64,000 nucleotides of DNA from Saccharomonospora sp. NB11 (GTDB lineage: Bacteria; Actinomycetota; Actinomycetes; Mycobacteriales; Pseudonocardiaceae), in NCBI RefSeq assembly GCF_015910535.1, contig NZ_JACBJG010000010.1, positions 62,001 to 126,000 of the forward strand, written 5' to 3'. Under the pieces are notes generated by a model. The model did not search any database. It saw only the letters and a list, made by a program, of their open reading frames with translations, and was not told where the DNA came from. Numbering within the stretch: the first letter of the stretch is position 1; every line of letters starts with the position of its first letter. Both the position numbers and the translations under genes were made by a program. Positions 1-64,000 of this stretch are shown here, piece after piece.

Positions 1-1
1 C

Positions 2-850
2 TACTCGGTGTCGACCTGTCCCGTCACCGACGACGATCTCGCCGTCACGGTGAAGCGGGAGCGCGGGGGCAAGGGTTCGGGGTGGTTCTTCGACGTCGCC
101 GAGCCCGGGACCACGCTGCGGGCATACCGGCCCGCCGGGGACTTCACCCTCACCGACTCCGGCGACGTGGTGTTGTTCGCGGCGGGTGTCGGGATCACCC
201 CGGTGTACTCGCTGTGCAAGAACGCGTTGGCCGCCGGGCGGTCGACGTACCTGCACTACTCGGTGAGCCGACGGGACGACGCCGTCTTCGCCGACCGCTT
301 GGAGCAGCTCCGATCCCGTCATGAACGGCTCGCGCTGGACGTCCGGGAGACGAAGGTCGAGGGCAGGCTCGACCGGGAGGCGGTCCGCACCATCGGACGA
401 CGCCATGCCGGAGCGACCGCGTACGTGTGCGGGCCGAGCGAGTACACGACACTGGTGGTGGACGGCCTGCTCGACGCGGGCTGGCCGGTCGCGGCGATCA
501 AAACCGAGTCGTTCGGACCACCGCCCGAGACGAGGTCGGTGGCCGAGCCGACCGCGGTGGCGGCGTCGAAGGCCGTCGCCACCGCGGTCGTGCGGGTCGA
601 CGGTCAGGACAACACCGTGTCCTGGCCGGAGGACACTCCGTTGATCCACGTCCTCGACGCGGCGGGCATCGACGTGCCGAGCTCCTGCAGGCAGGGTGAG
701 TGCCTCACGTGCGAGTGCCGCGTCCTGAAGGGTCGGACCACCATGCGCAAGAACAACGTCCTCGACGAGGACGATCTGGAGGCCGGATATGCCCTCGCGT
801 GTCAGCTCCTGCCGAAGGAGTCCGAGGTGGTCGTGAGCTTCGACGAGTAG
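2..850 (+). CDS. ferredoxin-NADP reductase-type oxidoreductase with C-terminal 2Fe-2S domain (5' part missing)
   Basis: The reading frame is open from the first bases, and the first residues (YSVSTCPVTDDDLAVTVKR) look like the FAD-binding segment of the FNR family. The gene therefore starts before the window; the GTG at 8 is an internal codon. An NAD(P)-binding half follows, with the GVGITP motif and a later CGP motif. The C-terminal ~80 residues are a plant-type 2Fe-2S ferredoxin domain with a C-x4-C-x2-C cluster motif (CRQGECLTC) and a final Cys in ALACQ. This layout is typical of reductase components that pass electrons from NAD(P)H to Rieske or other oxygenases, or of MOSC/flavohaemoglobin-like reductases. 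Its partner is not visible. It points towards the ArsR gene, 22 bases away on the other strand. Confidence 0.85.
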   Translation, partial: YSVSTCPVTDDDLAVTVKRERGGKGSGWFFDVAEPGTTLRAYRPAGDFTLTDSGDVVLFAAGVGITPVYSLCKNALAAGRSTYLHYSVSRRDDAVFADRLEQLRSRHERLALDVRETKVEGRLDREAVRTIGRRHAGATAYVCGPSEYTTLVVDGLLDAGWPVAAIKTESFGPPPETRSVAEPTAVAASKAVATAVVRVDGQDNTVSWPEDTPLIHVLDAAGIDVPSSCRQGECLTCECRVLKGRTTMRKNNVLDEDDLEAGYALACQLLPKESEVVVSFDE

Positions 851-872
851 CCGGCTGCGCGTTCCCGGGGCC

Positions 873-1217
873 TCACGCCTCGTCCTTCAGCCCTGCCGGG
901 ATCACGCCGTGATCGGAGATCGACAGGTCGACGACGCTGTCGAGCAGCCCCGGGAAGCGCTTCTCCAACTCGTCGGTGCGGAGCCGGACGAAGCACCGCG
1001 TGCCCTCCTCGCGGGTTCGCGTGATCCCCGAGGAGCGCAGGACCTTGAGGTGATAACTCAGTGTCGACTTGGCCACCGGCACGTCGAGTTGTCCCCACCC
1101 ACGTTCCTCGCCGTCGCTGAGCAGTCGCACCAGTCCCAACCGAACCGGGTCGGCCAGGGCGTGGAGCACGGTCGGCAAATCCACGTCCGCCAAGTCGGGG
1201 TGCGTTGCAGGAGCCAT
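873..1217 (-). CDS. ArsR/SmtB-family winged-helix regulator
   Basis: A 114-residue single-domain winged-helix protein. It has the family's N-terminal HALADPVRLGLVRLL helix and a recognition region KSTLSYHLKVLRSSGI, followed by a wing with EEGTRCFVRL. No obvious metal-binding Cys/His pair is present, so it is more like the ArsR members that respond to organic ligands or redox. It is divergent from the MFS exporter at 1274 with only 56 bases between the start codons. Local repression of that exporter is the likely role (inference). Confidence 0.88.
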   Translation of the reverse strand: MAPATHPDLADVDLPTVLHALADPVRLGLVRLLSDGEERGWGQLDVPVAKSTLSYHLKVLRSSGITRTREEGTRCFVRLRTDELEKRFPGLLDSVVDLSISDHGVIPAGLKDEA

Positions 1218-1273
1218 GCTCGCAGACTACATTACGGTGCGTTATTCGATGTTCGACGAACATAGGAGATTGG

Positions 1274-2500
1274 ATGTCGACCTCCACCACCGCGAAGTAC
1301 CCGGTCTGGCTGCTGGCGTTATTCGTGGGGATGCTCGCCCTCGGGACCGACGAGTTCGTGATCTCGGGGATCCTGCCCGAGGTCGCGGACGACCTCGGCG
1401 TGTCGCTCGGGTCCGCGGGACAGCTCGTGACCGCGTTCGCCTTCGCGTTCGCCCTCGGCGCACCCGTGCTCGCGTTCCTCACCGACCGGCTCGACCGCAA
1501 GAAGCTGCTGACTGCCGGGCTGCTGGTCTTCGCACTGGCCAACGTGGCGGTGGCGATCAGTGACTCGTTCGTGCTCACGCTGGTGCTGCGCATCGTCGCG
1601 GGCCTCGCAGCGGCCGTCGTGTCGCCGACCTGCATGGCGATCGCGGGCATGGCCGCCCCCGAGGGTCGGAACGGTCGCTACCTCGCGGTGGTGACGGCGG
1701 GGCTCACCGTCGCGTTGTTCACCGGTGTGCCGTTCGGCTCGTTCCTCGGCCACGCCATCTCGTGGCGCGCGACGTTCGGTCTGATCGCTCTGGTCAGCGC
1801 GGTGGTCCTGGTGCTGTGCCACTTCCTGGCTCCCGCCGTTCCGGGTGGCACGACCACCGGTCTCGCTGCTCGCCTGGCCCCGGTCCGCAATCCCCGGGTG
1901 CTGTTCCTCGTCCTCGCCATGTTCCTGTCGGGGTGCGGCGGGCTCATGTTCTACAACTACCTCGGCGGCATCTTCACGGCTCAGCTCGACGCGTCGGCGA
2001 CCCAGATCACCGTGGCCCTGCTGATCGTGGGGCTCGTCGGCGTGCTGGCGGTCTTCTTCGGTGGCACGCTCACCGACAAGACGGGTCCGCGACGGGCCGC
2101 CGCGACGATCCTCGGCGGGCACTGCCTCGCGCTGGGCGGCCTCGCGGTGTACCTCAGCACCACCGCGAGTGGGGTCACGCTCGCGATCTTCGTCCTCGTC
2201 GGCGTGTGGTCGGTCTTCGCGTGGGCGTTGAGCCCCGTCATGCAGGCCGGCATCATGACCGCCTCGCCCGAGCAGCCGATGTTGGCGATGTCGCTGGGCA
2301 TCAGCGGCCTCTACGGCGGAAGCGCCGTCGGCGCCGCGGTCGGCGGTTACCTGCTCGACCAGCACGGCCCGTCGATGATTCCGGTGGTCGGGACCGTGTT
2401 CCTGGCCGTCGCCGTGGTGAGCGCCGTCCTGGGCACTCGCCCCGTCACCGCGACGCCGCCGGTCACCGAGCCTGCCCCCGCCCAGAAGCCGGCCGTCTGA
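1274..2500 (+). CDS. MFS transporter, Cmx/YdhP-like drug exporter
   Basis: A 408-residue protein with about 12 hydrophobic segments, the size of a DHA1-family major facilitator. The N-terminus carries ALGTDEFVISGILPEVA, a signature of arabinose-efflux / chloramphenicol-exporter-like MFS proteins. The loop motif DRLDRKKLL lies between helices 2 and 3. The start at 1274 is chosen because AGGAG lies at 1265-1269, five bases upstream; an in-frame ATG farther upstream lies inside the divergent promoter region. It pairs with the ArsR-type regulator. It is the only dedicated transporter in the window and lies about 7 kb outside the biosynthetic genes, so export of the cluster product is possible but unproven. 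Confidence 0.87.
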   Translation: MSTSTTAKYPVWLLALFVGMLALGTDEFVISGILPEVADDLGVSLGSAGQLVTAFAFAFALGAPVLAFLTDRLDRKKLLTAGLLVFALANVAVAISDSFVLTLVLRIVAGLAAAVVSPTCMAIAGMAAPEGRNGRYLAVVTAGLTVALFTGVPFGSFLGHAISWRATFGLIALVSAVVLVLCHFLAPAVPGGTTTGLAARLAPVRNPRVLFLVLAMFLSGCGGLMFYNYLGGIFTAQLDASATQITVALLIVGLVGVLAVFFGGTLTDKTGPRRAAATILGGHCLALGGLAVYLSTTASGVTLAIFVLVGVWSVFAWALSPVMQAGIMTASPEQPMLAMSLGISGLYGGSAVGAAVGGYLLDQHGPSMIPVVGTVFLAVAVVSAVLGTRPVTATPPVTEPAPAQKPAV

Positions 2501-2508
2501 TTCGACTG

Positions 2509-2536
2509 CGGGGAGCCGGCGTGCGTCGGCTCCCCG
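2509..2536. terminator. bidirectional hairpin terminator
   Basis: A perfect 10-bp stem (CGGGGAGCCG pairing with CGGCTCCCCG) with an 8-base loop lies between the convergent MFS and GH64 genes. There is no U-tract, as is common in actinomycetes. Confidence 0.7.
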
Positions 2537-2558
2537 ATGTCCGGCGTTCGACGACGGC

Positions 2559-3749
2559 TCAGCGGATGCTGCCCAGGGTGACCGTCAACAGCTCCGGGTC
2601 GCCGTGGTTCACCTTGCCGCTGTGGTCCTCGTCCGGATTCGCGCTCACGTCGTCGTAGGCGAACGCGTAACCCTTGCCGTCCGGCAGGTTCTCGTGCACC
2701 ACGCGGGCGTAGTGGTTCGTGATCGGATGCCGGTAGAAGGTCGCCGGGTCCTCACCGTGCGGCTGCCGGTTGTTGATCAGCAACGTGGTGCGGTTGAAGG
2801 CCGCGGCGAGGCGGGGAACGATCGCCTTCCGCTGCTCGCTGTCGGTGTCGGGGTTGTTCGCGAACGGTCCGCTGTTGCAGCCCCAGATGTCGGCGGTGCT
2901 CGGCTTGCCGAAGCGTTCCGCACCGAACACCAGCTCGTCGCCTTCGACTCGCCCTTCGAGAATGCCGATGTCGGCGCGCTGTGAGTCGACGAGCAACGGC
3001 TCGGCCGAGTACTTCTGCCACACCTCGTCGACGTAGCCCTCCAGGTATCCGGCGAACTCGCCCGCCCGGTGGTTGGGGTTCAGCACGCGCACCACGGTGC
3101 CGTCCGCCTCCTGTACGCACGTCGGCCAGGCCCCACCCTGGGTGCGCAGCGAGTCGGCGATGCGGTCGATCGCGCCCGCGGGCAGCCCCGGCACCTCCTG
3201 CGTACCGCCCGCGTGTGTCAGGTGCAGGCCGACCGGAGCGGCGACGAAGTCGACGTAGCTGATGTTGGCGTACACCTGCTCGGCGTTGAGCGTGAACTCG
3301 GCGAAGGTCCAGTTGCGGTGGAAGTTCGGGTCGGCGTCGGAGACGAAGTTCGGGTGCACGACCGCAGTTCTGCCGTCGGCGGCCTGCAACGCGAAGAACT
3401 CCAGTTTGTCGTCGGTCACGAAGTACACCCGCGCGCCGAACATGCGAGGCACCAGCACTTCCGTCGAGCCGTCCACCGGAACGGCCGGGTCCTCTCCCAA
3501 CGGTTCCGGCACGGGACTGCTCGCCGTCGGCCGGAACACGCTGCCGTCGGCACGGACGAAGATCGCGCTGCCGTCCCCGTCCGCCTGACCGGTGATGTAG
3601 GCGAAGGCGGGCCGACCCGAGTTGTTGACCAGCCGGAACCGCAGCGTCTCCGGCGCGGCCGACGCGAACGGAGCGGTCACCGCCCCGGCCCACAGTGGCG
3701 AGGTGAGTGCAGCGGCGGACAATCCGAGAAACTGTCGGCGTGAAACCAT
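2559..3749 (-). CDS. secreted beta-1,3-glucanase, glycoside hydrolase family 64
   Basis: A 396-residue protein with a twin-arginine signal near residue 2 (VSRRQFLGLSAAAL) and an Ala-rich cleavage region ending ASA-AP, so it should be exported folded through Tat. The mature part begins LRFRLVNNSGRPAFAYITG and continues with features of GH64 laminaripentaose-producing glucanases (thaumatin-like plus barrel), such as WGCNSGPF and RLAAAFNR. It would cut fungal beta-1,3-glucan outside the cell. The start at 3749 has a strong GGAGGG site just upstream; an open frame extends to 3863 but lacks a site and would bury the signal peptide. Confidence 0.85.
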   Translation of the reverse strand: MVSRRQFLGLSAAALTSPLWAGAVTAPFASAAPETLRFRLVNNSGRPAFAYITGQADGDGSAIFVRADGSVFRPTASSPVPEPLGEDPAVPVDGSTEVLVPRMFGARVYFVTDDKLEFFALQAADGRTAVVHPNFVSDADPNFHRNWTFAEFTLNAEQVYANISYVDFVAAPVGLHLTHAGGTQEVPGLPAGAIDRIADSLRTQGGAWPTCVQEADGTVVRVLNPNHRAGEFAGYLEGYVDEVWQKYSAEPLLVDSQRADIGILEGRVEGDELVFGAERFGKPSTADIWGCNSGPFANNPDTDSEQRKAIVPRLAAAFNRTTLLINNRQPHGEDPATFYRHPITNHYARVVHENLPDGKGYAFAYDDVSANPDEDHSGKVNHGDPELLTVTLGSIR

Positions 3750-3946
3750 GAATTCCCTCCGAGAACCGCGTGCCGTTTCGACGAATGGGATCCGCCACGC
3801 AGTGTTCCGGCCGCGCTCGACACGCTGGTACCGCCGAAAGTCGTTCCGAACGAGTGGTGACACGGCCAGGCCGTCAGCGAACTGCGTTCCCGTGGCTGCC
3901 CGGTAGAGTCGGTGAGCGGGACGACCACGAACGGAACAGGAACGCC

Positions 3947-4405
3947 ATGCCGCGCTTCGCCACCGCCGAGCACGTCGACCGTGACACGCTTCTGCAGTTC
4001 TTGCGCCCCCGCCACAAGGGCGTGCTGGTCACCACGCGCTCGAACGGCCTCCCGCAGATGTCACCGGTCACCTGCGGCGTCGATCCCGAGGGTCGGATCG
4101 TCGTGTCCACCTATCCGCAACGGGCCAAGACCCGCAATGCGCGGCGAGACCCCCAGGTGTCGATCTGCGTTCTCTCCGACGACTGGAACGGCCCGTACGT
4201 GCAGGTGGACGGACACGCCCAGGTGCTGGACATGCCGGAGGCGCTGGAAGGGCTCGTCGAGTACTTCCGCTGCATCTCGGGTGAGCATCCAGACTGGGAC
4301 GAGTACCGCGAGGCGATGGCCCGGCAGAACAAGTCGTTGCTACGCATCGAGATCGACCGCTGGGGACCCGTCGCCACGGGCGGCTTCCCACCCGACCTCG
4401 CCTGA
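3947..4405 (+). CDS. PPOX-class F420/FMN-dependent oxidoreductase (split-barrel)
   Basis: A 152-residue protein of the pyridoxamine-phosphate-oxidase-like split beta-barrel type. It contains KGVLVTTRSNGLPQMSPVTCGVDPEGRIVVSTYPQRAKTRNARRDPQVSICVL, the usual core of actinobacterial F420-dependent family members (written here only to locate residues about 25-75). Such proteins use F420H2 or FMN to reduce small cofactors or xenobiotics; the substrate cannot be read from sequence. The ATG at 3947 is chosen because family similarity begins there. It is divergent from the glucanase and convergent with the lipoprotein. Confidence 0.78.
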   Translation: MPRFATAEHVDRDTLLQFLRPRHKGVLVTTRSNGLPQMSPVTCGVDPEGRIVVSTYPQRAKTRNARRDPQVSICVLSDDWNGPYVQVDGHAQVLDMPEALEGLVEYFRCISGEHPDWDEYREAMARQNKSLLRIEIDRWGPVATGGFPPDLA

Positions 4406-4508
4406 GTCGAGTCCTCGTCTTCAGGCGCACCCCACCTCAACCGAGGCTCGTGAAGCACACGAGTGTCGCGTTCTCGTTGACGAGCAACGACCAGTACGGC
4501 CGGGAGTC

Positions 4509-5201
4509 TTACGGACCTTCCCGACAGTGGTCGGCGCTCGCGTTCGCCGGCGCCTGATACACGCCCGCCACGAGCAGGATGTAGTCGTACTCCACCGGAA
4601 TACGGTCGGCTCCGCAGTCCACGGCGGTGAAGGTGCCGAGCGACGCGACCCCGCCCGCTCCGTCGCCCTGGGCGAGAATGCAGAACCGGGGCACCCACAC
4701 GCGCTCCAGACACAACGTCGTGGTTCCCGACCTCCCCTGGTAGCTCCACCACGTGTGCCCGGTGCCCGTGCCGCACTCGGCGCTGCTGCTGCCGACGCCG
4801 GTCACCTGGAACAGTCCGGCGTAGCTGGAGCTGCACGACACCGGGTCGGGCGGCATGGAATGGCTCCACTCGCTTCCGTAGCCGGTCATGTAGACGGGCA
4901 GGCAATCGCCCACCGCGACTGATCGGAACGCCTCCTCCGTGGGGTCCGGAGGCAGCGTGGTCGTGGTGGTGGTCGGGACGTACTCCGGCGGCGGAGCGTC
5001 GATTCCCGCGTCCTCGTCGCCACCGATCTCGATGTCGGGGCCGAGGTCGATGTCGGGGCCGAGGTTCACCTCGGGGCGGAGGTCGACGTTCGGCCCGTCG
5101 TCGCCCCTGCTGTGCTTGCGACCGCATCCCGTCAACGCGACGACTAGCACCAGTCCGACCGCGCACCAGCGCCGAAATCGATTCCGTGCCTGTGCGTTCA
5201 T
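4509..5201 (-). CDS. putative lipoprotein, possibly shortened by an in-frame TAA
   Basis: The 230-residue product starts at 5201 (MNAQARNRFRR), followed by a hydrophobic stretch and lipobox LTGC at about residue 25, so it should be lipid-anchored outside the membrane. An acidic segment follows with a repeating Asp-x-Gly-Pro-Asp pattern (three near-copies about residues 38-57), then a Pro/Thr linker and a Cys-rich globular domain with at least six Cys. The family was not recognised. The frame ends in TAA, rare in this GC-rich DNA. Beyond it the same frame stays open for 23 more codons with strongly GC-biased third positions, to a TGA at 4437. This suggests a recent nonsense mutation or readthrough (see finding). 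Confidence 0.72.
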   Translation of the reverse strand: MNAQARNRFRRWCAVGLVLVVALTGCGRKHSRGDDGPNVDLRPEVNLGPDIDLGPDIEIGGDEDAGIDAPPPEYVPTTTTTTLPPDPTEEAFRSVAVGDCLPVYMTGYGSEWSHSMPPDPVSCSSSYAGLFQVTGVGSSSAECGTGTGHTWWSYQGRSGTTTLCLERVWVPRFCILAQGDGAGGVASLGTFTAVDCGADRIPVEYDYILLVAGVYQAPANASADHCREGP

Positions 5202-5708
5202 GACGTCCCCTTGCGCCGCTGGGTCGATCGCGCGAGCGCGCTTCCGTAGGATGCCCGACGGCCTCGGTCGGTTCCCCTGGATTTCCACTCGGCCGACACC
5301 GGTTCACAATTTTCGCAGAGCGAAAACGATGATTCATTCTTCGGTTCAAGACAGTCGCTCGCGGCATCGACAGAACTCATTGCCAGCCTCGCTGCGCGCC
5401 CGGATGAGCCTCTGCCGACAGGTTTTCTCGCCGTGTCGAACGGACCGCATGTCCCAGCACGACCCCGACTTCTCCCACGATTCCGTGGCGCAACGCGGCT
5501 CATCGACGAATCTCCGACGCAACGACGGCACTCGGCGGCAGGTTCGAGGGCCGGCGGCTGTGTGTCCTCACCACCGGAGCCATCGCGACGTCCGGGCCTG
5601 CCGTACCACGGCGACTGACGTCGTGTCCGACCACGACTCGCGCATGGAGGGCGACGTGGCGAGACCCGTCGACCGACCTCGCGGTCGATCACCCGGCTCG
5701 CACCGCGG
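5202..5708. other. 507-base intergenic region with no recognised gene
   Basis: The stretch has lower GC than its surroundings near 5300-5400. Short frames on both strands have poor codon bias and no family likeness. It probably carries the lipoprotein promoter. I see no RNA gene, repeat or strong hairpin. Confidence 0.5.
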
Positions 5709-6701
5709 TCAACCGCCGATCCGCTTCGCCAAACCCTCGATGAGGTCACGGCACTCCAGCGAATCGAGCCATTCGGTCGGCACGGCCGCGACGCCGTCGC
5801 GGGCACCCAGGAGGTTGCCCGCGAGCGAACCCGTGGAGTCCGAGTCGCCGGAGTGGTTCACGGCGATGCGCACCCCCTCCCGTAGATCGGGCGCACACAG
5901 CGCCGCACACACTGCGATCGCGAGCGCCGACTCACCCGTCCACCCCCCGCCGAGGTTCCGCTCGACGTCGTCCGGATGCGGGATTCCGTGGCGGGCCAAC
6001 GCCACCGCGGCACGCAGGGCCTGCTCGGTCTCCACGCGGTCGTGCTCGTCGGCGCTCTCACGCAGCACTGTGAGACCCACGTCGACCGCCGACTCGACCG
6101 ACGCGGTGGTCAGCAAGCACCGCACCATCACCGCGAAGACCCCGGCGGAGAGCCAGCCCGACGGATGGCAGTGGGTCAACCGCGCAAGCTCCCCGGCGAG
6201 CGTGAAGACCGCCCGATCCGACTCCTCCGGCGCGGCCGTCAACGCCACCGGCGCGACCCGCATGACCCCGCCGCAACCCTTCGAGTCGTTGGCGGCGGTC
6301 TTGCCCGCGGCGATCGCCTCCAGCGCGGACAGGCAGGTCAATCCCGGAGCACGGCGAGCGTGCAGGCGTTCGTCGGTGACGAGGTCACCGGTCCGGTGCG
6401 GCACGGCTCCGCCCTGGGTGGCGAACCAGTCGAGGTAGGCCGCCCGGACCTCGGCCACGGGGTCGGTGCCCCGATCCCGGGCACGCAGCAGGCCCTCCAG
6501 CGTGAACAGGGTCATCTGGGTGTCGTCGGTGATCGCACCCAGCCCGAATCCGCCCCGGTCGGTGTAGTCGGTGATGCCACGCGGCCCGAACGTGCGCTCG
6601 ATCGTGGGCCAGGCGTCGAACTCGACGGGCGCGCCCAACGCGTCACCGGCGGCACCGGACAGCAGGCATCCTCGGATTCTGTCTGTGTCGATCACGGTCA
6701 T
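5709..6701 (-). CDS. ADP-ribosylglycohydrolase family protein
   Basis: A 330-residue protein with the family layout. The N-terminal GCLLSGAAGDALGAPVEF motif is followed by ITDDTQMTLFTLEGLL, whose Asp-Asp-Thr binds magnesium. The C-terminal metal-site motif is NHSGDSDSTGSLAGNLLGA. Members remove ADP-ribose from proteins or from ADP-ribosylated small molecules, or process related N-glycosides. The protein is cytosolic with no signal peptide. It lies 72 bases downstream of the PIG-L-like gene on the same strand and may be co-transcribed with it. All metal-binding acids appear intact, so it should be active. Confidence 0.9.
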   Translation of the reverse strand: MTVIDTDRIRGCLLSGAAGDALGAPVEFDAWPTIERTFGPRGITDYTDRGGFGLGAITDDTQMTLFTLEGLLRARDRGTDPVAEVRAAYLDWFATQGGAVPHRTGDLVTDERLHARRAPGLTCLSALEAIAAGKTAANDSKGCGGVMRVAPVALTAAPEESDRAVFTLAGELARLTHCHPSGWLSAGVFAVMVRCLLTTASVESAVDVGLTVLRESADEHDRVETEQALRAAVALARHGIPHPDDVERNLGGGWTGESALAIAVCAALCAPDLREGVRIAVNHSGDSDSTGSLAGNLLGARDGVAAVPTEWLDSLECRDLIEGLAKRIGG

Positions 6702-6773
6702 CCCCCACTGTCGTCGAGCGCCGATCGCGCGCCCGACACTACCGACCGACCACGACGGAAATCCTCCACGACG

Positions 6774-7586
6774 TCACTCGGCCGCCTCCTCGCGCCAGTA
6801 GTCCCGCGCGCCCCAGCGGTCCCACTCCGCATCGGCCCCGGGCGGCGGCGACCCCATGATCCGGTCGACGAGGGCGACGTAGCCGTCGCGGTACAGCCGT
6901 CGCTTGGCCGCCAGCGCCGTTCCCGAGAGGTTCGGCGGCCGGTTCTCCGAGTCGTAGGAGACCCACCAGGCACGGGAGTAGCCGTCGGCGGCGACGAACT
7001 CGGTCAACGCGTCGGCGGTGGCGTAGTGGTCGGGATGGTCACCGGGGTTCAGGCCGCGATCGTGGTCGGAGGCGTTGACCCAGGGGTGCGCGTTGGTGGC
7101 CCCGCCCCGTTCCAACGCCAGGACGGCACGCAGGGTCGACACGACGTCGGCCCACGACGCGTAGTGCTGCGACGGCAGTGCCCTGGTCGGCAGACTGTCG
7201 AGCCCGTCGATCTCGCCGTCCCGCAACCGCGCGAGACTCCGATGCCCGGTCGCGGGGAACCCGGAGCCGTCGACGTTGCCGTCGGGCAGCCGCAGGAAGT
7301 AGCACCCCCACCGGCCGGCGCGGTACCGCATCACCTCACGCCCGTTCACCGTCACCGGGTCCGCCTCGAACTGCTCCCCCGTGGACACGCGGAAGGCGTC
7401 GACGAGCCCGTGTTCGCGAGCCCACCACCAGTCGTCAAGCCGACCCGCGTCCCCGGCGGTGACGACGACGCCGACCACCTTCACGTCGGGCCAGTGCAGA
7501 TCGCCGTGCAGCAGCTCGCCCTTGAACAGCAACACGTCGTCGGGATGTCCGGCCACGTAATACACGACGTGCGGCACGCCCCTCAC
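6774..7586 (-). CDS. PIG-L/LmbE-family deacetylase
   Basis: A 270-residue protein beginning with a Rossmann-like strand and the zinc-binding AGHPDD motif (residues about 12-17), the hallmark of PIG-L/MshB-type N-acetyl-sugar deacetylases. A later H-x-D-H-type segment (NPGDHPDHYATADAL) supplies the third metal ligand. The GTG at 7586 is the longest start; a GTG at 7577 has a better-spaced GAGAGGTGAGG site and may be the real one. The substrate is unknown. It sits upstream of the ADP-ribosylglycohydrolase in the same direction. No sign links it to the biosynthetic cluster. Confidence 0.82.
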   Translation of the reverse strand: MRGVPHVVYYVAGHPDDVLLFKGELLHGDLHWPDVKVVGVVVTAGDAGRLDDWWWAREHGLVDAFRVSTGEQFEADPVTVNGREVMRYRAGRWGCYFLRLPDGNVDGSGFPATGHRSLARLRDGEIDGLDSLPTRALPSQHYASWADVVSTLRAVLALERGGATNAHPWVNASDHDRGLNPGDHPDHYATADALTEFVAADGYSRAWWVSYDSENRPPNLSGTALAAKRRLYRDGYVALVDRIMGSPPPGADAEWDRWGARDYWREEAAE

Positions 7587-7693
7587 CTCTCACCGATGTC
7601 GACGACCCTGACGTGGTGACTCTTCGGCGAGTGCGGAGAAGCACTGGACGGAACGAGCACGAGCCGTACCCGAACAGCCCAACCGGCGTGGCG

Positions 7694-8929
7694 TCAGTCC
7701 CCGAACACGGACACGGGGAGTTCCTCCAGACCGCGGATCAGCGTGCTGTCCCGCCAGCGCAGCTCTTCCGGGTCGACCGCCAGCGACAGGTTCGGGAAGC
7801 GTCGCACCAGGCGGCCGATCGCGATCTGTGCCTCCATCCGCGCGAGGGGCGCACCCAGGCAGTAGTGGATTCCATGCCCGAACGCGAGGTGGCCTCCGGA
7901 CTCGCGATCGGGGTCGAAGCGGTCGGGGTCGGGGAACCGGTCACCGTCACGGTTGGCCGAGCCCAGCGCCACCACCACGAATTCGCCCTCGGGAATCTCC
8001 ACGTCCCCGATGCGCACGGGGGCACCGGTGTAGCGGAAGGTCGCCTGGGTCACGGGGCTCTCGTACCGCAGGAACTCCTCGACGGCCGCAGGCACCCGCG
8101 ACGGGTCCTCACGCAGCGCGGCGAACTCGTCGGGGTGCTGCAACAGACACAGCACGCCGTTGCCGATGAGGCTCATGGTCGAGTCGTGTCCCGCGATCAT
8201 CAGCAGGAACGCCATGGCGATCAGTTCCGACTCGGTGAGCTTCCCATGGTCGGTGTCGCTCGCCTGGATCAGTTGGGTGAGCAGGTCGTCGCCCGGGTGT
8301 CGACGCTTGTTCGCCACCAACGACGTCAGGTACTCGGCCAGGGAAGCCGAGGCCTGAGAGACCGCGTCGGCGTCGCCGTCGCCCATCGCCAGCAACGTGC
8401 CGAACCATCGGCGGAAGTCCTCCCGGTCGTGCTCCGGCACGCCGAGCATCTCGCAGATCACGGTGATCGGGAGCGGGAACGCCAGTGCGTCGAGCAGGTT
8501 CACCGTGCGCTGCTCCGCCATGCGGTCGAGCAGTTCGTCGGTGATCTCCTCCACCCGGGGACGCATCCGCTCGATCGCCCGCACGGTGAACGCCTTGGCC
8601 ACCAGCGTGCGCAACCGGGTGTGCTGAGGCGGATCGCTGTTGAGCATGTGCTCGGCGGTGTCCGCCGCGAACACCGGGCGGTCGTCGCCGAGAGCGCTCA
8701 TGTGACGCTCGTAGAGGTCCAGGGTCGATTTCGCGTCCTTGCGCAGGTCCGGATGGGCGAGTGCCACTCGCGCGTCGGCGTATCGGGTCACCAACCAGGC
8801 GCGCAGCCCCAGTGGCATCACCACTTTCCGGACCGGCTCCTCCTCCGCCCGGAGCATGCGGTAGAGGTCGTACGGGTGCTGGATGAACTTGTCGTCCAGC
8901 TCGATCTCGGCCGTTCCGGTCTCCGGCAT
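7694..8929 (-). CDS. cytochrome P450 (CYP107-like)
   Basis: A 411-residue soluble bacterial P450. The I-helix motif is LLMIAGHDSTMSLIG (about residue 240; His-Asp-Ser instead of the commoner x-Glu/Asp-Thr). The ExxR segment is EEFLRYESP and the haem-binding loop is FGHGIHYCLGAPLAR (Cys near residue 350). These features fit CYP107-type oxygenases of natural-product pathways, which hydroxylate or epoxidise late intermediates with ferredoxin electrons. The start at 8929 has AGGAGGGA seven bases upstream. It follows the O-methyltransferase with a 32-base gap, so the two probably form one transcript for paired oxidation and methylation at the left edge of the cluster. The substrate is not inferable. 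Confidence 0.9.
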   Translation of the reverse strand: MPETGTAEIELDDKFIQHPYDLYRMLRAEEEPVRKVVMPLGLRAWLVTRYADARVALAHPDLRKDAKSTLDLYERHMSALGDDRPVFAADTAEHMLNSDPPQHTRLRTLVAKAFTVRAIERMRPRVEEITDELLDRMAEQRTVNLLDALAFPLPITVICEMLGVPEHDREDFRRWFGTLLAMGDGDADAVSQASASLAEYLTSLVANKRRHPGDDLLTQLIQASDTDHGKLTESELIAMAFLLMIAGHDSTMSLIGNGVLCLLQHPDEFAALREDPSRVPAAVEEFLRYESPVTQATFRYTGAPVRIGDVEIPEGEFVVVALGSANRDGDRFPDPDRFDPDRESGGHLAFGHGIHYCLGAPLARMEAQIAIGRLVRRFPNLSLAVDPEELRWRDSTLIRGLEELPVSVFGD

Positions 8930-8961
8930 GGGTCCTCCCTCCTCGACGAGTCTTCGGCGCC

Positions 8962-9993
8962 TCACACGGGAACGGCTTCGATGATCGACGGCGATCCGGC
9001 GGTCGGGGTGACGTCGGTGAGCCGGAAACCGGCGCGGGCAAGCAGGTCCGCGTACTCGGCCCGGGTGCGATGCCGGCCCCCGAACGCGACCAGCACGTCG
9101 AGGTCGAGCAGCTTGCCGAAGTGCGGGGAGGCGTCCTCCGGCAGAACCATGTCCATCACCAGCAACGTCGCTTCGGGCTTGATGGCCGAGCGCACGTTGC
9201 CGAGGATGGCGAGCGCCTTGTCCTCCGGCCAGTCGTGGATGATGTGCTTCAGGATGTACGCGTCGCCCCCGGTGGGAACGGAGTCGAAGAAGGAGCCGCC
9301 GCGTACGGTCGCGCGGTCCTCGACACCGGCATCGGCCATGACCGTCGGAGCCGCCTCCACAACGGATTCGAGGTCGAACAACACGCCGTGCGCTGACGGC
9401 GTCCGCTGCAGGATCGCGGCGAGCAGCCGCCCCTGACCACCACCGACCTCGACGATCGTGCCGAACCGGGAGAAGTCGTAGGAGTCGAGGATCGCGGGGA
9501 TCTCGATGGCGGAGCTGAACGTCATGGACTCGTTGAACAGGTCCGCGTAGTCGGGGTCCTTCGCCAGGTAGTCGAACACCGGCATCCCGTGCAGCTTCTC
9601 GAACGCGGACTTGCCCGTGTCGACCGAGTAGGCCAGCTCGCCCCAGTGTCGCCAGGTGATGGGGTGTCCGGCGACGAGAACGATGGGGCGCACGGAGTCG
9701 GGGGCGTCGGAGCGCAACGCCTGCGCCATCGGAGTGAGCCGGAACCGACGACCCGGTTCCTCGGCGAAGATCGAGCGCGTGGTCAGTGCCCTCAGTAGAC
9801 GGTAGGTGGCGTCGGGATGCGAGCCGACCCGGTTCGCGATCTCCTCGGCCGTCGCGGGGCCTTCCGCGAGCACGTCGGCGATGCCGAGCTTCGCGGCGAC
9901 GTAGACGGCTTGAGCGGTGGCACCACCGATGGCCATGTCGAGCAGCCGGGCGTGCTCGTCCGGCGTGGGCGCCGCTGTGGCGTCGGCGGTCAT
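8962..9993 (-). CDS. SAM-dependent O-methyltransferase (acetylserotonin/caffeate OMT type)
   Basis: A 343-residue two-domain methyltransferase. The N-terminal winged-helix dimerisation domain contains ATYRLLRALT. The Rossmann domain has the SAM glycine loop VEVGGGQGRLLAAIL near residue 183 and the catalytic His region LKHIIHDWPEDKA. It should methylate a hydroxyl of a small molecule, for example one introduced by the P450 directly downstream or an enol/phenol of the polyketide-peptide. The start at 9993 is supported by AAGGAGAT just upstream. The promoter must lie in the long AT-richer spacer shared with the divergent SARP regulator, consistent with SARP control. Confidence 0.9.
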   Translation of the reverse strand: MTADATAAPTPDEHARLLDMAIGGATAQAVYVAAKLGIADVLAEGPATAEEIANRVGSHPDATYRLLRALTTRSIFAEEPGRRFRLTPMAQALRSDAPDSVRPIVLVAGHPITWRHWGELAYSVDTGKSAFEKLHGMPVFDYLAKDPDYADLFNESMTFSSAIEIPAILDSYDFSRFGTIVEVGGGQGRLLAAILQRTPSAHGVLFDLESVVEAAPTVMADAGVEDRATVRGGSFFDSVPTGGDAYILKHIIHDWPEDKALAILGNVRSAIKPEATLLVMDMVLPEDASPHFGKLLDLDVLVAFGGRHRTRAEYADLLARAGFRLTDVTPTAGSPSIIEAVPV

Positions 9994-10648
9994 GGGATCT
10001 CCTTGCGTGTCCTCGCGTCCGATGGTCGGTGTCGGGTCGACCCGACCGCAGGCCCTGCGGCCGGAGGTCAGGCTAGCCACGCAAGTTGGCGGCTCGCGGA
10101 CATGCGAGCGCCACCTTCTGCGCCACGACGTCGCAGGTCACGCCCGTGTCTGTCACCGGCAGTTCGGGCCGACTACGGAGAACGTGACGTGATCACGGAG
10201 AGTGCTCCGAGCCGGTAGGAGAAATGCACGGTGAATGGTCGACTCACGTCGATACGGGGCATGACCGGATCACAAACAGTCCTGATCGGACATTGAGAAA
10301 AAAAGTGAACACATGTACGCGAAAGTGGCGCAACTCGGCGAATTCACGCGGATTTCATCGACCTTCGCGCACCCAAGACCGCCCAGGTGGCCGAAGATTA
10401 CCCGGTCGAGAACACGGTGATCAACTCTCCTTGCGAGCGCCACTGAAAACCACGTACAGTGCCCAAGGAGGCCACCCACACCGGGTGCGCCCACGGACTG
10501 ATTCCGCCATTTGGGGGCATTGACATACTCCAGAGTAATCAGTCATCAAATTCTCGGATTTGATTTGGTCGATTACCGGGGGCGCGTGCTGGAGTGTGGT
10601 CTGTGCCGACTGTTCTAAGCAGAGTGACCGTCGTCTACAGGGGGCTCG
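9994..10648. other. 655-base divergent promoter region of the OMT-P450 unit and the SARP regulator
   Basis: No gene is seen. GC falls clearly between about 10260 and 10580, with runs of A and a GAGAAAAAAAG tract. This is the largest non-coding AT-rich patch in the window and a natural place for cluster-control elements. The strongest single signal is the promoter/operator candidate at 10520-10548. Confidence 0.6.
10520..10548 (+). promoter_or_regulatory. candidate SARP-gene promoter with overlapping operator
   Basis: A consensus TTGACA hexamer lies at 10520-10525. The following 12 bases form a perfect inverted repeat TACTC-CA-GAGTA (10526-10537), and a weak -10-like TCATCA sits at normal spacing. 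A dimeric regulator bound there would block or assist polymerase. The TSS is not known. Confidence 0.4.
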
Positions 10649-12445
10649 ATGCTAGGTAACGGGGCACATTGGGACTTGGCCCATGTGGTCCAACAGTTGC
10701 GACGCAACGCAGGGCTCACGCAGAAGGAGATGGCAGAACGAGCCAACATCAGCCTGGCCGGTTTGCGTGACCTCGAACAGCAGCGAGTCACCCGGCCCCG
10801 GGTGAGCACGCTGCGGCGGATCGCAGCAGCCCTGGAACTCTCCCCGAGCGAAGCGAAGGAGTTGGTGCGCCTGGGATCCCAGGGCCCGGTACTGGCCCAC
10901 GACCTGCGCCTGCAGGTGCTCGGGCCCCTGTCCATCACGGTCGACGGAACCCCCGTGAACCTCGGCTCGGAACGTCAGCGGACGATGCTCGCCATCCTGG
11001 CGCTCTCCCCCGGTGTACCGGCGACGATCGACACTCTCGTGGACGCCGCGTGGGGCGGACAACCCCCACCCACGGCGGTCGACCTGGTGCGCTCCCAGAT
11101 GTCCCGGCTACGGCGTCGTATCCAGCCCAAGGGCCGGACGGCGCCGGTGCTCGTCGCCATCAACGGCGGGTACGCGCTCCGCGTCGACGACAACCAGTTG
11201 GACCTCCTCGCCTGCCGTGGTCTGGTCGCCGACGCGCGGCGCGACCGCAAAGCAGGCCGACTCGATTCGGCGGTCAGCGCCTACAAGCAGGCGATGGACC
11301 TGTGGCGCGGCGAACCGTTGTGGGACCTGCCCGGTCTGCACGAACAGCCCGCCCTGGCCAACCTCCGAAGAGAGCTGGAGACCGCGCTGCTGGAGTACGC
11401 CGACACGGCGAGCGCCCTGGGCCGGCATGAGGAGGTCTTGACCCCGCTGTACCGATTCACCGAGGCGAATCCACTGCACGAGCCCGGCCACGCCCGGCTC
11501 ATGACGGCGCTCGCGGGTGCCGGGCAACGAGCGGTGGCGCTGGAGGTGTTCGAGAACCTTCGCCGAGCACTGTCCGCGGAACTCGGTGTCGATCCCGGAG
11601 TGCTCGTTCGCGAGACCCACCAGGCAATCCTGCTCGGCGAGCCGACGCCCGCGCAGCTGACCGTCGTTCCGCCGCAGAGCACCACGACGGTGGCGAAGCA
11701 ACCGGTTCCGACGCAGCTTCCCGCCGACGTGTACGGATTCACGGGCAGGGCACGGGAGTTGGCGCACCTCGACGCCGTGCTCGACGACGGCCGACGACAA
11801 CCCACGATGGTGGTCGCGGCGTTGCTCGGCAGACCGGGAGTGGGCAAGACCAGCCTGGCGGTGCACTGGGCACATCGGATCGCCCGCCACTTCTCGGACG
11901 GCCAGCTCTACGCCGAACTCGGGTGTGCCGACCCGGCCGACGTGCTGCGCAACTTCCTGCTCTCGCTCGGGGTTCCACCGAACCAGGTGCCCGAGAGCCT
12001 CGCCAACCGTGCCGCGCTGTACCGCAGCCTGCTTACGGGCAGGGAGATGCTGGTTCTTCTCGACAACGCGAAGAACGCCGACCAGGTACGGTCGCTGCTG
12101 CCCGGCTCCCCGGGGTGCGTGGTCGTCGTGACGAGCCGCGATCCACTGGCCGGGCTGGTCACCGCGGAAGGCGCTCGGCCGTTGACCGTCGAGGCGTTGA
12201 CCGAGGCCGACGCACTCACTCTGCTCCACCGCAGGCTCGGACCGGCCAGGATGATGGCCGAACCCGAGGTGGCGCGGGAGATCGTCGCGCGGTGCGAGGG
12301 CCTGCCCGCCGCACTCGCCGCCGTGGCCACCCGCGCCATCACCGACACCCAGTTGCCGCTGGCGAGCCTGGCCGAGGAACTGCGGGGCACGGCGGCGACC
12401 GGTACCTGGCCGGGACGCCCCTGGCGCGGACGCAACGTGTCCTGA
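10649..12445 (+). CDS. SARP-type activator with N-terminal XRE helix-turn-helix and C-terminal NB-ARC domain
   Basis: A 598-residue regulator with an unusual domain order. Residues about 8-65 are an XRE/Cro-type helix-turn-helix (QLRRNAGLTQKEMAERANISLAGLRDLE). Residues about 90-180 are an OmpR-like winged helix (LRLQVLGPLSI, SQMSRLRRRI, GGYALRV). Residues 185-330 are the bacterial transcriptional activator domain of SARPs. An NB-ARC ATPase follows, with Walker A GRPGVGKTSL, Walker B MLVLLDNAK and a GLP motif. It stops there, lacking the TPR sensor half of AfsR (about 990 residues). SARPs activate antibiotic clusters by binding direct repeats near -35. It is the only regulator inside the cluster and is the probable pathway activator. 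AGGGGG upstream supports the start. Confidence 0.9.
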   Translation: MLGNGAHWDLAHVVQQLRRNAGLTQKEMAERANISLAGLRDLEQQRVTRPRVSTLRRIAAALELSPSEAKELVRLGSQGPVLAHDLRLQVLGPLSITVDGTPVNLGSERQRTMLAILALSPGVPATIDTLVDAAWGGQPPPTAVDLVRSQMSRLRRRIQPKGRTAPVLVAINGGYALRVDDNQLDLLACRGLVADARRDRKAGRLDSAVSAYKQAMDLWRGEPLWDLPGLHEQPALANLRRELETALLEYADTASALGRHEEVLTPLYRFTEANPLHEPGHARLMTALAGAGQRAVALEVFENLRRALSAELGVDPGVLVRETHQAILLGEPTPAQLTVVPPQSTTTVAKQPVPTQLPADVYGFTGRARELAHLDAVLDDGRRQPTMVVAALLGRPGVGKTSLAVHWAHRIARHFSDGQLYAELGCADPADVLRNFLLSLGVPPNQVPESLANRAALYRSLLTGREMLVLLDNAKNADQVRSLLPGSPGCVVVVTSRDPLAGLVTAEGARPLTVEALTEADALTLLHRRLGPARMMAEPEVAREIVARCEGLPAALAAVATRAITDTQLPLASLAEELRGTAATGTWPGRPWRGRNVS

Positions 12446-12454
12446 CACGACGAG

Positions 12455-12485
12455 AAGGAGGGGCCGTCGGCGACGACCCCTCCTT
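12455..12485. terminator. bidirectional hairpin terminator
   Basis: A perfect 9-bp stem (AAGGAGGGG with CCCCTCCTT, 13-base loop) lies between the convergent SARP and aldo/keto reductase genes. The A/T bases at the stem foot give short U-runs both ways. Confidence 0.75.
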
Positions 12486-12499
12486 CGGTGTTCCGGCGC

Positions 12500-13483
12500 T
12501 CAGGAGCGCGTGGTGCGAGGTACGGCGTAGGAGAACCGTTCCCCGGACCAGGCCGACCGCGGCACCGTCTCCTCGATCTCCCGCAAGTCGTCGGAGGAGA
12601 GGACCACCTCGGCGGCCGAGGCGTTCTCCACCAACCGCTCGCGGCTGCGGGTACCGGGGATGGCCACGACGTCCTCGCCCTGAGCCAGCAACCACGCGAG
12701 AGCCAACTGGCCGGGAGTGATACCCCGCGCCTCGGCCAGCTTCGTGAGCTGGGCCAGCCGCGCGGTGTTGGTGGCCAGGTGCTCACCGTGGAAGCGCTGA
12801 TCGGGCAACCGATCGTCGTCCTCGCTGAGCGCGTCCACGCTCAACTTGCCGGTGAGGAACCCCCGACCCAGCGGGCTGAAACCGACGATGCCGATGCCGA
12901 ACTTGCGCGCCAACGGCACCACGTCGTCCTCCAGCTCCCGCCAGAAGAGCGACCACTCGTACTGCACGGCGCTGATCGGTGCCGTCCGTGCCGCCCGTTC
13001 GAGGTCGTCGGTGCTGCACTCGGACAACCCGAGATACCGCACCTTGCCTTCCTCGACTAGTTCCGCCATCGCACCGACGCTGTCCTCCACCGGCACCTGG
13101 GGATCGACCCGGTGCAGGTAGTAGAGGTCGATGTGGTCGGTGCCGAGACGGGAAAGCGATGCCTCGCAGAACTCGCGAATCCGCTCCGGCCGGGCGTTGA
13201 GGCTCGGAGGATCACCACGGTTCTCGCGGTAGATCCCGAACTTCGTCGCCAGCACCACCTTGTCCCGCCGACCCGCGATGGCCCGGCCGACGAGTTCCTC
13301 GTTGTGCCCGGCCCCGTAGCTCATCGACGTGTCGATCAAGTTGACACCGACGTCGATCGCCCGGCGCACCACCTCCACGGACTCCGCGTCGTCGGCCGGT
13401 CCGTAGTCCTGCGACATGCCCATGCAACCCAGGCCGATCGCGGAGACGGACAGGCCGTGACCACCCAGGGCACGCGTGATCAT
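12500..13483 (-). CDS. aldo/keto reductase
   Basis: A 327-residue TIM-barrel NADPH oxidoreductase of the AKR superfamily (tas/YajO-like). The catalytic tetrad is visible: Asp51 and Tyr56 in LIDTSMSYGAGHNE, Lys81 in VVLATKFG and the His of LYYLHRVDP. The C-terminal cofactor segment IPGTRSRERLVENASA is intact. Its ATG overlaps the stop of the 2-oxoglutarate oxygenase gene (ATGA at 13480-13483), so the two are translationally coupled. Together they could hydroxylate an aliphatic amino acid and adjust the oxidation state of the same or a neighbouring carbon (inference). A general housekeeping AKR is less likely because of the coupling. Confidence 0.88.
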   Translation of the reverse strand: MITRALGGHGLSVSAIGLGCMGMSQDYGPADDAESVEVVRRAIDVGVNLIDTSMSYGAGHNEELVGRAIAGRRDKVVLATKFGIYRENRGDPPSLNARPERIREFCEASLSRLGTDHIDLYYLHRVDPQVPVEDSVGAMAELVEEGKVRYLGLSECSTDDLERAARTAPISAVQYEWSLFWRELEDDVVPLARKFGIGIVGFSPLGRGFLTGKLSVDALSEDDDRLPDQRFHGEHLATNTARLAQLTKLAEARGITPGQLALAWLLAQGEDVVAIPGTRSRERLVENASAAEVVLSSDDLREIEETVPRSAWSGERFSYAVPRTTRS

Positions 13484-14226
13484 GACGGCAACCGGCCCGG
13501 GAGCGAGCAGTAGTTCACCACGAGCACGTCGCGGTGTGCCGGCTTGGTCTTGTCGACCGCCTCGATCGGCGTCACCTGGTGGTAGGTGCGCTGGTCGTCG
13601 CCCAGCAGCAGGTCACCGCGCTCGGAGAGCGTGACCGTGCGGAGCAGGTTCTGCTGCTCGTCGTACGTGGTGCTCTCACCGCCGGTGATGTTCAGCCGGT
13701 CGAGGAGAAGCGAACCGACGAACGTGACACCGTCCCGGTGGCGACCCTCCGGGGCGGGCTGTCCGATGTTCTCGCCCGCGATGATGCGCACCGGGTGCAA
13801 CTTCACGAGCCACCGGCGGGTGTCGTCGACCGTGGTGAAGATGTGGCCGAGTTCGATGACGAGCTTGCGGAGCAGCGGGTCGTTGACGAACTCGTCGGTG
13901 AGCGGCTCGTAGACCCGGTCCACGCCACCGTTCAGCTTGTTGAAGAACTTTTCCTGCCGGTACGGCTCGTGCGGCAGCAGCGTGAGCTCGTCGGTGAACG
14001 GGTCCAGCTCGAACTGCCCGTACCGGCGATAGCGGTAGGTGCCGCCGTCGGCCATGAACGTGTCGAGCTTGAGATCCTCCCAGTTCTTCGCGAACCGGGC
14101 CCAGTCCTCGGCGCTGGCCCCGACGATCGCGGACAGGTCAGCGGACGCGACCAGGTGCTCGCCGGTGTTCGACAGACCGTCGACAACGGCGCGCGCCTCC
14201 GTACTCAGTGTGGTGATGCCAGACAT
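13480..14226 (-). CDS. Fe(II)/2-oxoglutarate amino-acid hydroxylase, PF10014 (isoleucine-dioxygenase-like)
   Basis: The 248-residue length matches PF10014 enzymes such as Bacillus L-isoleucine 4-hydroxylase. The iron site reads His163-x-Asp165 (GRHRDGVTF) with distal His216 (TYHQVTP), and Arg232 is placed to bind 2-oxoglutarate. Characterised members hydroxylate free branched-chain or related amino acids at beta to delta positions. Val- and Leu-type A domains in this cluster make an aliphatic amino acid a reasonable substrate (inference). AAAGGA lies eight bases before the ATG at 14226. The gene is divergent from the C-A-T-TE synthetase with a 352-base control region between, suggesting that its product feeds that synthetase. 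Confidence 0.85.
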   Translation of the reverse strand: MSGITTLSTEARAVVDGLSNTGEHLVASADLSAIVGASAEDWARFAKNWEDLKLDTFMADGGTYRYRRYGQFELDPFTDELTLLPHEPYRQEKFFNKLNGGVDRVYEPLTDEFVNDPLLRKLVIELGHIFTTVDDTRRWLVKLHPVRIIAGENIGQPAPEGRHRDGVTFVGSLLLDRLNITGGESTTYDEQQNLLRTVTLSERGDLLLGDDQRTYHQVTPIEAVDKTKPAHRDVLVVNYCSLPGRLPS

Positions 14227-14578
14227 GGCGGTCCTTTCGGCGCTGGTTGGAGCCTCGCTCCCATGCTCGCGGCGGCCACGGACGGCAGGTGGACAACTGT
14301 CCGACAGGACGGCCACGGCGATCCCACTGGTAGGGCGCGACACTGACGGCACAGAGATGGATCGGCTACGGGCGAGCCGTCCCCGTCGCGCGTCCGGGTG
14401 AGGGCCGCGGCACGTCGGTCCGTAGGAAGCCCGTAGCCGCTCGCGGCCCGCGTCGCCGCACGGTGGCCGACCTGCAGGACGCAGGCGACGAGACCGGCAA
14501 CACGCCGCCCGGAGACCGGCGGGACGCCGGACCACCATGGTGCATCCGAGTCCACTTGTACGCGCACGCGGGAGAGCC
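14227..14578. promoter_or_regulatory. 352-base divergent control region (2OG hydroxylase / C-A-T-TE NRPS)
   Basis: No gene is seen. Two overlapping inverted repeats lie at 14291-14307: GGACA-AC-TGTCC and CTGTC-C-GACAG. A 10-bp palindrome CACCATGGTG lies at 14533-14542, 36 bases before the NRPS start. The same palindrome, extended to 12 bp, occurs before the second 2OG oxygenase gene at 49129-49140. These are candidate operators for a shared regulator. No -10/-35 pair is convincing by eye. Confidence 0.45.
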
Positions 14579-18523
<3,945 letters not shown>

Positions 18524-18559
18524 CGACGACAAAAGGACGACGAAAGGACGACGAAAGAA

Positions 18560-18587
18560 GGGGGCGGCACCTGGTGGTGCCGCCCCC
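18560..18587. terminator. bidirectional hairpin terminator
   Basis: A perfect 12-bp stem (GGGGGCGGCACC with GGTGCCGCCCCC, loop TGGT) lies between the convergent NRPS and ThiF-nitroreductase genes. Three copies of a GGACGACGAAA-like unit precede it at about 18526-18556. Confidence 0.85.
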
Positions 18588-18613
18588 CTTCCCGCATCTC
18601 GGCGAGCCGGTGC

Positions 18614-20719
18614 TCACTCCGTCACGGCGGTCTCCGGGCTGCGGAGGCTGACGGCGCTCGGATCGGGCGCGTACCCGAGCAGCAGGATCAGCGCGATCTC
18701 TCGACCAGCCGGAACGTTCAACGCGGTGTAGAGGTCGCGCCGCATCCGCGCGAGTTCGTCGGTGTAACGTCCCCCGATCTTCGCCAGTTCGTCGTCGTGA
18801 CAGGCGTACAGGAACAGCGGCACCGCGGGACGCGCCGACAACCCCGCCGCCGTGGCCGCCACCCACACGCTCTCCACCGCCTGCCCGCCCCTGACGTAGT
18901 CGACCGGCTCACTGCCCGGGGTGAGCACGGCCACGAGCGCCGGGTACGACGCCACGAGAGCCCGGTCCTGCAACCCCCGGGTGGTGGGGTCGTCGGTGGC
19001 GGCCAGTTCCGACATCACGTCGCCGCGCCGCACGAGGTCGAGGACGGGCGCACCCACCCCGAGTTCGAGCGATCGCACGTCCAGACCACGCTCGACCGAC
19101 TCGACGCGCGGGTCCCGCAGTTCCGCCACCATCTCCCGATGCAGGTCGGGCACCAGATACCGCAAACGGTCGGCTCCGGCGAGGATCTCCCCCGCCGTCG
19201 TCGCGGCATGCCCTCCCGTCACGACCGTGAGATCACCTCCGTGCTGGCGGGCCTCGGCGGTGAGCGTGGCGAGAACGTCGTCGGGGACGGGCCGCTCGGT
19301 GTCGACGGCCTGCCGGTTCGTGACCCGACGCAGCATCGGCTCGTACGCCTCGGCGAGGCGCGTGGACCGGCCGCTCCCCAGCCGCAGCTCGGCGACGGCG
19401 GAGTCGTCGGGGAACAACTCGACGTCGCCGAGAACCGCCCTCGACGCGGCGGCGATCCGCATGTTCTGCACCGCCGCGCCGATCGCGACGTAACTGGCTC
19501 GACAGCCGACGTCGATCGCCGAGGTGTACTTCTCGTCGAGCTCGATCCGGACGGCACCGTCGTGGGCGGCGATCCGCCACGGCTGGGAGTTCCCCGGGGA
19601 CGGAGCGAGTTGTGCCGCCCGCACGATCGTGTCGACGTCCGACGCGGGCTCGGACAGGTTGCGCCACGGTCCCACCGGCTCGAACGGGGGCAGCTCCTCG
19701 GGCACCGGCGGTTCGGACAGCTCGTCCAGTCGTGCGGCGACGTCGAGCTGCACCCGTCCGGACGGCAGCTCGTCGATCCGGCGCGCGGCCGCGACGACGC
19801 CCGCCGCAGCCTGCAGGACGTCCCCACCGAGTTGTGGCCACGCGGGCAGCGACTCGCCGATCACGAACATCGAGGCCGCCATGCGGGCCGAGATCCCGTC
19901 GGCGCCGAGGATTCTCGGCAGGAACGGCACCGAGGCCACGGCAGGGAGGCCGGCGAACATCTCGGCGGTGAAGTCGTTCAGACGACCGTGGAAGGGAGCG
20001 CGGTCCGGATCGAGGTCGAACCGCTCCACGTCGACGGTGCCGCGATCCGGTGTCGCCGACACCACCGGAACCCGCCGAGCACGCGCCTGTTCCCGCAGCG
20101 CCAACCGGATCGCCAACTCGTCGGTGGCATCGACGACGAGGTCGGCACCCTCGACGAACGACTCGACATCGGCCACCTCCAGTCCCTCCGACCGGACCTC
20201 CACAGTGAGGTACGGGTCGAGCTCGGCGATCCGGCGGGCCAACGCCACCGACCGGTTCAGACCGACGTCGACGAGCGCACCCGGGAACTGGTTGAGGTCG
20301 GTGACGCCGACCTGCTCGCGATCGGCGATGCGCACGGTCCCGGCCAGACCCTCCAGCGCCAGGCCGAGCGCGACGACGTGACCCGCCGCGGCACCGGCCA
20401 CGGCGACGACCCGGCTCGCGTGGGCCCGCTGCTCACTCGGCAGGATCTTGTTGCGGTTACGGGAGAGGCGGAGCGCGCGATAGCCCTCCGGCCCGAGCAC
20501 CCGCAACAGCGTGGCCCGCCACGGGTAGTACACCCACCGGCTTCCCTCGGCGTCGTCGACCGCGTGCTCGCCCGCCGCCGCGCGCAGCTCGGCGACCTGG
20601 CCCGGCCAGAGATCACGGACGGTGATCCGGGGCAGCGCGCGCAGTCTCTCGACCTCGGCCGCCTGGTCACGCTCGTCGAGCACCGTCGCCGAGCACGTCA
20701 TGTCTGAGTGGACGGTCAC
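18614..20719 (-). CDS. ThiF/E1-like adenylyltransferase fused to a nitroreductase domain (Rv1355c-type)
   Basis: The 701-residue fusion has an N-terminal half (about 1-330) that is a ThiF/MoeB/E1-type nucleotide-binding domain. It shows RVVAVAGAAAGHVVALGLALEGLAG, a Gly-poor version of the GxGGxG loop, then DLNQFPGALVDVGLNRS, the DxNR-type ATP site, and VVDATDE. The C-terminal half (about 365-700) is an FMN nitroreductase-like domain (QLAPSPGNSQPWRI). The same fusion is known in mycobacteria as Rv1355c (annotated MoeY); its chemistry is not established. The start chosen is GTG 20719, which overlaps the PKS stop as GTGA, with AAAGAGG upstream; ATG 20701 is the alternative. Translational coupling to the PKS implies a role on the polyketide chain. 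No classical CxxC zinc pair is obvious. Confidence 0.85.
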   Translation of the reverse strand: MTVHSDMTCSATVLDERDQAAEVERLRALPRITVRDLWPGQVAELRAAAGEHAVDDAEGSRWVYYPWRATLLRVLGPEGYRALRLSRNRNKILPSEQRAHASRVVAVAGAAAGHVVALGLALEGLAGTVRIADREQVGVTDLNQFPGALVDVGLNRSVALARRIAELDPYLTVEVRSEGLEVADVESFVEGADLVVDATDELAIRLALREQARARRVPVVSATPDRGTVDVERFDLDPDRAPFHGRLNDFTAEMFAGLPAVASVPFLPRILGADGISARMAASMFVIGESLPAWPQLGGDVLQAAAGVVAAARRIDELPSGRVQLDVAARLDELSEPPVPEELPPFEPVGPWRNLSEPASDVDTIVRAAQLAPSPGNSQPWRIAAHDGAVRIELDEKYTSAIDVGCRASYVAIGAAVQNMRIAAASRAVLGDVELFPDDSAVAELRLGSGRSTRLAEAYEPMLRRVTNRQAVDTERPVPDDVLATLTAEARQHGGDLTVVTGGHAATTAGEILAGADRLRYLVPDLHREMVAELRDPRVESVERGLDVRSLELGVGAPVLDLVRRGDVMSELAATDDPTTRGLQDRALVASYPALVAVLTPGSEPVDYVRGGQAVESVWVAATAAGLSARPAVPLFLYACHDDELAKIGGRYTDELARMRRDLYTALNVPAGREIALILLLGYAPDPSAVSLRSPETAVTE

Positions 20720-23700
20720 GTCGTACCAACCTCTTTCGTTCCAATGACAGTACCGATGTGGCGGAGGAGACTGCGCCACGCGGGATCGTCCGGGGAGAGT
20801 CGTTCGCGAGGCACCCCGAGCTCCCTCGCCACCAGCTCCAACAGACGATCGGTCGCGATCGGCTCGGGGTAGGACACCTCGGCACCGGCCTCCTCCGGGT
20901 TCGGTACGCGCACCACGACACGTCCGATGAGGTCTCGGTCCTCCTTGAGGGCGTAGGCCTCGCTCACCCGGTCGAACGGCACCACGTGGGCCACGGTCGG
21001 CCGAACCTTGCCCGACGCGAGGTACTCGGCCGCCCGACGCAGGTACTCGGCTCGCCGCTCCGGGTGGCGAAGGAAGTACTTCTTGATGTTCAGGCTGTGG
21101 AAGCTCTGGTTCTCGACCAGCCGCGACAGATCCAGTCCCGTGGACGACTGGAGCCCGAACACCGCCGTCTCGACGTACCTCCCGCCAGGAGCCAGGACGT
21201 CGATCCCCTGCTGGGTCGCGTCACCACCGAGACTGTTGATCACCACGTCGACACCGACGCCGTCGGTGCGCCGCAGCACCTCCTCGACCACGTTCTGTCG
21301 CCCGTGGTCGATGGCGTGGCGAACCCCGAGCCGCTCCAGGTACTCGATCTTGTGGGGTGCGCTCGCGGTGGCGACGACCTCGGCACCGGCGAGCTTCGCC
21401 AACTGCACCGCGACGAGACCGTTGGTGCCGGTGGCGGCCGGGATCAGCACCCGCTCCCCCGGCCGCACCTCGGCGCGCTCGAACGCCAGGTACATCGCCA
21501 GGAACGGGACGGCGAAGCCGCACGCCTCCTCGTGGCCGACCTCGGGCGGCTTGGGCACGACGAAGCTCTCGTCGGTGACCACGACGGACGCCTGTCCTCC
21601 CATCTCCGGCCGAGTCAGCGCGATCACCTCGTCGCCGGGCCGCACACTCGTGACCCCCGGACCGACGCGGCGCACCACGCCGGACACCTCCACGCCGGGG
21701 GTGAACGGGAAGTCGGGCATCAGTGGGTAGAGCCCGCGGGCGAGCAGGAAGTCCGAGAAGTTGATCGGGAAGGCCTCGACCCGCACCTCGACCTCACCCT
21801 CGGCGGGTGCCACCGGCTCGATCGGCACGATTCGCAGCTCCCGTGGGCTTCCGGGACGCTCGAACCGCACCGCACGGAAGCCACCGCGCTCGGGGGCGAC
21901 CGCTTGCGTGGCGATCGACTCCGTGGCCGTCGGCTCCGTCCTCGCGGGAGCGAACCGGGCCGTGAGTTCGGCGCCGTACCGGTCCACGAGGTGGGCGCTG
22001 AGCGCCGCCACCGTCGGGTGGTCGAACACGACCACGGTCTTGAGCACCACCCCGATCGCGTCGCTGAGCCGGTTCGCCAACTCCACGGCGACGATGGAGT
22101 CCACCCCCAGTGAGGGCAGCGAGACGTCGGGGTCGACCTGGTCGACCGCCAGCCCGAGGCACTCGGCGACCCGCTCGGTGACCAGTGCGCGCACCGTGCC
22201 GTCGAGCGAGTCGCTCCGCATCGGCCCGGCGTCCTCGGCGCTCGGCCGCACCGTGCTCGCCGGGGACGGCACCACCGTCGTCGGACGTTCGCCCACCGAC
22301 GCCCGGGACGGCACCGGCGCGTCCTCCGGCACCGCGGCGGTGAACACCCGCTGCGGCAACGGAACCGGCGAGTCCGCCCGGCCGAGAACGGTCACGTCGG
22401 TGAAACCGGCGGTGTCCAACCGGTGCCGCCACAGGTGTTCGTCCAGCAGCGGCGAGTGCGGCAGCCTCCGGTGTTCGTCGGTGTAGTGCCACCAGCCGTC
22501 GAGCAACCCGAAGGTGACCGTGTGGAACGGCTGGACGGCGGTGACCTCGGTGAGCACGAGTCGTCCGTGCGGAGCGAGGAGCCGCCGGACCTCGCCCAGT
22601 GCGGTGTCGAGGTCGCGGACCGCGTGCAGCACGTTGCCCGCGAGCACCACGTCGTAATGGCCGGAGGAGAAGCCCTGTTCCTCGACCGACCGCTCCACGT
22701 CGAGTTCCCGGAACCGCACGTCCGCACCCGCGCGGTCAAGCCGCGCCTCGGCCTGGCGGACCAGCCCCCGCGCGACGTCGGTGAAGTCGTACTCGACGGC
22801 AACCCCGGCCCGCCGCAACGCGGCCAGCACCACCTCGCTGGTGGCACCGGTGCCCGCACCGAGTTCGAGCACCCGCAGTGCACGCCCGACGCCCCACGCG
22901 GCGGCCACGACCTGCTCGGCGACGACCGCATTGCAGTAGTCGACCAACGCCTCTCCCCGATAGATCGCGGTCACCGCCTCCATCGATCCCCGGGGGAACA
23001 GCACCTCCGTGCCCGGCCGAGCGCCGGTCAGGACTTCGGGCAGCGCCACGACGCACCGTTCCACCAGGTCGAGGCGCGCGGCGAGGCCAGGGAACCGCCG
23101 TCGCAACGGCGCAGCGTCGGGCCGTTCCGGGCGCGGTGCCGTGCCGGACACGGTGACACCACCGCCCTCCTCGACGAGGTACCCGGCGTCGAGAAGCAGG
23201 TGGAGCAGCGCGTCGACGAGCCTGCGGTACTTCGGCAGTGCCCCGAACCGGTCGGCGAGGTCGCCCCGGGACCGAGCCGCGCCCGCGTCGACCACTCCGA
23301 GCCGATCCACCACGTGCCACACCGCAGCACGCACGAACGCGTCGAGCGCCTCCTGCTCGGCGGGTTCCACCCCGAGGTCCGTCACACCCGTCGTCCGGGT
23401 CGCGGCGACCTCGCCTTCGACGCCGATCGCGTCGAGGACCGTGGTGTCGGCGTGCAGCGCCACCAGCTGCCGCTCGTCGGAGGACAGCACCCGCTCGACT
23501 GCGGCCAGCCCGAGCGACGTCGTGATGGGCGTGTAACCGCGCGCGGTCAGACTGTCCCGATAGGACTCGTCGGCCACCCGGCCGACGGAGGCCCACGGCC
23601 CCCAGTTCACCACGTACACCGGGTAACGCGCCTGGGTGGCGAGCCGGTGCGCGAACGCGTCCTGCGCGGTCGAAGCGGCGGCGTAGTTCGCCTGCCCCAC

Positions 23701-26700
23701 CGCCCCGGTGAACGACTGCACCGAGCTGGCCACGAGCACGAAGTCCAGCGGCTCGGACGCGAGCACCTCACCGAGCACCCTCGTGCCGTCGATCTTCGGA
23801 GCCAGCACGGCGTCGAACTGCTCCTGGGTGAGCCGCTCGACGATGCCGTCGTGGAGGACCATGGCCGCGTGCACGACGCCGTGCAACGGGCCCTGCGCCC
23901 TCGCCTTGGCGACAACGGCCCGGAACGCGTCCACGTCGGTGATATCGGCTTGCTCGTAGGACGCCCGCCCACCGAGCCGGGTCAGCCGGTCGAGAGCGGC
24001 ACCGATCCGGCTGTCGAGCGGTGAACGTCCCACGAGGATCACTCGCGCGGAAACCGTGGCCGCGAGGTGCTCGGCGAGCGCGAGCCCGATACCGCCCGCA
24101 CCGCCGACCACGAGGTAGCACCCGCCCTGTCGGAAGGGCGTCCGGGAGGGCTTGGGCACGATCACCGGCCGAAGCCTGCGCACGAGGCGACGGCCACCGG
24201 TCAGAGCCACCTCGCGGTTGTTCTGGCGAGTGGGTTCGGCCAGCAGCAGGTCGGCGGCCCGGGGAGCGTCGAGGGGCTCGTCACCAAGGTCTACACAGGA
24301 CACGTCGAGACGTGGGTACTCACGGGCCAGCGACTTCGTGAAGCCGAGCAACGCCGCGCCCGCCGGGTTGGTGATCCGACGGCCACCGGCGTCCTGCGCG
24401 CCGACCGTGACCGAGCGCAGGGTGTCGATCCGCTGCAGCAGGTCCAGCTCCGCCAGCACCCGAACGAGTCGGAACAGCAGACGCGCACCGTGCGCCTTGG
24501 CCGAGGAAACCCCGCCGAGGAACCACACGTGCCGGACATCCGTCATCCGGCGCAGGCAGTCGGTGAAGTCCGGGTCGGCGACGTCGACCTCCCAGGCTCG
24601 CTCGCCGACGGGCCGGTTCCGGTTGCCGAGTTCGATCCGCCACACCAGGCCGTCCGCACGTGCGGCGAGGGCCCGGTCGAGCCCGTGGCACTGCGCGGGG
24701 TGCACGATCAGGAAACCGCCACGCGGCCGTTCGGTGACCGGTGCGGGCCGTTCCGTCCATTCGGGGCGGTAGAAGAAGCCAGCCAACGGGTCCGGCTCGG
24801 CGCGCACGGACACCTCCCGGAAGACCACGCGAGGTGAGCCGTCCTCGTCGAGCACCGTCACATCGTGCGCACCGTCGGGCAACTCCCGCACGTGCACGTG
24901 GCCGCGCCGTGGCACCCGACCACGCACCTCCACGGCCTCCGCCGAGAACGGCAGGCGTGTGCGTCCCGGTTCGCCACCGTCGAGCACGGTGATCGCCTGC
25001 AACGCGGCGTCGAGCACGGTCGGGTGCCACGTCACGTCGGTCGGCTCGGCCTCGGCGACGAACCGGGCCAACACCTCGCCGTCACCCACCCAGGCCTCGG
25101 TGAGACCTCGGAACAGCGGGCCGTAGCGGATGTCCATCCGTTCGAACATCGCGTAGACGTCGGTGTCGTCGAGCTCGGTGGGGCAACGACGCCGCACGGC
25201 GTCCACGTCGACCGGGGACGACGCGGGCCACTCACCCTCGTCGCGCACCCAACGGCCGGTCGAGTGAACCACGACCTCACCGTCGTCGCCGGTCTCCACA
25301 CGGTGGGTCAGCATCCCGTCGCTGTCCACGAGCCGGACCAGCACCTCCCGCCCCTCGTCGGGCACGAGGAGGGGACTCGTCCACGACAGGCCGGTGAGCC
25401 GGTAGGTGCCGGTGCGGTGCCGAGCCAGCGCCGACGCGACGAGGTCGAGCTGCACCACTCCGGCGAGCACCCGCTCGCCGTGCACGCGGTGCTGATCGAC
25501 GCGCGGGTCGTCGGCGGCGAGATATGTCCGGACGACCACCTCACCGTCGTCCGCCGGAACGACCACGGCATGGTCGCCCTCCGACCTGCCCGCGAACCCG
25601 GTGTTCGTGGGTGCAGTCGGCACCTGCGACGGCGGACGCGGCACCCAGTAGCGGTCCCGGGCGAACGGGTAGGTCGGCAGGCTCACGCGGCGCGGTCGAC
25701 GCCCGACGTGCACGGTGGTCCAGTCGACGGGCCCCCCGGAGACCCACCGGCGCGCGAGGGCGTGGAGGTCGCCCGAAGTCGCCTCCACCTCGGGTTCGGC
25801 GTCGGAGGTCCCGATCACCGTGCGTGGCCCGGGTGAGCCGGTGTCGGCGAAGGCACGCAACTCGTCGGCGAGGGTCGCGGCGGAGTCGGTGACCACGGCC
25901 AGCCGGTGCCGCATCGATTCCCGACCCACCTGGAGGGTGTAGGCGATATCGGCGAGTTCCCCGGCAGGCGACCCGGCGTCGGCGCTGTCGGGTCCCAGGG
26001 CGGCCAGGTCGGCGATGGTGCCTGCCGCGAGCACGCCAGGCTCGACGACCGGCCATCCGGCGTCGACCAGCCGGTCGGACAGCAGCCGCGCGTCGGTCCC
26101 CGAGACGCCGAGGTCGGTCAGTGGCTCGTCGACGACCACGTCCTCGGGGGTCACGTCGAGCAGGTCCGCCACCGCCAGGGTCAGCGCGGCGAGCGCTGAG
26201 GCGCCGGGCGCACGCTCACCAGTCGAGGGACGCACGGCGTCGGCAAGCGCGGCCGCGTACTCGCGCAACCGATCGGTGTCACGGGCCGAGAGCACGAACA
26301 CCTGCTCACCGGTGCTCGGGCTCGCCGGGGCGGCCCGATGTTCCTCCAGCACGACGTGGCCGTTGACCCCGCCGAATCCGAACGAACTGACCCCCGCCCT
26401 GCGAGGGAGTTCGGTGCCGTCGGCCGCCGTGCGCCGAGGCCATGCGGTCGGTTCCTCCACGATGGACAGCGGGCTGTTCGCCAGGCGGATCTGCGGGTTG
26501 AGTCGGTCGAGGTGCAAGGTGCCAGGAAGGCGACCGTGCTTCATCGCGAGGATCACCTTGAAGATGCCGGCGAGCCCGGCTGCCGACTCGGCGTGCCCGA
26601 TGTTCGTCTTGACCGAGCCGATCAGGGTCGTCGGTTCGGTGAGGCGTGGCAGTCCCGCACGGTCGCGCAGTTCGGCGAACGCCCGCTTCACCCCGTTGAT

Positions 26701-29700
26701 CTCGATCGGGTCGCCGAGTGCGGTACCGGTGCCGTGCAGTTCCAGGTATCCCACGGTCGCCGGGTCGACGCCACCCTCCTCGAACGCGCGAACGATGACG
26801 TCCGCCTGGGCCGTCGGGTTCGGCGTGGTGAGCGTGTTGACCTTCCCGCCGTGGTTCACGGCGCTGCCCAGGATGACGGCATGCACGTGGTCGCCGTCGC
26901 GCTCGGCCGCCGACAACGGCTTGAGCAGCAAGGCGCCCACTCCCTCGGCCCTGACGTAGCCGTCGGCCGCGGCGTCGAACGTGCGGCACCGCCCGGTGGG
27001 GCTGAGCATCCCGGCCCTCGCGAAGGAGATGTAGACCGTCGGTGAGAGCAGGAGGTTGACCCCACCGACGATCGCGGTGTCGCAACTGCCCGCGCGCAGC
27101 GACTCCACCGCTGAGCGCAACGCCACGAGCGAACTCGAACATGCCGTGTCGACGGGGAAACTGGGACCGGAGAGGTTGAGCAGGTACGACACGCGATTGG
27201 CGAGGATGGCATGAAACATGCCAGTGGTGGTGAACGCCTCGACCGGCACACCCGCGTCCCGCAGCAGGTCGTAGTAGTCGTGGCTGCCGACCCCGACGAA
27301 CAGGCCCGTGGTCCCCTCGGCGAGGTCGGACGGCCGGTAGCCCGCCTCCTCCACCGCCTTGTAGGCGGTCTGCAGGAACAGCCGTTGCTGCGGGTCCATC
27401 AACTCGGCCTCACGCGGTGAGATACCGAAGAAGCCGGCGTCGAACGTGTCGACCTCGGGCAGGAAACCGCCCCACTTGCTGTTGGTCCGGCCCGGGCCCG
27501 CTGTCGTGTGGTACCACTCGCGCCAGTCCCAGCGATCCGACGGAATCTCCGTGACCAGATCGCGTCCGGCGTCCAGGTTGCGCCAGAACTCGGCCAGATT
27601 GGAGCTGCCGGGAACAATGCCGTGCATGCCGATCACCGCTATCGGCTCCGGACCGGCCTCCTCCCGCGCAGGGGCCGGGGTGGTCGCGACGACCGGGGCC
27701 GGGGCGGCCGTGCCCGTGGTGGTCGTGCCTGTGGTGGTCGGGGGCGGGTTCGTGGCCGGTTCGGGCTTCGCCTGCGGGAGGTGCGTGGCGAGCTCGGTGG
27801 GATAGGTGGTGGTCAGGTGCTCGACAACCGCATCCACCGTCGTGTACTCGAAGAACAACGCGGGGGTGACGTCGACCCCGAGTCGGTCGACGAGCCGGTT
27901 GGCGAGCCTGCCGAAGGCGAGGGAGTCAAAGCCGTAGTCCCCGAGAGCCCGGTGCGGTTCGACCCGCTCACGGTCCAGTTTGACGACGTCCGCGATCTCG
28001 TCGACGAGCAGCGCCCGCACGGCCTCCGCGAGCCCGTCGGAGGTCGACGACCGGCCACCCTCGCCCGGACCGGCGGCTACTCGGCTCCCGGCCTGTTCCA
28101 CGCCGAGCTGCCCGGCCACCGCGTCGCCGTCCCCCGGCACGAACACGACCTGGCGGTCGGGACCGCCGAGGATCGCGTTGAGTGCGTCCAACCCCGCCTC
28201 GGTCTCCAACGGCCGCAGGCCAAGGGTGGCGCGAAGCCGTTCGGCGACCTCGGCGTCCACTCCCATACCGCCGTCGGCCCACAGGGGCCAGTCGACGGAC
28301 ACGGTACGGCCCGGCCAGGCGTCCGCGTAGGCGTCGAGGACCGCGTTGGCGTAGGCGTACCCGGCCTGCCCCACGGAACCCAGCGCCGAGGCGAGCGAGG
28401 AGAACAGGCAGACGACGTCGAGGGACCGACCGCGCGTGGCGGCGGCCAGGTTCGCGGCGCCGAGCACCTTGCCCGCGACCACCGCTCGCAGCTTCTCCGG
28501 GGTCTGCCGCACCAGATAGTCGTCGCGCAACACACCCGCGCAGTGCATGATGCCGTGCAGGGCGCCGAATGCGTCGTCCGCGGCGGCGACCGCCGCAGCC
28601 GCACCGTCGCGTGTGGACATGTCGGCCGTCACGTAGCGAGCCTCGCCTCCGGCGGCGCGGACCCGGTCGAGCACGCGACGCACTCGTGCGTCCTCGGCGC
28701 TGCGTCCGGCGAGCACCACCCTGGCCTGGCAGGTGCGGGCGAGCCACTCCGCCACCAGGGCACCGAGTCCACCGGCGCCCCCGGTGACGAGGTACACGCC
28801 GCCCTGCCGGAGCACGGAGTCCCGACCGGCCTCGGGCCGGAACCTCTGCCAGCGGCGCACCAGTCGCCGTCCTCCGGTGTGGCGCACCTCCGACCCGGCT
28901 GTCGCCCCGAGCGTCTCGGCCACGAGCTGAGCCGACGTCGCGCCCTCGACGACCACGAACGAGATGCGCGTGCTCTCTAGCGCGACCGTGCGCAGGAAAC
29001 CGCCGAGCGCCTGGTACTCCGGCACTGCGGACGGGATCGCGCAGACGAGCCGGACGGGGCGCTTGTCGGAGTCCGTCACCAGCGCGTGAACGAGGTGGAA
29101 CAGCGGGAGCAGTCCCTCTTCGATCCTCGTCGTGACGTCTTGAGCAGGTCGACCGGTCCAGGCGAACACCACGGTGTCGACCGCTCCGAGGCGAGCAATT
29201 AGACGTGCGGCGTCCTCGCCGATCTCGGGCCGGAGCACGAATCGCTCGGGGCTGCGCTCGGCGAACGCCGCCCCGGGCACGGCGACCACGGTCCGCTCGG
29301 CGTGTCGGCCCAATCGTTCGGCGATCGCGCGGCCCTCGTCCTCCGCGTCGGCGAGCACGAGCACCGAGCCCGGGGAACGACGCTCGGAGATCTCCGCGTC
29401 GACCCAGTCGGGGCGGAAGAAACTGCCCGTTTCCGGTCGCGGGGGCGTGCCGACCGCTGCCTCACGAGGTGCCTGCCACGGACGCACCCAGAAGTCGTCC
29501 ACCCGCAACACCACCCGACCGTTCTCGTCGGCCAGGCGTATCTCCAGCTTGGTGCCGCCCTCGGTGACCGTGCGCAGCACGACGTGGGCGAACCCGCGCG
29601 ACGGTGTGGGACCGAGGACGTCCACCCGGCCCATGCTGAAGGGCAGGTACAACCGATCGAACCGCCGACCGAGCAGCCACAACGACGCCTGGAACGCCGC

Positions 29701-32700
29701 GTCGAGCACTCCGGGGTGGAGGCCGTAGCGGTCGGCGTCGTCGGTGACCGGGAGCCGCAGTTCCGACACCGCTTCGTCGGCGTTGTGATGCAGCCGCTTC
29801 ACGGCCTGGTAGAACGCGCCGAGGTCGAGTCCCCGTCCCCGCACCTCGCGGTAGAGCTCGTCGCCGTCGACCGTCGTGGTGCAGCGGGCACGCAGCGCCT
29901 CGACGTCGAGCCGCGCGACGTCCGGTCGGGCGACGAACTCGACCCGCCCGGTGACGTGCGTGACGGCCTGGCCGTCGACGCCGGTGCCTGTCACCTCGAC
30001 GGCGTCACCGGTGCGGGACACCCGCAGGGTCCGCGGCTCTGCCACGAGGATCGGAGCGGACCAGACGGTGTTGCGAAGCCGCAGTGTGCGTCCCGGCTCG
30101 CCCCCGTCGGCCACCGCCTCGCGGAGCAGTTCGAGGCATCCGGCCGCCGGGAAGATCGGGACACCGTCCACCCGGTGCTGCGCGAGCACCGGCTCGCGGC
30201 CGGTGAAGTCGACCCGCGCACCGTCGGCTGACGACCGGAGGCCGAAGGGACGACCGTCCGTGCCGGACACGACACCCGGCACGTCAGGCAACCAGTACCG
30301 CTCCCTCGCGAACGGGTAGAGGGGCAGGCTCACGTGTGGTGGGACCACGTCGTGCAGCGACTCCCACGGCACGTCCAGCCCGGCCACCCACGCAGCGGCG
30401 AGCACCGACCAGTCGCGGACGACCACGGCGTGCGGCAACGCCCTCCGGGCGCGGTCCTTGGCGTCGCGGTCGTGCGTGGTGGTCCAGTGCGGACCGGCGA
30501 TCGGTCGGCCCTCGGCGAAGTCGGCGAGCCGATCCGCCAGCGTCGCCGGGTCGTCGGCGAGCAGCGCGAGCCGTTCGGCCAGTGGTTCGCGCCGTACCTG
30601 GAGCTGGTAGGCCACCTCGGACAGCCGGAGCTGTCCGGCTCGCTCCCGCAGCGCGGCGGCGAGGTTGGCGCAGTGGTCACGCAGTCGTTCGCGGTCGTTG
30701 GCTGAGACCACCACGAGGTGCTCGCCGCCCTCCGGACCGCGCTCCCGCTCGATGTGGGGCGCCTCCTCGACGACCACGTGGGCGTTCGCGCCACCGGCTC
30801 CGAACGAGCTGACCCCGGCCCGGCGGGGCAGCTCCACCCCGTCGCGCACCCGGCGAGGCCAATCGGTGAGAGTGCGTTGCACCGTGAACGGCGTCGCGGC
30901 GAAGTCGATCCGCGGGTTCAGGCGTTCGCTGTGCAGCGACGGCACGAGCTTCCCGTGCCGGAACTGGAGCAGCACCTTGGTCAGGCCCGCCATCCCGGAC
31001 GCCGACTCCAGGTGCCCGATGTTGGTCTTCACGGACCCGATCGCACAACTGCCCGCGGCGAGGTCACCGTAGGCGCGGGCGAGCCCGGTGATCTCGATCG
31101 GATCGCCCAACGCCGTGCCGGTGCCGTGCGCCTCGACGTAGCCGATGGTGTCGGGGTCCACCCCGGCGTCGGTGAGCGCGGTCTCGACGAGGTGTCCCTG
31201 CGCGGTCGGGTTCGGCACGGTGAAGCCGGCGGTCCGTCCACCGTGGTTGACGGCGGTCCCCTTGACGACCCCGAGCACCCGATCACCGTCGGCCAGCGCG
31301 GCCCGCAACGGCTTGAGCAGTGCCGCTCCGACCCCCTCGCCCGGCACGAAACCGTCCGCGTCGGCACCGAAGGTGTGGCAACGACCAGTGGGCGAGAGCA
31401 TCTGCAGCGAACAGAGCCAGTCGTACTTCGCCGGATGCAGGTACAGGTTCACCCCGCCGACGAGCGCCATCGAGCACTCTCCCGCGGCCATGCTGCGCGC
31501 GGCCAGATGGATGGCGGTCAACGACGCCGCGCACGCGGTGTCGACGGGCACGCTCGGTCCTCGCAGGTCCAACCAGTACGACACGCGGTTGGCGATCGAC
31601 CACTGCGGTGACGGCGGCACCACGGCGTGTCCGGCCCGCTGCTGTTCGGGCCCCCACAACAGGTAGGTCTGGGTGGTGACGCCGACGAACACACCGACGG
31701 ACCGGGCACCCGGCACGTCCGGGTCCCCGAGCCGTCGTGGCGGGTAGCCCGCGTCCTCGAACGTGTGCCACGCCGTCTGCAGGAACAACCGCTCCTGCGG
31801 GTCCATCACCTCCGCCTCACGCGGGGAGATCCCGAAGAACAGCGGGTCGAACTCGTCGACATCGTCGAGGAACGCGCCGGATCGGCAGTAGGCGTCGGCG
31901 GCGTCGGGGTCCCATCGGGCAGGCGGCACCGTCGTGACGCAGTCGCGGCCCGCCGCGAGGTTGTCCCAGAACGTGTCGAGGTCGGGCGCCATCGGATAAC
32001 GCCCGGCGAGACCGATGATCGCCAGGTCGTCGTCGTCCGCCTCGGCGACGGACCGCTCGGCCGGGGCCGGGAACGGCACGACAGCGTCGCGGCTCCGGAC
32101 CGGGGCCGGGGCGCCGTAGCGGGCCGCGAGCTCGGCCGGACGTCGTTCGGCGATGCGGTCGGCCGCGGCGGCGAGCGTGCGACTCTCGAACAGCAACGTC
32201 TCGCTCACCGCGCCGAGCTGAGCCTCGACCTTCGCGTTGAACTCGCTGACCACGATCGAGTCCAGACCGATGCGGTCGAGCCCGACCTCCAGGTCTACGT
32301 CCTCGGGTGGCACCCCACGCAACTCACCGATGAGCGTGGCCACGTACTCCCTCGCCCACGCCCGCACCTGTTCCGGGGTCGGCTCGTCACCACCCGCAGG
32401 TGCCTCCGGCGCGGCCACCGTCTGGTCGGGTACGGGCGGAACGGGCTCACCTCGGGTGGCCTCCGTCGCGGGTGGCGGGTCCACCAGCGCGGACACCCGG
32501 TCGGCAAGACCGTGGACGAACGGGCGTGCGCCACGACCGGACGCCAGCAGTCGGTCCAGTGCGGCCAGCCCGGTCTGCGTGGGCATCGGCAGCACCCCGT
32601 TGCGCTCACCCAGCACACCGCCGTCGGTGACGGTCATGCCGCCGTCCCTCCACACGGGCCAGCCGATCGAGACGCTGCGGCCGGACCGTTCCCCCGCCGC

Positions 32701-35700
32701 ACGCAGCGTCTCGCGGACCTCGGCGAACTGGTCGAGGAACGCGTTGGCCATCGCGTAGTCGGCCTGGCCCGGGTTCCCCACGGCCCCGACCATCGAGGAG
32801 AACAACGCGAACACGTCGAGCGGCTCGTCGCGGGTGGCGCGGTCGAGGTTGAGGGCACCGAGCACCTTCGGGGCGAGCACGGCGCGCACGTCGTCGGCCG
32901 ACTTGTGCACGAGGTGCCGGTCGCGCAGCACACCCGCGGCGTGCAGCACCCCGGTGAGCGGACCGAACCGCTCGCGCACCCGGGCGACGACGTCGGCGAC
33001 CTGCGCGGCGTCGGACACGTCGGCCCGGAAGTAGGCGACCCGGTCCGAGGACGGGACCGTCGCGTCCGGGGAGCGACCCACCAACGCGACGCGCACGTCG
33101 GGAACCGTGAGCAGGTGGGTGGTGACGAGTCGGCCCAGTCCACCGGTTCCGCCGGTGACGAGGTAGGTCCCGCCCGGGCGCACCGCCCGTCCGGCCGACT
33201 CGGCAGGCTCCTGGTCCGCGACGACCCAGTGGCGTGTCGTCCGCAGCCCGTCGTGATGACACACCAGGTCGGTACCGTCGGCGCGGCCGAGTTCGTCGGC
33301 CACGACGTCCCAGGTGGACGTGTCCGTCAATTCACCGGGCACGGCGACGGCCCGCAGCCGCACCGTGTCGGTCTCCCGCGCCAGCGTGCGTGCCAACCCG
33401 GTGAACGCCGCGAGCTCGGGCCTGACCGTGCCGCCGACGTGCCTGCCCACTGTGACGAGGCGGACGTGCCGCCCGTACGCGGCCTTTGCGAGCTGCACGG
33501 CGACGACCGCCTGCTCGGACACGTCGCCGTCGACGACTTGCACGACGGCGGACAGTCCGTCCCGCGGCCCAGTGTCGAGAACCCGGTGCCACGCCTCGGT
33601 GTCGTCCGCCTGCACGATCCAGGTGCCGCCGTCGAGGCGCGTGTGCTCACCCAGTTCGACCACTCGACGCGCACCCGGCAGCCGCCGTGCGGCCCGGGCC
33701 ACCTCGGGCCTGCCCTGAGGCACGACCACCACGACCATGCCCGGTGGCTCGACCGCGACCCGCCGGGTCTGCTCCCACCGCTGCCGCAACTCGACGATGC
33801 CGGCACCGGGCCGGTCGTCGGTCGTGGACGAGGAGCTCGGCGCGCTCGCGGACACCGGCGCGACCCGGTGTTCCGCCCTGACGAACTCGGTGGTGGGCAA
33901 CGGCACCTTGTGCCCCTCGGAGCCGACGGGATGTCGGTCCCAACGCACGTCCACCCCTCGCGTCCACAGCTCCACCAGAGTCTCCGTCATCGAGTCGACG
34001 GCGCCGGTCACGACGCGAACCTCTGCATCGGCGATGCCGCCGCCGACCGACACCACCGACAGCCCCGGGGCCATCGACGTGTCCGTCGTGGATTCCATCG
34101 CGGCCCACGCCTCGACGGAGCAGAGGTCGTCGGGCAACCCGCCGACACGGCGCAGCAGGGGATAGCGGGCCGGGTCCGTCAGATCCGGCCGGTCCGGTCG
34201 AGCGGACACCGACTCGGCGACCCGCTCGGCGACGTCGTCGAGCACGAGAGCCAGCACCTCGCTCGGCTCCAGCACGCCGTCGAGCAGCAGATCGAGCAGC
34301 TCTACCGTGCGGTCGTCCCGAACGAAACGGTTCAGCGGAAGGTCCCACTTGCGGTTCAGCCGGTCGAGGGCGTTCTGCGTCGCGAGTGCGGTCACCAGCC
34401 GGGCGCGCGGGCCGGTCGGCTCCAGCTCCAGCTCCTCGTCCCGGTCGGCGAGGGCACGCTGCCAGTCACGGAGATTGGCCTGGAACGTGCGCTGGCCGCC
34501 CAACCTGGCGACGAGGTCGAGCAACGGGCGCAGCTCGTCCTCGGTCGGTGCGGAAGCCGCACGCAGCTCCTCCAGGTAGCGCCGGTCCACCGCGAACGGC
34601 GTGACGACGCGGTCCGTTCCCGGCACCAGCACCGGCAGCTCCGGTGTACCCGGTCGTGCGTCCGGCCGCTCGCCCCGGGCGAGGGCCGCCGCGGTGTCCA
34701 GATCGAGGACGCCGGCCACGGCAAGGGCGGGCCACAACCCGGCACCGTCCCCCACCACGAGTTCGGGTCGAAGCCCGAACCGCAGCAGCGCCGATGCCAC
34801 CAGCGCCGTGTAGACGCAGCGCTCCCCCGGGCCACGACGCCCCTGCCGCAACGACGCCGCCGCGGGGTCGTCGAGAAGCTTCCGGAACACCTCCCAGGAC
34901 GCCAGTTCGTCGAGCACGTCCCGCTCGGGCACGTCCAACAGTGCCGTCCGTAGCACCCATCGCCGAGAGACCGGCGCGTGCGGGGTCCCCGACTCCAGCA
35001 GAGCCCTCACGTCGGCGGCCTCGCCGACCACGCCCCCGAGGCGATGGGGCAGGTGGGTCCGCCCGACCGCGAGGGTGGTCGCGGTGTCCGCCAGCGGGGT
35101 GTCGAGCCAGTCCCCCTCCTGCCACCGGGCGGACAGTCGACGCAACGACTCCGCCGACGCCGCCGACAACAGGAACGGGCGCGGCCCGGCCGGTGCGGGC
35201 GCCCGCTCGGGAGCGCGGAACTGCTCGACCACGAGGTGTGCGTTGACGCCACCGAACCCGAACGAACTCACGCCCGCCACCAGCGGTCGCCCCGGTGCGG
35301 ACGGCTCCCAGTCGGCGTTGTCCAGCGCCAGGCGGAACGGTCCACCGTCGAGGTCGATGAGCGGGTTGAGGTTGCGCAGATGGAGGTTCGGGACGATCCG
35401 ACGCTGGTCCATCATCATCAGCACCTTGATCAACCCGGCGATGCCCGCGGCGCCCTCCAGGTGACCGATGTTGGTCTTGACCGCGCCGAGCGTGCACCAA
35501 CCACGGTCGGTGGACGCCGCACCGAACACCTGGCGCAGCGCCTCGACCTCGATCGGGTCGCCGAGAGCCGTCCCCGTCCCGTGGGTCTCCACGAACGTGA
35601 CATCGCGCGGACTCACTCCCGCCCGCGCGAGCGCGGCCGACACGACCTCCTTCTGGGAGGCGACGGTCGGCGCGGTGATGGTGCTCCGCTTGCGCCCGTG

Positions 35701-36531
35701 GTTGACGGCCGTGCCCCGGATGACCCCGTAGACGTGGTCGCCGTCGGCGAGAGCGTCCTCGAGTCGTCGCAGCAGCACCATCCCGACCCCGTCACCGGGC
35801 ACGAACCCGTCGGCGTCGCGGTCGAAGGTCTGGCATCGGCCGGTGGGACTGAGCATGCGGGCCTTGGAGAAACCCACGTACTTCCACGGGTGCAGGTTGA
35901 GGTTAACTCCGCCCGCGAGCACGGCGTCGGCCTCACCGGTGACCAGCGCCTGGACACCGAGGTGGACCGCGACGAGCGCCGACGCGCACGCCGCGTCGAC
36001 CGACGTGCTCGGGCCGCTGAACCCGAACGACTGGGACAGCCGATTGGCGAGGAGGCAGTCGTAGACCCCGAGGACCGAGTGGCTCTCCACGTCGTGGCCC
36101 GGGCTGGTGAGCTCGGCCATGTGGTCGCGTTCCATGTTGCCGACGTAGACGGCCGTGCGAACCTCACCCAGCGCCGCGGCCGTGGTGCCCGCGTCCTCGA
36201 TGCAGGACTGGGTCACCTCCATCAGCAGCCGCTGCAACGGGTCCAACAGCTTGGCCTCTCGCGGCGAGACTCCGAAGAACTCGTGGTCGAACGCGTAGGG
36301 CTCGGCCACGACACCACACCACTTGCTGATCGACTTGTTGGGTGCGGCGCGGTCGGGGTCGTAGAACTCGTCCGGGTCCCATCGGTCGGCGGGGATCTCG
36401 GTGACCGAATCGACTCGATCACGCAGGTTCGCGTAGAACTCGCGGTGGTCCCGCGCACCCGGCATCCGGCAGCCTATACCGACGACCGCGATCCGAGGCC
36501 CGATGCCCGTGTTGTTCGACTGCTCGCTCAT
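20716..36531 (-). CDS. three-module trans-AT polyketide synthase, KS-(AT remnant)-KR-ACP / KS-DH-KR-ACP / KS-(ACP-like)-DH-KR-MT-ACP-ER
   Basis: The 5271-residue protein has these domains, with approximate residues. Module 1: KS 14-440 (Cys182, ETHGTGT, KTNIGH), AT-like remnant near 540-650 where the serine elbow reads GDGAG, KR 1120-1300, ACP Ser1425. Module 2: KS Cys1667, DH with His2119/Pro2128 and Asp2277, KR 2575-2760, ACP Ser2870. Module 3: KS Cys3131, carrier-like insert near 3440-3500 with Gly at the pantetheine Ser position, DH with His3681 but Ala3690 for the motif Pro, KR 4135-4320, C-methyltransferase (LELGAGTGATS near 4550), ACP Ser4812, then an MDR-type ER 4880-5215 after the ACP. 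There is no functional AT and no thioesterase, so extender units come from the neighbouring AT protein. The start at 36531 overlaps that gene's stop (ATGA), with AGGAG upstream. Confidence 0.95.
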   Translation of the reverse strand: MSEQSNNTGIGPRIAVVGIGCRMPGARDHREFYANLRDRVDSVTEIPADRWDPDEFYDPDRAAPNKSISKWCGVVAEPYAFDHEFFGVSPREAKLLDPLQRLLMEVTQSCIEDAGTTAAALGEVRTAVYVGNMERDHMAELTSPGHDVESHSVLGVYDCLLANRLSQSFGFSGPSTSVDAACASALVAVHLGVQALVTGEADAVLAGGVNLNLHPWKYVGFSKARMLSPTGRCQTFDRDADGFVPGDGVGMVLLRRLEDALADGDHVYGVIRGTAVNHGRKRSTITAPTVASQKEVVSAALARAGVSPRDVTFVETHGTGTALGDPIEVEALRQVFGAASTDRGWCTLGAVKTNIGHLEGAAGIAGLIKVLMMMDQRRIVPNLHLRNLNPLIDLDGGPFRLALDNADWEPSAPGRPLVAGVSSFGFGGVNAHLVVEQFRAPERAPAPAGPRPFLLSAASAESLRRLSARWQEGDWLDTPLADTATTLAVGRTHLPHRLGGVVGEAADVRALLESGTPHAPVSRRWVLRTALLDVPERDVLDELASWEVFRKLLDDPAAASLRQGRRGPGERCVYTALVASALLRFGLRPELVVGDGAGLWPALAVAGVLDLDTAAALARGERPDARPGTPELPVLVPGTDRVVTPFAVDRRYLEELRAASAPTEDELRPLLDLVARLGGQRTFQANLRDWQRALADRDEELELEPTGPRARLVTALATQNALDRLNRKWDLPLNRFVRDDRTVELLDLLLDGVLEPSEVLALVLDDVAERVAESVSARPDRPDLTDPARYPLLRRVGGLPDDLCSVEAWAAMESTTDTSMAPGLSVVSVGGGIADAEVRVVTGAVDSMTETLVELWTRGVDVRWDRHPVGSEGHKVPLPTTEFVRAEHRVAPVSASAPSSSSTTDDRPGAGIVELRQRWEQTRRVAVEPPGMVVVVVPQGRPEVARAARRLPGARRVVELGEHTRLDGGTWIVQADDTEAWHRVLDTGPRDGLSAVVQVVDGDVSEQAVVAVQLAKAAYGRHVRLVTVGRHVGGTVRPELAAFTGLARTLARETDTVRLRAVAVPGELTDTSTWDVVADELGRADGTDLVCHHDGLRTTRHWVVADQEPAESAGRAVRPGGTYLVTGGTGGLGRLVTTHLLTVPDVRVALVGRSPDATVPSSDRVAYFRADVSDAAQVADVVARVRERFGPLTGVLHAAGVLRDRHLVHKSADDVRAVLAPKVLGALNLDRATRDEPLDVFALFSSMVGAVGNPGQADYAMANAFLDQFAEVRETLRAAGERSGRSVSIGWPVWRDGGMTVTDGGVLGERNGVLPMPTQTGLAALDRLLASGRGARPFVHGLADRVSALVDPPPATEATRGEPVPPVPDQTVAAPEAPAGGDEPTPEQVRAWAREYVATLIGELRGVPPEDVDLEVGLDRIGLDSIVVSEFNAKVEAQLGAVSETLLFESRTLAAAADRIAERRPAELAARYGAPAPVRSRDAVVPFPAPAERSVAEADDDDLAIIGLAGRYPMAPDLDTFWDNLAAGRDCVTTVPPARWDPDAADAYCRSGAFLDDVDEFDPLFFGISPREAEVMDPQERLFLQTAWHTFEDAGYPPRRLGDPDVPGARSVGVFVGVTTQTYLLWGPEQQRAGHAVVPPSPQWSIANRVSYWLDLRGPSVPVDTACAASLTAIHLAARSMAAGECSMALVGGVNLYLHPAKYDWLCSLQMLSPTGRCHTFGADADGFVPGEGVGAALLKPLRAALADGDRVLGVVKGTAVNHGGRTAGFTVPNPTAQGHLVETALTDAGVDPDTIGYVEAHGTGTALGDPIEITGLARAYGDLAAGSCAIGSVKTNIGHLESASGMAGLTKVLLQFRHGKLVPSLHSERLNPRIDFAATPFTVQRTLTDWPRRVRDGVELPRRAGVSSFGAGGANAHVVVEEAPHIERERGPEGGEHLVVVSANDRERLRDHCANLAAALRERAGQLRLSEVAYQLQVRREPLAERLALLADDPATLADRLADFAEGRPIAGPHWTTTHDRDAKDRARRALPHAVVVRDWSVLAAAWVAGLDVPWESLHDVVPPHVSLPLYPFARERYWLPDVPGVVSGTDGRPFGLRSSADGARVDFTGREPVLAQHRVDGVPIFPAAGCLELLREAVADGGEPGRTLRLRNTVWSAPILVAEPRTLRVSRTGDAVEVTGTGVDGQAVTHVTGRVEFVARPDVARLDVEALRARCTTTVDGDELYREVRGRGLDLGAFYQAVKRLHHNADEAVSELRLPVTDDADRYGLHPGVLDAAFQASLWLLGRRFDRLYLPFSMGRVDVLGPTPSRGFAHVVLRTVTEGGTKLEIRLADENGRVVLRVDDFWVRPWQAPREAAVGTPPRPETGSFFRPDWVDAEISERRSPGSVLVLADAEDEGRAIAERLGRHAERTVVAVPGAAFAERSPERFVLRPEIGEDAARLIARLGAVDTVVFAWTGRPAQDVTTRIEEGLLPLFHLVHALVTDSDKRPVRLVCAIPSAVPEYQALGGFLRTVALESTRISFVVVEGATSAQLVAETLGATAGSEVRHTGGRRLVRRWQRFRPEAGRDSVLRQGGVYLVTGGAGGLGALVAEWLARTCQARVVLAGRSAEDARVRRVLDRVRAAGGEARYVTADMSTRDGAAAAVAAADDAFGALHGIMHCAGVLRDDYLVRQTPEKLRAVVAGKVLGAANLAAATRGRSLDVVCLFSSLASALGSVGQAGYAYANAVLDAYADAWPGRTVSVDWPLWADGGMGVDAEVAERLRATLGLRPLETEAGLDALNAILGGPDRQVVFVPGDGDAVAGQLGVEQAGSRVAAGPGEGGRSSTSDGLAEAVRALLVDEIADVVKLDRERVEPHRALGDYGFDSLAFGRLANRLVDRLGVDVTPALFFEYTTVDAVVEHLTTTYPTELATHLPQAKPEPATNPPPTTTGTTTTGTAAPAPVVATTPAPAREEAGPEPIAVIGMHGIVPGSSNLAEFWRNLDAGRDLVTEIPSDRWDWREWYHTTAGPGRTNSKWGGFLPEVDTFDAGFFGISPREAELMDPQQRLFLQTAYKAVEEAGYRPSDLAEGTTGLFVGVGSHDYYDLLRDAGVPVEAFTTTGMFHAILANRVSYLLNLSGPSFPVDTACSSSLVALRSAVESLRAGSCDTAIVGGVNLLLSPTVYISFARAGMLSPTGRCRTFDAAADGYVRAEGVGALLLKPLSAAERDGDHVHAVILGSAVNHGGKVNTLTTPNPTAQADVIVRAFEEGGVDPATVGYLELHGTGTALGDPIEINGVKRAFAELRDRAGLPRLTEPTTLIGSVKTNIGHAESAAGLAGIFKVILAMKHGRLPGTLHLDRLNPQIRLANSPLSIVEEPTAWPRRTAADGTELPRRAGVSSFGFGGVNGHVVLEEHRAAPASPSTGEQVFVLSARDTDRLREYAAALADAVRPSTGERAPGASALAALTLAVADLLDVTPEDVVVDEPLTDLGVSGTDARLLSDRLVDAGWPVVEPGVLAAGTIADLAALGPDSADAGSPAGELADIAYTLQVGRESMRHRLAVVTDSAATLADELRAFADTGSPGPRTVIGTSDAEPEVEATSGDLHALARRWVSGGPVDWTTVHVGRRPRRVSLPTYPFARDRYWVPRPPSQVPTAPTNTGFAGRSEGDHAVVVPADDGEVVVRTYLAADDPRVDQHRVHGERVLAGVVQLDLVASALARHRTGTYRLTGLSWTSPLLVPDEGREVLVRLVDSDGMLTHRVETGDDGEVVVHSTGRWVRDEGEWPASSPVDVDAVRRRCPTELDDTDVYAMFERMDIRYGPLFRGLTEAWVGDGEVLARFVAEAEPTDVTWHPTVLDAALQAITVLDGGEPGRTRLPFSAEAVEVRGRVPRRGHVHVRELPDGAHDVTVLDEDGSPRVVFREVSVRAEPDPLAGFFYRPEWTERPAPVTERPRGGFLIVHPAQCHGLDRALAARADGLVWRIELGNRNRPVGERAWEVDVADPDFTDCLRRMTDVRHVWFLGGVSSAKAHGARLLFRLVRVLAELDLLQRIDTLRSVTVGAQDAGGRRITNPAGAALLGFTKSLAREYPRLDVSCVDLGDEPLDAPRAADLLLAEPTRQNNREVALTGGRRLVRRLRPVIVPKPSRTPFRQGGCYLVVGGAGGIGLALAEHLAATVSARVILVGRSPLDSRIGAALDRLTRLGGRASYEQADITDVDAFRAVVAKARAQGPLHGVVHAAMVLHDGIVERLTQEQFDAVLAPKIDGTRVLGEVLASEPLDFVLVASSVQSFTGAVGQANYAAASTAQDAFAHRLATQARYPVYVVNWGPWASVGRVADESYRDSLTARGYTPITTSLGLAAVERVLSSDERQLVALHADTTVLDAIGVEGEVAATRTTGVTDLGVEPAEQEALDAFVRAAVWHVVDRLGVVDAGAARSRGDLADRFGALPKYRRLVDALLHLLLDAGYLVEEGGGVTVSGTAPRPERPDAAPLRRRFPGLAARLDLVERCVVALPEVLTGARPGTEVLFPRGSMEAVTAIYRGEALVDYCNAVVAEQVVAAAWGVGRALRVLELGAGTGATSEVVLAALRRAGVAVEYDFTDVARGLVRQAEARLDRAGADVRFRELDVERSVEEQGFSSGHYDVVLAGNVLHAVRDLDTALGEVRRLLAPHGRLVLTEVTAVQPFHTVTFGLLDGWWHYTDEHRRLPHSPLLDEHLWRHRLDTAGFTDVTVLGRADSPVPLPQRVFTAAVPEDAPVPSRASVGERPTTVVPSPASTVRPSAEDAGPMRSDSLDGTVRALVTERVAECLGLAVDQVDPDVSLPSLGVDSIVAVELANRLSDAIGVVLKTVVVFDHPTVAALSAHLVDRYGAELTARFAPARTEPTATESIATQAVAPERGGFRAVRFERPGSPRELRIVPIEPVAPAEGEVEVRVEAFPINFSDFLLARGLYPLMPDFPFTPGVEVSGVVRRVGPGVTSVRPGDEVIALTRPEMGGQASVVVTDESFVVPKPPEVGHEEACGFAVPFLAMYLAFERAEVRPGERVLIPAATGTNGLVAVQLAKLAGAEVVATASAPHKIEYLERLGVRHAIDHGRQNVVEEVLRRTDGVGVDVVINSLGGDATQQGIDVLAPGGRYVETAVFGLQSSTGLDLSRLVENQSFHSLNIKKYFLRHPERRAEYLRRAAEYLASGKVRPTVAHVVPFDRVSEAYALKEDRDLIGRVVVRVPNPEEAGAEVSYPEPIATDRLLELVARELGVPRERLSPDDPAWRSLLRHIGTVIGTKEVGTT

Positions 36532-39500
36532 GCGCTCGCTCCTGCCGGGCGGAACGCGACGGAACCCCGGCCGAGCTGCTCGGCCGCGGCGCTCATCAAC
36601 CGTTCCGCGATCTGGTCGACATGTCGATCGCGCCAGCGCGCCAGTTCGGTCTTCTCGACCCACTGGTTGAATGCGCCCAGCGCCGGTCCACATTGGATCT
36701 GGAAGTCGGTTTTGCGGTCCTCGTCGCCCTCGACGGCCAGGCGCCGGCTCTCCGCGAGGTACCAGCGGAACACCAGCGCCATACGGTGGCGTGGGTCCCG
36801 CTCGGCTCGCTCGATCTGGGAGAGGTCACGCTCGGCGAAGTAGGCGCGTGTCTCCCGCCACACCGCCTCGAAGTCGCGGCGGAACCACCGGTCCTGGATC
36901 ACCGCGGCGGTCTCGGCGTCGAGGTCGTCGAGCGAGGTGTGACGGAGGTACAGCTCGCGCAGTCTGCGTGCCCGCGCGGGGAAGAACACTCCACGCCGCA
37001 CCACCTGTGCCTGCTCACCGGCCTCGAAGCCTCCCGCGGTCGGCACGTGGTCGGTGTCGGCGACCGTGACTCGTTCGAGCAGGTCCTTCGCCACGGCACT
37101 GAGTCCCGCCTCGGCGGTGCACAGGTTGACCGATCCGGTGAGCACGAAGTCTGCACCGAGGAAGAAGGCGGTCGCCACGGCTTCGGGCGTGCCGAGCCCT
37201 CCGGCCGCGCCCACCCGTACCTCGGGGGCCAGCCGGTCACGCAGTCGCTGCACGGCGGGAAGGAGCACCGGGTGGGAACCCCGCTCGGTGTGTCCGCCGC
37301 AGTCGGCGACCACGCAGACGTCGTCGACCGCGGGCACCGTGGCGGCGAGCTCGGCCTCGTCGTCGGTCACGACGCCGTCGTCCCGCAGCGTCCGCAACAG
37401 CGGGTCCGGGACCGGGCGCAGGAACTGCTCGGCCACGTCGGGCCGGGTGACCTTCACGAGAATCCGGTGACGCGGAACCACCGTGCCGGTGTCGTCGCGG
37501 GTGAGTCGGCTCGCTCGGTACCGGGCGAGCGCGCGCGTGACACGGGTGTATCCCGACGCCTCGATCACCCGCACCCCACGGTCGAGACACAACGCGACCA
37601 GTGCGTCCTCGGTGTGGGGGTCGGGGGACACGCCGATGCCGAACGGGTGCGCGCCGAGTGCGGACCGGAGGTGGTCGACGGCAGCGGCGACGCGGTCGAC
37701 GGTGAGTCCACCGGCTCCGAAGAACGCCAACAGCCCGGCCCGGCCCGCCCGGACGACCAGCTCCTCCGAGGCGATCCCGTGCGACATCGAGCCGCACACG
37801 TAGGCGTGTCGGAGGCCGTAGGCGGCGCGGAACGCGGCACTGCCGGGAGTCGTGGTGTCCTGCGCTGACCGCGTCGCGGCGACGGGCCGGGCCGGCACCG
37901 TGGCGGGCGTGGGTGTGCGGGCGACCGGTGCGGTCGCGGGGGTCGCGGCCCGCTCGGCGGGTGCCTGCACCCCGCGGATCGCCGTCACCAGCTTCGTCAG
38001 CACTCGGCCCGGCCCCACCTCCGTGAAGTCGGTGACGCCCTCGGCCAGTAGCCGCCGCACCCCGTGCTCCCAGCGGACGGGACTGACGAGCTGGTCGACG
38101 AGCATCGGCCGGACGTCGTCGGGATACGGCAGTCCGGTCACGTTCGCGATCACGGGCACCGCCGGAGGCCGCAGCTCGCAGCCACGCAGGAACCGCTCGA
38201 ACTCCGCCGCTGCCGGAGCCATGTGTCGCGAGTGGAACGCCCCACTCACGCGCAACGGCACGTATCGCTGCGCACCCGCAGCGAGGAACGCCTCCTTCGC
38301 GTTCACCACGACGTCCCTCGGTCCGGAGATCACCACCTGGTCGGCGGAGTTCACGTTGGCCACGTCGATCCGGGTGAGCGGCTCTTCGGAGAGCACCTTT
38401 CGGACCGCGTCCTCGTCGAGACCGATCACCGCGGCCATGGCGCCGTCCGCCATCGCCGCCATGAGCTCGCCACGCCGACGCACCATCCGCAGTCCGGTGC
38501 CGAAGTCGAACGCGCCCGCGGCCCACAGGGCGTTGAACTCGCCGAGGCTGTGGCCCGCGAAAAAGTCCGGTGTGGTGTCGTGTTCGCTCTGCCAGGCCCG
38601 GTAGTGCAGGGCGTTGGCGACGAACAGGGCGGGCTGGGTGAACTCGGTGCGGTTCAACTCCTGGCGAGGGTCCTCGGTGCACAGCCGCTCCACCGAGTAG
38701 CCGAGGACGTCGTCGGCCTCGGCCACGAGGTCGGGGAACCGCGAGAACAAGTCTCCGGCCATGCCCACGGACTGCGACCCCTGCCCGGGGAACAGCACGG
38801 CCGTCCGACCGCTGCGGCGACTCGCCGTCGACCTCGTGCGGAACATCTCGCGAAGGCGCGTCAGAGCCGTCTCCGCCGGAGCGAACGGGTCGATCATGGC
38901 CACCGTCGTGGCCCCGGAACCGGGACGAAGGTTGTGGGTGGCGAAGGTCGCCAACGTCGGTGACGGCCCGAGGTCGACGTAGCAGAGCTCGTCGTGGTCC
39001 CGTTCCAACAGCCGGACCGCGTCGGCGAATCGGATCGGCCCACGCACCGTGTTCCACATGTGTGCGGGGGTGACCTCGTCGACGACGGAGCCGGTGGCAC
39101 ACGACACCAGCGGCATCGTCGGCGCGTGCAGCGGAATCGTCGCCATCATGCTCTGGTAGGGCTCCGCCACCCGGTCGACCTCGGCCGAGTGGAACGCGAA
39201 CCGCACGGGCAGTCGCTGGCACGCGACGCCCTCCGCGCGCAGCCGCGACTGCACCCGGTCGAGCGCCGAGGGCGCACCCGACACCACGAAGTGCCGGTCG
39301 TAGTTCACCGCGGCCAACTCCAGGCCGCTCCACTCCGGACTGTCGGGGTCGAACCGGGACACGTCATCGAGGACGGCGGCCATACCGCCCGGCGGACACA
39401 GCTCCTCGGTGAGCTTGACCTGGGCGACGATCGCGCGAGTCAGGTGCTCACGGTCGAGGACCCCGGCCGTGGCCGCGGCGGCGTACTCCCCGAGGCTCGT

Positions 39501-39791
39501 CCCCAGCACGTGATCCGGGCCGATCCCCTCGGCCAGCAGCATGTCCAGCAGGGCCAGCTCGACCATGAGGATCGCCGGGTGGGTGTGGGCGAACCGGTCG
39601 AACGGGTCGGTGACACCCCGGTCGCTCCGGTGCATCTCGTCGAGCATCCCGGGCAGCCCGGCGTCGGCGAACATCGTGTCCAGCTCCCGCAACGTGCGGT
39701 CGAACACCGGATGAACGGCTCGCAACTGCCGCCCCATGCCGTAGAACTGCGACCCCTGGCCGGCGAACATGAACACAGTCCGCTTCGGCAA
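36528..39791 (-). CDS. trans-acting AT-AT-PfaD protein (tandem acyltransferases plus FMN enoyl reductase)
   Basis: The 1087-residue protein has AT1 at about 3-300 with Ser99 in GTSLGEY (Thr replaces the usual His of GHSxG) and a His in AFHSAEV. AT2 covers about 335-620 with the canonical GHSLGEF and GAFHSRHM. A PfaD-type FMN-dependent enoyl reductase barrel follows (about 660-1080; FGAGGLTVDRV, AAGGLGTPEAVATAFFLGADFVLTGSVN). AT2 should load malonyl units onto the AT-less PKS modules. AT1 may be a second loading AT or an acyl hydrolase that clears stalled chains; the altered motif leaves this open. The start is TTG at 39791 with GAGGGAG upstream, and the stop overlaps the PKS start. Tandem AT-AT-ER proteins are a hallmark of trans-AT pathways. 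Confidence 0.93.
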   Translation of the reverse strand: MPKRTVFMFAGQGSQFYGMGRQLRAVHPVFDRTLRELDTMFADAGLPGMLDEMHRSDRGVTDPFDRFAHTHPAILMVELALLDMLLAEGIGPDHVLGTSLGEYAAAATAGVLDREHLTRAIVAQVKLTEELCPPGGMAAVLDDVSRFDPDSPEWSGLELAAVNYDRHFVVSGAPSALDRVQSRLRAEGVACQRLPVRFAFHSAEVDRVAEPYQSMMATIPLHAPTMPLVSCATGSVVDEVTPAHMWNTVRGPIRFADAVRLLERDHDELCYVDLGPSPTLATFATHNLRPGSGATTVAMIDPFAPAETALTRLREMFRTRSTASRRSGRTAVLFPGQGSQSVGMAGDLFSRFPDLVAEADDVLGYSVERLCTEDPRQELNRTEFTQPALFVANALHYRAWQSEHDTTPDFFAGHSLGEFNALWAAGAFDFGTGLRMVRRRGELMAAMADGAMAAVIGLDEDAVRKVLSEEPLTRIDVANVNSADQVVISGPRDVVVNAKEAFLAAGAQRYVPLRVSGAFHSRHMAPAAAEFERFLRGCELRPPAVPVIANVTGLPYPDDVRPMLVDQLVSPVRWEHGVRRLLAEGVTDFTEVGPGRVLTKLVTAIRGVQAPAERAATPATAPVARTPTPATVPARPVAATRSAQDTTTPGSAAFRAAYGLRHAYVCGSMSHGIASEELVVRAGRAGLLAFFGAGGLTVDRVAAAVDHLRSALGAHPFGIGVSPDPHTEDALVALCLDRGVRVIEASGYTRVTRALARYRASRLTRDDTGTVVPRHRILVKVTRPDVAEQFLRPVPDPLLRTLRDDGVVTDDEAELAATVPAVDDVCVVADCGGHTERGSHPVLLPAVQRLRDRLAPEVRVGAAGGLGTPEAVATAFFLGADFVLTGSVNLCTAEAGLSAVAKDLLERVTVADTDHVPTAGGFEAGEQAQVVRRGVFFPARARRLRELYLRHTSLDDLDAETAAVIQDRWFRRDFEAVWRETRAYFAERDLSQIERAERDPRHRMALVFRWYLAESRRLAVEGDEDRKTDFQIQCGPALGAFNQWVEKTELARWRDRHVDQIAERLMSAAAEQLGRGSVAFRPAGASA

Positions 39792-39825
39792 CCCTCACCA
39801 CTCCCTCATCCGTCGAACCCCGACC

Positions 39826-41358
39826 TCACCGGTCTCTTGAGCCGAACCGGCGACGCAACTCGTGCTTGAGCACCTTCCCGGCGCCGGAGAGCGGCAGTTC
39901 GGCCACGAAGTCGTAGCCACGGGGGACCTTGTAGTTGGCCAGCCGCGCCCGTGTGAAGGCGTCCAGCTCTTCCGGGCTCGGACTGCCCGTCTCGGCAGGC
40001 ACGACGACGGCGTGCACCCGCTCGCCGTAGCGCGCGTCCGGCACGCCGACGACCGCACACGTGGCCACCAGCGGATGCTCGTGCAAGACGCTCTCCACCT
40101 CGGCGGAGTAGACGTTCTCGCCGCCCGTGATGATCATGTCCTTGATCCGGTCGACCACGTACAAGTAGCCGTCCTCGTCGAGGTAGCCCGCGTCGCCGGT
40201 GTGCATCCAGCCGTCCCGTACCGCCTCGGCGGTCAACTCGGGTTTGCCCCAGTACCCGAGCATCAGGTGCCCACCGCGCGTGACGATCTCCCCGACGGTT
40301 CCCCTCGGCACCTCGCGCCCGTCCTCGGCGACGATGCGGACCTCCGCGTGCGGGGCCGCGCGACCCGCCGAGTAGCGGTGCGGTCCCGCGTGGTCGGCCG
40401 GGCTCAGCAACGTGATCGCGGGCGACAACTCGGTCATCCCGTACGCCTGCACGAGCTCCACGTGCGGGAACAGTGCCGAGAACCGGTCGAGCAGTTCGGC
40501 GGGCATCGGCGCCGCGGCGTAGACCAGTCGGCGCAGTCCGGCGAACGCCGCCGGGTCGAAGGACGGGTGGTCGAGGACGAGCCGCACCATGGTCGGCACC
40601 AGGAACAGGTCGGTGATCCCGTGCTTCGGCAACGCGGTGAGCAGCGCGGCCGGTTCGAAGGACGGGATGGTCACCTGGGTGTTGCCCGTGAGCGACTGCA
40701 TCACCCAGTGCGCGAGGTCCCCGAGATGGAACATCGGGGCGGCGTGCAGGAACCGGCCGCCGGGTGTGGTCATGAAGCCGGACGCCACACACCCGAGCGC
40801 GGAGGTCAGCATCCCGGCGTGGCTCAACGCCACCCCCTTCGGCGCGCCCGTGGTGCCTCCGGTGTAGAACAGCGCCGCCAGCTCGTTCCCACCGCGTCGG
40901 GCGTCCGGAACCGGATCGGAGCTCGCGACGAGGTCCTCGTAGGACACACACCCCTCGGGTGTCGCGCCCTCACCGGCGTACACGACGTGCTTCACGCCCG
41001 GACACTCGGCCATCAGGGTGGGCACGGCCGAGGCGAAGGTGTCGTCGACGACGAGCACCCTGGCGTCGCAGTCGTTGAGGCCGTACACCACCTCCGGCTC
41101 GGCCCAGCGCGTGTTCACCGGGGCCAGGACCGCATCCGCCCAGGGCACCGCCATGAGATGTTCCAGGTACCGGTCCGAGTTCAGGGCGTACATCGCCACC
41201 CGGTCGCCGGACCCGACCCCCAGCGAACGGAGCCCACCGGCGAGCCGAGCGACTCGCTCGACGTGCGTTTCGAAGTCGCGAACCCGGTCGCCGTGGATCG
41301 TGGCGATCCGGTCAGGGTGCTGCTGCAACGCGCGGTGCAACGGCTGGGTCAGGTACAT
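39826..41358 (-). CDS. acyl-CoA/acyl-carrier ligase of the fatty-acid:CoA ligase type
   Basis: A 510-residue ANL-superfamily adenylating enzyme. Motifs are YTGGTTGAPKG (P-loop), QAYGMTE, the hinge region GYLYVVDRIKDMI and the C-terminal catalytic Lys in GAGKVLK. It lacks a carrier domain, so it activates a free acid and passes it to CoA or to a separate carrier such as the 82-residue protein at 50349. It lies 34 bases upstream of the AT-AT-PfaD gene on the same strand and has a GGAGGAA site before ATG 41358. The PKS begins with a KS and has no loading module, so starter-acid activation is a natural role; a beta-oxidation-type ligase unrelated to the product is possible. Confidence 0.87.
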   Translation of the reverse strand: MYLTQPLHRALQQHPDRIATIHGDRVRDFETHVERVARLAGGLRSLGVGSGDRVAMYALNSDRYLEHLMAVPWADAVLAPVNTRWAEPEVVYGLNDCDARVLVVDDTFASAVPTLMAECPGVKHVVYAGEGATPEGCVSYEDLVASSDPVPDARRGGNELAALFYTGGTTGAPKGVALSHAGMLTSALGCVASGFMTTPGGRFLHAAPMFHLGDLAHWVMQSLTGNTQVTIPSFEPAALLTALPKHGITDLFLVPTMVRLVLDHPSFDPAAFAGLRRLVYAAAPMPAELLDRFSALFPHVELVQAYGMTELSPAITLLSPADHAGPHRYSAGRAAPHAEVRIVAEDGREVPRGTVGEIVTRGGHLMLGYWGKPELTAEAVRDGWMHTGDAGYLDEDGYLYVVDRIKDMIITGGENVYSAEVESVLHEHPLVATCAVVGVPDARYGERVHAVVVPAETGSPSPEELDAFTRARLANYKVPRGYDFVAELPLSGAGKVLKHELRRRFGSRDR

Positions 41359-41376
41359 CCGGATTCCTCCGTGCGG

Positions 41377-42882
41377 CTACTTGTGCGGGGCGGAGAACAC
41401 GGGCGCGGGCAGGGGCAGTTGAGCAGCCGTCGCGCCGCACTCCAGCGCCCAGAGCGCCGCGTCCGCGCCCTGACGGCGGGCGTAGGCCCTGATCGCCTCC
41501 GGGTCGGGTGCGAGCATCGCCATCTCCTCCACCCCGTCGGCGAACGCGTCCACGTCGGGCCCGGGCGGGGTGCTGGCGTCGAACGGGCGGGCGTTCTCGG
41601 CCATGGCCTTGACCGTGCCGGGGTCGAACCGGTCGGAGAGTCCGAGTGCGGCGTACGACCGTTCCCCCGCTACCGCGCCCATCAGCGCGGACGTCTCCGG
41701 GGTCAGCGCGGGCGCCTCACGGCGCGGTGCCGCCGCACCCCGGCGCGACGGCGGGCCGGACGCCGCCCACCGCGCCGCCCACTGGGCCACGATGCCCGCG
41801 GCGTTCCGGTCGGCGGGGTTGTGCAGCCGCATCATGTCCCACTTGTTGGCCATGGCGACGACCACCAGATCGAGGTGCGGATACACCCGCGCGTCCCACC
41901 AGTAACCCCACGGGTAGGCCGCGGAGTGTCCCCACCACCACAGCCGCCCGTCACGGTCGGGATTGCTGATCTCCAGTCCGATCCCCGCGAAGGTGTCGGG
42001 CGTCACCGGGCTCGACCGGGTCACCCGGGGCCGCAACATGGCGGCGAGGCCGTCCGGACTCACCACACCGTCTCCGTCGCCGTTCGCCGTCCTCAACAAC
42101 GACTGGAGCAACCGGGCGTAGTCCACCGGTGAGGTGATCAACCCCGCTCCCGGATAGGTCGCGGAGTGGAACACGGGGGACGGCACGCACCAGGGACCGA
42201 AGCCCATGTAGCCGGTGGCGTACGCCGCCGACCCAGCGAGCTCGTCCCACCGCGAGCGTCCGGGGTTGCCGGTCGGCAGAGCGGAGTCACGCATCCCGAG
42301 TGGCGTCAGCGCGACGTCGTCGACGAAGGCGGAGTAGTCACGCCCGCTGACGGTCTCGACCGCGCACCCGACCACCGACATTCCGAAGCTGGAGTAGGCG
42401 TAGGTGCCCGGCGGGCCGTAGAGCGGGCACACACCGCCGTACTCGGGTGTCGTGCCCACCTCATGGCGCCACGCCACGTACTCGGCGATCGGGCGCGGTG
42501 AGGTCAGCTCGGCGTCGATGATGTCGGTGCGGTAACCACCCACGTGGGCGGTGAGCATTCCGGGGGTGATCGGCTCGGTGGCCTCCGGGTTGGCGGGCCG
42601 TGCCTGCGCGGGCAAGTGCGGGTCGATCGGCCCGTCGACGTCGATCTCCCCGGACTCGGCGAGCCGCATCAGGGACAGCCCGACCAGAGGCTTGCTGAGC
42701 GACCCCGCGGTACCCACGGAGTTCCCCGTCATCGGCACCCGGCGGGCCAGATCGGCGTACCCGGCGCCCATTCCCCGCAATTCGGTGCTCGACGCGAGGG
42801 CGACGGCGACACCCGGCGTGCCGGTGGCGGCCACGATGCGGGGCAACGTCTCCTCGATCGCGTCGGCCAGGTCGTGGAACAT
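41377..42882 (-). CDS. beta-lactamase-fold serine hydrolase (PF00144)
   Basis: A 501-residue protein of the serine beta-lactamase / DD-peptidase / esterase superfamily. The nucleophile motif Ser61-x-x-Lys64 is in AGSLSKPLVGLSL, and a Tyr-containing second motif is in GTYAYSSFGMSVVG. No signal peptide is seen, so it should act in the cytoplasm, unlike secreted beta-lactamases. Members include esterases, acyltransferases (LovD-type), D-amino-acid peptidases and resistance hydrolases. It follows the C-A-T-E-C synthetase by 19 bases, so it is co-transcribed. It could trim or acyl-transfer the peptide, remove a D-residue prodrug part (an E domain is upstream), or protect the host by opening a strained ring. 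Sequence does not decide. Confidence 0.85.
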   Translation of the reverse strand: MFHDLADAIEETLPRIVAATGTPGVAVALASSTELRGMGAGYADLARRVPMTGNSVGTAGSLSKPLVGLSLMRLAESGEIDVDGPIDPHLPAQARPANPEATEPITPGMLTAHVGGYRTDIIDAELTSPRPIAEYVAWRHEVGTTPEYGGVCPLYGPPGTYAYSSFGMSVVGCAVETVSGRDYSAFVDDVALTPLGMRDSALPTGNPGRSRWDELAGSAAYATGYMGFGPWCVPSPVFHSATYPGAGLITSPVDYARLLQSLLRTANGDGDGVVSPDGLAAMLRPRVTRSSPVTPDTFAGIGLEISNPDRDGRLWWWGHSAAYPWGYWWDARVYPHLDLVVVAMANKWDMMRLHNPADRNAAGIVAQWAARWAASGPPSRRGAAAPRREAPALTPETSALMGAVAGERSYAALGLSDRFDPGTVKAMAENARPFDASTPPGPDVDAFADGVEEMAMLAPDPEAIRAYARRQGADAALWALECGATAAQLPLPAPVFSAPHK

Positions 42883-42901
42883 GCGTTCTCCCGTGGAGCG
42901 G

Positions 42902-45900
42902 TCAGGACGCCCTGGCGGCGTCGATGTGGGCCATGACGTCGGCGGGCGACTCGGTGGTCGGATCGATGAGCGCCGTCAACGCGGCGGTCAGGCTCCGGTC
43001 GAGCACCCTGATCGAGTTCGCGTCGATCCGGGCCGCGTCGTACATCAGGTGCACCCGCAGCACCGGTCCGTCCTCCACGACGAGGGTCAGCGGGTAGTTG
43101 TTGGAGTCGTCCACGCGCAGCTTGTCCGGGGCGAGGCCGTGGAGGGCGTCGCGGACCGTGTCGTCGACCGGGTAGTTCTCGAACACCACCACGCTCGTGA
43201 ACAGCGGCGTACGCACGTTCACCTCGCTCCACCGCGCCACGTCGGGCAGCGCGGCGTGTTCGGACGGCATCCGCCGCCTGCTCTCCTGCAGGTCGGCGAG
43301 CCACGGCCGGAGCCGACTGGTGGCCGTGACCTTCACCCGCAGCGGCAGGGTGTTGATGAACATGCCGATCATGTGCTCGATGCCGGAGAGCCCGGAGCGG
43401 CCCGACGTGGTCACCCCGAAGACGACGTCGTCGGTGGCCGCGTGGCTGGCGAGGACCAGACCCCACGCCGCCTGGAACACGGTGTTACGGGTGAGCCGGG
43501 CGTCACGGACGAACGCACCGAGCCGGTCGGCGAAGTCCGAAGGCAGGTCCAGATGTCGCAACACGTGTCGAGGCCGTCCGCCTTCGCCGTCGTCGTTCAC
43601 CGGCAGCGGAGTCTGTCGTCGGAATCCGGCGAGGTACGGCGTCCAGAACGCCCGATCGGCCGCGGTGTCGCGCTCGGACAGCCAGCCGACGTAGTCGCGG
43701 AACGGTCGCCGGAACGGAATGGTCAGCGGCGCGCCGTCACGGATCGCGCGATAAATCGCGAGGACGTCCTGGATCAACGCTGCGCTGCTCCAGCCGTCGA
43801 TGACGACGTGGTGGGCCTCCAACAGCACCCGCCACCCGGTCTCGCGGATCAGCGTGACGCGCAACAGCGGCCCCCGCTCCAAGTCGAAACCGCGAGTCGC
43901 CGCGTCGGCGAGAAGATCGTCGAGAGCCTGTTCCCGTTCCCGTGGGGACAGGCCGGACCAGTCGAGCCGCGCCACGGGGAACCGCACCCGCTCGGACACG
44001 ACCTGCAGCGGGCGGTTCACCAGCCGCCAGGCGATGCTGCTGCGCAGGACCGGGTGCCGGGTGGCGGCCTCCTGCCAGGCCTGCGTGAACGCGTCGGGAT
44101 CGAGGTCGTCGAACTCCCAGGAGAGCCGCGTGGTGTACAGCCGGGCGTCCGCGCTTTGGATGGTGTGGAAGAGGATGCCTTCCTGCGCCGGGGACAGCGG
44201 ATGGAGGTCCTCGATCCCCCGGCAGGACCCGAACGCCCGGGTCAATTCCGTTGTGGACAAGCCTGCCAACGGGAAGTCGGCGCCGATGCGGAACCCGGCG
44301 TCGGGCTTACTGGCCGCCTCGGCGATCTCGGCGCACACGGTGAGCATGCGCCAGCCCAGCTTCTCGATCGTCGCGGTGTCGAACGCGGCGGTGTCGTGGG
44401 ACAGGCTGATGCGCAGTCGGCCGTCTTGCACCCGAACCACCACCTCGATCGGATACGGCCGGGGGCGGCTGGGAGCTCCGAACGCTCGCAGCGGGTCGCC
44501 GACGAGCCGGAAGAAGTCGCCTTCGGACTCCGCCGAGTCGGCCCGGCCGAGATAGTTGAGCTGGACCTCGGCCGCCGGCAACGCAGCCAGCGGGTCGGCC
44601 TCGCCGAGTCGGCGTGCGATGCCGTACCCGATCCCCCGGTTCGGGATCACGGCCGCGGTCTCGCGCACCGTCCGCAGGCACGCCTCGACGTCGTCCGGGT
44701 CGGGCAGGTCGACGGCGAACGGGAACACCGAGGTGAACCAGCCCACCGTGCGGGTGAGGTCGACGTCGTCGAACAGCGCTTCCCGCCCGTGGCCCTCGAC
44801 GTCCACCCGCACGCGCGACGAGCCGGTCCACCGACGCAACGCGAGCGCCAACGCGGCCAGCACCACGTCCTTGACCTCGGCGCCGAACGTCGTCGGCACG
44901 TCCGTCAGCAGCACACGGGTGTCCCCGACCGGCAACTCCGTCTCGACGACCGCCATGGTGGCGCGCGTGCCCGGGCTCCCCGGCTCGCCCCGATCCCGGG
45001 GCAGCGCAACGACCTCGGCCGGGACGAGCGAGGTCCAGGTCTCGATCTCGGCAGCGAGTTCGGAGCTGGTGGCGTAGGCGCGCAACCGCTGCGCCCAGGT
45101 CCGCACCGACGTGGTCTTGGCTGGCAGCGGGTCGCCGCCGCACAGGCGGGCCAGATCCTCCAGCAGCACTCGCCAGGACACGGCGTCGACACACAGGTGG
45201 TGGACGACCAACACCAAGGTGCGCCCGGACGCCACGGCCCGGACGAGGTGCCCGGCGGTGAGGTCGAATCCATCGACCGCGAGCCGCACCAGCTCGTCGA
45301 CGTCCCGCTCGCCGGCGACGCGCTCGATTCGGGGAACCGTACGGTGCGGCAGGATGCGCTGGGCCCACCCGTCGGCTTCGCGCGTGAATGCTGCCCGCAG
45401 GCCGTCGTGATGCGCGACGAGCCGGTCGAGCGCCGTGTCGAGGACGGACAGGTCGAGGTCCGAAGAGAGGTCGAGGACGACGTACTGGGCGAGGTGATCG
45501 CGTTCCGGGTCGCCCTCGGCGAAGTAGTCGAGCTGGATCGGGGTCAGCGGGACCGGACCGCTGATTTCCGTCTGTTCCGCCGTGGTCGTCGACTCCGCCT
45601 CGCACGGAACCGCCGCCACCGCGAGTTCGGCCAGGGTCTGGTGTTGGAAGAGCTGGTTCGGGGTGATGCGATAGCCGGCCGTCTCGGCACGCGACGCCAC
45701 CTCGATCGCCTGCAGGGAGTCGCCGCCCAGCCCGAAGAAGTTGTCGTCGACACCGACCTGGTCGAGGCCGAGCACCGCGGCCCACACCTCGGCGAGTGCC
45801 CGTTCGGCGGGGGTTCTCGGCGACGCCACCGTACGCCCGGCCGTGACGACGGTGGGTTCGGGCAGGGCCTTGTGATCCACCTTGCCGTTGGCGTTGAGCG

Positions 45901-48874
45901 GGAACTCGTCGAGCAGCACGACCGCGCTCGGCACCATGTACTCCGGCACCCGCTCCACCAGGTGGGCCCGCAGTGTCGCGGGGGAGGCCGCCTCCGAGTC
46001 GTCGGCGACGACGTAGGCGACGAGGCGCTTGTCGCCGCGACCGTCCTCCCTGGCGACCACGACAGCCGCACGCACGGCGGGATGGGCGCGCAGGTGCGCC
46101 TCGATCTCACCGGGCTCGATCCGGAACCCACGGATCTTGACCTGGTGGTCGGCTCTCCCGACGAACTCCAGGTTGCCGTCTCCGATCCACCGCACCAGGT
46201 CCCCGGTGCGGTACATCCGGGTGCCGGGAGGGCCGAAAGGGTCGGGCAGGAAGCGTTCCGCGGTCAGCCCCGGCCGATTGTGGTAGCCCCGGGCGACACC
46301 ACGCCCCGCCAGGTACAGCTCACCGGTCACCCCGGGCGGCACGGGAACCCCGTTGGGGTCGAGCACGTACTGACGCGTGTTCCAGGTCGGCTTGCCGAGC
46401 GGAATCCGCACGACCCCCGGCTCCAGCCGCCAGAAGTTGGTCTGGCCCGACACCTCCGCGGGACCGTACTGGTTGTGCAGCTCGGCCCACGGCAGCACCT
46501 CATGGAACCGCTCGACCAGGTCGGGTGTGATCGCCTCACCGCCGCAGTGCACCTGCCGCAGGGACGAACACCGCGCGGCCTCCGGCTCGTTGAGGAACGC
46601 CCGCAGCATCACGGGGACGAAGTGCACGAGCGTGACCTGCTCCTCGCGGATCAGGCGAGCAAGGTACTTCGGGTCTCGCTGCCCGCCCGGCTTGGCGACG
46701 ACGACGGTGGCGCCCGCCGTGAGCGGCCAGACGACCTCCCACATGGACGCGTCGAACGTGAACGGCGCCTTCTGGACGAGCCGGTCGCCCTCCCCGAGTC
46801 CGAACTCGGCCGTGTCGCACGCGATCAGGTTCGCAGCCCCACGGTGAGGGGTGAGGACGCACTTCGGCTTCCCGGTCGAGCCGGACGTGTAGACGGCGTG
46901 CGCGGCGTTGTGGGGCAGCACCCCCGTCCGCGGGGGAGTGGTCGGGTGATCCGCGAGCACGGTCAGGTCGGCGTCCAGTTCCACGATCGGGACGACGCCG
47001 TCCGGCAGGTTCGTGTGCTCCCCTCGCCGCGTGATCACGGCGAGGGCACCGGTGTCGGCGAGCAGCTCACGCAGTCTGCTCTCGGGCTGTTCCGGGTCGA
47101 AGATGACGAGGACCGAGCCCGCCTTCATCACCCCGACCAGCGCCACCACCGTCTCCACCGAGCGTTCCGCGCACACGGCGACCATTCGCTCGGGACCCGC
47201 GCCGAGTTCGCGCAGGCGGTGGGCCAGCGCGTTGGCGTGGGCATCCAGCTCGGCATAGGTGAGCTGCCGGCCCTCGCCGCGCACCGCGACGGCCTCGGGG
47301 ATGCGACGCGCCTGTTCGGCGATCAGCTCGTGCAGGCACGCTTCGTCCACATCAGACCGCGTGGTGTCGTTCCACTCCTCCAGGATTCGGTGAAGATCGC
47401 GTTCCCCGAGCATCGGCAGTTGCCCGATCCGCGTCCGCGGCCGAGCCGCCGCGGCGTCGAGGAACACCCGGAATCCCTCACCGAAGCGTTCGATGGTGGA
47501 CGCGTCGTAGAGATCGGTGGAGTACTCGATCCGCGCGACCAACCCGTCCGCACTTTCCGCGAACCCCATCGCGAGGTCGAAGTGGTTCGTGCCGGTGCCG
47601 GTCGGGAACGCCTCGACCTCGACGTCCGGCAGGACCAGGGCCTCTTCCCCGACCCCGCCCTCGACCTGGGCGAGCAGCAGCCCGGACGACCGGTCGCGCC
47701 GCTCGGTCACCTGGAAGCTGATCTGGTGCAGGGGGTGGATGCTGAGCTGACGCACCGGCTGCAGCTCGTCGACGAGCATGTCGAACGGCAGCTCCTGGTG
47801 GTCGAACGCGTCCAGCGCGGTGTTCCGGACCCGCCGGAGCAGGTCGAGGAACGTGGGATCGCCCCCGACGTCGGTGCGCAAGTTGACGCTGTTGATGAAG
47901 AACCCGATGAGGGGCTCCAGCTCCACCCGGTCGCGCGCGGCGACCGGCGACCCGACCACGACGTCGGTCTCACCGGTGTAGCGGGCGAGCTGTGCCTTCA
48001 ACGCGGCCAGCAGCACCATGAAGAGCGTGGCGTTCTCGTCCCGCGCGAGCGCACGCAGGCGTTCGGCGGTCTCCGCCGACACGGTGAACAGGTGCTCGGC
48101 GCCGTTGTACTCCGGCACCACGGGACGCGGCCGGTCCGGCGGCAGCGTGACGATCTGCGGCGCCCCCCGCATCGTCTCGACCCAGTGGTCCAGCTCGGCC
48201 TTCAGCCGCTCCACGTTCTCCGGCGACCGCTGCCACGCGGCGAAGTCGGCGTACTGGACGGGCAGCTCGGGCAGCCCGGACAGACGGCCGGCGCGCGCTG
48301 CCTCGTAGCTCGCACGCAGCTCACGGAACAGCACCCCGACCGACCAACTGTCGGTGATGATGTGGTGCATGGTGAGCAGCAGGACCCGGTCGTCCCGGGC
48401 CAGCTCCAGCACACCGACCCGCAGCAACGGGCCTCGCTCCAGGTCGAACGGCCGGGCGGCCTCCTCACGGGCGAGCTGCCGGGCCCGTGCCTCCGCTTCG
48501 TCGGCCGGGAGATCGCTGAGGTCCACCACCTCGATCGGTACGGCGCGGGGCTTGCCGACGACCTGCACCGGTGCGCCGTCGTGCACGGCGAACGTGGTCC
48601 GAAGACTCTCGTGGCGGGCCACGATCTCCGTGAACGCGGTCCGCAGTGCCTCGACGTCGAGGTGTCCGCGCACACGGTAGGCCAGTGGCGCGGTGTAGAC
48701 CTGACTGCGCGTGATCAGTCGGTCGAGCACCCACAACCGTTGTTGGGCGAACGACAGCGGAAGCGGTGCGCTCCGGTCCGCCCGTTCGATGGTTCCGGAG
48801 GATCGACCCTCGCGCCGCAGGAGCAGGTCGAGCAGCTCCCGTCGGCGTGCCGCCGCCTGATGTGCCGCTGTCAT
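42902..48874 (-). CDS. NRPS C-A-T-E-C
   Basis: The 1990-residue protein has C1 at about 15-450 (HHIITDSW; Ser replaces Gly of HHxxxDG). The A domain covers about 470-990 ([34 protein letters not shown]). The carrier domain has Ser1053 in GGDSL. The epimerase E covers about 1070-1490 ([16 protein letters not shown]). C2 covers about 1500-1970 (HHVVIDGWS), placed to accept a D-configured donor. The A-domain specificity residues read by eye are D-A-W-H-H-G-Q-G-Q-K, a polar pocket with Gln at the usual Asp331 position and no confident match. C2 has no following A-T, so its acceptor must be another protein: the C-A-T-TE enzyme lacks a need for it, but the free-standing A-T didomains at 52795 and 58607 fit. 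Start ATG 48874, without a clear ribosome site. Confidence 0.93.
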
Positions 48875-49159
48875 GCGCCCATCGTTGCGGAGCGAACTGG
48901 CGGGCGGTGGGCACGCGCGTGACACGGCGTTCCCTGCGAAACCGCAGGTCCGCGGCCCACTCCCGGCCCGCCACATGGACCGGATACGGGAGCGCGACCG
49001 CACCCGAGCGCAGGCACGCCGGGAACCCGTAGCGGACCCCGGTGCCCGTCCGCAGGACCGGCCCTGACCTGGAGTCCCGCTCGGAGTCGACTGTCCAGCC
49101 GCTGCCCACCTTCCCCCGCACGACGGCACCACCATGGTGGAGCAGACGACGGGAGGACC
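48875..49159. promoter_or_regulatory. 285-base divergent control region (C-A-T-E-C NRPS / 2OG oxygenase)
   Basis: No gene is seen. A perfect 12-bp palindrome CCACCATGGTGG lies at 49129-49140, 19 bases before the oxygenase start. It contains the same 10-bp core as the palindrome at 14533-14542, in the other divergent promoter with the same kind of gene pair (2OG oxygenase versus NRPS). A CCGTAGC element occurs upstream of both. Confidence 0.45.
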
Positions 49160-50020
49160 ATGACGACCGAAGTCACCACATCACAGATCACCGGCGAGGC
49201 GTTGCCCGACGACCGCTTCCGGCTGCACGAGACGGTGGGCACGCTGGACATCGACCGGGTGCTCGACGTCCTGCACGGCGAACTGGCCGCCTACCGGGTG
49301 AGGAACTTCCTCTCCGAGGACCAGTGCCGGACGATCAAGGACAACTTCTGGAACTCCTCACGGCGCACACCCCGCTACGGCGAGGGAGCCGACGGGGTCG
49401 AGGCGTACATCCTCGGCGCCTCGCACATCGAGAAGTCCACTAAGGACTACCTTGACGAGGCGGCCGCGCAGGCCGACGCCGTCGCCGAGCTCTACGCGGG
49501 CACCACCGACCCGATGTCGGCGCTTTGCGAGCGCATCGGGAAGACGGTCGGCACGGGTCGAGCCGCTGCCCACGAGGGTCGCACCGCGGGTGGTTCCAAG
49601 GCGGTGTGCTGGAACAACGACGGCGGCGAGTACCTGCTCCTGCCGCACGACGACCTCGCCCAGCTCAGCGACCCGTTGCAGGCCGGGTTCGAGATCCAAC
49701 GCATCGAGCGCGTGATGGCCGTCAACGCCTACCCTTACGTGCCTGAGGGCGGCACCGGCCAGTTGAAGCTGTGGAACGTGTTCCCGGACGCCGAGACGAA
49801 GCACCGACTCGGGCTCACCCACAGCGGATTCCCGTACCCACCCGACCTGCTCACCGATCACCCGAGCATGGTCGTTCCCGTGGCCACGGGCGATCTGTGC
49901 GTCATCAACGGGAACCTGGTGCACGCGGTGCTCGGCAGCGGCTCGGCCACCGACCGGGGCCGACTGCTGCTGACCTGCTTCACCGGGACTGTCGGCGACG
50001 AATTCCTGTGGTGGACCTGA
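49160..50020 (+). CDS. Fe(II)/2-oxoglutarate-dependent oxygenase
   Basis: A 286-residue jelly-roll oxygenase. The facial triad is readable as His163-x-Asp165 ([10 protein letters not shown]) and distal His255 ([10 protein letters not shown]), with Arg266/Arg268 positioned for 2-oxoglutarate. It is unrelated in sequence to the PF10014 enzyme at 13480, so the cluster has two separate 2OG oxygenases. The exact subfamily and substrate were not recognised. It might hydroxylate or desaturate a carrier-bound or free amino acid. It has a strong GGGAGGA site before ATG 49160 and stands alone between a divergent promoter and a strong terminator, so it is probably expressed as a single gene. Confidence 0.82.
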
Positions 50021-50075
50021 CCCCGCACCGACCAGACGCCCGGCACCGAGTGCCGAACGACCGTCGCATGGCACC

Positions 50076-50111
50076 GTGATGCCGGGTGGGCCACGCACCA
50101 CCCGGCATCAC
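50076..50111. terminator. bidirectional hairpin terminator
   Basis: A perfect 14-bp stem (GTGATGCCGGGTGG with CCACCCGGCATCAC, 8-base loop) lies between the convergent 2OG oxygenase and MbtH genes. It is the strongest terminator stem in the cluster. Confidence 0.88.
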
Positions 50112-50113
50112 CG

Positions 50114-50335
50114 TCAACCGTTGTGGGCTGCCATCCGCTCGCGCAGGCTCTTGGGACGCATGTCCGTCCAGACCCGCTCGATGTGGTCGAGGCAGTCCTC
50201 TTTCGACCCCGACACACCCGTCTCGTGCCAGCCTGCCGGGAGTTCCCGGTGAGCAGGCCAGATCGAGTACTGCTCCTCGTCGTTGACCACCGCGTGGTAC
50301 CGCGTCTCGCCCGTGTTGTCGGTCTGCTCGCTCAT
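50114..50335 (-). CDS. MbtH-family NRPS accessory protein
   Basis: A 73-residue protein with the MbtH signature: [19 protein letters not shown] and the invariant-Trp segment [10 protein letters not shown]. MbtH proteins bind and activate or stabilise adenylation domains. As the only one in the window it probably serves several of the four A domains here. It is last in the FAD oxidase / carrier / MbtH unit, 13 bases after the carrier gene. Its first residues (MSEQTDNTG) closely resemble the start of the PKS (MSEQSNNTG), an odd coincidence. Confidence 0.95.
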
Positions 50336-50348
50336 CGTGCTCCCTCGG

Positions 50349-50597
50349 TCAGTGTGCCTGCGCGCCGGCGGCCTTCTCGACCGCGGCACGGAAATCTCCG
50401 AACGTGGGCGTGTCCCACACCTGGAGCATGTCCACCTCGACACCGAGTTCCCGGCGCAGGTAGGACACGATGCGGGTCACCATGATGGAGTTGCCGCCCA
50501 GTTCGAAGAAGTCGTCGTCGTCGTGCACCTCCGTCACGTCCAACACCGTCCGCCACGAGGCTGCGACCACCTCGGCGAGGTCCGGCCGGTCAGACAT
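50349..50597 (-). CDS. free-standing carrier protein (PCP/ACP)
   Basis: An 82-residue four-helix carrier domain with the pantetheine attachment Ser37 in [15 protein letters not shown]. The LGGxS pattern is more PCP- than ACP-like. Its ATG lies inside the end of the FAD oxidase gene (8-base overlap), so the two are translationally coupled. The likely role is to hold the substrate of that oxidase, or a starter acid activated by the CoA-ligase-type enzyme at 39826. No A domain is attached, so it must be loaded in trans. Confidence 0.92.
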
Positions 50598-51738
50598 AGT
50601 TGCTCTCCGTTCGCAATTCGGCGTTGTCGAATCGCCGCGCGTCGAGTCGCCCCACGTCGACGAACGGCTCCCGGCCCAGCACGAGATCCCGGACGACCTC
50701 ACCGACGGCCGGCCCCTGCATGAAGCCGTGGCCGGAGAATCCCGTGGCGTAGAGGAATCGACCCACGTCCGGCGCCTCACCGATGAGCGCGTTGTGGTCC
50801 GGGGTCACCTCGTAGAGCCCCGCCCACCCGCTAGCCAGGCCGACGTCCAACAGGCTCGGCGTGCGGACGGCGATGGCTTCGGTGAGCTTTTCCAACCAAC
50901 GTTCGCTGCGGTCGGTGCGGAACCCCGGAGGCTCCTCGGGATCGGACATCCCGAACATCACCCCGCGTCCCTCGCGCCGGAAGTAGAAGGCCGAGGAGAA
51001 GTCGATGGTCATCGGGATCGGCACGTCCGCGTCGATGGGCTCCGTGAACGCGAGTTCACGCCGGTACGGGGTGACCGGTAATCGGACCCCCACCATCTCG
51101 CCCACGGCGGTGGACCAGGCGCCCGCCGCGCACACCACCGTGGACGTGGCGATCGATCCGCGCGTCGTCTCGACGGCGTGGATGTCGTTGCCGGAGGTCT
51201 TGAGCCCGGTCACCTCGCAGTGCGTGACGAGCGTGGCACCGTGCCTGCGGGCACCGGTGGCGTAGCCGAGCACCACGGACTCGGGCGTGCAGTACCCGTC
51301 GTCCGGCGAGAAGGCCGCGGCGAGGACGCCCTCGGTGTCGACGAGCGGGGACAGGTGCCTGGCCTCGGCCGGATCCACCAGCCTGCTCGGCACCCCCAAC
51401 GAGTTCTGCAGGGCCACGCTCTCCTCGAAGGACGTCACCTGCTCCGGTGTGGACAGCAGGAACAGGTACCCGGAGGTGTGCAGGTCGATCTCCTGCCCGG
51501 GGCGATCGGCGAACCGCCGGTACGCGGCCATGCTGTGCGCGCCGAGGCGGATGTTGAGTTCGTCGGAGAACTGCGCCCGCACCCCGCCCGCTGCCCGGCT
51601 GGTCGATCCGGAACCTAGCTCACCTCGTTCGAGCAGGACGACGTTCCGCATTCCGGCCTCCGCGAGGTGGAAGGCGATGCTCGTCCCGATCACACCACCG
51701 CCGATGATCACGACGTCGGCGGACGACGGCAGGATCAC
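50590..51738 (-). CDS. FAD-dependent amine/amino-acid oxidase (DAO family)
   Basis: The 382-residue protein has the FAD-binding Rossmann motif DVVIIGGGVIGTSIAFHLAEAG at its start and C-terminal DAO features: GWAGLYEVTPDHNALIG and YATGFSGHGFMQGPAVG. It resembles sarcosine / glycine / D-amino-acid oxidases that oxidise C-N bonds. Coupling to a carrier protein and MbtH (8-base overlap with the carrier start) suggests it oxidises a carrier-bound aminoacyl unit to an imine, keto or dehydro form (inference). The start is GTG 51738 with GGAGGGAG upstream. A role in D-amino-acid turnover is possible but does not fit the gene arrangement. Confidence 0.87.
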   Translation of the reverse strand: MILPSSADVVIIGGGVIGTSIAFHLAEAGMRNVVLLERGELGSGSTSRAAGGVRAQFSDELNIRLGAHSMAAYRRFADRPGQEIDLHTSGYLFLLSTPEQVTSFEESVALQNSLGVPSRLVDPAEARHLSPLVDTEGVLAAAFSPDDGYCTPESVVLGYATGARRHGATLVTHCEVTGLKTSGNDIHAVETTRGSIATSTVVCAAGAWSTAVGEMVGVRLPVTPYRRELAFTEPIDADVPIPMTIDFSSAFYFRREGRGVMFGMSDPEEPPGFRTDRSERWLEKLTEAIAVRTPSLLDVGLASGWAGLYEVTPDHNALIGEAPDVGRFLYATGFSGHGFMQGPAVGEVVRDLVLGREPFVDVGRLDARRFDNAELRTESNYV

Positions 51739-52047
51739 GCCACGACTCCCTCCACGCGTGGGACAGGTGGCTTCCGATGGTCACCGAACGGGCTGGCGAG
51801 TACCGGTCACCCGCGGGTCCGGCCACGCCCGGTGGAGAGCGAGAACAGTCCACTCCGGTGGACGTGCGCGGCGGATTGGGTACGGGAACCGGTGCCCGCC
51901 CGCGGACGGGCCGGGTCGACGCCGCCACCGCCGTGGGAAACCCGTGGTCCTCCCGGCACCGACGGGCCTGAGCTGCGCCGATCGGTGACGTCGTCGGCGG
52001 GTTCGCTGCCATCTCGGTGATCCGCGCCACCGCCACCATCGACTCTC
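51739..52047. promoter_or_regulatory. 309-base divergent control region (FAD oxidase unit / hotdog-NRPS operon)
   Basis: No gene is seen. An inverted repeat GTCCAC-TCCG-GTGGAC (6-bp arms) lies at 51848-51863 and is a candidate operator. The GGTGGAC half-site also occurs at 14289-14295 in the control region of the C-A-T-TE synthetase. Confidence 0.4.
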
Positions 52048-52779
52048 GTGGCAAGCGCAGGCACGACGACGAGCGTCACCATTCCTCGCGTCTACAACGG
52101 TCCGGCCGAGTCGGCTCACGGAGGCTACGCCTGCGCCGTCTTCGCGCGGGCCTCGGGCCTGCCGTCGCCGGCCGCGGTGACCCTCCTCGCGCCGCCACCG
52201 TTGGACGTGCCGCTCACCGTCGTTCCCGGGCCGCACCGCACCACAGTCCGGGCGGACGACACGCTGGTCGCCACGGTCGCTCCGGCAGGGCGGGAACCCA
52301 CCGCCGTGCCGCCGGTCGACCTGTCCACCGCCACGGCGGCGGCCCAGGCGTTCCCGGGGTTCACCCGTCACCCCTTCCCGACGTGCTTCGTGTGTGGTCA
52401 CGACCGCCCCGACGGCTCGGGTCTACGGCTGACTCCGGGCCCCGTACCGGGGAGTCCCCACACCGTCGCCTGCCCCTGGACGCCCCGGGAGGGCACCGAG
52501 GAAGAGGTGTGGAGCGTGCTCGACTGCCCTGGCGGATGGGTCGAGCCCTCGCGGCACCCGATGGTTCTCAGCAGGTTCGCGGTGGCGTCGCACGGAGTTC
52601 CGGAACCGGGCGCACCACACCTCGTGGTCGCCACCCGACTCGGTACGCACGGTCGCACGACGACCGTCGGCAGCACGGTGTACACCGCAGCGCGACGTCC
52701 GATCGCGACGGCCACGGCGGTCTGGACGGCGATCCCGCAGGGGCTGCCGACCGAGGCGCGCGACGACTTGGGCGAGTAG
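52048..52779 (+). CDS. hotdog-fold thioesterase-like protein
   Basis: A 243-residue protein, probably two hotdog halves. It carries the TCFVCGHDRPDGSGLRL segment (about residues 112-128), typical of a group of actinobacterial hotdog thioesterase-like proteins. A catalytic Asp/Glu could not be assigned. It may hydrolyse thioesters of CoA or carrier proteins, or act as a non-catalytic binder. It is the first gene of the operon and ends 15 bases before the Val-like A-T gene. The start is tentative: GTG 52048 has no good ribosome site, so a leaderless start or another codon is possible. Confidence 0.65.
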   Translation: MASAGTTTSVTIPRVYNGPAESAHGGYACAVFARASGLPSPAAVTLLAPPPLDVPLTVVPGPHRTTVRADDTLVATVAPAGREPTAVPPVDLSTATAAAQAFPGFTRHPFPTCFVCGHDRPDGSGLRLTPGPVPGSPHTVACPWTPREGTEEEVWSVLDCPGGWVEPSRHPMVLSRFAVASHGVPEPGAPHLVVATRLGTHGRTTTVGSTVYTAARRPIATATAVWTAIPQGLPTEARDDLGE

Positions 52780-52794
52780 GAGGAAGGCAGTCGG

Positions 52795-54510
52795 ATGGAT
52801 CCCGCGGAAACGATCACCGCAGCGTTCGCACGTCAGGTCGCGGCTCGACCCGACGCCGTCGCGGTCAGCACGGGCGACTCGGAGCTCAGCTACGCCGAGC
52901 TGGACGCGCGGTCCGATCGGCTCGCCGACCACCTGCTCGGCCTCGGGGTGTCCCCCGAGGACGCGGTCGGGGTCGCTCTCCCCCGGTCGGTAGACCTCGT
53001 CGTGGCTCTGCTCGGGGTGCTCAAGACCGGCGCGGCCTACCTCGCCCTCGACCCGCAGCAACCGGAGGAGCGTCGGGCCCTCGTCCTCAAGGACGCCGAG
53101 GTGGACGTCGTCGTCACCCCGGACCTGCTGGCCCGGGTGCCGGAGCAGGGATCCCGACCGCCCGCCCCGCCTGGCGGGGGCGAGCGCACCGCGTACATCG
53201 CCTACACCTCCGGCTCCACCGGCGTCCCGAAGGGCGTGTGCGTACCCCAGCGCGCGGTGTTGCGCCTGGTGTCATCCCAGAACTTCCTCGACATCCGTCA
53301 TGACGACGTCTTCCTCCAGCTCGCCCCGGTCGCCTTCGACGCGTCGACCCTGGAAATCTGGGGGCCGCTGCTGAACGGGGCGCGCCTCGTCGTCGCCCCG
53401 CCCGGCGAGCTGTCGCCGCGCGACCTCGCCGACCTCGTCCGCGACACGGGTGTCACCGTGCTGTGGTTGACCGCGGGACTCTTCCACACCGTCGTCGAGG
53501 CGGGAGCCGAGTCGCTGCGCGGCCTGCGCTGCCTGCTCGCCGGTGGCGACGTGCTCTCGGCCGCACACGTCGACCGAGCACTGTCCGCGCTGCCGGACAC
53601 CCGACTCGTCAACGGCTACGGTCCCACCGAGAACACCACGTTCACGGCCTGCCACGTGATCACCGAACCCGTGGGCGACACGTCGGTGCCGATCGGGCTG
53701 CCCGTCAACGGCACGACCGTCCACCTACTGGACGACGACCTGCGACCGGTCCCGGACGGGGAGATCGGAGAGCTCTACGCCGGCGGCCTCGGGGTGGCCA
53801 CCAGCTACCGCAACGATCCCGCGCTGACCGCGCGACGGTTCCTGCCCGACCCGTTCTCCGCCACGCCCGGTGCCCGGCTCTACCGCACGGGCGACCTCGC
53901 TCGCCGCCGTCCCGACGGGGTGTTGGAGTTCCATGGCCGGATCGACGACCAGGTGAAAATCCGCGGTTTCCGCGTCGAGATCGGGGAGATCGAGGCCGCG
54001 CTGCGTCGCCACCCCGACGTGCAGGACGTCGCCGTGGTGGTCCAGCAACCGAACGGTGAGCGCGTCCTGGCCGCCTTCTACGTCAGCGAGCTGACCATGA
54101 CGAGCGCCGAACTACGCGAACACCTGACGTCGATCGTGCCGCGTTACATGGTGCCGTCGGTGTTCTGCCACGTCGACGCCCTGCCGCTGAACCACAACGG
54201 GAAGGTCGATCGCGAGCGGCTGTCGCACACGAGCCTTCCGGAACGCCCCGAACTGAGTACCGACTACCGTGCCCCGGCCACGGAGGACGAGAGGTGGCTC
54301 GCGCAACTGTGGGCCGACCTGATGCAGGTGAGTGAGGTCGGAGTCGACGACGACTTCTTCGAACTCGGTGGCCACTCGTTGATGGCGACCCGCATCACCG
54401 TCGAGATCGCCGAACACTACGGCAGGACCATCCCCGCTGTCGCCTTCTACGAGAACCCGACCATCGCCGAACTCGCGCGGCTGCTCGCCGAAGGGGGCGA
54501 CGACGTATGA
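52795..54510 (+). CDS. free-standing NRPS A-T didomain, Val-like specificity
   Basis: The 571-residue A domain (about 1-490; IAYTSGSTGVPKG, GYGPTENTT, YRTGDL, NGKVDRE) is followed by a carrier domain with Ser528 in GGHSLMATR. Specificity residues read by eye are D-A-L-W-L-G-G-T-F-K, one or two changes from the classical valine code D-A-F-W-I-G-G-T-F-K. It has no C domain, so the aminoacyl-carrier must be modified and delivered in trans. Its stop overlaps the P450 start (ATGA 54507-54510), the arrangement seen for beta-hydroxylation of carrier-bound amino acids in other pathways. A strong AGGAGGAAGG site precedes ATG 52795. Confidence 0.92.
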   Translation: MDPAETITAAFARQVAARPDAVAVSTGDSELSYAELDARSDRLADHLLGLGVSPEDAVGVALPRSVDLVVALLGVLKTGAAYLALDPQQPEERRALVLKDAEVDVVVTPDLLARVPEQGSRPPAPPGGGERTAYIAYTSGSTGVPKGVCVPQRAVLRLVSSQNFLDIRHDDVFLQLAPVAFDASTLEIWGPLLNGARLVVAPPGELSPRDLADLVRDTGVTVLWLTAGLFHTVVEAGAESLRGLRCLLAGGDVLSAAHVDRALSALPDTRLVNGYGPTENTTFTACHVITEPVGDTSVPIGLPVNGTTVHLLDDDLRPVPDGEIGELYAGGLGVATSYRNDPALTARRFLPDPFSATPGARLYRTGDLARRRPDGVLEFHGRIDDQVKIRGFRVEIGEIEAALRRHPDVQDVAVVVQQPNGERVLAAFYVSELTMTSAELREHLTSIVPRYMVPSVFCHVDALPLNHNGKVDRERLSHTSLPERPELSTDYRAPATEDERWLAQLWADLMQVSEVGVDDDFFELGGHSLMATRITVEIAEHYGRTIPAVAFYENPTIAELARLLAEGGDDV

Positions 54511-55799
54511 GGATCACGGTTCCCGACCCGGAGGCCACGGTCGATCTCGGCACGATCGACCTGTTCGACCCCACGCTGTACGCCGAGGGTGATCCACACA
54601 CGGTGTGGACACACCTGCGACGGCGTGCCCCGGTGCACCGCACCACTCTGCCCGACGGCCGCTCGTTCTGGTCGGTCACCCGCTACGCCGACGTCAACGA
54701 CGTCCTGCGCGACCACACCCGGTTCACCTCCAGCCGCGGCACGCTGCTGTCCATTCTCGGCAGCACCGACCCGGCCGGGGGCAAGATGATGGCGGCGAGC
54801 GACCCGCCGGTGCACACGGCACTGCGGGAGCCGATGACCAAGGTGCTCTCCCACCGCGCACTGCAACCGCACAACCCGAGGATCCGCCGGGTGGTGCACC
54901 GCATGCTCGCCCCGCTGCTCGACGGCGGCACGTGGAACATCGCCCACGCGGGAGCCCGGTTCCCCATGGCCTTCACCGGAACGCTGATGGGGCTGCCCGA
55001 GGAGGACTGGCCCCACCTCGCGCAGCTCACGACGATGGCCATCGCCCCGCAGGACGAGGACTACCGCCAGTCCGACGGTGACGGCACGCTGGCGGCCGCC
55101 CACCACGAACTGTTCGCGTACTTCTCCGGCCAGGTGAGACGCCGCAAGCGCACCCCGTCCGACGACCTGGTCGGATTCCTCGTCGAGATGGAGGCGGGCG
55201 GACGCAAGCTGCGCCACGACGAGATCGTCTACAACTGCTACAGCCTCCTGCTCGGAGCCAACGTCACCACCCCGCACGCCATCGCGGCGACCGTCCTCGC
55301 GCTCATCGAGCATCCGGCCGAGTGGGCGCGCTGGATCGCCGACCCCTCGTTGACTCCCGTGGCGCTGGAGGAGGGGTTGCGCTGGGCGTCTCCCGCCAAC
55401 CACTTCATGCGTTACGCGACACGCGACATGACCCTGCACGACCGTCGCATCGAAGAAGGTGACGCGGTGGTGGCCTGGCTGGGATCGGCCAACCGGGACG
55501 AGGAGGTCTTCTCCGACCCGTTCCGGTTCGACGTCACCCGGCGTCCCAACCGCCACGTGGCATTCGGGTTCGGACCGCACTACTGCATCGGTGCGCCACT
55601 CGCGCGCATCGCCCTGCGAATGCTGTTCACCGAGATCGTCGCGGCCGTCGAGGAGTTCGACCTCGCCGGTCCGATCGAACACCTCACCTCGAACTTCGTC
55701 GCCGGCATCAAGAGCATGCCGATCACCGCTCGATTGCGTCCGGACGCCGCCAGGATCATCGACACCGCCGTGGCGGAGGAAGGGCCGGTGGCGGTGTGA
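54507..55799 (+). CDS. cytochrome P450, likely acting on carrier-bound amino acid
   Basis: A 430-residue P450 with ExxR in EEGLRWAS, haem loop FGFGPHYCIGAPLAR (Cys near 359) and an I-helix reading LLLGANVTTPHAIA (Asn-Val before Thr-Thr in place of the usual acid-Thr pair). Genes for P450s coupled to A-T didomains typically encode beta-hydroxylases of the loaded amino acid. The 4-base overlap with the Val-like A-T gene makes beta-hydroxyvalyl-carrier a good prediction (inference). The altered I-helix could mean a different oxygen-activation geometry. It overlaps the next gene as GTGA. Confidence 0.9.
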   Translation: MRITVPDPEATVDLGTIDLFDPTLYAEGDPHTVWTHLRRRAPVHRTTLPDGRSFWSVTRYADVNDVLRDHTRFTSSRGTLLSILGSTDPAGGKMMAASDPPVHTALREPMTKVLSHRALQPHNPRIRRVVHRMLAPLLDGGTWNIAHAGARFPMAFTGTLMGLPEEDWPHLAQLTTMAIAPQDEDYRQSDGDGTLAAAHHELFAYFSGQVRRRKRTPSDDLVGFLVEMEAGGRKLRHDEIVYNCYSLLLGANVTTPHAIAATVLALIEHPAEWARWIADPSLTPVALEEGLRWASPANHFMRYATRDMTLHDRRIEEGDAVVAWLGSANRDEEVFSDPFRFDVTRRPNRHVAFGFGPHYCIGAPLARIALRMLFTEIVAAVEEFDLAGPIEHLTSNFVAGIKSMPITARLRPDAARIIDTAVAEEGPVAV

Positions 55800-56557
55800 G
55801 CCGGGACAAGATGTTCCTGCGCCCGGTGCGGGACGACTGCGCCAGTCGACTGTTCTTGTTCCCGTACTCGGGGTTGGGTGCCTCGATGTACAACCGCTGG
55901 CCACGCCACATCACCACGGCGACCGGCGACATCGAGATCGTTCTACTGCAACCGCCGGGTCGGGAGAACCGGGTGCGTGAACCGCACTACGGCACCTACG
56001 AGGCTCTGGCCGAGTCGGTGGTCACCAGTCTCGCTCCCTACCTCGACCGTCCGTTCGGGCTCTTCGGGCACTGTGGAGGTGCTCTGGCCGCGTTCGCCAC
56101 GGCCCTGCACCTCGCGGAGACGGACCTGCCCGACGCGACCTGCCTCTTCGTCTCCTCCCAGGTGGCGCCGCACGACGGCCCGTACGGCCGGTTCCTGTCC
56201 ATGACCGACGAGGAGCTGGGTGTGGAACTCGCCGACCTCACCCGCGCGATGGGCGGTGAGCCGCACCCCGACATCCTCGCGCTGAGCCTGCGCGTGCTCC
56301 GCGCCGACGTGACCGCCAACCAGCGCTACCGCCTCGACGAGCCGATCGTGCTGCCCAACGACGTGCGGACGATCGGTTGGCACGACGACCGGGAGATCCG
56401 CCCGGACCAGATGTCCGGATGGCAGTCCTACGCCGAGGAGGGCCGGTACCACCACACCGTCCTGCCTGGCACCCACCACGAGTTCCTCCGCGCACCGGAG
56501 GCGCTTCAACGAGAGTTCGCCCTCGGCCTGCACCCCCAGGAAAGGCAGAACAGATGA
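55796..56557 (+). CDS. type II thioesterase with Cys in the nucleophile position
   Basis: A 253-residue alpha/beta hydrolase of the PF00975 type II class, starting LFLFPYSGLGASMYNRW and ending with the His of GTHHEFLR. The nucleophile elbow reads FGHCGGAL, so Cys93 stands where GHSMG normally has Ser. The role would be to clear mis-loaded carriers or to release a modified amino acid from the neighbouring A-T didomain. Its GTG start overlaps the P450 stop and its TGA overlaps the amidinotransferase ATG, so it is translationally coupled on both sides. Together with the Cys thioesterase of the C-A-T-TE synthetase, both thioesterases of the pathway are Ser-to-Cys variants. Confidence 0.88.
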   Translation: MSRDKMFLRPVRDDCASRLFLFPYSGLGASMYNRWPRHITTATGDIEIVLLQPPGRENRVREPHYGTYEALAESVVTSLAPYLDRPFGLFGHCGGALAAFATALHLAETDLPDATCLFVSSQVAPHDGPYGRFLSMTDEELGVELADLTRAMGGEPHPDILALSLRVLRADVTANQRYRLDEPIVLPNDVRTIGWHDDREIRPDQMSGWQSYAEEGRYHHTVLPGTHHEFLRAPEALQREFALGLHPQERQNR

Positions 56558-57642
56558 GAGCCGTGAACGAGGAAGTCCGAACCGGCCCGGTGTGCTCGTA
56601 CACCGAATGGGACCCGTTGGAGGAGGTCGTCGTCGGGATCGTCGACGAGGCCTGCTTCCCGCCGTGGCACGTCGCCCTCCCCCCGGTGCTGCCGGAGAAC
56701 ATGCACGAGACGTTCCGCACCCAGGCGGGCAAGCCGTTCCCGAAGGAACGGATCGAGGCGGCCCGCCGGGAACTCGACGAGTTCGCCCACATCCTGGAGG
56801 CCGAAGGCGTCACCGTCCGCAGGCCCGAACCGATCCCCCAGGACACCACCTACAGCACGCTGCACTGGTCCAGCACCGGCATGTACGCCGCCATGCCACG
56901 TGACGCCCTGCTCGTGGTGGGTGACGAGATCATCGAGTGTCCCATGGCGTGGCGTTCGCGGTACTACGAGTCGCTGGCGTACCGGCCCCTGTTGAAGGAG
57001 TACTTCCGCGGCGGGGCGAAGTGGAGCGCAGGCCCGAAGCCCGAACTCACCGACGAGCAGTTCGACCAGGACTGGATCGACACCGGGCACGAGGACGGCT
57101 CAGCCCGCCTCGTGGTCACCGAGTTCGAACCGACTTTCGACGCCGCCGACTTCACCCGCTGCGGGCGCGACATCATCGCGCAGAAGAGCAACGTCACCAA
57201 CCAGTTCGGCATCGACTGGCTGCAGCGGCACCTCGGTGACGACTACCGCATCCACGTGTTCGAGTTCCAGGACACTCACCCGATGCACATCGACGCCACG
57301 CTCGTGCCGATGGCCCCGGGCAAGCTGCTGATCAACCCGGAGCGCGTGCCGAAGGTGCCGTCGTTGTTCAAGGGCTGGGACGTCATGGAAGCCCCCAAGC
57401 CCGTGATCCCCGACTCGCACCCGCTCTACATGACGAGCAAGTGGATCAACATGAACATCCTCATGCTCGACGAGAACCGGGTCGTCGTCGAGCGCCAGGA
57501 CGAGCCCATGATCCAGGCGATGAAGGACTTCGGCTTCACCCCGATCCTGTGCAACTTCCGGAACTTCAACAGCTTCGGCGGCTCCTTCCACTGCGCCACG
57601 CTCGACGTGCGACGCCGCGGGAGCCTGCAGTCCTACTTCTAG
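56554..57642 (+). CDS. amidinotransferase, glycine (arginine:glycine) amidinotransferase type
   Basis: A 362-residue protein matching the AGAT/inosamine-amidinotransferase family over its whole length. The catalytic Cys347 lies in GGSFHCATLDVRRRGSLQSY near the C-terminus, the His in PMHIDAT, and the conserved PLYMTSKWINMNILMLDE segment is present. The enzyme moves the amidino group of arginine to an amine, giving a guanidine (guanidinoacetate if glycine is the acceptor) plus ornithine. It overlaps the type II thioesterase gene and is followed after 8 bases by the membrane di-iron enzyme, so a guanidino building block is almost certainly part of the product or an intermediate. The acceptor amine cannot be read from sequence. 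Confidence 0.93.
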   Translation: MRAVNEEVRTGPVCSYTEWDPLEEVVVGIVDEACFPPWHVALPPVLPENMHETFRTQAGKPFPKERIEAARRELDEFAHILEAEGVTVRRPEPIPQDTTYSTLHWSSTGMYAAMPRDALLVVGDEIIECPMAWRSRYYESLAYRPLLKEYFRGGAKWSAGPKPELTDEQFDQDWIDTGHEDGSARLVVTEFEPTFDAADFTRCGRDIIAQKSNVTNQFGIDWLQRHLGDDYRIHVFEFQDTHPMHIDATLVPMAPGKLLINPERVPKVPSLFKGWDVMEAPKPVIPDSHPLYMTSKWINMNILMLDENRVVVERQDEPMIQAMKDFGFTPILCNFRNFNSFGGSFHCATLDVRRRGSLQSYF

Positions 57643-57650
57643 GAGGCATG

Positions 57651-58604
57651 ATGCGGATCTGGAAGCACACACCCAAGGACGCTCTGCTGCTCGGTTTCAG
57701 CGTGGCCCAGCTCGCGCTGATGATCTGGTTCGCCACGCAGTGGGACGACCAGCCCGCCTGGGCGAGGGCCGGCGGTTTCGTGCTGACCACGCTCATGATC
57801 GCCTACAGCATCATCGTGGTGTCGCACCTGTTCACCCACGTCCCGTGGTTCACCTCGGCACGACTCAACGCGGCGGCGTCGCTGCTCAACTCGATCAACA
57901 TCGGTCAGTCGGTGCAGGCATACCACCTCACCCACGTCCGCAACCACCACCGGTTCAACAACGACCCCATCGGCGAGGACGGTACGACCCGGGACCTCTC
58001 CTCCACCTACCGCGACGGGCACGACGGTGAGCACGCGCCGCTGCTGCGCTACATCTTCACCGGAGCCGTCGAGTCCTTGTTGGATAGAGCTCGCGAGCTG
58101 GTGCTGTGCTACCGCCTCTGGAAGGTGGGGCCGAAGGAGACGAAACTGCTGTCCCTGGCGCACAAACGGGAGCCCAAGCGCACCCGGGAACTGCGGCAGA
58201 TCGCCGCCGACCGTGCCGCGCACGCCCTGTCGTTGGTCGGGTTCGCGCTCATCTCCTGGCAGTGGGCGCTCTTCGTGTACGTCCCGGCGTTCTTCGTCGC
58301 GCTCGTCCTCGTCAACGTGCAGAACTACTACCGCCACTACGGGGCCGATCCGAGCAACCGGGCAGCGGACTCCGTCAGCCACTACGGGAGGCTCTACAAC
58401 CTGTTGGCCTTCAACGACGGCTACCACCAGGAACACCACCTGAGCCCGGCGACCCACTGGACGCAACTGCCGAGCGTGCGGGAACGTCGACGGGACTGGC
58501 TCGACGCGCAACCGAGGATCATCAGCCCAGTTCCGGCCATGCTCGGGTTCCTCCACCGCAACCGACCGCTGCTGCACCGCGGCACCGCGAGCCCGAAGTC
58601 GTGA
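57651..58604 (+). CDS. membrane di-iron desaturase/hydroxylase (fatty-acid desaturase superfamily)
   Basis: A 317-residue membrane protein with four or more hydrophobic helices. The histidine boxes of the superfamily are HLFTH (about residue 60), HLTHVRNHH (about 88) and a final HQEHH box near residue 260, with an extra YYRHY-type motif. Members insert double bonds, triple bonds or hydroxyls using oxygen and a ferredoxin. In this operon, between the amidinotransferase and the Leu-like A-T gene, the substrate may be a guanidino compound or a carrier-bound aminoacyl group rather than a lipid (inference). The start at 57651 is preferred over 57648 because AGGAGG ends at 57646. Confidence 0.85.
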   Translation: MRIWKHTPKDALLLGFSVAQLALMIWFATQWDDQPAWARAGGFVLTTLMIAYSIIVVSHLFTHVPWFTSARLNAAASLLNSINIGQSVQAYHLTHVRNHHRFNNDPIGEDGTTRDLSSTYRDGHDGEHAPLLRYIFTGAVESLLDRARELVLCYRLWKVGPKETKLLSLAHKREPKRTRELRQIAADRAAHALSLVGFALISWQWALFVYVPAFFVALVLVNVQNYYRHYGADPSNRAADSVSHYGRLYNLLAFNDGYHQEHHLSPATHWTQLPSVRERRRDWLDAQPRIISPVPAMLGFLHRNRPLLHRGTASPKS

Positions 58605-58606
58605 AC

Positions 58607-60487
58607 ATGACCGTGACTTCCGACCTCGTACACCGACTGGTCGGCGAGCAGGCCCGACGACGTCCGGACACGCTCGCCGTCGTCGGGCCTCGGGACCGGC
58701 TGACCTACGCGGAACTGGACCGACGGTCCAACCGGCTGGCCCATCACCTGGTGGAGCAGGGAGTCGGTCCGGACACGCTCGTGGCGGTGTGTCTGCCGCG
58801 CTCGGTGGACTCGGTCGTCGCGCCGCTGGCCGTTCTCAAGGCCGGCGGCGCGTACGTCCCGCTCGATCCCGAGTACCCACCACAGCGCCTCGCCCACATG
58901 CTCACCGACGCGCGTCCGGCGGTGCTCGTCACGACGTCCGACCTCGCCGTCGTCACCAGCCAGGTCCGACACGTGGTGGATCTCCGGGTGACGGATCTCG
59001 CCGCACGACCGGCGGACCACGCCCCTCGGGTCGCCGTCGACAATTCCGACCTGGCCTACGTGATCTACACGTCCGGCTCCACGGGGAAGCCCAAGGGCGT
59101 GCAGGTGCCCCACGCCGGACTGACGAACCTCGTCGCGTGGCACGTCCGGCGCTACGCCCTCGGGCCAGGTGAGCGCACCGCACACGTGGCCGCGCTCGGG
59201 TTCGACGCCTCCGTGTGGGAGATCTGGCCGGCCCTGGCGTCGGGCGCGACCCTGCTCCTCCCCGACGACGCCGACCGCACGCATCCTCGACGATTGCGTG
59301 ACTGGCTGGCGGAGGAGGGCGTCACCGTGACCTTCCTCCCCACCCCGCTGGCCGAGGAGGTCGTCGCCCTCCCACCGCGCCGAAGCGCGCTGCGGGCCCT
59401 GCTGACCGGAGGCGACGCCCTCACCACCTCACCACCGCCTGGCACGCCCTTCGACCTCGTCAACCACTACGGCCCCACCGAGGCCACCGTGGTCACCACC
59501 GCCGGTGTGGTCCGGCAGGGTGAGCCCGGCCCGCCTCCGATCGGCACCCCGATCACGGGCTTGCGAGTGCACGTGCTCGACGAAAACCTGACCCCGGTGC
59601 CGGACGGCAGTCCGGGAGAACTGTGCGTCGGCGGGGTGGGGGTCGCGCGCGGCTACCTCCATCGACCCGGCCTCACCGCCGAACGATTCGTCCCCGACCC
59701 GTACGGCCCGCCGGGAAGCCGCATGTACCGCACGGGCGACCTGGTGAGCCGACGGGACGACGGTGCGCTGGAGTTCCGGGGACGCGTCGACGACCAGGTC
59801 AAACTCCGGGGCTTCCGCATCGAACTGGGTGAGGTCGAGGCAGCCGTCGCCGGACATCCGGCCGTCGCACGCGCGGTCGCCGTCCTTCGGGAGGACCGCC
59901 CCGGTGATCGACGGCTCGTCGCCTACGTCGTCCCCGCCCGACCCGAGGCGGACGCCGAGTCGGGGAGTCGCGCCGATGCCGAGCCGACCCTGAAGGACCT
60001 CGACGGCTACCTGCGGGAGCGGCTGCCCACCTACATGGTGCCGTCGACGATCGTCGCGCTCGACGAGCTTCCCCTCACCCGGAACGGCAAGGTGGACCGC
60101 CGAGCCCTGCCCACCCCCGAGCCGCCTTCGTCGGCCGACGCCGTCGCACCCCGGGACGCGGTCGAGGAACTGATCGCCGACACCTGGTACGACGTGCTCG
60201 GTCTGCCCGACCGGCCGCGCCACGTGCACGACAACTTCTTCGCGCTGGGTGGCCACTCGCTGCTGGCCACCCAGCTCACCGCCCGGTTGCGCAACCTGTT
60301 CGACGTGCCGTTGCCGACACAGGTCACGCTGCGGGCGCCGACGATCGCCGCCCTGGCCGACGAGCTGCGCGCCCGCGAGCCGGTGCCCGGCCACCTCACC
60401 ACGGTGGCCGAGAAGCACCGGCTGGTCGCGGGCCTGTCCGACGAGGAGGTCGAACGGATGCTCGCCGAGCTGGGCGGCTCGTCGTGA
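58607..60487 (+). CDS. free-standing NRPS A-T didomain, Leu-like specificity
   Basis: The 626-residue A domain (about 1-520; [34 protein letters not shown]) has a carrier domain with Ser551 in GGHSLLATQ. A C-terminal tail ends LSDEEVERMLAELGGSS, a possible docking helix. Specificity residues by eye are D-A-W-F-L-G-H-V-V-K, one change (Asn to His) from the leucine code D-A-W-F-L-G-N-V-V-K. It lacks C and TE domains, so its cargo goes to another protein, most simply the orphan C-terminal C domain of the C-A-T-E-C enzyme. It starts two bases after the desaturase stop and ends the operon, three bases from the convergent leuS stop. Confidence 0.92.
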   Translation: MTVTSDLVHRLVGEQARRRPDTLAVVGPRDRLTYAELDRRSNRLAHHLVEQGVGPDTLVAVCLPRSVDSVVAPLAVLKAGGAYVPLDPEYPPQRLAHMLTDARPAVLVTTSDLAVVTSQVRHVVDLRVTDLAARPADHAPRVAVDNSDLAYVIYTSGSTGKPKGVQVPHAGLTNLVAWHVRRYALGPGERTAHVAALGFDASVWEIWPALASGATLLLPDDADRTHPRRLRDWLAEEGVTVTFLPTPLAEEVVALPPRRSALRALLTGGDALTTSPPPGTPFDLVNHYGPTEATVVTTAGVVRQGEPGPPPIGTPITGLRVHVLDENLTPVPDGSPGELCVGGVGVARGYLHRPGLTAERFVPDPYGPPGSRMYRTGDLVSRRDDGALEFRGRVDDQVKLRGFRIELGEVEAAVAGHPAVARAVAVLREDRPGDRRLVAYVVPARPEADAESGSRADAEPTLKDLDGYLRERLPTYMVPSTIVALDELPLTRNGKVDRRALPTPEPPSSADAVAPRDAVEELIADTWYDVLGLPDRPRHVHDNFFALGGHSLLATQLTARLRNLFDVPLPTQVTLRAPTIAALADELRAREPVPGHLTTVAEKHRLVAGLSDEEVERMLAELGGSS

Positions 60488-60490
60488 CAA

Positions 60491-62980
60491 TCAGCCGACG
60501 ACGACGTTGACCAGTCGTCCCGGCACCACCACGACACGCTTCACCGAGCGGTCGCCCACCGCGGCCTTGATCTCGTCCAGGCCCAGCACCGTCTCGCGGA
60601 CGACCTCCTCCGAGGCGTCCTGCGGGACGGTGACGCGGGCCTTCACCTTGCCGTTGATCTGGCAGGCCAGCTCCACGGTCTCCGTCCGCAGCAACTCCTC
60701 GTCCGGCTCCGGCCACGGCTGCTTCCAGACGTGCTCACCGGTGAGCCGGTGGTAGCACTCGCTCGCCGTGTGGGGCGCGAACGGCAACAGCAGGGACGCG
60801 GCCGTGCTCAGCGCGAACGCCGCCGTCTCACGGTCGATGCCGTCCTGCAGGGCCTTGCTGACGTCGTTGGTCAGCTCCATCAGGGCCGCGATCGCCGTGT
60901 TGAAGGCGAACTTGCCCGACATGTCGTCGGTGACCTTCTGGATCGCCCACGCGACCTTGCGGCGCAGGGCCAGGTCGCGGTCCGCGTCCGTGGCGGCCCC
61001 GATGACCGGGCCCTCGGCGTTGGCGACCTGCACGGTGAAGCGGAACAGCCGGCGCAGGAACCGGTACACGCCCTCGACACCGGTGTCCGACCAGTCCGCG
61101 CCCTGGTCCGGCGGCCCCATGAAGAGCACGTAGCAGCGTGCGGCGTCCGCACCGTACGCGTCGATGATCTCCCGAGGGGACACCGTGTTCCCCTTGGACT
61201 TCGACATCTTCGCGCCGTCACGCGTGATCATGCCCTGGGTGAAGAGCGCGGCGAACGGTTCCTGCACCGGAAGGTGACCGAGGTCGGCCAGTGCCTTCAC
61301 GAGGAACCGCGAGTAGAGCAGGTGCAGGATCGCGTGCTCGACCCCACCGATGTACTGATTGATCGGCATCCACCGCTCGACCGCCTGCGCGCCCCACGCG
61401 GCCTCGGTGTTCTTCGGGTCGCAGTAACGCAGGTAGTACCAGGACGAGTCGACGAACGTGTCCATCGTGTCGGTCTCGCGCCGCGCGGGGCCGGAGCACT
61501 TCGGACACGTGGTGGCGACCCACTCCTCGGCGGTGGCCAGCGGCGAGGAGCCCTTCGGCGCGTACTCCCGCACGTCGGGCAGCTCCACCGGCAGCGACTC
61601 CTCCGGCACGGGCACCACACCGCAGTCGTCGCAGTAGACGATGGGAATCGGGCAACCCCAGTAACGCTGCCGGGACAGCAGCCAGTCCCGCAGCTTGTAG
61701 GTCACCGTGGAAGCGCCGTGACCATTCTCCTCCAACCAGGAGATCATCGTCCGCTTCGCCTCGTCGACCCCGAGTCCGTCGAGGAAGCCGGAGTTGATGG
61801 CGGGCCCGTCTCCCGTGTACGCCTCGCCGTCGAAGCCGTCCTCCGGCTGCACGGTACGGATCACGGGCAGACCGAACTCCGCGGCGAAGTCCCAGTCCCG
61901 CTGGTCCTGCCCGGGCACGGCCATGATCGCGCCGGTGCCGTACCCCATCAGCACGTAGTCGGCGACGAACACGGGGATCTTGGCGCCGTTGACCGGATTC
62001 GTCGCGTACGCGCCGGTGAAGACGCCGGTCTTCTCCTTGCTCTCCTGCCGGTCCAGCTCCGTCTTCAACGACGCGGCGGCCCGGTAGGCGGCGACGGCCT
62101 CGGCGGGGGTCGCCGCACCGTTCGTCCAGCGACTGTCGACGTCCGAGGGCCAGCTCTCCGCGACCAGCGCGTCGATCAGCGGGTGTTCGGGTGCGAGCAC
62201 GAGGTAGGTGGCGCCGAAGAGCGTGTCCGGGCGGGTCGTGAAGACCTCGATCGGCTCCGCGTCGGTGGCGAACCGGACGGTGGCCCCTTCGGACCGGCCG
62301 ATCCAGTTGCGCTGCATCAGCTTCACGTGCGCGGGCCAGTCCAGCCCGTCGAGGTCGTCGAGCAGGCGGTCGGCGTAGTTGGTGATGCCGAAGAACCACT
62401 GTTCGAGCTGCCGCTGCTCCACCAGGGAGCCGCAGCGCTCGCACTGTCCACCGACGACCTGCTCGTTGGCCAGCACCGTGGCGTCCTGCGGACACCAGTT
62501 GACAGCGGCCTCACGGCGGTAGGCGAGCCCCGCGCGGTAGAGCTGCAGGAAAATCCACTGTGTCCAGCGGTAGTACTCCGGTTCGTGGGTGGCGATCTCC
62601 CGCGTCCAGTCGATCGAGATACCCCACCGCTTGAACTGCTCCCGGAACGACGCGATGGACTCGTCGGTGGACAGTCGCGGGTGCTTGCCCGTGCGGATGG
62701 CGTGGTTCTCGGCGGGCAGCCCGAAGGCGTCGTACCCCATCGGGTGCAGCACGTAGTAGCCGCGACGACGGAGGAAGTGGGCGACCGCGTCGCCCACGGC
62801 GTAGTTCTTCAGGTGCCCGACGTGCGGTTCGCCGCTGGTGTACGGCAACATCTCCAGCAGGTACGCGGTCTTCTCGGCGGGGGCGGTGTTGGACACCTCC
62901 CACGACCGTTCCTCGCGCCAGACCTTCTGCCATCGTTCGTCGATGGCATGCGGGTCGAAGTCGTCCCCGTCGCTCACCAT
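60491..62980 (-). CDS. leuS: leucyl-tRNA synthetase
   Basis: A complete class I LeuRS of 829 residues. The HIGH-type motif is PHVGHLKN, the editing domain (CP1) includes [12 protein letters not shown] and the hydrolytic-site Asp region, a zinc segment has CERCG and CPKCSG pairs, the KMSKS loop is KMSKSKGN, and the C-terminal tRNA-binding domain is complete. It charges tRNA-Leu in the cytosol. The gene is convergent with the cluster's last NRPS gene with three bases between stops. A leucine-rich leader peptide and an intrinsic terminator lie just upstream, which argues for a normal leucine-controlled housekeeping copy rather than a special resistance copy. Confidence 0.97.
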
Positions 62981-63037
62981 GCTCGCCCACCTCGTCGATT
63001 CGTGCGGTCGATTCGTGTGTCTCCTGCCCCGGAAATG

Positions 63038-63061
63038 AAAAAACCCCTCGCGCGCGAGGGG
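63038..63061 (-). terminator. intrinsic attenuator terminator of leuS
   Basis: Read on the minus strand, the palindrome CCCCTCGCGCGCGAGGGG (63044-63061) is followed directly by six T (63038-63043). It lies 58 bases before the leuS ATG and after the leader peptide, so it must be conditional. A textbook rho-independent form like this is uncommon in such GC-rich DNA. Confidence 0.88.
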
Positions 63062-63063
63062 TC

Positions 63064-63093
63064 GCCGTGCTGAGAACGTCCTCTCAGCACGGC
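63064..63093 (-). promoter_or_regulatory. leader RNA hairpin of the leuS attenuator
   Basis: Perfect 12-bp arms (63064-63075 and 63082-63093, 6-base loop) lie just upstream of the terminator. On the minus strand the first arm contains the last codons and stop of the leader peptide, so a ribosome ending there would melt it, linking leader translation to RNA folding. Confidence 0.75.
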
Positions 63094-63122
63094 CCGATAA
63101 GGAGCAGGAAGCCAGTGCTCAC
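63084..63122 (-). CDS. leuS leader peptide (12 residues)
   Basis: GTG-initiated frame encoding [12 protein letters not shown] and ending in TGA. It has three consecutive Leu codons of three different types (CTG CTC CTT), a stall signal for shortage of charged tRNA-Leu. The start lies six bases after a TACACT -10 element, so the mRNA is probably leaderless. The stop falls inside the hairpin at 63064-63093, ahead of the terminator. It is too small to have another function; it works in cis on leuS transcription. Confidence 0.82.
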
Positions 63123-63128
63123 GCACTC

Positions 63129-63134
63129 AGTGTA
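63129..63134 (-). promoter_or_regulatory. -10 box of the leuS promoter
   Basis: TACACT on the minus strand, six bases before the leader-peptide GTG, matches TANNNT. No clear -35 element is visible. Transcription would start at or within a base of the GTG. Confidence 0.6.
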
Positions 63135-63364
63135 GCGTCCCGCGACGACACCGTTCTCCCTGGGCACCCCGGGCACGCGAGGGCAGACGACCGTCCCGAC
63201 GATCCGGCCGTTCCCATTCCGCGCCGCTTTCCGAGAGTCGACGCCCATTCTCGGGCGACGCGGTGTGGAAACGGACTTCGGGACGCTCACCGCCGACATT
63301 CCCGACGCGTCGGCGACGTCGTGCGAAACGGCGCCGAAATGGGCTCGCCGGTGAAACCGTCGCG

Positions 63365-64000
63365 TCAACCCCAGGCGAACCGGGTGCGGTCGCGCGCGGT
63401 CCACAGAGCACGGGTGGCCGCGAGCACCACCGCCAGCGCGCCCACCGCCGAGGCCACGATCACCAGGGTGGCCGAGGTGGCCACCGCGATCCACGCCAAC
63501 GCCCACGCCACCGCGGCGGCGTAACCCGCGGCGGGCCGCACCCGCGTCACGGTCAGCACCGCCAGGCAGGTGGTTCCGAGCACCGCGAACACGCCGAGGG
63601 CGACGGCCAGTCCCCACGGCGGCGTGAACCCGAGTGCCACACCGGTGCTGGCGGCCCCCGCCACCGTCGCGACCGTGACCCAGCCCGTGTAGACACCGAC
63701 CGGCGTGTGGAGCAGCAGTCGATCCGCCCAGCCGGTCGCCGGGTGCTCCCTCAACCGCAGCAACGCGAGATAGAGCACGACGAGCAGTGCCACGATGACG
63801 ACCTCGGCGACGACGACCCAGCGTTGCGTGAAGACCAGCACCCACGACGCGTTCAGCACTCCCGCGGCGGCCACCCACCACCCGACCTGTCGGTGCACCT
63901 CCCGATGTCGCTGCCCGGACAGCGCGGCCCGCACGGCCAACGCGAGCACCAACACGTAGATAAGAGTCCAGATCGAGAACGCGGCCCCGCCGGGCTGCAC
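63365..64000 (-). CDS. multi-helix membrane protein, TspO/MBR-like (5' end outside the window)
   Basis: The visible 211 residues contain about six to seven hydrophobic segments with short loops and a Trp-rich first helix (PGGAAFSIWTLIYVLVLAL), a pattern of TspO/MBR-related proteins. The frame is still open at the window edge and the terminal GTG is not a convincing start, so the N-terminus is missing. Function is unknown; TspO proteins bind tetrapyrroles or modulate stress responses. Nothing links it to the biosynthetic cluster. Confidence 0.65.
   Translation of the reverse strand: MQPGGAAFSIWTLIYVLVLALAVRAALSGQRHREVHRQVGWWVAAAGVLNASWVLVFTQRWVVVAEVVIVALLVVLYLALLRLREHPATGWADRLLLHTPVGVYTGWVTVATVAGAASTGVALGFTPPWGLAVALGVFAVLGTTCLAVLTVTRVRPAAGYAAAVAWALAWIAVATSATLVIVASAVGALAVVLAATRALWTARDRTRFAWG

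What the first reader, a model, noticed from the sequence alone, without database searches (positions are those of the whole stretch)
8962..60487. Unrecognised trans-AT PKS / NRPS hybrid cluster in an actinomycete
The gene set (AT-less three-module PKS, AT-AT-PfaD, two multidomain NRPSs, Val- and Leu-like free A-T didomains, amidinotransferase, membrane di-iron enzyme, two 2OG oxygenases, two P450s, ThiF-nitroreductase, Cys thioesterases) matches no pathway I know. Trans-AT systems are much rarer in Actinobacteria than in other phyla. Prediction: a C-methylated, partly reduced polyketide joined to D- and L-amino acids including oxidised Val/Leu and a guanidine.
Basis: partly seen in the sequence, partly recalled or inferred. 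Interest (0 to 1): 0.85.

Follow-up and report, generated by a model that had tools for sequence, protein, structure and literature searches.

The report
Antibiotic cluster with spare leucyl-tRNA synthetase
A soil actinomycete carries a large, apparently uncharacterised polyketide-peptide gene cluster that travels with a second copy of leucyl-tRNA synthetase, suggesting that its product poisons that essential protein-synthesis enzyme and that the spare copy protects the producer.

Summary
Its borders cut off the most informative gene: a complete leucyl-tRNA synthetase (60491-62980), 3 bp from the last biosynthetic gene, which is a second copy; the housekeeping enzyme is on another contig. I found seven versions of the cluster: two Saccharomonospora (one S. 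cyanea), Actinophytocola xinjiangensis, an unnamed family member, Nocardia ninae, Micromonospora sp. MW-13, Salinispora oceanensis. All 7 have an extra LeuRS in or near the cluster, against 0 of 10 genomes with only the amidinotransferase sub-cluster; in the family sample 6 of 386 other genomes have a second foreign-type LeuRS. The extra LeuRSs come from at least two separate lineages. Two versions lack the trans-AT PKS; all 7 keep the C-A-T-E-C NRPS and the Leu didomain. Best reading: a new inhibitor of LeuRS with target-duplication self-resistance, probably acting on the aminoacylation body, because the window's spare LeuRS carries a host-type editing domain. Product, target and resistance are untested at the bench; MIBiG was not available.

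The parts
7694..8929 (-). cytochrome P450 (P450a), left edge of the conserved unit
   Evidence: Pfam p450; 93% identical in S. cyanea; nucleotide synteny with G002 begins here
8962..9993 (-). O-methyltransferase
   Evidence: Pfam Methyltransf_2 + Dimerisation; also in G228 (67%) and N. ninae (55%)
10685..12445 (+). SARP/AfsR-type regulator with N-terminal HTH
   Evidence: Pfam BTAD, NB-ARC, HTH; homologues in the N. ninae, Micromonospora and Salinispora versions, 52-56%
12500..13423 (-). aldo-keto reductase
   Evidence: Pfam; found in 6 of 7 versions, not in the A. xinjiangensis stretch fetched
13480..14226 (-). 2OG-Fe dioxygenase, PF10014, weakly HilB-like
   Evidence: found in 5 of 7 versions
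14579..18523 (+). NRPS2: C-A-T-TE; A code DLVSFACVIK (no assignment); TE with Cys motif GWCVGG
18614..20719 (-). Rv1355c-family ThiF-nitroreductase fusion; found only in the two Saccharomonospora copies
   Evidence: NF005901 above cut-off; no hit in the stretches fetched of the other five versions
20716..36531 (-). trans-AT PKS, 3 modules: KS-(AT remnant)-KR-ACP / KS-DH-KR-ACP / KS-DH-KR-cMT-ACP-ER
36528..39776 (-). PksD-like domain - malonyl acyltransferase - PfaD-type enoyl reductase
   Evidence: TIGR02814 above cut-off; PDB matches PksD, DisD/PksC, DfnA/MlnA
39826..41358 (-). stand-alone acyl-CoA-ligase-type adenylating enzyme, probable starter activation
41377..42882 (-). serine hydrolase/acyltransferase of beta-lactamase fold
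   Evidence: Pfam PF00144; found in 6 of 7 versions, not in Micromonospora
42902..48877 (-). NRPS1: C-A-T-E-C; A code DAWHHGQGQK; diagnostic core gene
   Evidence: start set by conservation with G228
49160..50020 (+). 2OG oxygenase related to L-isoleucine dioxygenase HilA
   Evidence: NF041274 E 2.5e-28, below its curated cut-off; in 7 of 7 versions
50114..50335 (-). MbtH-like protein
50349..50597 (-). free-standing carrier protein
   Evidence: found in the 5 versions with the trans-AT PKS
50590..51738 (-). FAD oxidase of the sarcosine/glycine oxidase family, overlapping the carrier protein gene
   Evidence: in 7 of 7 versions
52048..52779 (+). 243-aa protein, hotdog-thioesterase-like by eye, no Pfam hit; 51-84% identical in four other versions
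   Evidence: S. cyanea 84%, A. xinjiangensis 63%, G228 59%, N. ninae 51%; none in Salinispora or Micromonospora stretches
52795..54510 (+). A-T didomain 1, Val-type code DALWLGGTFK
54507..55799 (+). cytochrome P450b, probably acts on the A-T-bound amino acid
55796..56557 (+). stand-alone thioesterase with Cys motif GHCGG
56563..57642 (+). amidinotransferase of the AGAT/HsvA/SxtG family
   Evidence: in 7 of 7 versions, 79-96% identical in the other six
57648..58604 (+). membrane di-iron hydroxylase/desaturase (FA_desaturase)
   Evidence: in 7 of 7 versions
58601..60487 (+). A-T didomain 2, Leu-type code DAWFLGHVVK, identical in 7 of 7 versions
60491..62980 (-). second leucyl-tRNA synthetase: foreign bacterial-type body, host-type CP1 editing domain (about residues 245-434); proposed self-resistance target copy
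   Evidence: TIGR00396 above cut-off; second copy in the genome; domain trees and sliding identity

Best explanation
The unit at 7694-62980 makes a polyketide-peptide that inhibits leucyl-tRNA synthetase, and LeuRS 60491-62980 is the producer's insensitive spare target. Proposed working: the acyl-CoA-ligase-type enzyme and free carrier protein supply a starter to the three-module trans-AT PKS, which is loaded in trans with malonyl units and gives a short alpha-methyl-branched, partly reduced acyl chain. NRPS1 (C-A-T-E-C) adds an unidentified residue and epimerises it. Its last C domain takes a leucine-type residue from free A-T didomain 2. NRPS2 (C-A-T-TE, Cys motif) adds a last residue and releases the product. 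Amidinotransferase, di-iron enzyme and HilA-like oxygenase make a guanidino/oxidised building block. The leucine-type residue with its D-neighbour, kept in all seven versions, is the likely LeuRS-binding part; the acyl part varies. Shown: gene content, second LeuRS copy, its consistent co-occurrence, its two separate origins, its foreign body and grafted host-type editing domain. Inferred: inhibition of LeuRS, insensitivity of the spare copy, action at the aminoacylation site, and every chemical step.
For: Second copy: (housekeeping LeuRS on contig 23, 64% identical in the core and 41-49% at the ends). Block conserved with LeuRS inside it in S. cyanea. Extra LeuRS in 7 of 7 versions, located: within about 1.6 kb of a cluster gene in six (Saccharomonospora pair 3 and 6 bp; N. 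ninae 0.2 kb, Salinispora 0.4 kb, Micromonospora 1.2 kb, A. xinjiangensis 1.6 kb), and 5.7 kb from the nearest clear cluster gene in G228, across a P450. Controls: 0 of 10 genomes with amidinotransferase, di-iron enzyme and HilA-like gene but no cluster found have a second LeuRS (G229, G238, G087; G452-G458); 4 of 4 further same-genus genomes without it have one LeuRS. In 390 family genomes a second foreign-type LeuRS occurs in 4 of 4 cluster genomes and 6 of 386 others (Fisher p 2.2e-7, relatedness not corrected). NRPS1 orthologue in all 7 (50-87% identical in the other six), none above generic NRPS level in the 7 sub-cluster-only genomes searched for it (G452-G456, G463 = G238, G464 = G229). 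Separate LeuRS lineages beside the same cluster. No exporter and no tRNA-dependent ligase among the window's unit proteins scanned. Precedent: agrocin 84 and its spare LeuRS AgnB2 (PMC4392301, passages).
Against: No product, inhibition or resistance data. Foreign-type LeuRSs occur in 15 family genomes where I found no such cluster (neighbourhoods); in 9 of these they are the only LeuRS, so such enzymes spread for other reasons too. Two of the three active-site changes I saw are lineage markers shared with sole-copy enzymes (second Pro to Thr; Thr-Gly beside the pocket histidines), and the Salinispora and Micromonospora copies keep both HIGH-loop prolines. G000 and G002 share the cluster by descent, so the number of independent associations is smaller than seven. 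Cluster versions without the amidinotransferase could have been missed (searches failed).
Confidence: 0.72

Rival explanations
1. The second LeuRS is a biosynthetic enzyme: it supplies leucyl-tRNA or leucyl-adenylate for a tRNA-dependent step of the pathway, as other aaRS paralogues do (SbzA in altemicidin, named in a passage of PMC9437257).
For: It sits in the biosynthetic unit, and a leucine-type residue is constant in the family.
Against: Leucine is already activated by an NRPS A domain (AT2). No FemXAB, GNAT, cyclodipeptide-synthase or lanthipeptide-type tRNA-dependent enzyme appeared among the window's scanned unit proteins; the other versions' extra genes were not scanned. LeuRSs of separate lineages serve equally well.
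Confidence: 0.1
2. The LeuRS is a passenger: a mobile LeuRS inserted near a cluster hotspot, with no functional link to the product.
For: Foreign-type LeuRSs are found in 15 family genomes where I found no such cluster, in G199 beside a TrwC relaxase.
Against: 7 of 7 cluster versions, in five named genera and one unnamed, have a second LeuRS, against 0 of 10 sub-cluster-only genomes; at least two separate recruitments to the same cluster.
Confidence: 0.1
3. The cluster makes a compound that is already known, from a relative whose gene cluster I could not look up (MIBiG not available), and the LeuRS target may be described in literature not held here.
For: The family spans at least five genera, including well-studied ones (Salinispora, Micromonospora, Nocardia).
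Against: Ten searches of the held papers listed no natural LeuRS inhibitor of this type (listings partly capped, few papers read). The BGC survey of Saccharomonospora reports only primycin, taromycin and saccharomonopyrones as isolated, and many clusters with under 50% MIBiG similarity (PMC7990883, section 15 and part 1 of section 16 read; its table values were not shown).
Confidence: 0.25

Closest known systems
agrocin 84 and its immunity LeuRS AgnB2 (Agrobacterium radiobacter K84)
   Same: A LeuRS inhibitor whose producer carries a LeuRS homologue that does not bind it and confers self-immunity (PMC4392301 and PMC7916415, passages).
   Different: Agrocin 84 is a nucleotide-like Trojan-horse compound; here the locus is a trans-AT PKS/NRPS assembly line with no nucleotide chemistry seen.
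obafluorin and ThrRS ObiO (recalled)
   Same: NRPS with a Cys thioesterase domain and a resistant aminoacyl-tRNA synthetase in the cluster.
   Different: Different synthetase; the Cys-TE here could be seen only in the two Saccharomonospora copies; no evidence of a beta-lactone.
mupirocin and its insensitive IleRS (recalled; mupirocin-resistant IleRS2 appears in passages of PMC9437257)
   Same: A trans-AT PKS product aimed at a class Ia aminoacyl-tRNA synthetase, with a second insensitive synthetase.
   Different: Different amino acid, much shorter PKS, peptide portion and guanidine enzyme here.
actinobacterial trans-AT systems such as leinamycin, oxazolomycin, kirromycin (recalled)
   Same: KS modules without active AT, discrete AT, mixed NRPS modules.
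   Different: No shared gene order was tested; three PKS modules only, with amidinotransferase and LeuRS.
Bacillus PksD, PksC and PksE trans-acting proteins
   Same: Homology of the three domains to PksD, PksC/DisD and PfaD-type enoyl reductases.
   Different: All three are fused in one 1082-aa protein; in N. ninae only the first two were matched at the PKS locus.

Membership tests
trans-AT polyketide synthase | KS modules lacking a functional integrated AT | tested here: met
   No AT catalytic motif in the 5271-aa PKS; module 1 keeps only a weakly AT-like stretch, GDGAGLW in place of GHSxG
trans-AT polyketide synthase | discrete malonyl AT encoded in the cluster | tested here: met
   Second domain of 36528-39776 matches DisD/PksC and has GHSLGE
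trans-AT polyketide synthase | KS domains fall in trans-AT clades (substrate-specific) | not tested
   No reference KS set or transATor was available
target-duplication self-resistance (aminoacyl-tRNA synthetase type) | second, intact copy of an essential target gene in the cluster | tested here: met
   HIGH-type (HVGH), KMSKS and editing motifs are present; the housekeeping copy is elsewhere
target-duplication self-resistance (aminoacyl-tRNA synthetase type) | conserved co-occurrence with the cluster across genera | tested here: met
   7 of 7 versions; 0 of 10 sub-cluster-only controls; 6 of 386 other family genomes have a second foreign-type LeuRS
target-duplication self-resistance (aminoacyl-tRNA synthetase type) | the copy is insensitive to the product and the housekeeping enzyme is sensitive | not testable with these tools
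   needs enzyme assays
agrocin 84 (agn) cluster | nucleotide-peptide biosynthesis genes of the agn type | tested here: not met
   The unit is NRPS/trans-AT PKS; no nucleotide-type chemistry in the Pfam/NCBIfam scans; agn proteins themselves were not compared
obafluorin-type beta-lactone NRPS | Cys-TE of the terminal NRPS conserved with the product class | tested here: inconclusive
   Cys motif in G000 and G002; the G228 NRPS2 is cut off before its TE; no NRPS2 orthologue seen in the other four (the N. ninae hit, 41% and with Ser, is another NRPS gene)

The most novel reading that the evidence does not exclude
A previously undescribed structural class of LeuRS inhibitor, with a constant D-residue/leucine-type peptide core and a swappable acyl part (trans-AT polyketide in five versions, other in two), is spread through Saccharomonospora, Actinophytocola, Nocardia, Micromonospora and Salinispora. 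Producers protect themselves with foreign LeuRSs recruited at least twice. In Saccharomonospora the resistant body has been refitted by recombination with a host-type editing domain, so resistance lies in the aminoacylation body while proofreading is kept host-like.
Probability: 0.55. Interest if true: 0.86.

Novelty: new variant of a known kind. Interest (0 to 1): 0.74.

Why it matters
Natural inhibitors of leucyl-tRNA synthetase are few: agrocin 84 is the one named in the passages I read, and granaticin is recalled. LeuRS is nevertheless a pursued antibacterial and antitubercular target (passages of PMC7916415). A cluster that announces its target through a spare copy can be tested directly: one producer is a type strain (S. 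cyanea NA-134), the enzyme can be purified, and a presumed sensitive/insensitive pair is in hand. The natural editing-domain graft would also show which half of LeuRS carries resistance.

Tried and rejected
Amidinotransferase sub-cluster as the LeuRS-linked part: rejected, because genomes with only that sub-cluster have one LeuRS. Streptomyces sp. CB03234 looked like a counterexample (six shared genes plus a SARP piece, one LeuRS) until one search showed no NRPS1 orthologue (best 40-41%). 'Active-site residues prove resistance': rejected, because two of the three changes occur in sole-copy enzymes. 'All foreign-type LeuRS are extra copies': rejected, 9 of 15 are the only copy. Beta-lactone/obafluorin analogy: not kept, the Cys-TE could be seen only in the two Saccharomonospora copies. 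Genome-contig scan with the AT-AT-PfaD protein gave no relative. One search aligned the wrong-strand reading of the housekeeping LeuRS and was discarded; redone. The 'gap' query was the wrong reading frame; one search repeats it in the right one. In one search the stretch taken for Streptomyces sp. CB03234 (G452 C9) was the wrong contig and held nothing. One search used 0 of 9 for the sub-cluster control (p 8.7e-5); the right count is 0 of 10. In one search the NRPS1 query rows for G056 and Micromonospora returned only short pieces; their NRPS1 codes were read from the rows of another query that hit the same gene. NRPS2 hits for G056, N. ninae, Micromonospora and Salinispora are other NRPS genes and were not used. 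In one search only 10 of 30 phylum sequences were printed. The AMT scan kept 80 of 102 loci. A Bla-based family search failed twice.


Full report
What is in the window. The PKS at 20716-36531 has three modules, KS-(AT remnant)-KR-ACP, KS-DH-KR-ACP and KS-DH-KR-cMT-ACP-ER, with no working AT motif. The protein at 36528-39776 is, by comparison with solved structures, a PksD-like domain (acyl hydrolase, function recalled), a malonyl AT (DisD/PksC-like) and a PfaD enoyl reductase. NRPS1 (42902-48877) is C-A-T-E-C and NRPS2 (14579-18523) is C-A-T-TE. The two A-T didomains carry Val-type (DALWLGGTFK) and Leu-type (DAWFLGHVVK) codes; the codes of NRPS1 (DAWHHGQGQK) and NRPS2 (DLVSFACVIK) match none that I recall (assignments recalled). 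The amidinotransferase is related to HsvA, SxtG and AGAT. The free adenylating enzyme is an acyl-CoA-ligase type.

Organism. The window lies on contig 1 of a 4.30-Mb, 29-contig genome. Its congener G002 has a contig of 5,408,301 bases, the size published for the Saccharomonospora cyanea NA-134 chromosome (PMC3910552, passages). The window is therefore from a Saccharomonospora.

The missed gene. A full-length LeuRS (829 aa) lies at 60491-62980 on the minus strand, tail to tail with the last biosynthetic gene and 3 bp from it. The genome has another LeuRS, in a 988-aa open frame of the usual actinobacterial kind, on contig 23. The block from P450a to LeuRS is collinear with S. cyanea at about 85-90% nucleotide identity, and the LeuRS proteins are 94% identical. 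An MFS gene (1274-2500) lies outside the conserved block; no exporter was seen inside it.

Distribution. A scan of the genome-contig collection with an amidinotransferase alignment (80 of 102 loci kept) and a scan of 390 family genomes led to seven versions of the cluster. With the trans-AT PKS: this genome, S. cyanea, Actinophytocola xinjiangensis (G056 = L144), unnamed G228, Nocardia ninae. Without it in the stretches fetched: Salinispora oceanensis and Micromonospora sp. MW-13. LeuRS, NRPS1, Leu didomain, amidinotransferase, di-iron enzyme, HilA-like oxygenase and FAD oxidase are in 7 of 7. The trans-AT PKS, its AT protein (in N. ninae matched only over the first two domains), the acyl-CoA ligase, free carrier protein, Val didomain, P450b and stand-alone thioesterase are in 5 of 7, as is the hotdog-like protein. 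The ThiF-nitroreductase was found only in the two Saccharomonospora copies.

LeuRS goes with the cluster. Each of the seven genomes has two LeuRS genes, one of them in or near the cluster. Ten genomes with amidinotransferase, di-iron enzyme and HilA-like gene but no cluster found have one; two of the ten are not actinomycetes. In 390 family genomes a foreign-type LeuRS occurs in 19: 4 are the cluster genomes, 6 have it as a second copy, and 9 have it as the only copy. That gives 4 of 4 against 6 of 386 for a second copy (Fisher p 2.2e-7; relatedness not corrected, and a second copy of the ordinary type would not be seen). NRPS1 is the discriminating gene: 62% and 52% identical even in the two PKS-less versions, but 39-47% (generic NRPS level) in 10 of the 11 other genomes searched and no hit at the cut-off in the eleventh. 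G087, G457 and G458 were not searched for NRPS1.

Two origins and a graft. On trees of the catalytic and anticodon parts, the Saccharomonospora LeuRS groups with G199, G327 and a genus that has this type as its only LeuRS. The other five cluster LeuRSs belong to a separate lineage, within which G228 and the other four (A. xinjiangensis, N. ninae, Salinispora, Micromonospora) sit in different clades. In the editing domain, however, the Saccharomonospora LeuRS groups with family housekeeping enzymes: 75% identity to its own housekeeping copy there against 47% to G201, while the body shows the reverse (49/44% against 80/68%). Sliding identity puts the graft at about residues 245-434; G327 shows a shorter stretch of the same kind. 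The spare LeuRS thus has a host-like editing domain on a foreign body. If it is insensitive, the inhibitor most simply acts on the body, that is, on aminoacylation.

Active site. HIGH-type, KMSKS and editing motifs are intact in the spare LeuRS. The HIGH-loop Pro after Met-Phe/Leu is Ala in G228 and Ser in A. xinjiangensis and N. ninae; among the sequences printed the only other change there is Ser in G198, itself a second copy. The second Pro is Thr in the Saccharomonospora pair, and four of seven (A. xinjiangensis, N. ninae, Salinispora, Micromonospora) carry Thr-Gly beside the pocket histidines, but sole-copy relatives share these two. Salinispora and Micromonospora keep both prolines. The residues are suggestive only.

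Mechanism proposed. See Best explanation. The peptide core (NRPS1 residue in D form, then Leu-type residue) is the best candidate for the LeuRS-binding part. The Leu didomain code is identical in 7 of 7; the NRPS1 code is identical in 5, with one change in Salinispora and three in Micromonospora. This fits a leucine mimic, but no structure can be deduced.

Literature. Ten searches listed no natural LeuRS inhibitor of this kind; I saw listings (some capped) and passages of PMC4392301, PMC9032320, PMC7916415 and PMC9437257, where agrocin 84 is the natural LeuRS inhibitor named. A survey of Saccharomonospora BGCs (PMC7990883, section 15 and part 1 of section 16 read) lists only three isolated compound groups for the genus; 'tRNA' occurs once in it, for annotation. 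Preprints, MIBiG and papers outside the held library were not searched, so novelty of the product is not proven.

Verdict. Confidence in a LeuRS-targeting product is 0.72; in action at the aminoacylation body about 0.55.

Noticed in passing
L099:839-3346 (G199 C34) and L099:4852-9771: A LeuRS 82% identical to the window's spare copy, with the same host-type editing graft, lies near a TrwC relaxase gene in an 80-kb stretch without the cluster; second copy in that genome.
   Followed up: partly
L112:5936-9085 and 9504-12002 (G031): A foreign-type LeuRS, the genome's only LeuRS at the cut-off used, is next to a class Ia synthetase with DUF5915, IleRS-like.
   Followed up: no
L110 (G022 C35:51001-71000): A foreign-type LeuRS (sole copy) sits among an A domain, an A-T didomain, ABC transporter genes, an aldehyde dehydrogenase and three radical SAM enzymes; possibly another LeuRS-linked cluster.
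   Followed up: partly
L100-L104 (G201, G211, G210, G209, G202; genus g15): Five genomes of one genus have only the foreign-type LeuRS at the cut-off used: housekeeping replacement in part of the family.
   Followed up: partly
window 6774-7586: A PIG-L family gene left of the cluster lies on the other side of it, right of LeuRS, in S. cyanea (71% identical).
   Followed up: no
L015, L016, L025, L026 (G001, G011): Two other Saccharomonospora genomes encode an AT-AT-PfaD-like protein only about 45% identical: a different trans-AT system in the genus.
   Followed up: no
L161, L167-L169, L172-L178, L180-L186, L188, L206 (Photorhabdus, Xenorhabdus): Amidinotransferase, di-iron enzyme and HilA-like oxygenase occur in the same order in 15 of these 20 loci; Xenorhabdus hominickii has three copies. 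Probably a shared route to an unusual guanidino amino acid.
   Followed up: partly
window 52048-52779: A short ORF missed by the codon-bias gene call, hotdog-thioesterase-like by eye, without a Pfam match, conserved in 5 of 7 versions.
   Followed up: partly
window 25972-26283: A degenerate carrier-protein-like stretch (Pfam E 0.0044, below the gathering score) is inserted after KS3 of the PKS.
   Followed up: no
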